Of a stretch of 64,000 nt of DNA, positions 1 to 64,000 are shown piece after piece (within the stretch, counting starts at the first letter, position 1; each line of letters opens with the position of its first letter). The DNA is taken from the NCBI GenBank assembly GCA_009746045.1, contig RPFO01000154.1, positions 8,745,693 through 8,809,692 on the forward strand. Direction: 5' to 3'. Made by a program: the position numbers and the translations under genes. The notes beneath the pieces are model-generated. The model had not been told where the DNA came from and did not search any database. It worked only from the letters and a program-made list of their open reading frames with translations. Origin of the DNA: Mesostigma viride (Eukaryota; Streptophyta; Mesostigmatophyceae; Mesostigmatales; Mesostigmataceae).

Positions 1-915
1 TGGGCGATATGGTTCCCATGACCCTTCTCCCACGCGGCTATGCTTGCGCGGCCATGATCTTGTCCCAATAATGTATAACTATGGGGCATGATTAGGCTCA
101 CACAGGGCGCACATGGGGGAAACAGCGTTCAAAGCCATCCACAGAGCCCACACACAGACATTGACAGCCAGCCTACAGCTTCGCAAGGCACTCCCCTGAT
201 ACTACGGCTTCGCTAGGGGTTTGGCTTGCGAAGCCGTTTGGAAGCCGCAAGTAGCCTCATCCCGAAACAGATCAAACAAAACGATTCCTCCTGGAATGGG
301 CATCCCATTTCTTCATGCGTGCTCCACACTCTTCATGAGTGCCCAAAAGTCAATGCCCCTGCTTGCATGTTGCTAGGGTTAGGAACCAGGAATCAGTTAA
401 TTCATGAGTCACGCAGTCCCGTTCGGGAGCCGCGGAGCATTAACCCGGAACCAGGAAGGCCATGGGGGGTGCTCCCCTCCAGGGAGACAAGTTCACTACA
501 GCGTGTCCGCCAACTTCAGCAAGAAGTGCTGGAGGGTCCATAGAGAGGGTCCAAGTACCAGAGAAAGGGAGGGTTCAGGGGTACAGGCTACCTGGGAAAG
601 CTTTGGCCGTGTGGTCGAACCATCCCTGGCCTACTGGGCGCCTCTTCTATACCTGCGGGCACTCCCTCGTTGAAGTGCCAACTAGGGAGCTCAAAGCGAA
701 CCAGGTAATCAAACTTGTTGAGCTAACAAGGGAGCTAAAGCGCACACACTTTTACTCCCTAGTTCAAGCGTGGCTAGTTACTACGTCCCATATTGGCCCT
801 CTACTGTGGGTGGTGAACAATATTGCAAGGGGGATGGCTTCAGATAATGTTCGGGCTGTCATGGACATGGTATATATCCTGGATGGTTCTGCTGGCAAGC
901 TAGAGGCTGGGGGCA
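1..915. other. Left-edge region, no recognised gene; holds decayed copies of AP-3 beta exon 10 junction
   Basis: No exon can be assigned here with confidence. The stretch at about 497-536 is a diverged copy of the 3' end of AP-3 beta exon 10 plus its 5' splice site (original at 2570-2612). On the minus strand it still reads LQHFLLKLADTL before a stop, where the original reads LQHFFLKLADTL followed by GTAAGT. A second fragment at about 140-185 matches only the intron side of that junction. Further AP-3 beta exons must lie to the left of the window or are too short to see here. Confidence 0.5.
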
Positions 916-2392
916 GAAATGCCCTGGACACTCGACAAAAGAAAGGCCCGGGACACCCCACAAACGAAAAGCCCTGGACACTCGACAGAAGAAAAGCGAT
1001 GGTCACCCCTACAAAAAAAAGCACTGGACACTCGACAAAAGCAAAGCCCTGGACACTCGACAAAAGCAAAGCCCTGGACACTCGACAAACGAAAAGCCGT
1101 GGACACTCGACAAGAGAAAAGCCCTGGACACTCGACAAGAGAAAAGCCCTGGACACTCGACAAACGAAAAGCCCTGGACACTCGACAAGAGAAAAGCCCT
1201 GGACACTCGACAAGAGAAAAGCCCTGGACACTCGACAAGAGGAAAGCCCTGGACACTCGACAAGAGAAAAGCCCTGGACACTCGACAAGAGGAAAGCCCT
1301 GGACACTCGACAAGAGAAAAGCCCTGGACACTCGATAAACGAAAAGCCCTGGACACTCGACAAGAGGAAAGCCCTGGACACTCGACAAGAGAAAAGCGCT
1401 GGACACTCGACAAAAGCAAAGCCCTGGACACTCGACAAGAGAAAAGCCCTGGACACTCGACAAGAGAAAAGCCGTGGACACTCGACAAGAGAAAAGCGCT
1501 GGACACTCAACAAACGAAAAGCCCTGGACACTCGACAAAAGCAAAGCCCTGGACACTCGACAAGAGAAAAGCCGTGGACACTCGACAAGAGAAAAGCCCT
1601 GGACACTCGACAAACGAAAAGCCCTGGAAACTCGACAAGAGAAAAGCGCTGGACACTCGACAAGAGGAAAGCCCTGGACACTCGACAAGAGAAAAGCGCT
1701 GGACACTCGACAAACGAAAAGCGCTGGACACTCGACAAACGAAAAGCGCTGGACACTCGACAAGAGAAAAGCGCTGGACACTCGACAAGAGAAAAGCCCT
1801 GCACACTCGACAAGAGAAAAGCGCTGGACACTCGACAAGAGAAAAGCCCTGGACACTCGACAAGAGAAAAGCCCTGGACACTCGACAAGAGAAAAGCGCT
1901 GGACACTCGACAAGAGAAAAGCGCTGGACACTCGACAAGAGAAAAGCCCTGGACACTCGACTAGAGAAAAGCCCTGGACACTCGACAAGAGAAAAGCGCT
2001 GGACACTCGACAAACGAAAAGCCCTGGACACTCGACAAGAGAAAAGCGCTGGACACTCGACAAACGAAAAGCCCTGGACACTCGACAAAAGAAAAGCGCT
2101 GGACACTCGACAAGTGAAAAGCCCTGGACACTCGACAAGAGGAAAGCCCTGGACACTCGACAAGAGAAAAGCGCTGGACACTCGACTAGAGAAAAGCGCT
2201 GGACACTCGACAAGAGAAAAGCGCTGGACACTCGACAAGCGAAAAGCCCTGGACACTCGACAAGAGGAAAGCCCTGGACACTCGACAAGAGAAAAGCGCT
2301 GGACACTCGACTAGAGAAAAGCCCTGGACACTCGACAAGAGAAAAGCCCTGGACACTCGACAAGAGAAAAGCCCTGGACACTCGACACGATT
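916..2392. repeat. 25-bp minisatellite, about 59 copies
   Basis: A 25-bp unit (CTGGACACTCGACAAGAGAA plus AAGCC) is repeated head to tail without interruption. Variants are confined to a few positions (CCCT/CGCT/CCGT; AAGAG/AAACG/AAAAG/CTAGA). It lies in the AP-3 beta intron after exon 10. Because 25 is not a multiple of 3 and the unit has no stop in most frames, both strands show long spurious ORFs; none is a gene. On the minus strand (the sense strand of the host gene) each unit ends in a pyrimidine-containing stretch followed by CAG, so each resembles a weak 3' splice site. Confidence 0.97.
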
Positions 2393-2575
2393 GGAAAAAG
2401 TGGTATGCCTTGCGCTTGCCTTTGCCACATGCCATGGGTAAACTATATTAATTTCTACTGCATCCACTACTGCACATTCATTTCTACTGCCTACACTCGG
2501 CCCCCTAGCCTAGGGGAGTAACTTTCAGTTCATTTTCAGTCTAGGTTCAGAGCCCACACGCACAAGTTGACTTAC

Positions 2576-5500
2576 AGCGTGTCAGCCAGCTTTAGAAAGA
2601 AGTGCTGCAGGAACGGCCGGAAGAGGTCCTGACGAACAAGAAATGGCACATCACCAGAGAATAGACGCAATTGCGCAATGTGAGGGTACCAAAAAATTGT
2701 GCTTGGAAAGCAGGAAGGTTACTGGCACAGCGACAAGACCTGTGAGGGGACACTCGCGCAGTTATTACATTCAGCATTGCAACAGGGAATCGGGATCACT
2801 ATGATAGATAACTTTCACTGGAAAGCCCAGTTGCAAATAATGATACATAAAAGAGCTTTGCTTTTTTTCCATTCGTTCAAATTTTCACCACGCACCGGCT
2901 GCTCCGATGCAATCGCGCGCACGTTGGAGAGGACGCAGAACTGGACCTCCCTCCCTGCCTGGGGGCCCAGCAGCGCGAGCAGCGGCTGCGAGCCCATATG
3001 TGAGTTTTTTTTGGGGGGGGGGCAGATGTGCAGGTTGGGTGGTGGATGGGGGATTTTGCGGGTTGCGAGGGGGCATGTGCTTAAGTTTGAGGATGCATAT
3101 GTGGGTGGGCGCATGCAAGTGTTCATGAGCATGCCTTGGTGTTGGATAGAGCAAAAATAGGGCAGGCTAGCGTCCCCTGTTGGGCAAACTCAGAGAGTCA
3201 AGAGGCCAGCAAACTTGGCAGCCACAAGCACTAGGACCTCTTTGTCGATGAACATCTAGCGCTAAAACTTTGTGTGAGGCTATTGGGGGCCATAAAAGGA
3301 TTGGCAGTCACCATAGGTTTGGCGGTCACAATCAGCTGACGCACAAGCCCATGCGTCTCACACAGCTGCCGCCACGGGATTAAAAAGCGTCTCCAGAAAA
3401 AACTTCGACAACCTATAGCATGCCGCGACACATGCGAAGCCACGCGAACACACCCACACACAAGAGCATACCATGTCCTTAAGACGTATCATATCAATAA
3501 AGCATGACCTTTTGCTTCAATGTGCCCGGTCACTGTAACGTACCCATCACTGAAACATACCCCCACAATGGCCGGCCGCTCGGCTCTGGGCGCCGTGGTC
3601 CAGAAGAGGGCGACAGCCGACAGGACCACCTGCGATTATTGCGCCCCCCACGGGTCATCATCCAAGGCAAGGCAAGGAGAAAGAACAGGATGTGATGGTG
3701 AGGTGGCCGATGTGAGCGTCAGAGGTCATGGTCCCAGGGTTCACCATCCCAGCAGCAGTGGGGCGAGGAGACAGCACCTGGGGCAAAGGTGGGGCAACGA
3801 CAGAGGCAGCAGTCACACCGGGACAGGAGTACTCGGAAGCGTAGCATTAAACGAGATACGCTGCAGCGTTCTCTTGTTCAATAACACCTTATATGCCACT
3901 ATCTATGTAAGGTGTATGTATAGACAATGGACCAACTATCTATGTAAGGTGCATGTATAGAGGATAGACCTACCAGAGCTATCTCGCTCCGCTAGGTATG
4001 AAGCCACCGCCACCCCACTCATCCCACCCACCCCCGCGTTGGTCGAGTGCAGCAACGGCCGCGCATGCTTCAGCAGAAGCCGAAGGTCCTCCAGCGCTGC
4101 CACTGCCGCCACATGCTGCCCTGCACTTGGTGCCGGCTGCCCTGCTGCCGTCGCCACCTGCCCTGCGCTCTGCGCGGTGGTGCCACCGCTGCCATGGCTC
4201 TGTGCTGGTGGTGACCCTGCCACCTGGCCGCCCTCCCGCAGGGTCTTCACAGGGAGCTGGGAGCATGCGTAGCGCAGCAGCGCGTCCATGACCGCCACCT
4301 GACGTCACGCCCATAGCGATGAAGACCATGGACATCAGGCCGGGCCAGATGGTGCATGAAACCATGGAAATCACGCCGGGCCAGATGGTGCATGAAACCA
4401 TGGACATCACGCCGGGCCAGATGGTGCATGAAACCATGGACATCAGGCCGGGCCAGATGGTGCATGAAACCATGGACATCACGCCGGGCCAGATGGTGCA
4501 TGAAACCATGGACATCAGGCCGGGCCAGATGGTGCATGAAACCATGGACATCACGCCGGGCCAGATGGTGCATGAAACCATGGACATCACGCCGGGCCAG
4601 ATGGTGCATGAAACCATGGACATCAGGCCGGGCCAGATGGTGCATGAAACCATGGACATCAGGCCGGGCCAGATGGTGCATGAAACCATGGACATCACGC
4701 CGGGCCAGATGGTGCATGAAACCATGGACATCACGCCGGGCCAGATGGTGCATGAAACCATGGACATCAGGCCGGGCCAGATGGTGCATGAAACCATGGA
4801 CATCAGGCCGGGCCAGATGGTGCATGAAACCATGGACATCAGGCCGGGCCAGATGGTGCATGAAACCATGGACATCACGCCGGGCCAGATGGTGCATGAA
4901 ACCATGGACATCACGCCGGGCCAGATGGTGCATGAAACCATGGACATCAGGCCGGGCCAGATGGTGCATGAAACCATGGACATCACGCCGGGCCAGATGG
5001 TGCATGAAACCATGGACATCAGGCCGGGCCAGATGGTGCATGAAACCATGGACATCAGGCCGGGCCAGATGGTGCATGAAACCATGGACATCACGCCGGG
5101 CCAGATGGTGCATGAAACCATGGACATCACGCCGGGCCAGATGGTGCATGAAACCATGGACATCAGGCCGGGCCAGATGGTGCATGAAACCATGGACATC
5201 AGGCCGGGCCAGATGGTGCATGAAACCATGGACATCAGGCCGGGCCAGATGGTGCATGAAACCATGGAAATCAGGCCGGGCCAGATGGTGCATGAAACCA
5301 TGGACATCACGCCGGGCCAGATGGTGCATGAAACCATTGAGGGCCATCACGGGGGGACGAGCGAGAGTGTCGATGCAAGCGGCGCGAATAAAAAAACAGA
5401 ATTAGTAGAACGCAAGCAGCGCCGGCGCAGAATGCAGAACCGATGCTTGTAGGACAGCCAAGCCAAGGATCAAGGTTACACAAGACACGCTGTAACGCAC

Positions 5501-8500
5501 ACCTAGGACAGACAAGGTGGGAAATCCATCGCGGAATACAGAATTGGTACCGATGCGACCGGCTGCACGGCAGGGCACAGCAGTAACAGCTGGCTCGAGG
5601 GAAATCCCACCGAACGCAGACCCATACATACATGGACAGTAACGCTTCGCAAACTAGGCAACGGCCCTCACCAAGTCTCAAGACCAGACTCCTCCCAAGG
5701 GGTTCGCCATTAACTGACATTGCCTGTCGGGAAGAAACGCAAGTGGAAAGGCACATTTGCTTGTGTGTGCTGAAACACAAGTTTGCATGCAAGAGAAGGC
5801 ATGTCTGTGTACGTGGTGGAGGGTGGAGGGTGGAGGGGTGGCTGGGTGGAGGTTTGTGAGGGTGGGCGCGCTCACCTGGCCCCACCCATCCAGGTTGGGC
5901 AGCACCCGGCACAGCTTGCGGTAGTGCGCGTGCAGCAGGTCGAAACGGTCGGGGCCGATGCGCGAGAGGGAGGCCACGACGCTGCCCAGCACCTGCGCCG
6001 AGTGTTGTGGCGGGCGCAGGTGTCGTGTGGCAATCCAGTAAACATCGTAAAACCCAGAAACGCAGCGGCAGGCTCTAACCATTGCACGCCATACCATACA
6101 GTAAATAATAGTATTAAAACACCACAGTATACTATAACACCGTAGTACACTATAACGCCATAGTATGCTTTAACGTCATAGTATACTATAACGCCATAGT
6201 ATGCTATAACACCATAGTAATGATAGTATGCTATAACACCATAGTATACTATAACACCATAGTATGCTATTACACCATAGTATACTATAACACCATAGTA
6301 ATGATAGTATGCTATAACACCATAGTATACTATAACACCATAGTATACTATAACACCATAGTATACTATAACACCATAGTAATGATAGTATGCTATAACA
6401 CCATAGTATACTATAACACCATAGTATACTATAACACCATAGTATGCTTTAACACCATAGTATACTATAACACCGTAGTATGCTATAACACCGTAGTATG
6501 CTTTAACACCATAGTATGCTTTAACACCATAGTATACTATAACACCGTAGTATGCTATAACGCCATAGTATGCTATAACACCATAGTAATGATAGTATGC
6601 TATAACACCATGGTATACTATAACACCATAGTATGCTATAACACCATAGTATGCTTTAACACCATAGTATACTATAACACCGTAGTATGCTATAACACCA
6701 TAGTATGCTATAACACCATCGGCATACCCACCGAGCCCACCATGGAGTTGCACAGAGTGAGCATACTGGAGTACCGAAACATCGTGTCTGTGAATGGGTG
6801 GATGGGTGGAGATTGGCAATTAACCACACAACGTTTTCACGATCCAACCCGCTTCACACACGCAAGACCACGCGCGCACACACCATCGGGTGGTCGTCGT
6901 TCAACAGGACGCGCAGCGGGTCCTCCAGCGCCGACATCAGGGAGGGGTCCACCCTGGCCGCGTGACAAAGCCAGGAAAATCCACCGGGCGAAACAAATGA
7001 AGCCTACAGGCGGCATTGTGAGGCATCACTGGCATAGGTTTCAATATTAGGGGCAGCAACGGAGTATGCCAGCGGCCGCAACGGAATACTCAAGCCGGCT
7101 CTCAACGCAGGGTGGACGGCCCGTTGCTGTCCCACGTTGATTTCTTTCCGTGTGACAGTAGGCTCGAAGGCCTTGCTTGAGGCACTGAGGCCGCCGGTCC
7201 TCCTGACGCTGGCAAGTGACAAAAACAGCATTACACTCGTTCGCTCACAAGAATCACCAGCTTCTATGGAAAGAATAAGCAGTCTGGGCCCCCATGTGTG
7301 AGTGGTAAAGAATAATAATATTAGTCAGCATGCTGAATTAAAATATGACAGATGCAATCGCATTCGAGTAGTCAATTACCGATGACCCACGAGCACCAAC
7401 AGTGGTGTGCTTACTTGAAGGCTTTGGGTTGGTGACTAACTGACATTACACTTAGGCACAGTTAACTCAGTCCTCATTTGAAGGCGGTGGGGATGGTGAT
7501 TAATTGACATGCTAAAACTCTATTAGACTTCGGCACAGTTGACCGCGTCCTTATTAATTGACATGCTAACCTCTTTTAGACTTAGGCACAGTTGACCGCG
7601 TCCTTATTGATTGACCAGCTAACCTCTATTAGACTTAGGCACAGTTGACCGCGTCCTTATGAATTGACCAGCTAACCTCTATTAGACTTAGGCACAGTTG
7701 ACCGCGTCCTTACTTGAAGGCTTTGGGGATGGCGAGCGCAGCTGTCCTGCGGACGTAAGGCGACGGGTCCCTGGCAGAGTTGCAGATGGCGTCCACCAGC
7801 TGCCACCGTACGAGGAACAGCACAACAGACCAGGAAGATGCCAGCACAGAGATGACTCGTTCTGATTCAAACTTATGGCACGAGGATCGCAACGATGATC
7901 AGCTCTAAATAAATTACTTATCTAGTGCGGCACCGACGTATCACTGCCAGTGTCCTGCATAAAAATATGTGTGATACTGCTTCTATGGATGACATCAGGT
8001 GTGCATGCCTGTGTGTAACATCTTCGTACCTGCTGGCAGTTTAACCGCCAAAGTGGGTGGGTTGCATGGATGGCGAAGAAGCTATCGAGAAAGGGGCGGA
8101 TGCAATGCCCGGCAAGAGCCATATGTAACAATAAACTTACTGCCCACATAAACAGGCGCATGATGGTGGATGGTGACACAACAGACAGCGGATAGCACAG
8201 TATGGCCTGCTGCTTTGCTAATTCACAAAACCACTTGAAGGATGGGAAGGGCCTAGGAACAAGTAGATACCATAGCGACAACATGCCACAGGACATTGCT
8301 GGCATCAAAGATGGCCTGCCAATCGACCTCCCCATCCACATGCCCATCCGGCTGCACGGCCTCCGCCACCCCACATACCCTCCACCCATCCCTTTCAATG
8401 CTTCTGCTGAGGGCTGAGGGCCTTGTGTTTGACATTCTATGTCGACGCCACTTGCGTGAAGCAACTATGGCCATCGATAAAAAGCGAAAAGAGACCATTA

Positions 8501-11500
8501 TAAATCACAACCCCACCCCCGCAAACATATATTATGGAACACGCAGTCCTTCCTCACCAAAGGCGCGAGCAGCGGCACCTGCATGTTGGACAGCCCCTTG
8601 AGGGCCAGCGAGCGGAAGAAGGGGTCCGCGTGGGCCAGGTCCTGCGCCCACAGTGAACCATGCATTGGTTGACGTAGGTAAGGTGGAGTGGTAAGCGAGG
8701 GGGAGAGGAAGAAGGGGTCCGCATGGGCCAGGTCCTGCGCCCACAGTGAACCATGCATTGGTTGACGTAGGTAAGGTGGAGTGGTAAGCGAGGGGGAGAG
8801 GAAGAAGGGGTCCGCGTGGGCCAGGTCCTGCGCCCACAGTGAACCATGCATTGGTTGACGTAGGTAAGGTGGAGTGGTAAGCGAGGGGGAGAGGAAGAAG
8901 GGGTCCGCGTGGGCCAGGTCCTGCGCCCACAGTGAACCATGCATTGGTTGACGTAGGTAAGGTGGAGTGGTAAGCGAGGGGGAGAGGAAGAAGGGGTCCG
9001 CATGGGCCAGGTCCTGCGCCCACAGTGAACCATGCATTGGTTGACGTAGGTAAGGTGGAGTGGTAAGCGAGGGGGAGAGGAAGAAGGGGTCCGCATGGGC
9101 CAGGTCCTGCGCCCACAGTGAACCATGCATTGGTTGACGTAGGTAAGGTGGAGTGGTAAGCGAGGGGGAGAGGAAGAAGGGGTCCGCGTGGGCCAGGTCC
9201 TGCGCCCACAGTGAACCATGCATTGGTTGACGTAGGTAAGGTGGAGTGGTAAGCGAGGGGGAGAGGAAGAAGGGGTCCGCGTGGGCCAGGTCCTGCGCCC
9301 ACAGTGAACCATGCATTGGTTGACGTAGGTAAGGTGGAGTGGTAAGCGAGGGGAGAGGAAGAAGGGGTCCGCGTGGGCCAGGTCCTGCGCCCACAGTGAA
9401 CCATGCATTGGTTGACGTAGGTAAGGTGGAGTGGTAAGCGAGGGGGAGAGGAAGAAGGGGTCCGCATGGGCCAGGTCCTGCGCCCACAGTGAACCATGCA
9501 TTAGTTGACGTAGGTAAGGTGGAGTGGTAAGCGAGGGGGAGAGGAAGAAGGGGTCCGCGTGGGCCAGGTCCTGCGCCCACAGTGAACCATGCATTGGTTG
9601 ACGTAGGTAAGGTGGAGTGGTAAGCGAGGGGGAGAGGAAGAAGGGGTCCGCGTGGGCCAGGTCCTGCGCCCACAGTGAACCATGCATTAGTTGACGTAGG
9701 TAAGGTGGAGTGGTAAGCGAGGGGGAGAGGAAGAAGGGGTCCGCGTGGGCCAGGTCCTGCGCCCACAGTGAACCATGCATTGGTTGACGTAGGTAAGGTG
9801 GAGTGGTAAGCGAGGGGGAGAGGAAGAAGGGGTCCGCGTGGGCCAGGTCCTGCGCCCACAGTGAACCATGCATTGGTTGACGTAGGTAAGGTGGAGTGGT
9901 AAGCGAGGGGGAGAGGAAGAAGGGGTCCGCATGGGCCAGGTCCTGCGCCCACAGCAGTCACACAGCACTAGCAGAGTTGATCATTGGTGAGCCATGATCT
10001 ACATTACGTGGGAGAAATTGTTCGTTACATGCGAGACAGGTATCGCGGCGCATGCACCACCGTGGCCACACGCGCCTGAAGAATGTAGGGTAAGTCCTTG
10101 GCGGCTGGCCACCAAGGACAGCAGGGGGGAATCCCTCCCTCGCTCCCCACACCCCCACAACCCCCCCCACACCCCCACACCCACCCTTAATTGTCCCTCT
10201 GCCCCCCTCCCCAACCCCCAAACTTCCGCAGCAATGCTCCGAATACGACCACCATCCACACCGTCTGGAGCGCATTGAAAAAGACAAACCCCCTTACCCC
10301 CACTGAGCAGCAACGTCCCCCCCCCCTCCCCCCATACATAGCTTCTGCAGCGCAATGACGTGCCCACCCACCCACCCACCCACCCACCCACCCACCCACC
10401 CACCCACCCACCCACCCACCCACCCACCCACCCACCCACCCACCCACCCACCCACCCACCCACCCACCCACCCACCCACCCACCCACCCACCCACCCACC
10501 CACCCACCCACCCACCCACCCAACCACCCACCCCACCCCCCTTCTGCGGCAAGAACATTCCCTCTTTCCCCCCGTGAAAAATTACCCCCCAAGCCCCCCA
10601 CCTTCTGCAGTGCGTTAACCGCCAGCAGGGCCTCGTCCGGGTGTTGTCCCGCCAGGTGCGCCAGAATAAGCATCACCATGCGCTTGACATGGACGTCACC
10701 GTCTGCCACGCACTTGACCACGTCGGGGAAAAGGAGGGAGATGTCTAGCCGCGCCGCAAACAGCTGTGGACGCCAGAATACATTTTGAATGGATTTTCGA
10801 CAAGGAATTTTTAGAGGAAATTGGAACTAGGCAAGGGGCGTTGGACACAGGAAGTTTGTACAAAGGATGTTAACAAGGGATTCTGCACGAAGCACCTTTT
10901 GTATAAGGCAACAGGGCAGAGCAAGGAGAAGGCACTGACCGAGATATTTTAGTGCACACGATCTAGTTTAATTTGACCTGATTATAACCCTGGAAAATTT
11001 ATGAGAGCTCGATTTACACCACACTAAAATAGCCGGGCAGGCTGTCTGGCTAGTTGCCACAACCACATGCACCAGCATATGTCTGACGGTCTACTGCGCA
11101 GGGGGGAGTGGTGCAGGACGACAGCGTGATGGGATGTGGGGGGATCCGCAATTATGTGCCAAGGACTCACAAACAAGGATGCGGATAAAGCGGGGCAGCG
11201 GGGGATGTGGCAGTTCAAGTGTAGCTTAGGGCAGGTAATACAGTGAAGCCTTGGAAATTCAATGAGCCAGCAAGAAAGAAAGCCAAGGGAGGCGGGGTGG
11301 AGAAGGGCCTCGTCAGGTTGCAATTGGCTGAAACCATGCGCGCGGGACTTGGCACAGGGGCTGTGACCGGGGGCTGAAACAGGGGGCTGAAACAGGGGAT
11401 GATCCACAGCAGCAGGGATAAGGGCCTCTGTACTGCGATACGGACAATCTGAGCAAATGCGATCATACAAACAGCATGCAGGGCACGCAACTGTACACTG

Positions 11501-11924
11501 AGGATAGGGTAGATGAGCACTCAAGCTCCCATGCTACTGCACGTGCCTAAATTCCACCGAAAGCGGTTGCAGAGTGGCAACAATAGAATGAAACTAGACT
11601 CTACCGGCTGTACGTGCTGCACCCACTGCCCAATCAATAAATAAGCGGCACAGCGTATAATTTTTGTGTTTGGCGGTGTGCTCGATTTATCTGTTAAATC
11701 ACCTCACGGGCGTCGATCCTTCGATTAATAGGCGGGATTTATTGTTAGACGGGCAATATCCTTACCGCGACCACGCGTTTCATGGCACGCAGCTTGTCTC
11801 CCAGATTTGCCGCCGGGCCATTTAGGAGAGTCCTCGTTTCGTCGATGTTTAGGACATCCTCGTCGAAATATTGCGAGCAGTATCCTCCCATTTGAGAGGA
11901 CAACGCCGTGACAGGTGAAGCCAT
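2576..11924 (-). CDS. AP3B: AP-3 adaptor complex subunit beta (beta-3 adaptin), 5' ten exons, partial at 3' end
   Basis: Large subunit of the AP-3 coat, which sorts membrane cargo from endosome/TGN to lysosome or vacuole. Exons (minus): 11924-11766, 10763-10602, 8641-8558, 7799-7714, 6953-6884, 5992-5876, 4298-4032, 3629-3561, 2985-2896, 2628-2576. All have GT-AG borders and compatible phases, giving about 385 codons of adaptin-N HEAT-type helices. Family-like signatures, in order: LRAMKRVVA, LLFPDVVKCVADGD, DEALLAVNALQK, SARDPSPYVRRTAA, LLNDDHPM, HYRKLCRVLPNLDGWGQ, LRLLLKHARPLL, VVLSAVALFWTTAPRAE, REVQFCVLSNVRAIASE. The WGQ motif and the order fit AP-3 beta better than AP-1/2/4 beta. Exon 7 carries a Gly/Pro/Ala-rich linker of about 45 residues. 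The ATG at 11924 (context gaaATGG) opens a 53-codon exon. The hinge and ear are not found in the window. Introns are long and repeat-filled. Confidence 0.9.
4315..5345. repeat. 36-bp minisatellite, about 28 copies, in AP-3 beta intron 6
   Basis: The 36-bp unit includes CATGAAACCATGGACATCAC and CCGGGCCAGATGGTG. Copies are almost identical. Nearly all variation is one binary site (TCAC-GCC or TCAG-GCC), plus a rare GACATC/GAAATC change. Since 36 is a multiple of 3, five frames stay open and give false 350-450 aa ORFs on both strands. The array stops about 15 bp before the exon 7 acceptor at 4299-4300. Confidence 0.97.
6119..6716. repeat. 18-bp AT-rich minisatellite in AP-3 beta intron 5
   Basis: The unit is about 18 bp, CTATAACACCATAGTATG with A/G, C/T and G/A variants, and occasional inserted TAATGATAG blocks at recurring spacing. 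Neighbouring TATAGTAT/ATACTATA segments make it locally self-complementary. The long apparent ORFs (Tyr/Val-rich) on both strands come from the repeat. Confidence 0.95.
7405..7712. repeat. Tandem copies of AP-3 beta exon 4 end plus 5' splice site (intron 4)
   Basis: About four units of 50-55 bp contain TTAGGCACAGTTGACCGCGT followed by CCTTA. This is the intron side of the exon 4 donor at 7713-7712. Two older copies at about 7410-7430 and 7478-7500 also include the exon side (TTGAAGGCTTTGG and TTGAAGGCGGTGGGGAT), so exon sequence plus donor was duplicated into the intron. Confidence 0.8.
8614..9958 (-). repeat. 93-bp tandem array duplicating the AP-3 beta exon 3 3' splice site, 15 copies of the acceptor
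   Basis: The unit is 93 bp. On the minus strand each unit ends ...GTGGGCGCAG and then begins GACCTGGCCCAYGCGGACCC plus CTTCTTC, which is the acceptor and first 27 bases of exon 3. Only the copy nearest exon 3 (acceptor at 8643-8642) runs on into coding sequence (CGCTCGCTGGCC). There are 14 full periods between 8621 and 9922; the spacing is 14x93 minus 1 because one unit near 9350 has lost a G. As 93 = 3x31 the units stay open in frame with exon 3 up to that deletion. Confidence 0.96.
10357..10535. repeat. (CCCA)n tetranucleotide tract in AP-3 beta intron 2
   Basis: An almost perfect CCCA run of about 175 bp, TGGG on the transcribed sense. Both sides carry diverged copies of the exon 2 end: CTTCTGCAGCGCAATGAC at 10342-10359 and CTTCTGCGGCAAGAAC at 10541-10556, compared with CTTCTGCAGTGCGTTAAC at the true exon end (10602). 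Confidence 0.95.
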
Positions 11925-12960
11925 TTCCTCAGATAGCTCTTAAAGGCGGTGATATCAGCCCCGCCTGCTCAACGATCAAAATTCTGGTCTTATAGGTACT
12001 CCTTCAGCTCAGGTTGGGTCGGCAAAACATACCCAGTGCCGCTAAGTGGGGCTCTCGGTCGCAAGGCCATGGCACTGACTACATCCCGGCGGCCAGCTAA
12101 ATTGCGCGTCCGCAATCAGATACCTCACGTGGCTGCGCCGGGCAAAGATGTGCAAGTAATCATCCGCAATTGGGCCTAGAATTGTGAAAAAAAATCGGGG
12201 GAAAATGAAGATGACACTCGGATTACATGTTGGAAACTGCTGGGCACACGTCAATGGGCATTTCCACGACTTGTCCAGCTGTTGTCGTGCCAATTGGGCG
12301 TGGAAAAAAGCTTTCTGATGCTGACGAACTCTGGACTACCGACGGAAATCATTATTCTTGCAAAGTTTATCATCATCTTGACGGAGCTTGACTGGCACCT
12401 GCAACAGTTCGCTGTCAGCCCGCAATGTTGCAGCACAGGCTCACAGCCAACAAGCCATTTAGCCATACATAGCTCGCCAGCTGTTACCTACGTGACGGCT
12501 GCCAGATAGTGACGGCGAACCAAACAAAAGCAGCCGTAATTGCTGTGCCCTGACTGCGCAGCTCAGTGGCGTTTATACGCGATGTCATAGCGACTTTCAC
12601 ATTATAGAAGAGCAACCTGCTTATTATTGCTTATGAGCATCAAATTGCTTATGAGCATCAAATTTTGCACTAGCTGGCAGATATAAATCGAAGGAGCTAC
12701 AGACAGTAATGTCGTCAGTCAGAACGGAGACGGTATCGTTCCTGTCTGAAACTAGGCCCGGTCGATTTCCGTGATCAATGTGGCTTGCCAGCGAAATTTG
12801 GAAGGAAGCGTGCCCATACTTGCAGCAGGCATCGCGTTCCACAGATTTCGTCGGTGTCGTTCAATCAAAGGCAAGGTTGCATTTGCTCAGATGTTGATTT
12901 GCATATAGGGTAGCTGTGCTGGAGGTGCGCATTGCCATGCTTAACGATTGAGGGTTCGCG
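11925..12960. promoter_or_regulatory. Divergent intergenic region between AP-3 beta and CTU1
   Basis: The two start codons face away from each other with 1,036 bp between them, so this stretch must hold both promoters and 5' UTRs. I see no clear TATA box at a convincing distance from either start and no strong repeats, which sets it apart from the introns on either side. The region is inferred from gene orientation only. Confidence 0.5.
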
Positions 12961-15900
12961 ATGGTCAAATTATGCACTGTTTGCGGGGAGGCCAAAGCGG
13001 TCTTACGGCGTCCTAAAACTCGCCAAGAGGTATGCTTTGTGATCAATCGGGCATATTCTTGTCATGTTCTTGTTGTTGTTAGCAAAGCCTGCATACGCCA
13101 TGCACGAGAAGTCGGTTGCTTAACTTGTCTTCCGTGTTACATGTTGTTGAGTTTCCTCGTCCCCACTTTCTAACACTTGGGCGTTCATGGCTTCTTGTAC
13201 ACATCCTCTAGGTGAATGCCTCCAAACGTACAGTCTATAATGCCTCCCAGTAGCCTGCCAGCCCATTGATCGTCTCGAATAATGGTTATATTGACACCGG
13301 TCCAAATGTCTGAGCACTTCCCGAAAAGCGCTTGTATTTATTGTTGGTTGAAGGTACCTATCAACGGCATGTCTACCCCTATGTGAATAGTGATCAGGCA
13401 GCTGAGTATTTGCTTGCCGCGTTTGCTGCAACGTGCATTTGAACCTGTGACACTCTTCTTGAGCAAGCAGAGTCTCCAAGGGAAGCCGTACCATTAGCCT
13501 GTGTTGGGTTAGGTGTACTTTGTAGTCGCTACCGTCCTTGGAATCCCGCCAAATAACACCAACAATATCATGTTGTGACTCGAAGTTTTTAGGCAAAACG
13601 GCCATAGTCGGAAGCTTGTAATGCAATTTGTTTTCTGTCATGTCGTCACAAGTCGGCAGTAACGTGCGGTTTGCCGACGCAAGCACGGAGTGCTAGCATA
13701 CCGACTAAAGCACGGAATGCCAGCGTACGTGGGGACAATGGACCCTGCCTCCTCCATACACCCTTCCACGATACCCTGTGTGGCTGGGTGCGCTGCCACT
13801 TGTCCACCGCGAGGTATTATTCACGACCGTGGGGACAACCACACTAACGTGTGGACCATGGCTTGCACACAGCGAGGCTGGGTATCCTTTTTCCACGAGA
13901 CACTGTCATCAGCTTATCACTTCACCGTTAACGTCAGAAACTTGTCTCGCTTGGGAACTCCTCCCCGGGATCCTTCTTGCCTCTGGACGCTTGTCTCCTC
14001 CTCGTGATCAACACCGCCATCAAGGAGTGTTTCCTGTTGCGTTGTTTTGGGTGCTGCCCTTCCTAAAACAACACCCGTCGTCACTGCACCTTCCCCCGGC
14101 CGCCCTTCTCCCCTCCATCCCTCCTCTACACCTCTCTCCCCCCCCCTTGGCCCCCTGTTGCTGGCCCCCTTCCACTGCCCCCTTCCCCAAAGACGCGGGA
14201 GAGGTGCTTCTTCCGCCTCGCCCCCCTCCCCACCTCCTCTAAACCCCTCATCCCCCCTTGTCCCCCCCTTTTGGTGCCCCTTCCCCTCCGGATGCCCCCT
14301 CACCCCAGACGTGCAGGGAGTGCTTCTTCCGCCTGCTGGAGGACGAGGTGCACGATGCCATCACCCGGCACAAGCTGTTCACGCGCGGTGACCGGCTGGC
14401 CATTGCCGCGTCGGGCGGGAAAGGTGCGCCTTTGATGTTGGGTTTGTGCCATCGGGTGGGAAAAGTGCGCCGGTGCCTTGTCCTACTTTTGTAAACATAT
14501 GTTTTGTCGGGGAAGCTGCGCCACGTGTCTGTCGAAGTTGGTGGGAACGGTGCGCCTCTTTCTTCCAGATGCGCATCAGTCTCTCCCCTTATCTCTGATG
14601 AATAGAAATGGGGGGGACAGGTGCGCCGTGCCTCGATTATAGCATACAGCTGGGGGCCAACAGTGCGCCTCGATTATAGCACACAGCTGGGGGCCAACAG
14701 TGCGCCTCGATTATAGCATACAGCTGGGGGCCAACAGTGCGCCTCGATTATAGCATACAGCTGGGGGCCAACCGTGCGCCTCGATTATAGCATACAGCTG
14801 GGGGCCAACCGTGCGCCTCGATTATAGCATACAGCTGGGGGCCAACAGTGCGCCTCGATTATAGCATACAGCTGGGGGCCAACAGTGCGCCTCGATTAAA
14901 GCATACAGCTGGGGGCCAACAGTGCGCCTCGATTATAGCATACAGCTGGGGGCCAACAGTGCGCCTCGATTATAGCATACAGCTGGGGGCCAACAGTGCG
15001 CCTCGATTATAGCATACAGCTGGGGGCCAACAGTGCGCCTCGATTATAGCATACAGCTGGGGGCCAACAGTGCGCCTCGATTATAGCATACAGCTGGGGG
15101 CTAACCGTGCGCCATGCACCTGCCCCTCTCCATTGTTATAGTCATACATTGGGGGGGGGGGGGGGGGGGAATTGCGCTCATGACCTCATTGAAATTAGAG
15201 ATACAACAAGGGGGCAAGGATGCGCCTCTTGCCTCGATGTTATAATCATGCGCTCGGGCGGGTGGATTTCAGCGCTTGGGGTTAAGCGACGCAGAGGCTA
15301 GAAGCTAGGGGTAATGCGATCTTCCCTCCACACTGTTATCCATGGAAATCAGGCAAGGCCCTCGATGTTTGCCACCCTTGCATGCCACCCAGTGTCGTCG
15401 TTCTCTTGTCTGTGCCCTGTTGTGAAAACCTATGCCCCTATCTACTTATACCCCACCTGATGGTACTATTTACTTGTAGGCATGATCTATGCACCCACGC
15501 CTACTATGTACTTCTTGCCATGATCGGACACCCATACTGTTCATCATGCCAATACGTATTCGCAAGCCCCCTCCTTGGTGGATTGCGAGAATTTGCCACA
15601 TGTCGTCATGCCCAGTACGCACACATGCTGCTCATGATGCCCTTGACTACCATAAAGCCTTTCCCTGAAACCTTTTCTTTTCCTTGTTTAAATTTTCTTG
15701 AAACCTTTTCCGCCCTCACACCTCCCCACGTGCTCGTCTTCCCCCCCCCCCCACCCCCCCGGCAGACTCTACCGTGCTGGCGCACATGCTGACCACGCTG
15801 AACGCCCGGCACGACTACGGCCTGGACCTGTTCCTTCTCTCCGTCGATGAGGGAATCGCGGGGTACCGCGACGACTCGCTCGAAACCGTGAAGCGAAACG

Positions 15901-18287
15901 AGGCGCAGGTGGGCGCATGGTGGTGGGGACAATGATGATGAGGTGGTGGTGGATTGCCGTGTGGTGGCGTAGGTCAGGTGGTGGTGACGATGATGATGAG
16001 GTGGTGGTGGATTGCCGTGTGGTGGCGTAGGTCAGGCGGTGGTGACGATGATGATGAGGTGGTGGTGGATTGCCGTGTGGTGGCGTAGGTCAGGTGGGGC
16101 ATTTGGATGGGGGTAGGGACAAGGAGCAGGAAGTGTTTGGTAAATGGTGGGCGAGCGTAGGTGGGCGCTGGGATGAGGAGGAGGAGGAGGTGCTTGCCGT
16201 ATGGTGGTTGCATGTAGCGCAGGCGGGCGCAGGGATGCTGGGGGCAGAGCAGTGTGGTGGATGTGCAGCGGTGGTGGTGCCAGGGAGTAGCAGAGCCGTG
16301 GATCTGTGGTGGTTAACTGAAGCGTGCGCGGGTAGGCGTGTGATGAGGAACCGTGGGGTGGACGGCCCAAGTGCAAACGAGGCAGGTGGGCGTGCCAGGA
16401 TGAAGAGGGGGAGTGCCAGATGGCGGTGTAAGTTAGGTGCATGGCCAGGCGGAGGTGTTGTGCCGGTGGTTAGCCGGGGTGTGGCGTAAGGTACGTCGAG
16501 TGTGGATGGATGACGGCCGTTGCAGGGTATCGTCACGAATGGAGGACCTTGGGGTGGTGGGTGCGACCGCCCTGCCTTGCCCGGCCATGCTTGCGCGGCC
16601 GACGTGCGCCTCCCTGGCCCGCAGCCTGTTTGTCACCTGATGCTTCACCTACCGTAGTGGTCGAAATACATTGTGACAAAATGCTTTGCGACCCCAAAAC
16701 GAGGTGAAGGTCTAGGTTTGCGAGGCAAAAATTTTCAACATGGTAATTGCGATTGCGACGCAGCGCTTTCTCACTACAAAAAAAAAAAAAAGGGGCAAGT
16801 TCTAGTAGACAATTACAGTAGCGTTTTACAGTAGAGTTTGCGAGCCGAAATAAAGCAAATTAGTATATGTTTGCGAGGTGGATTTGCAAAGTATTTGTCG
16901 TAAAGTGACTTTTACCATTACGGTATACCCAGGGCTGGCCCCAGTTAATATTGAACTGTAGGCCCTGGGTATTCAGAAATGTTGAACCCTTCACTGCCCC
17001 CTCCCACCCTTACCCCACTCTTGATCACTCCTTCCCGCCTTTTGTGCACAGTGCGTTGAACGCAGTGCACCATCGTACTCGTGTTTGTGCCCTTGCTTTC
17101 GTGCTCGTGTTTGTGTGCGGTTAGCCGGTTACGCCCTTGTGCCTGCCATTGACTTCGTGCCTGCCATTGACTTCGTGCCTGCCCTTGGTGCCTATCGTGC
17201 CGGCCCTTGGTGCCTATCATGCTGGCCCTTGGTTCCTATCTGTGCCTGCCCTTTGTGCCTATCGTGCCGGCCCTTTGTGCCAGTCGTGAAGGCCCTTTGT
17301 GCCTATCGTGCCGGCCCTTGGTGCCTATCGTGCCTGCCCTTTGTGCCTATCGTGCCTGCCCTTGGTGCCTTTCGTGCCGGGTATGCCGGTCCCCCTCCTA
17401 CTCAGCACACCATCCTGCAGGGGGCCTTCTGTATCGACTACCATACTTGGCACAAGCCCCCGCGTGCGCGCCCCTTACCCCTCTGCCCTGCTGCCCCTAC
17501 ACCGTTCCCTCCTACATTGCAGTACGGCATCCCGCTGGTGGTGGTCACCTACAAGCAGCTCTACGGGTGGACCATGGACGAGATCGTGCGTGCCGTGGGG
17601 CAGAAGAACAACTGCACCTTCTGCGGCGTGTTTCGGCGGCAGGTGCGTGCCGGCTGGCAGGGTCTCTCCCTGAGTTAGCAAGCAAGCAAGCAAGCAAGGA
17701 AGGAAGGAAGGAAGGAAGGAAGGAAGGAAGGAAGGAAGGAAGGAAGGAAGGAAGGAAGGAAGGAAGGAAGGAAGGAAGGAAGGAAGGAAGGAAGGAAGGA
17801 AGGAAGGAAGGAAGGAAGGAAGGAAGGAAGGAAGGGAGGGAAGGAAGGAAGTAGGTAAGTAGGTAAGTGGGTACGTACGTACTTGTGTGCCATGTCGGGG
17901 GCCAGTTTACGCTGAAAGCCCTGGTCCTTAGTCCCCACCTTCGCTGATGTATTCATGCTGCTGAAGGCCATGCTGATGATAAGCATGGCGACCAAAGATC
18001 ACGCCAATGATGACCAAGCATCGGTGATATATAACGGCTGATCGAGACTTGCCTTCAAGGGTTCCATGCCTTCAAGGGTTCATTCTAACCACACTCTTGA
18101 AGCTAACAATGCCTCGAAGAGATTACTTGAGCCTGTGTGTGTGCAGACATGGAGGCGGATGGGCAGGTGGGCGCATATGTGCTTGTGCCTACCCTCCTGC
18201 CTGCATATGTGTACCCTCCTGCCTGCCTACCTGCATGCGCATGCCGCCCCGCGCTGGACCATGGGTCATGAACACATTGCTCGTGCC

Positions 18288-18343
<56 letters not shown>

Positions 18344-21300
18344 TGCGTGTGTGTGCGCGCGCGCATGCACGTGTTCGTGTGTGTGTGTGTGTGTGCGCGC
18401 GCGCGCGTGTGTGTGTGCTTATGGCCGCGCATGCCCCCAGGCGTGTGACCGTACTGATGGCTTGTGCTTGTGCGCGTGCTGCATATGCGTGTGTGCGTGT
18501 GTGTGTGTGTGCGTGCGCATGTGACTGACTGCCTGCCTGTTCCCAGGCGCTGGACCGCGGGGCGCACCTGGCCGGCGCAACGGTGATGGCCACGGGGCAC
18601 AACGCGGACGACGTTGCGGAGACGGTGCTGCTCAACCTGGTGCGCGGCGACTTTGCGCGGTGAGGGGGCTTGGCTATAGGCGCAACACCCGGTTATATCT
18701 TGAAAGCACGGTTGACATTGCCCACTCGTATATGTGGCGATTGCCCACTCGTATATGTGGCGACGTAGCATGGTGAGGCTGTGCATCTCGCCAAGATGGG
18801 GTTCTTGGCCGCCTGTGGCACTTTTGGTGACCGGGACCTCTCATGTCCCCATCGTGGCTACGCTCGCCCGAGTGGCAGCATGTCTTTTGTCCACGCTCCC
18901 CCTGGTGGGGTGTGCCGTTGCCGTGTAAAGCCTCCCATGGGTTGCTGTCGACCATCTATTTCTAGTACTTTGCCCCACCTGGTGCGTGGTGATTTGCGCA
19001 GTAGGGGCATTTCTGTGGGGCGCTTTTGTCATCTGGAACGCTTTTGTCATCTGGAACGCGTTTGTCATCTGGAATGTGTTTGTTGTTTGGAACACTCTTG
19101 TCGTTTGGAACGCGTTTGTCGTTTGGAACGCGTTTGTCATCTGAAACACTCTTGTCGTTTTGAACGGCCTTGTCATCTGGAACATTCTTGTCATCTGGAA
19201 CGCGTTTGTCATCTGAAACACTCTTGTCGTTTGAAACGCTCTTGTCATCTGGAACGTGTTTGTCATCTGGAATGCTTTTGTCGTTTGGAACACGCTTGTC
19301 ATATGGAGCGCTTTTGTCATCTGGAACGCTTTTGTTGTTTGGAATGCTTTCGTCATCGTTTGTGTTGCTCACCCTGGTTCGCAGCGGCCTCCCAGCCAAG
19401 GAATGGGAGAAAGTGTAGTGAGCCAATCGAGGCGAATTGGAGGCCCTGTTTTGTGCCAACATGTGGCCTTGTCCGCACGTGTGAAGTCGCCAAATTATTG
19501 TCCTTCTAGTCTGATTCCTTTCCTATGAATTGTCTTTTGGATCTCCAGGCAAACCAGATTTGCCACGTCAAACACTATATAACCCAGCTGTGGGGTCTAT
19601 CCGTCCGTGTCACTATAGGACTGGAGACTAGGTTGATTGAGTGACGATAGTTTCTTCCTGGCATCCTGACAACCCTGTGTCCTAGCATGCTAGCAGGCTG
19701 GGTGGTTGCGTGTGCACCTGTTGTGGTATGATTACAGCGCTGGCTGGCTCGCTTTACCCTCATCTCCTTTGGTTTGTTTCTTACAGCGCCAAAGCTACCG
19801 GCTAGCGGCGTATGTGCTATACTGTGTATAATCTCTCTCCATCCTTTGCGTGACGGCAGGCTGGGCCGGTGCACGGCCATTATCACGGGGGAGGGCGGGT
19901 CGCTGCCGCGCGTGAAGCCGTTCAAGTACACGTACGAGAAGGAGATTGTCATGTACGCCTACTTCAAGAAGCTGGACTACTTCTCTACCGAGTGTGAGTC
20001 ATCAAAGACCTGAAACCTTGCAATAAGCGACTTGAAAGCGTGTACCACAATATATATGAACTCGTAGTACAAGAATGACATCCCTTGCTGTGGCAGTAGC
20101 CTACCTAGCACACTTGCCTCTTAAAACAACATGACTACTCCAGTGAGGGAGAGTACACGGGGTGTTGAGACCACCAGTGGGGGGTTTCGGTACGGGATCA
20201 CCAGAGCGGTCATGAGTGTGAGGATGGCTGAGGTCCCTCGGGCTATCCTGCGGACGAATCGTTGCTCAGAGGGCGCACGCCGTACATTGTACTGGTAGTA
20301 AATGCTACTTCACTCTTATGCTTCCGCCTGAGTGTGAGAATATGTGTGGAGCGCAGCTGCGGTTTGTGATTACCACACATCCGATGTGGGTAGGGAGTTG
20401 GACCGGAGCTGGACTGTCCTCATGAGGGAACATCCTTGGTATTTAATTAATTGGCAATTAAGATATTTTGGTATTGAAGGTGTTTGTAATAAGGTTGGGT
20501 TTATATAACGACACTCTATGCATGTTTTATCTCAAAATCTCTCAAAGACGTCTTTCTTCTTCTTACGTGGGCACAAACACCTGCCTCCCCCCTGTGGCGC
20601 CGCAGGCATCTACTCCCCCTTTGCCTACCGCGGGTTTGCGCGCGAGTTTGTAAAGGACTTGGAAGCGGCGCGGTGCGTTGGATAACCTTTCTGCAATTAT
20701 ACTGCTATTCACTGATATTGGATCCGTACGCCTGCATTTTGTGGTGCTTGCATGAAATCAACGTGTCATTTGGAAATGTGGGATGCTCTTGTCTTCCCTG
20801 TTATGCCCCTTGTGGTTTACGTTAAGCTTCACATACCTTGTTGTCCTCTACACTTGACGCTATTATCAAACAGTAGCACGCATGCCTTACGCCGGACAGC
20901 ATCGGTAGGCTAAAACGCGCCCGTTTTGCGGTTGCCTATGTGTCACACAGGCCATCATCAGTAGGATGACATGTGCACGTGTGACATTTGCTGGCACTCA
21001 CTTGTTCACCACAGACGGATGGCCAATAGTGATGGCATGTGCTATTTTTTCTTTGCCTATGCATTGCAGGCCGATGGCCATCATCGACATCATCCGGTCG
21101 GGGGAGGCCTACGCGACCGAGGCTGAGGGCCTAGAAGGGGACGAGGGGGAAGGGGGGGTAGGAGCCGTGATGGGTGCCAGTAGAGGGGGATCGAGCGGAG
21201 CGGATGCATCCTCGAAAGCACAGGGGACGCCCGCGGTGGGCAGCGGCACCGCCCAGAAACCGCGAGAACCGGGGTTGTGCCAGCAGTGCGGGTACCTCTC

Positions 21301-23121
21301 CAGCCAGGTGGGTGACCGTTGCCCGGGCTGCTGCTCGTAGTGGTGCTGGTGCTGATGCTGGTGCTGCTGATGGTGGTGGTGCTGGTGGTGCTTCTAGTGG
21401 TGTTGCTGATGGTGCTGGTGCTGCTGATGGTGCTGATGGTGGTGGTGCTGGTGGTGCTTCTAGTGGTGTTGCTGATGGTGATGGTGATGGTGATGGTGAT
21501 GGTGATGGTGATGGTGATGGTGATGGTGATGGTGATGGTGATGGTGATGGTGATGGTGATGGTGATGGTGATGGTGATGGTGATGGCGATGGCGATGGCG
21601 ATGGCGATGGCGATGGCGATGGCGATGGCGATGGCGATGGCGATGGCGATGGCGATGGCGATGGCGATGGCGATGGCGATGGCGATGGCGATGGCGATGG
21701 CGATGGCGATGGCGATGGCGATGGCGATGGCGATGGCGATGGCGATGGCGATGGCGATGGCGATGGCGATGGCGATGGCGATGGCGATGGCGATGGCGAT
21801 GGCGATGGCGATGGCGATGGCGATGGCGATGGCGATGGTGATGGTGATGGTGATGGTGATGGTGATGGTGATGGTGATGGTGATGGTGAGGGTGATGGTG
21901 ATGGTGATGGTGATGGTGGTGGTGGTGGTGGTGATGGTGCTGATGGGGGTGATGGGGGTGATGGGGATGGGGATGGGGGTGATGGGGGGGATGGGGATGG
22001 GGATGGGGATGGGGATGGGGATGGGGATGGGGATGGGGATGGGGATGGGGATGGGGATGGGGATGGGGATGGGGATGGGGATGGGGATGGGGATGGGGAT
22101 GGGGATGGGGATGGGGATGGGGATGGGAATGGGGATGGGGATGGGGATGGGGATGGGGATGGGGATGGGGTTGGGGATGGGGATGGTGCTACTGCTGCCT
22201 GCTCTGGCAACGTGCCGCTCATGTAGGGCTGGGCTTCGCTGCGTGCAACCATGCGTCGCGCCTGGCATCTTTGGCTGGGTAGAGATTGGCGGGTAGGATC
22301 TGGGACACAAGTTAAGAACGGAAATACATTACCATCACCCTGGCTACTTGAGCAGCGCATTTTCCGTACTCTTGCTGCAGTATCTGGTAAAAGTATCCAA
22401 TATTGCTAAAAAGTATCTTGATACTACTTGTTGTAGGATTGTTTTAGGATATGCTTTCCTTTACCATGAAAGCGGCTTCAATCCCCCCGTGCACAAATGA
22501 CACTGTCTCGGCCCTGTACCTGGTGATGTGGGGCAGGCGTGTCACTGAGACAGCTGCACACCGCGGGTCTGGCTGGCACAGTCATGCTTTTTCCCAGTTG
22601 TGCTCGCATAAGTTTGCTCGTTTCGCAAGTCTGACAGTTGGCTCTATCTCACTCACGCCACGCTTCATGGTGGCCAACGGAACTGCGTGAATGAATGAAC
22701 GAACTTATTAATCCGTGGTGACCAGGCGCGGTGCAAGGCGTGCGTGCTGCTGGACGGCCTCAACCGCGGCCTGCCCACGCTGGGGTTGGCGCGCAACCAG
22801 GCCAAGGCCAAGCGCATTATCGCATCCGCACAGGAGACGTCACAGGTGGCGACGGCCACAGATGGCAGCATGGGGAGTGGCATGGGTGGCAGCAGCGGTA
22901 GCAGCAGCGGGTGCAGGGGAGAGGATGACCCCACCAAGCAAGAGGGCATGGATGTGCCACAACGTAGCGCTGGCAATGAGCGTCCTGCTGAAGCCAGCAT
23001 AAATAGCCACGGTGCCGCTGAGGTGTCAGTAAGTGCAGGTGCGGCGGCCTCATGTGTGCCTGTGCAGGGTCGGCCTGTGGGAAGGGCGGGAGCTGTCAGC
23101 ATCGGCTATGATGATTTGTAA
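12961..23121 (+). CDS. CTU1: Cytoplasmic tRNA 2-thiolation protein 1 (CTU1/NCS6/ROL5), complete, nine exons
   Basis: Catalytic ATPase of the URM1 pathway. It adenylates and thiolates wobble U34 of tRNA Lys/Glu/Gln in the cytosol with partner CTU2. Exons: 12961-13029, 14309-14423, 15766-15908, 17523-17642, 18547-18659, 19860-19993, 20606-20672, 21070-21307, 22726-23121; all GT-AG and phase-compatible, 464 aa. Visible: zinc-binding CxxC pairs (C5/C8, C25/C28), PP-loop SGGKDST (58-64), [12 protein letters not shown] (about 138-149), GHNADD (166-171), [18 protein letters not shown] in exon 6, [16 protein letters not shown], and C-terminal CxxC pairs (C324/C327, C336/C339) before [10 protein letters not shown]. 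The plant and animal proteins are about 350 aa. The excess is a Gly/Ser/Glu-rich insert after IIRSGE in exon 8 and a Gly/Ser-rich tail of about 110 aa. The start codon gives the expected [19 protein letters not shown] opening. Confidence 0.96.
13120..13686 (-). CDS. Antisense ORF nested in CTU1 intron 1, unknown protein or mobile-element remnant
   Basis: An open frame of 188 codons on the strand opposite CTU1, entirely inside intron 1. Unlike most ORFs here it is not built from a repeat and has ordinary composition: hydrophobic, charged and aromatic residues mixed, for example [31 protein letters not shown] and [18 protein letters not shown] do not recognise the family. No clear splice sites or upstream context tie it to other exons. 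It could be a nested gene, an exon of a mobile-element protein or a chance ORF. Confidence 0.3.
   Translation of the reverse strand: MLASANRTLLPTCDDMTENKLHYKLPTMAVLPKNFESQHDIVGVIWRDSKDGSDYKVHLTQHRLMVRLPLETLLAQEECHRFKCTLQQTRQANTQLPDHYSHRGRHAVDRYLQPTINTSAFREVLRHLDRCQYNHYSRRSMGWQATGRHYRLYVWRHSPRGCVQEAMNAQVLESGDEETQQHVTRKTS
14424..15112 (+). repeat. CTU1 intron 2 array derived from the exon 2 donor; 37-bp units
   Basis: The exon 2 end and donor (TCGGGCGGGAAAG then GTGCGCC, 14411-14430) recur at 14453-14470 as TCGGGTGGGAAAAGTGCGCC, then as GGGAACGGTGCGCC at about 14546 and GGGACAGGTGCGCC at about 14613. From about 14645 a regular 37-bp unit (GTGCGCCTCGATTATAGCAT plus ACAGCTGGGGGCCAACA) repeats about 12 times to 15108. 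Each unit keeps the GTGCGCC donor heptamer. Confidence 0.85.
15140..15175 (+). repeat. Short G homopolymer tract in CTU1 intron 2
   Basis: A run of about 20 G residues within intron 2, directly downstream of the 37-bp array. The rest of the intron up to the exon 3 acceptor at 15764-15765 is ordinary sequence with C/T-rich tracts before the acceptor. Confidence 0.8.
15909..16260 (+). repeat. CTU1 intron 3 array derived from the exon 3 donor, about 62-bp units
   Basis: The exon 3 end (GCGCAG then GTGGGCGCATGGTGGTGGGG, 15903-15928) is followed by units of about 62 bp, each running through ATGATGATGAGGTGGTGGTG and ending GTAGGTCAG before the next GTGGTGG. Looser copies follow to about 16250, one containing GTAGCGCAGGCGGGCGCAGG, close to the original junction. 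Exon end plus donor was therefore duplicated several times inside the intron. Confidence 0.8.
17680..17850 (+). repeat. (AAGC)n/(AAGG)n tract in CTU1 intron 4
   Basis: Five AAGC units switch to about 37 AAGG units, starting about 40 bp after the exon 4 donor at 17643. A purine-only strand of this length can form triplex structures. Upstream, intron 3 also holds an irregular run of CGTGCCTGCCCTTGGTGCCT-like units (17150-17380). Confidence 0.97.
18292..18525 (+). repeat. (CT)n followed by (GT)n/(GC)n tracts in CTU1 intron 4
   Basis: About 17 CT units lead directly into alternating GT/GC runs that continue to just before the exon 5 acceptor at 18545-18546. The alternating purine-pyrimidine stretch is a classic Z-DNA-prone sequence. 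It produces several spurious Cys/Val and His/Thr-rich ORFs. Confidence 0.95.
18975..19365 (+). repeat. CTU1 intron 5: copy of exon 5 end, then 18-bp minisatellite of about 19 units
   Basis: At about 18975-19008 the sequence CACCTGGTGCGTGGTGATTT plus GCGCAGTAGGGGC is a diverged copy of the exon 5 end and donor (CAACCTGGTGCGCGGCGACT plus TTGCGCGGTGAGGGGGC, 18633-18668). Immediately after it an 18-bp unit (TTTGTCATCTGGAACGCG and variants with TCGTTTGGAACA) repeats to about 19365. Confidence 0.85.
21335..22195 (+). repeat. Compound hexanucleotide array in CTU1 intron 8 with block-wise variants
   Basis: Begins about 25 bp after the exon 8 donor with GCTGGTGGT-type units. It then forms pure blocks: (GATGGT)n about 21475-21585, (GATGGC)n about 21585-21835, (GATGGT)n about 21835-21915, then (GATGGG)n about 21955-22190. 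Every frame on both strands is open (Asp-Gly, Met-Ala, Ser-Pro, Ala-Ile), giving false ORFs of up to 409 codons. Confidence 0.97.
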
Positions 23122-24180
23122 CGATGTTTGTGTTGGCGACGGATCTGGCCATTTTGCAGCATAGTCTCGGGTGCCTTCTCTCATGGGAACCTTTGGGTGG
23201 AAGCCTTCTGTGCTGGCACCCAGCAAAGGTGTTAATTCTGTCTGTATGGGGAGTACGACACAAATACACCATCTAATTACGGACGCTTGCTGAATTGCAT
23301 GGCCACATTCAGCGCTTTCGTGGCTGTAGCTCGCCCTGGCACGACAAACACGGCATTTCAAGGCAGTTGTTTGCGATGCCAAGAAGGAAGGTGTTCGTGG
23401 CAGCCACCCCTCCTTGGAGGGGTCAGATCTATAATCCTGTTACGAACGTATGCAAACATGTGGCCAAGTATGCCATGGACCCATACTTACGCAAGACACA
23501 AGGCATGACGCGGTGGTGAGTGAGGTGGTTATACTTTTGGGACCTGAATCTGGCCAGAGAATTGCTGGCAATCTGCAGCAAAATCTTGCTGCCAGTCCTA
23601 GCAGCCTCGATGAAAGGCTTGATAGTTGCCACTCCAACTGGGTTGAGCAATTTATTTATGAATCAAACACGTGCTCCCGGTGGGGAGTCACAGAGCACCA
23701 AAGCGCTTATAATTCCTGAGTGTGCACAACAGGAAAGGGGCCAGAGGCCCCCCCTTCCCTCGTGCCGCAGGAATGCCACATGGTGCGCAATCGGACCCAT
23801 CGAAACGATCCGGCATCCCCTGTGGGTGCAAGAAGCCCCTTGTGGGCATTGCATTACTATGGGGACATGAGCAGACATGCAGACTGTGCTGGGCCGTGGG
23901 CGGTACATATCAGTAGCGCAGGTCTGGCTGGTGTCTGTAACTTGGGCGACTGGCTAGGCTATACTGGCTATTGGCTAGGGCATACAGGCATGGCCATTCC
24001 TTTCACTGGTCATGCATAACCATTGCACATGGCATGTCAGGTAGTGTCCAGGTATGCATCACCCAAACGGGAGTTGTCCCGTCCGTAAGTAAGTCAGTAC
24101 ACGTGTAAGTAAGTACGTGATTAATTAATTAATTAAGTAAGTGTGTGTCATGCGCATGGGCATGCCACGGAGTACTATGC
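23122..24180. other. CTU1 3' flank, no recognised gene
   Basis: No exon or element is recognised. Short ORFs here lack family features and overlap one another on both strands. A GTAAGTAAG/TTAATTAA simple-sequence patch lies at about 24083-24145. Confidence 0.5.
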
Positions 24181-24184
24181 TAAT

Positions 24185-25115
24185 CGGTATAAAACTGGCT
24201 TTTGCATTTCCAATTTCAAAGTTTCGCACAAAGCTAGGCAAAAGGAAGGTCGCGGGTCCGCGGAACTTGGATAGGCGCGGCGCTAGCTGTTTGTACTTTG
24301 CATTGGACGTTTCTAGATGGCACGGGTCGCGTTGCGGGAGTTATAACGCCCGGACGATGTAGGATCTGTGTGATCGAAAACTGAAGTCGTGGGCGGAAGG
24401 GTCAGAGATTGCTGGAAAAGGGCGACGCGCCACGACTGATTGGTAGTACTGTACGACGGTGTACGTTGAACGGAATGTCCGGTCAGCGATGAATCTCACG
24501 CTGTACTTGATGTTCAGTGTCCTGGCCCTCGGCCGTTTCCAAATCTCTGCTGCTCATGTGCGGCGTGGGCACTGGGCAACAACACGTTGTACTTGAGTGT
24601 GGACAGGAGCCGTTGCGTCGCGCTGTGCTGTGGCGAACTTATTCTCCGCCGTCGGATAGCACCATCAATAAGTGTCAATGGTCGTCGATGAACCCAATGC
24701 ACCCCATGAACGAAAAGAAGTACAAATTGGCGCGGCGGCGCAGGCGTCAAAATTTGGCAAGTTGCAGAACTTGTAGCCCGGCGGCCCAGCGCTGAATTGA
24801 ATCGAATCGAATCGAATCGAATCGAATCGAATCGAATTGAATCGGACTAATCGGACTAAAACTGGCTTTTGCATTTCAAATTTCAAAGGTCGCGCAAAGC
24901 TAGGCACAAGGGAGGTCGCGAGTCCGCGGAACAGCGGAAAAGCAACAAATAAGGGCGCGGGATAAGAAATCGGACCAAAACAGTGGCTTTTGGACCCGCT
25001 CTGTCAAGGGTGACGGCTGAAAACCTGGATAGGCGCGGCGCTGTTTGTACCATGCATTGGACGTTTCTAGATGGCCCAGGGTCGCGTTGTGGGAATTATA
25101 ACGATATCAGTGATT
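24185..25115 (+). repeat. Pair of diverged direct repeats of an unclassified element
   Basis: About 24186-24360 and 24845-25105 share blocks in the same order: AAAACTGGCTTTTGCATTTC, the AGCTAGGCA..GG.AGGTCGCG block, TGGATAGGCGCGGCGCT, and CATTGGACGTTTCTAGATGG, followed by CAGGGTCGCGTTG or CGGGTCGCGTTG. The second copy is broken by inserted sequence between the blocks. A (GAATC)n run at about 24793-24842 sits just before the second copy. No ORF with known features is present, so the element type is unknown. Confidence 0.65.
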
Positions 25116-25525
25116 TGAATGGTAGTGCATTGGTGGTACTGCACGACGGTATTATTGGACAGAGTTCCCGGTCTGGCAAGCGGATTTAATTTGCATCTGA
25201 CGTTCAGAAAAGGGCTCGGGTACACGACGCGGCACGACATTGTAAAAAGGCTCGCAGAAAAGAAACCTAGGCGACTATTTGGCGCCGCGCGCGGCCCCAA
25301 AAAGCGCGTCGGTCGTGACATTGTTTGCTCCATTGGATCTGCATATACGGCGTTCGTGGGTTGTTTCGAAACCCGGTCGATGAGTTTTTACGGAAAAGTC
25401 GGGTATATAAGCGTTTTTTGACACAACCGTGAAAATGTAGAGTTCGGAATGAACTAAACCTCCTCTGAGAACTTGAGAATTTGAGAACTGGACTCGAGAC
25501 AAAAGGTTGGCCGTCAGCACTCGGC

Positions 25526-26060
25526 AGTTGAGTTGAGTTGAGTTGAGTTGAGTTGAGTTGAGTTGAGTTGAGTTGAGTTGAGTTGAGTTGAGTTGAGTTG
25601 AGTTGAGTTGAGTTGAGTTGAGTTGAGTTGAGTTGAGTTGAGTTGAGTTGAGTTGAGTTGAGTTGAGTTGAGTTGAGTTGAGTTGAGTTGAGTTGAGTTG
25701 AGTTGAGTTGAGTTGAGTTGAGTTGAGTTGAGTTGAGTTGAGTTGAGTTGAGTTGAGTTGAGTTGAGTTGAGTTGAGTTGAGTTGAGTTGAGTTGAGTTG
25801 AGTTGAGTTGAGTTGAGTTGAGTTGAGTTGAGTTGAGTTGAGTTGAGTTGAGTTGACTTGAATTGAGTTGAGTTGAGTTGAGTTGAGTTGAGTTGAGTTG
25901 AGTTGAGTTGAGTTGAGTTGAGTTGAGTTGAGTTGAGTTGAGTTGAGTTGAGTTGAGTTGAGTTGAGTTGAGTTGAGTTGAGTTGAGTTGAGTTGAGTTG
26001 AGTTGAGTTGAGTTGAGTTGAGTTGAGTTGAGTTGAGTTGAGTTGAGTTGAGTTGAGTTT
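25526..26060. repeat. (TTGAG)n pentanucleotide array, about 105 copies
   Basis: An almost perfect pentamer run of about 530 bp; the only clear interruption is TTGACTTGAAT near 25856. The flanks TTGAGAACTGGACTCGAGACA (left) and TTTGGACTCGAGACAATC (right) share GGACTCGAGACA as a direct repeat, so the array sits between two copies of a 12-bp sequence. Minus-strand ORFs of 197-277 codons (Leu-Asn-Ser-Thr-Gln) are artefacts. Confidence 0.97.
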
Positions 26061-26164
26061 GAGTTGAGTTTGGACTCGAGACAATCAGTACAAAACGCAC
26101 ATCTCATTAGAAATACGCTAATCTCATTAGAAAAATAATTACACGAAAGTTACAAACATCGTCT

Positions 26165-26840
26165 GCATCATGCCCCAACCATATAGTCACTATAGAGGGG
26201 GATATAATCCTCATTCGAGCTGTCCTCTACTGTAATGGCAGACGAGGCGGTAGTGTAGCGGCTATCCTCAGGGACAATAACCTCCACCTGCGGACTTCTA
26301 CCCTGCGCTTCTACCAATGGGCGCCGCGGGGCCCGTGGGGAGAAAACAGGGGCATGCCCCGCAGGAAGGTGCTTATCGCAGACGGCAGCCCATTTCTCCT
26401 TGTCTATCATGCGGGCGCGGAGTACAAATAATCCCAGAAGCCCTAGCTGCATCCTCAAGCAGTTGTGTCACATAGGTCCGCCGGTCGCACCGCGTCGGTG
26501 CAGGGGGCGCGCAAGTTTGCCAGTGGGTTGCGACGGGACAAGGGGACCCTGCCACAGCTAGGACTCTTGTTGAACTCTTGCATCGTTCGGTTGGTCAAAG
26601 ACTATGACCGAGAGATTATGCTCCGTCAAGTCCGGTGTTTTTTGCAACGTCACCCACATCTGTTCGGTGCTGCCCCTTGGCACAAGCTCTACAAACAGGT
26701 CGTGGACCGGCTGGATCGCGTAGTAACTCCGCACGTACGTACATGCATAGATAGCTGAACCCTGTGTCAGATGCCAGATCTCCTTTTCTGCCGTTCCGAG
26801 CTTGGCACTGGATTCGTTCTCCACATCGTCGCGTCGCTAC
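26165..26840 (-). mobile_element. Decayed copy of the same ORF found in the PIF/Harbinger-type element
   Basis: On the minus strand 26823-26565 encodes a segment almost identical to 33391-33660 on the plus strand: NESSAKLGTA, then YYAIQPVHDLFVELVPRG and LQKTPDLTEHN. Downstream open segments (YVTQLLEDAARA; LRARMIDKEKWAAVC) may be the rest of that protein. No 23-bp inverted ends are found around this copy, and its upstream end meets the tail of the LINE at about 26850-26906, so it is broken. Function is unknown; a transposon accessory protein is the simplest reading. Confidence 0.5.
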
Positions 26841-26849
26841 AGTAACACG

Positions 26850-28745
26850 ATTAATTAATTGATTAATTAATTGATTAATTAATTAATTAGTTAACTAATC
26901 AATATACACGTGACTGTGTCAGGTGAGATAATAAGTCCTCACTGGGAGGGGAACATGGGATGGAATGGATGATGCTAGCTATCTAGTTTCTACTTGCAGG
27001 GTTGTGGGCACCATGCACGGCCCGAATCGCTATGAATGCCAAACGCAGTCGATCACACGCGGAGCCCCCACAGACTCTATTGGGGGACGTGGTCCCTTGC
27101 ATCACTACTTGCCATCTATCCTTGTGAATTTAAAACCATGCTGCCTCCATATTACAGACAAACCAGGAGGCTGCCCTGGTGTGAGCCCGTCTCGTCTAGG
27201 GTAGCACGTATGGCCAATGATGCCTAATCTTAGTATCACGGAAAGTCCTGACAGGTTGCGGCCCTGCCGCACGCGGCCTGGGGCACGCCAGGTGAGGACA
27301 AAACGTCCAGGCTGGGCGGGCTTGGTGCCAGCAAGTCTATTATTATCTGATGTGTCTACCTGATCTGTGCGGGCCAGGTGCCCGGCAAGGCCGGCCCAGG
27401 CGCAGGCCTGCACCTAAGAATGTGGGAAACATAGGGCAAATCAGCGTACAAATCCTCATTACTAATGTGCAAACCAAAGGGGATATCAAGGGCCTTGCGC
27501 ATGGCATCTTGGTGTTACGTGCCAGGATTTGGTACACTCTAACCTGAGCTACATAGCGAAAGATCAACTGTGCCGCCAGTGCCAGTACTATGTACTACTA
27601 AGGAAGAATCAAGGTGGCCTAAAGCAGATTCCACTTCACGACTGGGGTCGTGAGATATCTAGCACTGTATCGCACGACTTGATGCCAAGCTAATTAATAC
27701 ACACTTATGATGGCTAGCGAGAACAACTACAAATGGATAGTTGCCCCAGGTTCAATGAGTAGGCTGCATCGCACTTAACATTCATCGAACCAAGAGGACG
27801 AGACTCTGATCCTCAGATCAATTTCACCTAGGTCCGCCACCAAGCTGGCAAGTAGGCGCCAACATGGCGCCGACCTTCCAGAGCTACTCCGAAACAGTCC
27901 ACACAAGATTCTGCCTGACAACCCGGGCCGCCATCGACCCTATACAGAATCCACGCATGACCACCAAATCTCAACCAGCCATAATTAAAGTACGCAGCAC
28001 GGGCCTGCACGGCGCGACTGCACCGGCCCCTAGAAGATCTCGTACTTCAACCTACTAGGCCCAAAATAATTATTAGTCCGAATTTATCACACAAACTATC
28101 ACAATTCCATACAAAAGTTCTGACTGGAAGGGACAATTCCCAAATTATACTACAAGTCCCGAAATGAGTCCCAAAGTCCTGCGGACTACAGTATGACAGC
28201 AAGCCAAATACACAATTTATTTCATTGTTGCGCCCGTTCCAACAAGGGTCGGGCCCGCAACACTTGGTGACGTTGCCGTCGAGTCGTTTCTCCAGCTCTT
28301 GCGTCAGTGTCCAGGTCTCGGCGCCGGGTCAGGTATTTTCGTCAGAATGACGACCTGGAAGAGGTCATGCTTGACGATCCAGGGTAGGGCGCGGGGTTGC
28401 TCCACCAGCGGCGGTGGTCATGGAGTTGCGCCCACGCCATGCCTCTCCGTGTCGTCAGGTCGTCCTCGCAGTCGCGGGAAGCCAACAGCCGAGCAACTTC
28501 AAGCGGCCTGAAGTACTAAGCTAGGTAGTTGACCTCGGTGTCATCTACTAAGAGGCGTAGTGGGGGCGGGGGCCCGCTCATGCATGCTGAGAGCCAGGGC
28601 CTCCGTTTTGGGGCTGATTAATTCTAGACCAACAGCCCGAGCCTCGAGCGGCAGGCAGTCCAGCCAAAGTTGGGCAGACTCCGGCTTCTCGATCATTGAG
28701 CGTCATGTCATCGGCAGAAATCAGGGGCAGCTAGTAAATTTTGCC
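26850..28745 (-). mobile_element. LINE (non-LTR retrotransposon) 3' part, split by a solo LTR
   Basis: Read on the minus strand the element runs from about 28745 to a (TTAA)-type tail at 26850-26906. Upstream part (28745-28268): reverse-transcriptase motif with ADD (LISADDMTL), then GLELISPKTEALALSMHE, and the region corresponding to WAQLHDHRRWW and NDSTATSP, with frameshifts. Downstream part (27512-27000): the C-terminal segment matching the copy at 31.8-32.2 kb (KALxIPFG, ISNEDLYADL, AHLARTDQVDTSD). It then has a 3' UTR ending in a stem-loop at 26907-26925 and the simple-sequence tail. It is 5'-truncated, frameshifted and inactive. The two halves are interrupted by the LTR at 27513-28262. 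Confidence 0.85.
27513..28262. mobile_element. Solo LTR, 750 bp, with 5-bp target duplication
   Basis: Begins TGTTACGTGCC and ends GGGCCCGCAACA, giving imperfect short inverted ends TGTTRCGKGCC and the canonical TG...CA borders. It is flanked on both sides by CTTGG (27508-27512 and 28263-28267). Removing it and one CTTGG restores the LINE reading CATCTTGGTGACGTTGCC, which matches the uninterrupted copy (complement of 31809-31826). No internal gag-pol region is present, so it is a solo LTR left by recombination. Copia or gypsy type cannot be decided from the LTR. Confidence 0.88.
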
Positions 28746-28909
28746 GTTTGAACGGCCCCCCTTCCCCAAGCTCGTTAGTGATCGCCAGGCCAGCTGGCCT
28801 TAGGGGCACATGCGGCCAGCAATGCTAGCTAAGCGGGCACGTGCCTGGCACATAAGATAATCCACTATGCAATCATAAACAGGTACGGCGACATATGGGA
28901 GCTAGCATT

Positions 28910-29115
28910 AATTAATATTAATAGACACGTGACTGCGTCACGTGATCGGCATTTCCCGGCCTCAGTGGGACTGAGGGGAATGAGGGGAACATGGGATGGA
29001 ATGGATCATGATGTAAGCTAGTATCTAGGTCCTAGTTACAGGGTTAATAACATGGTGGGCAACACGGCCCGAATCGATTGCTATGAATGCCATACGCGGT
29101 CACACGAGGATGGGA
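28910..29115 (-). mobile_element. LINE 3'-end fragment (3' UTR, stem-loop and tail only)
   Basis: A severely 5'-truncated copy. On the minus strand it contains the 3' UTR (complement of CGGCCCGAATCG.TATGAATGCC), then the stem-loop at 28926-28944 with perfect 8-bp arms, then an ATTAATATTAAT tail. It has no coding sequence. Confidence 0.75.
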
Positions 29116-29749
29116 GCATTAATTAACCCATTATTAGTCCGCTGACCCAATTGGGGCATTTTCATACCCCCCAAAATGAAAAAAATCATAACTCACAGGC
29201 CACAACTCCAAATACCCTCAACCAAGATGCCAAACATATCTACCTACGCTTCAAGGGCTTTCAGAATCTGCAATAGTACCATGGCTTTATCAAAGCATTT
29301 GGATGACAGCGCCAGTCAAACTTGGCCAAAAGACGATCTTTTTTCCCCAAGAAAAAGTGTACCTACCCCTAACTTCGCAGGGAGGGAAGGGAACCTCAAA
29401 ACCAACGTTGGACAACTTAGTTGGATCGTCCAATGGTGGTTTCCTTGGGTCAGACCACCCGGATAACCCATCAGACCAACAAAACGTGGTCGTATACGTG
29501 TGTGGGTTACGCGCGCGTAAACAGCCATCCATGACATGCAATACAAGAATGCATTATAGCAAGCTACAAAAGACTGCCAACGGTGCTGGAATACAAACAT
29601 GCTGCATACCTGCACTATAACGGAATGATGTGTTCCAAAGAAATGCCATAAACTGGGCACTTTCAGGGCTAATACCATTGAATCTCTACAGCAGACATGG
29701 AAGCTTGCTAAACAGTGCACTTATAAGCTCGTCAAATATAATGCATGGA

Positions 29750-29990
29750 AGACATATATATTGTCCTGGAGGAGTTTGGGGCCATGGGGCCCCTGACCTC
29801 CGCCTTCTTCAAGGAGTGTTGCCGGCTCCGGGAGGACCGGCTGGACCTGGAGGGCCAGCGGGCCCCATGATCGGCGCGGACCTGGACGTCATATTGGCGT
29901 CAGCGCTTGTCGGTGGCGCTGACTCGGGCCATGGCTGACATCATGCTCCGCCGTACGCGGGCTGATTTTGCGGTGCAGCAGGGCTATTAG
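29750..29990 (+). mobile_element. Remnant of a second LINE family, C-terminal end of ORF2 (decayed copy)
   Basis: Encodes VLEEFGAMGPLTSAFFKECC and REDRLDLEGQRAP, then a stop and frameshift, and in another frame WRQRLSVALTRAMADIML followed by RRTRADF. This is a damaged relative of the copy at 30150-30486. The pattern (conserved FGxxGPxxxxFxxxC, then RLSxALTR near the C-terminus) matches the end of plant and algal LINE ORF2 proteins from general knowledge. Confidence 0.6.
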
Positions 29991-30149
29991 GTTCCTCCCG
30001 TTAGGCGTTTCCATTGGTCTTATCGTAGTATAGAGCGCTTTGACATGGCTCTGTATATAGGTTTATAGCTGGGTGTTTGCTTTGGTTTGAGTGATTTCAC
30101 TCTGCTGTAAGTATAATTATATTTTTAACATATATATTATTCTTTGCGG

Positions 30150-30486
30150 TCGCCACATCCTCCGGGCGGCTGTGGATGCCGGCGCTGCTGCCGCTGTGGC
30201 TGAGCGCGACAAGTTTGCCTCCTACGGCAATGTGGGGCCCCACCGGGTCATCCCCTTTGTCCTTGAGGAGTTCGGGGCCATGGGCCCCAAGACAGCGGAG
30301 TTTTTCCACGAGTGCTGCCAGCGCCGTGAAGACCGCCTCGACCTCGAGGGTCAGACCGCCCCGTGGTCGGCCCACACGTGGTCCTCGTATTGGCGGCAGC
30401 GTCTGTCACTCGCCCTCACTCGCACCGTGGCTGATGTGTTATTCCGCCGCACCCGGGCCGACTTTGTCGCGACCCATGCGGTCTAG
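30150..30486 (+). mobile_element. Remnant of a second LINE family, C-terminal end of ORF2 (better-preserved copy)
   Basis: Open to the stop at 30484-30486: DAGAAAAVAERDKFASYG, VIPFVLEEFGAMGPKTAEFF, HECCQRREDRLDLEGQ, WRQRLSLALTRTVADVLFRR. The arrangement is typical of the tail of a LINE reverse-transcriptase protein. The catalytic domains are absent, so this is a 5'-truncated insertion. Upstream (30000-30150) is AT-rich and holds nothing recognised. Confidence 0.65.
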
Positions 30487-31493
30487 ATTCCTTCCAGGCC
30501 TGCATGGTGGGCCGGCAGCGCTGTTGCTGCGTGTAGTTTTGTGATGTATAGTTAGTTGTACCTTGTGCCGCTGGCGTGATCCTTGGATGTCTGTGTCAGA
30601 TTACTATTAATTTCTTCAGGGTTATTCTCCCAGTTCTCGGGTTTTTCCTTATGTTGCATGCCTATCTCACCTCCGTAATCTATCATTCTCAATGAATATA
30701 TATTATTATATGGAATATTCCGCTGCAAACAACACGCAAACACGTTGTCGTACATGGCTCGTTCATGTCCTGCACGGACTCCGCTGGCCGGGACCCTCAT
30801 ATCTCACACATACCGTTGCTCTACAGGCTAATTAAGGCCGCCATAGCCTCATCCTGCATGCATCCTCCATGATTATACCAGATTGATGTTCCGCTCAAAG
30901 ATGACCTATAAACGCGTCCGCATTCCCAGCTAACGCTGCAGCGGACATCCCGTACCAAACCTGGATGCTTGGGCTGGCGCAGACTGCCGGCCATAAGGAG
31001 AAAATCGACATATGATAAACGATGAACCATCTGGCACTGACGACCAAGAAAGCACTATTTTCCTACCTGTATTTTCCCAATCCTATAAATCTGGCCATGC
31101 CCAACCTACGAAAATCACGCATCGACGTTCTGCATGAGCAACATTCTGAACCGTTTCTGGCCGCGAGACGCAAAATTTCCATGAGTAACGGCACGCTGGC
31201 AGCCATATATCTCATTACGCGCGCGCGAGCGAAAATTTCCCGCCAAAGTCACGTGATACTGTCTCAAGGCACGTTGTAATTACCAGGCTATGGCAAATAT
31301 TACCCCCAAACCTATGCATCACCTTCGTCCCTAAGTGTTCCCGGACCCATGACCGGACCGAACTTGCAAGCATCCGTCACGGGTGGCGCGGCGCTTTCGG
31401 CGCGGCGCGAATTACGACCGTTGGTGGTCAAGCTACCTGAAATTTCGTGTGGTTTACGGAACGAAATTACGTGTCTAATAATTAATATTATTA

Positions 31494-31584
31494 GACACGT
31501 GACTGCGTCACGTGAGCATAAGTCCTCAGTCGGTGGGAGGGGATCATGGGATGGATCGAATGGATGATGTAAGCTATATCTAGG
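31494..31584 (-). mobile_element. LINE 3'-terminal fragment, opposite orientation to the adjacent copy
   Basis: Read on the minus strand this is the last 90 bp of the LINE: 3' UTR, stem-loop (31496-31514, perfect arms) and AT-rich tail (TAATATTAATTATT to the left). It joins a plus-strand LINE body at about 31585, so the two form terminal inverted sequences around 31.49-32.39 kb. Confidence 0.7.
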
Positions 31585-32440
31585 TCGCGGCAGTTGGCTT
31601 CCCGACTGCGAGGACGACCTGACGACACAGATCGGCATGGGGTGGGCGCAACTCCATGACCACCGCCGCTGGTGGAGCAACCCCGCCCTACCCCAGATCG
31701 TCAAGCGTGACCTCTTCAAGGTCATCATTCTGACGATCCTGCCTACGGCGCCGAGACCTGGACACCGGTGACGCATGCGCAGGAGCTGGAGCAACGACTC
31801 GACGGCAACGTCACCAAGATGCTGCGCAAGGCCCTTAACATCCCCTTTGGTTTGCACATTAGTAATGAGGATTTGTACGCTGATTTGCCCTATGTTTCCC
31901 ACATTTTTTGGCACAGGCGCCTGGACCTAGCCGCGCACCTGGCCCGCACAGATCAGGTAGACACATCAGATAGACCAGCTGGCACCAAGCCCGCCCAGCC
32001 TAGGCGATATGTCCTCACCTGGCGTGCCCCAGGCCGCGCGAGGCAGGGCCTCCACCCGTGGACTTTTCGTGATAGACTCGGCATGGACATGTGCTACACT
32101 AGACGTGACGGGCTCACACCCGGGCAGCCTCCTGGTTTGTCTGTAATATGGAGGCAGATTGTACGCAAGGATAGATGGCAAGTAGCGATGAAGGAGACCA
32201 CCCCCAAGTCTGTGGGGGCTCCGCGTGCCGCGTGCCGAGTGTGACCGCGTATGGCATTCATAGCGATTCGGGCCGCGGTGCCCGCAACCCTGTAACTAGG
32301 ACCTACTAGATAGCTTACACCATCCATTCTATCCCATGTTGTTCCCCTCCCACTGAGGACTTATGCTCACGTGGCGCAGTCACGTGTCTATTAATTAATT
32401 AATTAATTAATTATTAATTAATTAATTAAAATTAATTAAT
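31585..32440 (+). mobile_element. LINE copy: end of reverse-transcriptase ORF, 3' UTR, stem-loop and (TTAA)n tail
   Basis: The best coding copy of the family here. Frames give IGMGWAQLHDHRRWWSNP, then after one frameshift YGAETWTPVTHAQELEQRLD, KMLRKALNIPFGLHISNEDL, YADLPYVSHIFWHRRLDLAA and GRARQGLHPWTFRDRLG, ending with a stop near 32244. The YGAETW...RLD..MLR..L.I......NEDLY..LP pattern is the conserved region after the reverse transcriptase of many LINEs. The 3' stem-loop is at 32368-32386 and a pure TTAA-type tail runs from 32391 to about 32440. Truncated and frameshifted, so not autonomous. Confidence 0.82.
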
Positions 32441-32444
32441 TAAT

Positions 32445-32665
32445 CTAGGTCCTATAGTTACAGGGTTGTGGGCACCACGGCCCGAATCGCTATGAATGCC
32501 ATTCGCGGTCACACGCGGAGCCCCCACAGACTTGGGGGTGGTCTCCTTCATCACTACTTGCCATCTATTCTTGCCTGTACCGTCTGCCTCCATATAAAAG
32601 ACAAACCAGGAGGCTGCCCGGGTGTGAGCCTGTCACGTCTAGTGTAGCACATGGATGTAGCACAT
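32445..32665 (-). mobile_element. Third LINE copy in inverted orientation, lacking its 3' stem-loop
   Basis: The complement of this segment repeats the 3' part of the previous copy (CACACCCGGGCAGCCTCCTG, TATGGAGGCAGA, CAAGTAGTGATGAAGGAGAC, CCGAATCGCTATGAATGCC in complementary order). It abuts the TTAA-rich tail of the preceding copy tail to tail, forming an imperfect palindrome with arms of about 200 bp. The final stem-loop and UTR end are missing. Confidence 0.75.
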
Positions 32666-33390
32666 GGATGGGAGAATTTATTAATTGATTGATGAATAAA
32701 TTTTAAATTGATAAAGCGTTTTCCGCAGACCGGCACTAAACACAAATGGTTAATTTCACCTTTGCGGCGTGCCAAATCAGAAAATCAGAATAGACGGATG
32801 GGAGCATACCCAGGAATAAAGAATAAATTAATGCCCGGACTTACTTACTATGCAAGCATTTAGGGTGTTTCCACACTTGACTTCGCCTAGGCAAAATTGG
32901 GTTGTGGGTGAACCCTGGGTATCAAGGAGACAACCAGCGCAGGCCAGAAATCGGGAGAATCCAGACCATGGTAGCTCGAGCCTGCCGTTATCTTGTCCGC
33001 GTGTTCGAGTCGTTCAGGATGATGAAAATGAATGGTGATGGAAATGTGTAGCCTTGTGCATTGAAATTATGGCTGGCTTACGTGTAGAGCGACTAGATGA
33101 CCTAGACGCTGGGGCCGGAAACAGCATGCTTGATCAGGGCGTGTGTTTCGAGCCTAACTGGCCGGGAGTGTCTAGTGGTGAGCACCATTGCTGCGATCGC
33201 TCTCCCACCATTTACGAGGAAATACCCGCAAATGGAAAACCACTGAAAAGGTCTAGCTAGTCAGTCATCACGTTAGCCATGCCATGATCCCAAACGTCCA
33301 AGAACTGCACACGGTGCAAAGGCAAAAAGCAGGAGGACAGCATTTTCAAACGTGCGGCGGGAACCAAAAGCCCGCGTATGCCAGAAAACA

Positions 33391-33700
33391 TCGTGTTGCT
33401 GCAGCGACGCGACGATGTGGACAACGAATCCAGTGCCAAGCTCGGAACGGCCGCAAAGGAGATCTGGCATCACAGGGTTCAGATGTGCGGAGATACTATG
33501 CGATCCAGCCGGTCCACGACCTGTTTGTAGAGCTTGTGCCAAGGGGCAGCACCGAACAGATGTGGGTGACGTTGCAAAAAACACCGGACTTGACGGAGCA
33601 TAATGTCTCAGTCATAGTCTTTGACCAGCAAACGATGCAAGAGTTCAACAAGAGTCGTGATGAAAATCATGAAATCGACACGATAAGAACAAAGACGAGA
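33391..33700 (+). pseudogene. Partial ORF inside the Harbinger-type element, unknown protein
   Basis: Encodes NESSAKLGTAAKEIWH in one frame and RRYYAIQPVHDLFVELVPRG, MWVTLQKTPDLTEHNVSVIV in the next, so at least one frameshift separates the halves relative to the copy at 26.6-26.8 kb. Composition is that of a real protein. The two nearly identical copies in unlike surroundings mark it as mobile-element coding sequence. The family is not recognised. Confidence 0.5.
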
Positions 33701-33982
33701 AAAAAACCTGGGTATGCCCCTAAACACCCTCAGGCTCCGGGAGAGGCCTTTATATTCTCGATCCTGGGCTATCGGGGGTTAGCATGCAACCTACCCCCAC
33801 ACCCATCATCATGGCCGAGCGCACGGTCGTCTTGGATAGTCCGGATGACGCGGAGTTGCTATCTGTGACTCCAGACCTGGGCGAGTGAGTCGCGCCACTT
33901 GCCTTCACAGGTGAAATATCTGCGTAGAAAAGTACCTCATCGGGTACTCCGTGGCATGGCGCACCTTCAGTGCATTTTCACG

Positions 33983-33983
33983 G

Positions 33984-34018
<35 letters not shown>
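33983..34018. repeat. (TTAC)n microsatellite inside the Harbinger-type element
   Basis: Nine TTAC units in a row within the transposon interior, just downstream of GTGCATTTTCACGG. Too short to affect the call of the element. Confidence 0.9.
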
Positions 34019-34482
34019 TACTCCGGGGCAAAATCCGGAGCAATAATTTCAGCAAAATTTAGGTCGAAACGTGGTCAGACTAGCGAACTAGGTAAAATTA
34101 ATCGGGCCATTTCCTACGGACTAGGTGCAAATAGCCGGATTTCCGAAATCATCCTAGTTTTCGTCTAGTTTTGCCTAGCCTCCTCCCCCGCCCGGCTAGC
34201 CGCGACTAGGCAGGAAATTCACAAATTCCGTTGATTTTGACTGGTTTCGAGGTCGCTGCCGTACTGGTTTCCCGCCGATTGAAGGAACACAATTGTTTTC
34301 CGCGAGGGGCAAGTGTGACCGTATCCCCGACAAGCTCGCTTTCCGAGGCCGATGTCCCAGCCAATTTCGGACCGGTCCGTCCTGCGCACCGACCCCGGCC
34401 GACCCCGACTAGGTTGGCTTACAAAATTAGGTAAATCCGGGAATTTCCAAGCTAGTCGAAGTCAAGTGTGGAAACACCCTTA

Positions 34483-35350
34483 CTATACTAGGCAACTATG
34501 ATCGACCATGCAGCTCATGCTGGACAAGAATAAGCAAATTAACCAGCTAGAAATGTTATAGACTACAGTACTAGCTACTACTAGTAATAAGTTTATTGAC
34601 AACTGCTGAAGCTTCATAGAACCCGGCGCGTGCCATGCATTGGCCCCACTAAGCAAACCAACGTGCAAAGGCTGCACTTTGTGCCCAAGGTCTTGCGCTT
34701 GCCAATCCGTTGTTTCTTTCAAGGATCAAAGAGCTGTGTATGACTGTAAGCTGCAGCCAACTGCCACAACTTTTTATAGCGCTTTTTCATGGCGGCTATG
34801 GCCGCACTGACCCTCCCTTGCCATCCGTGGCATCCTGGACGCTAGAGAACGGCAGCGCTTGCGCATACGTGAACAGCTGTTTCGCGGTCGTGTACTGGGT
34901 TGCCAGCTGCGCCCCAGCCAGCCCGCCTTTCCACCTGTCAAACCGCCAGGAGGTAACCTGCACCGTGATTTGTGGCCACATACGCAAATGAGGCCACACT
35001 TAGGTAGCAATGAGACGACCAACGCAGGCTTAAATGCATCATTCTCCTCACCATGGACATTCCCCCCCCCTAGGTCGAAATGTCGATAGCACGGTTTTTG
35101 GCCCTCAGAGCGCATCTCCAGTGGCCCACAGGAAAGCTTGTTTCTTGGAGGCGCAAATGCAACACGACCGCTACGAAGGTGCAACCAGAGACACAGGCAT
35201 GCATGCGCGCACATGCACACGATCATGCAATATATCGTGCGGTAGGAATCAAATCAAGTGAGATAACTTCCTGTAGTGCCAACAATCATTCATCACTAGC
35301 AGACTTGTGCAGTGTGCTCCTGACGGACGCACGGTGGCCCAATATGGGCT
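34483..35350. other. Region 3' of the serine protease gene, nothing recognised
   Basis: No element or exon is identified. A minus-strand open segment at about 34800-34960 (RWKGGLAGAQLATQYTTAKQ) has ordinary composition but no known motif. It could be a downstream exon of the protease transcript or chance. Confidence 0.4.
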
Positions 35351-35538
35351 AGCCTAATGCTGACCAGTTGTCAACGGCTGGCCGGCCGTCACCTTTCGTC
35401 AAAGCACCGTGTACATGCCAGGAAAGCAGTGTGAAGGATCGCTTACGAATGATGAATGTAGGGATGATATGTAGGGGTATATAGGGGGGCAAGGCAGCAC
35501 GCAAACAGACAGTATATTGGGCGCGGGTGGGGACGTAC

Positions 35539-36564
35539 AGATATGATGGGGCCTGACCCGCTGGACTTGGAAAACGGCTGTATCCAGGGGCCCCCTGACG
35601 TCCCCCCCGTGAGCTCGCATTTCGGCAGCCACCAGTCGGTGCCTTGCTGGCGTGTGACAGGCTCCGCGCAGTACATGAGCTTGGGGTCATCGCTGTAGGG
35701 GTACCCAAACGAGTACGTGAAGCCTCGGATTGTGGGGGCTTCGAACTTGATGGGCAGGGCCCCTGCCGCTTTCTCCAGGCTGGACGACGCCCCCTTGCGC
35801 CCGGCCACGTGGGCGCCAGTGACAGGGACCACGTAGAAAGCGTAGTCCCACTTTTGGTTTGCGGGGAATGTGCTGGCGGCCCACGCGGTCTCCACAATGC
35901 CAAATGCAGTCCGCCAGCAGCCCATGACGTCATTGCTGCAGTCGGTGTCGGTCGCCGACTTGCCGGCCGCCTGGTTGGGAATGAAGAGCACGTTGCGCGC
36001 GAACGCTTTGTGACTGTCGTCGTAGACGCAGTGCGCCGCGGTGATGATGATGGAGCGGTCGGATCGAGTATCCTTTACCACCGTGCCGGAGCAGACATAC
36101 CCAACCCAGTCATTCTCGCCAGGGCTATTTTTGGAGGGCATCTCGAAGTAAATTCGGCCCACTGCTCTCTGCACGCGCCCACCAAAAGTCCACTCATCCC
36201 TTGAAACTACAGCGTCCGCGGTTTCCTGTGAGAAGGCATCTTCTGCAACGTTTTCCTGGACTTGCGTAGTCTCTTCTAACTCCTGGCTGTGGCCGTAAGG
36301 CGTCCAACCCGTGCCATTGAACAGGTAGGCGAGCCCCTTGCTGTCGAGGAACAGTTCTCGGGAGATGGCTCCCTCGCGACGGCCCTGTGTCCAATAACCG
36401 ACAATCTGCTCCGTGCTACGTTGGTAAAACTCCTCGTTGTTCGGCGCATCGGATCCTAGCAATGCCGCATGTCCTGCTGGAAATATCACGCTGGCGAGCA
36501 AAAAGCCTCCCAGGATGAAAGCCAGGCGGTCGAAGCCAGACGATCGAAGTAAGCGGGAGGCCAT
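35539..36564 (-). CDS. Secreted trypsin-like serine protease (peptidase family S1-like), first exon of 342 codons; short last exon unresolved
   Basis: Start ATG at 36564 has a strong context (CACCACCATGG). Residues about 1-33 form a signal peptide: basic start, hydrophobic core LAFILGGFLLASVIFPAG, then HAALL. The protease domain follows: the His of TAAHC near residue 175, the Asp of WDYAFYV, and the nucleophile Ser in GGTSGGPW near residue 322. The catalytic triad is therefore intact, and the protein should be secreted and active, possibly after removal of the pro-region of about 120 residues. The exon ends after GPIIS at a GTACGT donor (35538-35537). The last 20-60 residues of the fold must come from a downstream exon; the piece at about 35355-35385 (VDNWSALG, stop) is a candidate but phase and acceptor do not fit well. 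The substrate is unknown. Confidence 0.85.
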
Positions 36565-37639
36565 GGTGGTGGAAGCCAGGAATGTGGCTGTAACGCGTGA
36601 CAGTCACACTTAGCCAAAACAAGAGGCCCATGCAGCGACGCGCTGTAACCTGTTTCTTCATTTGCGTAGATGATGTATTAAAGTTGATGTATTAAAACTC
36701 AGGTAATGACAAAGGCGGCCACGCTAAAACCTAGGCGAGGAGCGTTTTTGACATTAGACCGATGCGGCAACCCTCGCCTTTTCACTAGAAGGCGAAGTTG
36801 TCTCACGTGAGGAACTGAGGATTGCTGCACCGTTTGCGCGAGCAGCGTATCGGATGGCGTGAATCGGATCTGCGTTATTACATACTCAGTCCATGTATGC
36901 GGGCGCATGATGGCGCCAAGTGGCAGCAGAAGGAACACTGTCCTCAGTACTGTAGCAGAATCTGATGGGACACAACATCTATGGGACACAAGTACCTAGC
37001 TACTTCATACGCTAGCATAAGCGCTAACATGCGAGCTGAAGTGCGCGGACATTATTACTGGCGCGTTTTTTGCCTGTTTTTATGCCACTACCGGTCCTGT
37101 ACCGGTATGTATTTTGTCGACGAAATCGATTCGCGGTAAATCAGTCAAATCACGTGCCATGCAAAAACGATCCCGTATGAGCATCATCCGTCGAGTGTTA
37201 GTTGTCACGACCGACATCCCAGTGTCCCACTCCATAGTACATACCGTATATCAGTATTCATTGAGAGTGACAAATTACGGACTTTGAGAGTCCGGAATGG
37301 CCCGCTTTGCTTGTCTGCACCCATCCGCAGCCTTGGTGGTTGTCATATCCGTCGATGGTCACATTCAGTGTTGGGTACGCCGCTGTCATTCACGCCCGTT
37401 GAATTGGCTTGTCGCTTCCCCATGTAGTATATGTCGCATCAGTCAGCAATTGGCAACAACAAGCACATGAGGAGAGTCATTGACCACTGGACGGCCTCCG
37501 TCCGTCGCGCCGCGCTACACGTCATAAGGGCACGTTTGACGTCATAAGGGCATGGCGCGACCACGGCTGGGAGCGTCGAAAAAGAAGGAGCAGTCAACAC
37601 AGGGGGTGACCCCGTTGTAGTCGTTTCCTTGATAGCCGT
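36565..37639. other. Intergenic region between the two protease copies, no recognised gene
   Basis: This stretch separates the active protease gene (minus) from its pseudogene (plus) and should contain the protease promoter. No long ORF with protein-like composition, no repeat array and no mobile element is recognised. A short direct repeat of GACGTCATAAGGGCA lies at about 37517-37552. Confidence 0.4.
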
Positions 37640-38305
37640 TGAGAATAGTCTGTGGAATGGTGGGGTCCGCGTGCAAACGGCCATGGGCCGATTGTACGTA
37701 CTACGAAATGCCGACAAGCTCCGACCGGTCCACGTCGCGCTGGCAGAGCTACGCGTGTTCTCGAACCGTCGTAAAGGATGCCGAGTTCGACCCTCGTCCT
37801 CACCGCCGCCCACTGCGTTACAATGACCTGTACAAGGCATTCGCGCGGAACGTGCTCTTCATCCCCAACCAAGCCGCCGGCGGGTCCGCGACCGACCGCA
37901 ACTGTGGGAATGACGTCACAGGCTACTGGGTGCCAATTTTTGCCGTTGTCGACTTCAGCTGGGCCAAGGGCACGTTCCCCGACACCAAGAAATGGGACTC
38001 TGCGTGTTACGTGGTCCCCACCAGCAGCGCCCACCTCGCGGGGCCGCCAGGGGGCGCCGGACAGCCTGGATAAGGCGGCAGGGTCCCTGCCTGTCAGCTT
38101 CAACAAGCCCCGCGTACTAGGCTACACACACGCGTTGGGCTACTCGTACAACGAGGACCCAAAGTTCATGTACTGCGCCGAGGAGCTCATGCACGTGGAG
38201 CTGGAGGGGTGGTGGCTGAAGATGTGCGGGCTATCGGGGGGGCCGTAGGGGGTGCCATGGATTCAGCCCTTCTCGTCGCGCAGCGGTTGGGGGCCTGTTG
38301 TCTCC
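37640..38305 (+). pseudogene. Frameshifted pseudogene of the neighbouring serine protease
   Basis: Homologous segments appear in order but in shifting frames: GGVRVQTAMGRLYV, YEMPTSSDRSTSRW, TVVKDA, then LVLTAAHCV, then LYKAFARNVLFIPNQAAGGS and WDSACYVVP, then LDKAAGSLPVSFNKP, GYSYNEDPKFMYCAEE and LSGGP, a stop, and PWIQPFSSRSGWGPVVS. At least four frameshifts and one stop are present, and the stretch around the catalytic Ser (GGTSGGP in the active copy) is damaged. The start and signal peptide are missing. The exon still ends at the same intron position (VVS then GTATGT) as the active gene, so this is a genomic duplication, not a retrocopy. It lies head to head with the active copy. Confidence 0.9.
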
Positions 38306-39059
38306 GTATGTTCCCCCTCGTGCTTTGTCCCCCTCGTGCTTTGCGCCCCTCGTGCTTTGTCTTCCTCGCGTTTTGTGCCCCTCACGCTTTGTGAGGACAA
38401 AACGTCTAATACATGCGTTAGTTTATGCTGCCAATCCAGACTCTTGAACACGATCAGAAATCTGTCTCAAATGCAAGCATGCCATGAGCCAATCCTTGAT
38501 AGTCTCCGTGAAGTCAGTTCAATAAATTTACTACGAATGCAAATATAGTAGAATTAACTAATATAGAAGAAGAAAGCACTGGCGAGCATAGTATAAGCAA
38601 GGTATGAACGCCACATATGAGCAGTATTGTACACACTCGCGAAGCATGGGCAAATGTCACCAGGTAGCTCCGCTTGTAAAAATGCCGAGACGACAAGTCT
38701 TTGCGGCCATTGCACAATAGGTTTGTCTATCTCCGTAGAGTACACAACAAAAGCTAAAGGGGATTCTTAGGCACTGCCTCTTGACAACCAATGCCCATAA
38801 ACTTGCACAAGGCAATCTCCAGAATCACAGGCTGTTTGCAGGAGGATGGTAATAACAAGCCCCGTTTGTCCTGAGGCACCCAGCTTTCAGGGTTCCTGTC
38901 TTGTGAAAAACAAGAAGCTCGAGTAAATGTCATTCAGCTGGAAGTGGCTGCCCCTGACCCCATGTGATGTGAGAACGCATTAAGGAAACACTTGCAGAGA
39001 CTATAAAATGCAGCAGGCGGGCTTCGCCGGCCTCTGCAATCACTCGAAACCATCTTGGT
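38306..39059. other. Intergenic stretch, no recognised gene
   Basis: No exon or element is seen. A tract of CCCCTCGTGCTTTG-like units follows the pseudogene at about 38320-38395. A TATAAA at about 39003 could be a promoter element, but no gene follows it. Confidence 0.4.
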
Positions 39060-39064
39060 GCCGC

Positions 39065-39215
39065 CGCATCACACCAGCTGCATAACACTTGTTACACCCG
39101 TGTGTAGTCACGCCAGCATAACACTTGTTACATCCGTGTGTAGTCACGCCAGCATAACACTTGTTACACCCGTGTGTAAACACTTGTTACATCCGTGTGT
39201 AGTCACGCCACGGAG
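39065..39215 (+). repeat. 33-36-bp tandem repeat, about 4 copies
   Basis: The unit contains CATAACACTTGTTACAYCCG and TGTGTAGTCACGCCAG. The third copy is partly deleted. It lies in intergenic DNA downstream of the large receptor gene. Confidence 0.85.
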
Positions 39216-39219
39216 GCAG

Positions 39220-40200
39220 CTGGCTGTCGTGAGGCTCCTCTGTCGCCGCACCAAAGCGCGCCCGGTCGTCAGGGAAACTGTGGGGCCGCACACAGGTGAT
39301 GCGAAAGGCAGGCACAGGTGATGACACCCAGACAAGCAACGTCCGAGACAAGGGATGTCAGCTGCCAGGAAAACCACGAGTTTCCATGTGGTGCGCCCCT
39401 GTTGTCTGTTGTGCTCCTAATTTAAGCACTTGATTATGTGGTGCTCATCAGTGATAGGTCACGGTGCCCCCAGGTATTGGTGCCCCAGCAGACAGCTGGC
39501 ACAGGGAGGACCAAGAGAAAGGGGCAGTAGAACAGGGGCAGTTATCTGCAATGGACAAGGTGTAGAAAAAATGCCAACGGCACGGGTCAACCATGCTGAG
39601 CCTTGCTCTTGATTGAACCTTGTACAAACGTGCAACAAAGGGACGCATGTACTGCTGATGCGTATGGGCACACAGGGAAGGGTGGCGATGCGAGCTGTTC
39701 TGGCATGCAAGCCTCCCCAACATGGCCGCCCACAGTTGGGCCTGCACCATGAAGCAGAGAGAGTACTCTGCGGCCTGCCCGCTTGAGGGAGTGAGAGAAG
39801 CTAGGGCGTCCTCCCACCTCATTGTGTATAGAGGTAGTGTATCAAGGATCTTTCATTGGTACCAACATGACATAGTCACGTGCTTTTAATTATTTAACAT
39901 GGCCACAACCAACTCCAGTGCACGCAGCCTGCCACAACCTAGGGAGGATGAGAGACAGCAAAGACGAAATGGGCGGTGCCCACTTCCAACAGCTATAAGC
40001 GCTCTCGCCGCACACACCCAGCCATCTATACATAAGCCACCCCTCTCCACCCCAACCAAGCACAAACGGCATGGGTGGTGCCACTCATTTAAGGCCAGTT
40101 CAGCAGCTGCACTATGACTTGACTGAGTGAGTGCTGCTTAGTGGCCATCCATCAACCGAGCGCTGTAGCCTCAAGCCTCACAAGCCAAACCCTTGTGTGC
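39220..40200. other. 3' flank of the fibrocystin-like gene, no recognised gene
   Basis: No protein-like ORF with family features, RNA gene or repeat array is seen. If the last exon below is in fact spliced at 40560, remaining exons of that gene would lie here. Confidence 0.4.
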
Positions 40201-40204
40201 CCGC

Positions 40205-40555
40205 TTTGTCCCACTCACGTGCGGTGGAGCAGCTGCGACCACGCTAGAGCCCCACAAACGGCAAACCCGTGTGCCAACCTCACATGCCACTCACTTGCCA
40301 ACCTCATATGCCACTCACTTGCCACCCTCGCATGCCACTCACTTCCCAACCTCACATGCCACTCAGTTGCCAACCTCACATGCCACTCAGTTGCCAACCT
40401 CACATGCCACTCACTTGCCAACCTCACATGCCACTCACTTGCCAACCTCATATGCCACTCGCCAACCTCGCATGCCACTCAGTTGCCAACCTCGCATGCC
40501 ACTCAGTTGCCAACCTCACATGCCACTCACTTACCAACCTCACAAGGGATGCCAC

Positions 40556-40560
<5 letters not shown>
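40205..40560. repeat. 24-bp minisatellite starting at the last exon's GTGAGT junction
   Basis: Minus-strand unit AAGTGAGTGGCATGTGAGGT plus TGGC, about 12 copies (two shortened), running directly from the exon end CGCAAGTGAGTGGC. At 40208-40240 there is a second copy of the exon end itself (complement AGCTGCTCCACCGCACGTGA vs AGCTGTTGAACCGCAAGTGA). The repeat therefore carries the GTGAGT donor-like (or stop-containing) hexamer in nearly every unit. Confidence 0.9.

Positions 40561-64000
<23,440 letters not shown>

Follow-up and report, generated by a model that had tools for sequence, protein, structure and literature searches.

Exon ends and starts, together with their splice sites, recur as direct and local copies in the adjoining introns of three neighbouring genes in a 64,000-nucleotide stretch of the Mesostigma viride genome (the window). 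The copies have decayed with no significant retention of the splice site, some minisatellite arrays are built from junction sequence, and among events displaced by 50-200 bp those that span a junction are in excess. These features may be accounted for by tolerated local duplications that spare the exon and its splice site, act as seeds of minisatellites and extend introns from the ends, an explanation whose chances we put at about even. The degree to which junctions are preferred depends on the control chosen.

Genes and introns of the window

The set analysed comprises 43 introns with 85 junctions in three genes, one intron being truncated where the window ends, and amounts to 33,985 bp of intron and 12,638 bp of exon. 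For two of the genes, CTU1 and a gene for a fibrocystin-L-like protein (FIB), database protein models map exactly onto the window. CTU1 lies on the + strand with 9 exons (12961-23118) and reproduces database protein P0018 (eukprot, jgi/Mesvir1), the label Mesvir1 presumably standing for Mesostigma viride. FIB lies on the - strand with 26 exons within the window (64000-39459) and reproduces database protein P0138 (5159 residues) from residue 1798 onward. The introns of both genes are GT-AG throughout. The third gene, AP-3 beta (AP3B), is also found on the - strand and runs past the left window edge. Its 10 modelled exons (11924-2576) and their boundaries are those of our own homology model, built chiefly from a protein labelled Chlat1, which we take to be that of Chlorokybus, and from fungal proteins; the model product carries an Adaptin_N domain (2.1e-56).

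GT begins each of the 43 introns, and G is present at position +5 (GTRNG) in 43/43 donors; with CAG at 42/42 acceptors this amounts to a strict consensus for the set. The introns of the Mesostigma genome have been described as long, with a mean of 1142 bp, and repeats are reported to occupy 30.1% of intron space (PMC6947507).

Between CTU1 and FIB a 386-codon open frame (35446-36603, - strand) contains a predicted trypsin-like peptidase domain (PF13365, 3.3e-7). This frame is probably a fourth gene, so that the window may hold more than three. The CTU1 protein has 464 residues here, compared with about 350 in most of 120 listed relatives, and its region 21070-23118 (+ strand) encodes a low-complexity insertion that precedes the zinc ribbon, as well as an extended C-terminal tail. 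One 4-kb piece of the window showed no similarity to plasmids.

Junction copies and the arrays associated with them

The initial annotation had reported copies of exon ends or starts in the adjoining introns, and these lie well above chance. Donor cores recur at 0.94 per kb in their own intron and at 0.012 per kb elsewhere, with 15 of the 43 donors recurring in their own intron when twelve other introns served as comparison for each. Similarly, acceptor cores give 0.57 per kb in their own intron (5/42 acceptors) and 0.005 per kb in other introns, with 14 of the 18 own-intron matches falling in one array. These densities rule out chance similarity as a general explanation. When the 85 junction cores were searched for on both strands of the entire window, with simple sequence dropped, 29 direct own-intron copies from 15 junctions were returned (14 of the copies lie in the AP3B exon 3 array), together with no inverted copies and a single weak match outside the core's own intron. 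By this search, and by a comparison of introns with one another over distances of up to 2.6 kb, the introns do not share sequence as introner elements would. Direct, local and short, and in one case a contiguous duplication of 68 bp, the copies have the character of short local tandem duplications. Some repeats displaced by less than 50 bp were missed by self-BLAST, and an exhaustive ungapped offset scan was added.

Sixteen junctions had been named as having copies in their own introns. The copies are recognisable at 13 of these and weak at three, and three junctions that had not been listed are added here. The matched segments are mostly 20-70 bp long, the exon contributing approximately 15-40 bp and the intron 6-45 bp, and at 8 of the 12 donors with copies the displacement is 111 bp or less.

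The simplest arrangement is seen at the FIB exon end 59736 (59621-59759, - strand), a contiguous 68-bp tandem duplication of exon end and donor (44/49) with a third short copy deeper in the intron. At six other FIB donors, all on the - strand, source and copy are separated by 34-58 bp of other sequence and the homology ends sharply. These are exon end 58835 (source 58821-58869, copy 58723-58771, 45/49, with a 49-bp spacer), 56441 (source 56424-56479, copy 56314-56367, 51/56 to 51/58), 54581 (54478-54595, copy 54478-54506, 27/32), 49021 (48906-49035, copy 48906-48941, 30/36), 48426 (48279-48446, copy 48279-48335, 47/57) and 41201 (41132-41223, copy 41132-41160, 25/29). Exon ends 54581 and 48426 are two of the added junctions. 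The spacer at 49021 contains partial copies of its own flanks. A common inserted element was sought among the six spacers; of the 15 pairs, two had few shuffles reaching their score (4 and 9 of 200), which is unconvincing. In CTU1 the end of exon 5 (junction 18659, + strand; source 18629-18667) is copied at 18971-19007 with 32/39 identities.

Copies of exon starts were found upstream of four acceptors on the - strand. The start of AP3B exon 3 (junction 8641) carries its acceptor in a 93-bp minisatellite (8610-9954) in which 14 copies match the core. In FIB the upstream copies belong to exon start 52781 (52769-52854, 35/42 gapped), exon start 48738 (48696-48883, copy 48832-48883, 41/50 to 44/52) and the third added junction, exon start 54797 (54773-55027, copy 54965-55027, 39/49). 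The intron side of the 54797 copy is pyrimidine-rich, and the copy was detected in some searches but missed in the whole-window core search and in the count of core densities. FIB intron 18, which is 282 bp long, has copies at both of its ends, displaced by 94 and 136 bp.

The three weak cases are the end of AP3B exon 2 (20/25, G-rich), the end of CTU1 exon 3 (matches of 23-28) and FIB 47526 (21/24), where the match begins 3 bases inside the exon and therefore contains no splice site. At CTU1 exon 3 (junction 15908; 15903-16246, + strand) a 58-bp array begins 10 bp inside the intron. The candidates FIB 62276, FIB 53319, CTU1 14309 and FIB 42760 were dropped as too weak or as simple sequence; for the FIB exon end 42760 the core search finds no copy.

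Several copies are associated with arrays. The junction arrays with units of 24, 53 and 93 bp are minisatellites in the usual sense, with at least three head-to-tail units of 10-100 bp, and those of 24 and 93 bp consist of junction sequence. At the end of AP3B exon 4 (junction 7714; 7407-7735, - strand) the exon end is followed by four 53-bp units adjoining the donor and then by two copies of the exon end plus donor region. At the FIB exon end 40560 (40211-40580, - strand) a 24-bp array (40272-40544) precedes a distal copy (40211-40239, 25/29), and the end of AP3B exon 10 with its donor (junction 2576; 2562-2611, - strand) has its copy (487-535, - strand, 42/49 to 43/50 in the self-match) approximately 2 kb into intron 10, past a 25-bp array (915-2387). 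In these three cases source and copy flank the array, an arrangement suggesting that the array arose after the duplication. For AP3B exon 4 the order suggests that the exon end and intron start were duplicated together and that the intron half then expanded to the four 53-bp units. The end of CTU1 exon 2 (junction 14423; 14411-15113, + strand) has an 18/20 copy and decayed GGGAAAGGTGCGCC copies at about +28, +117 and +187, ahead of a 37-bp array whose units, where examined, retain only AGTGCGCC. The proposal that every unit of such arrays retains the splice motif stands for the 93-bp array, for the 68-bp duplication and for most of the 24-bp units, but not for the 53-bp array, the later units of which are without GT.

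The possibility that the copies are artefacts of assembly or annotation is very unlikely. Arrays are hard to assemble, AP3B rests on our own model, and the FIB donor at 40560 is uncertain, since it depends on model P0138 alone. Against this, in 10 of the 11 donor cases the exon side of the separate copy is about 5-20% divergent from its source, which is not expected of assembly duplicates, and the match of CTU1 and FIB to database protein models is exact. If donor 40560 were left unused, read-through (40540-40562, - strand) would give AAG TGA, a natural stop. FIB exon 25 could then be the last exon, and the 11-residue last exon of the model (39495-39462) may be a prediction artefact.

Preference for junctions under competing controls

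That the duplications are anchored on junctions is upheld when they are counted as events displaced by 50-200 bp and when array starts are considered, but not by coverage or at displacements below 50 bp. By coverage, a local copy is found for 15 of 85 junction cores and for 759 of 3070 intronic cores (p 0.16). On these figures the argument that births at random would not fall on splice sites again and again fails. The lack of a junction excess here is due to the arrays, which fill introns and give most of the intronic figure. Outside arrays, copies are present for 11/64 junction cores compared with 49/1887 intronic cores, the latter being overlapping, drawn from ten introns and hence not independent. 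Cores from exon interiors were copied into the neighbouring intron in none of 1789 tests, as expected if a duplication confined to the exon damages the gene. In a cross-intron rank control, a rank of 0.05 or better was obtained for 14/43 donors and 13/42 acceptors (many of them marginal), for 120/289 intronic cores and for 8/213 exon-interior cores; by this control there is no junction excess over intron interiors.

The counts by event are taken from a list of 45, for which units and displacements were entered by hand and units and thresholds were chosen after seeing the data. Among events displaced by 50-200 bp, 12/17 span a junction, compared with 3.1 expected from uniform birth in present-day introns (p about 2e-6) or 1.7 if the matched length alone is used; the uncertain long cases AP3B exon 10, CTU1 exon 5 and FIB 40560 were left out of this class. 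Events displaced by less than 50 bp show no excess (1/25 spanning, 0.8 expected). Of 32 arrays, 16 begin no more than 40 bp from a junction (6.6 expected, p 0.0004), and the same holds for 11 of the 22 arrays with a period of at least 8 (4.6 expected, p 0.0016). No excess is seen at 0 bp from the junction, where there is 1 array of 32 and 2.8 are expected. Detection bias was simulated by letting the exon halves decay at a lower rate, and this raised the expected share of spanning events from 18-19% to at most 22%. Finally, local copies are found for 13/43 donor cores and 2/42 acceptor cores (p 0.003), a comparison in which the masking of simple sequence disfavours acceptors.

It is possible, though doubtful, that junctions are true mutational hotspots where breaks, nicks or replication errors are concentrated, for instance through transcription- or splicing-coupled DNA damage, and where repair copies the junction segment into the intron. 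The spanning events at 50-200 bp, the difference between junction and intronic cores outside arrays, the array starts within 40 bp, the small detection bias in the simulation and the surplus of donors over acceptors all speak for such hotspots. Against them, coverage with arrays included is no higher at junctions than in intron interiors, there is no excess at displacements below 50 bp, and arrays reach into the junction itself no more than expected; moreover, the idea is tested on the same data that raised it, and introns that were shorter at birth yield the same numbers. We know of no established mechanism that targets junction DNA. The stronger form of this explanation, in which the junction, and the donor above all, is the hotspot from which introns grow outward and at which minisatellites are born, is offered only tentatively.

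The excess is most probably explained by many births having taken place while the introns were shorter, so that most tolerated duplications would have reached a boundary. Uniform birth in introns of 60-150 bp predicts 10.8-12.7 spanning events out of 17, with 12 observed, and FIB intron 18, with copies at both ends, fits births in a short intron. Several observations weigh against such an effect of the intron edge. Present-day intron lengths leave the excess unexplained (12/17 compared with 3.1). When arrays and duplications are subtracted, the median intron is still 525 bp, so short ancestral introns are not directly visible. The displacements of 111 bp or less at 8/12 donors are hard to reconcile with a later, random addition of hundreds of bases, and the excess of donors over acceptors is not predicted by an edge effect by itself. 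Similarly, simple tandem duplication does not predict the spacers of 34-58 bp and the sharp ends of homology at six donors. The data are compatible both with a mutational hotspot and with an edge effect in introns that were once short; on the evidence of one locus, three genes and a single assembly, the edge effect with neutral growth is placed somewhat ahead. Introns with a junction copy have a median length of 840 bp and those lacking one 564.5 bp, a difference that is not significant (p 0.07).

Decay of the copies and the proposed growth of introns

The decay of the copies was followed in 11 donor copies, with gaps counted as differences and with the FIB 40560 row aligned to a unit of the 24-bp array instead of the distal copy; leaving out this row gives 34/258 differences on the exon side and 27/185 on the intron side. 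By codon position the exon-side differences are 12/87, 6/89 and 16/86. Second positions differ least (6/89, compared with 28/173 at the others, p 0.03), which fits silent change in the exon together with free decay of the copy. Coding copies or alternative exons are not favoured, as differences occur at all codon positions.

The initial annotation had suggested that copies with a spare splice site might be tolerated since one of the sites would still serve for splicing, but the extra conservation of the core is not significant. The donor core (-3 to +6) differs at 9 of 99 positions and the rest at 58 of 378 (p 0.14). Selection for a useful spare donor or acceptor, or for extra U1 binding, would draw some comfort from the somewhat lower number of differences in the core and from the GT present in 8/11 donor copies. 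On the other side, GT has been lost from the copies of FIB 54581 and AP3B exon 4, the FIB 41201 copy has GC, and the protein models use the original donors. Judged from the sequences, we regard such selection as improbable.

The further suggestion that introns are being created at this locus is not borne out. Were the copies remnants of introns made by tandem duplication of AGGT-containing exon sequence, the exon end would be expected at the intron's own 3' end. The donor regions score a mean of 13.3 against their own acceptor regions and 13.4 against those of other introns, a donor region resembling its own acceptor region at rank 0.05 or better is found in 0/42 introns, and the copies lie within the intron, away from its far end. 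In favour of this origin, a tandem duplication crossing an intron-exon boundary is described as having produced an intron in the RdRp gene of potato (PMC4974935). It is nevertheless extremely unlikely here, and for any intron young enough to be recognised it is already contradicted. As in the account of the potato gene, the duplications cross the boundary and carry the splice site along. Unlike that case, in which a new intron arose, the Mesostigma models use the original sites, the copies are intronic and the pattern recurs at many junctions of neighbouring genes (PMC4974935).

The explanation that we favour, local duplication followed by neutral growth, can be set out as follows. Ordinary short local DNA duplications, mostly displaced by about 40-200 bp and such as error-prone replication or repair of breaks produces, would arise in and around introns. 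Those within exons would harm the protein and those wholly within introns would be harmless. Duplications that span a boundary would be tolerated, as they leave the original exon end and its splice site intact and the copy is removed by splicing as part of the intron. Decay of the copies, in which no clear sign of selection is seen, would follow; some may seed a minisatellite that incorporates splice-site sequence, and the net result would be that introns lengthen from their edges.

Vaughn and Bennetzen are said to have described in 2014 a 'patch-mediated' repair in rice that leaves short direct duplications. Small tandem duplications have also been reported to arise by fill-in at staggered breaks through Pol alpha-primase/CST (PMC8355091). 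Like the Mesostigma copies these are short, direct and under about 100 bp; the portion of that paper available to us draws no link to splice junctions, and several of the Mesostigma copies differ in being separated from their source by other sequence. In Daphnia, internal direct repeats in new introns are attributed to staggered double-strand breaks (PMC4202315), and as here the repeats lie within introns and are proposed to lengthen them. The Daphnia repeats shared with the adjacent exon measure 4-12 bp and are found at the far end of the new introns, whereas the Mesostigma copies are mostly 20-70 bp and lie close to the junction from which they derive. For 213 introns, direct repeats in the vicinity of splice sites are also reported, with an average of 11.4 bp around the two borders (PMC11782384). 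Both sets concentrate near intron-exon borders, but in the Mesostigma window the two borders of an intron were not found to resemble each other. Drosophila introns are summarised as having been gained by duplication or moved by sliding (PMC2891723). The tandem arrays, with units of 24-93 bp, resemble intronic minisatellites in general and differ from the usual ones in that the unit of several arrays contains the splice junction or abuts it. No account of junction-anchored copies in Mesostigma, or in many introns of one genome, was found in the literature, which does not prove absence; a search that combined tandem duplication, the exon-intron boundary, intron gain and double-strand break repair found no paper.

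How introns become long is poorly understood. If junction-anchored duplications are common in the genome, they would record, in a form that can be dated, how introns grow from their edges, and would offer a way to test whether transcription or splicing destabilises DNA at splice sites. A hotspot at the donor, if true, would be a splicing- or transcription-coupled source of intron length. If only an edge effect is involved, the locus still shows minisatellites that bear splice sites arising without new introns.

Repeats are also present elsewhere in the window. A 61-bp array at 43447-43838 contains no copy of the nearest junction. The coding part of AP3B exon 7, in our own model, has a short imperfect tandem repeat (4157-4222, - strand) in a low-complexity linker. 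Finally, the intergenic region 24180-31586 contains direct repeats of 80-210 bp spaced 0.5-2.6 kb apart (pairs 24180/24847, 24264/25022, 26946/28982, 28909/31479 and 29761/30257), which are possibly old transposon pieces.
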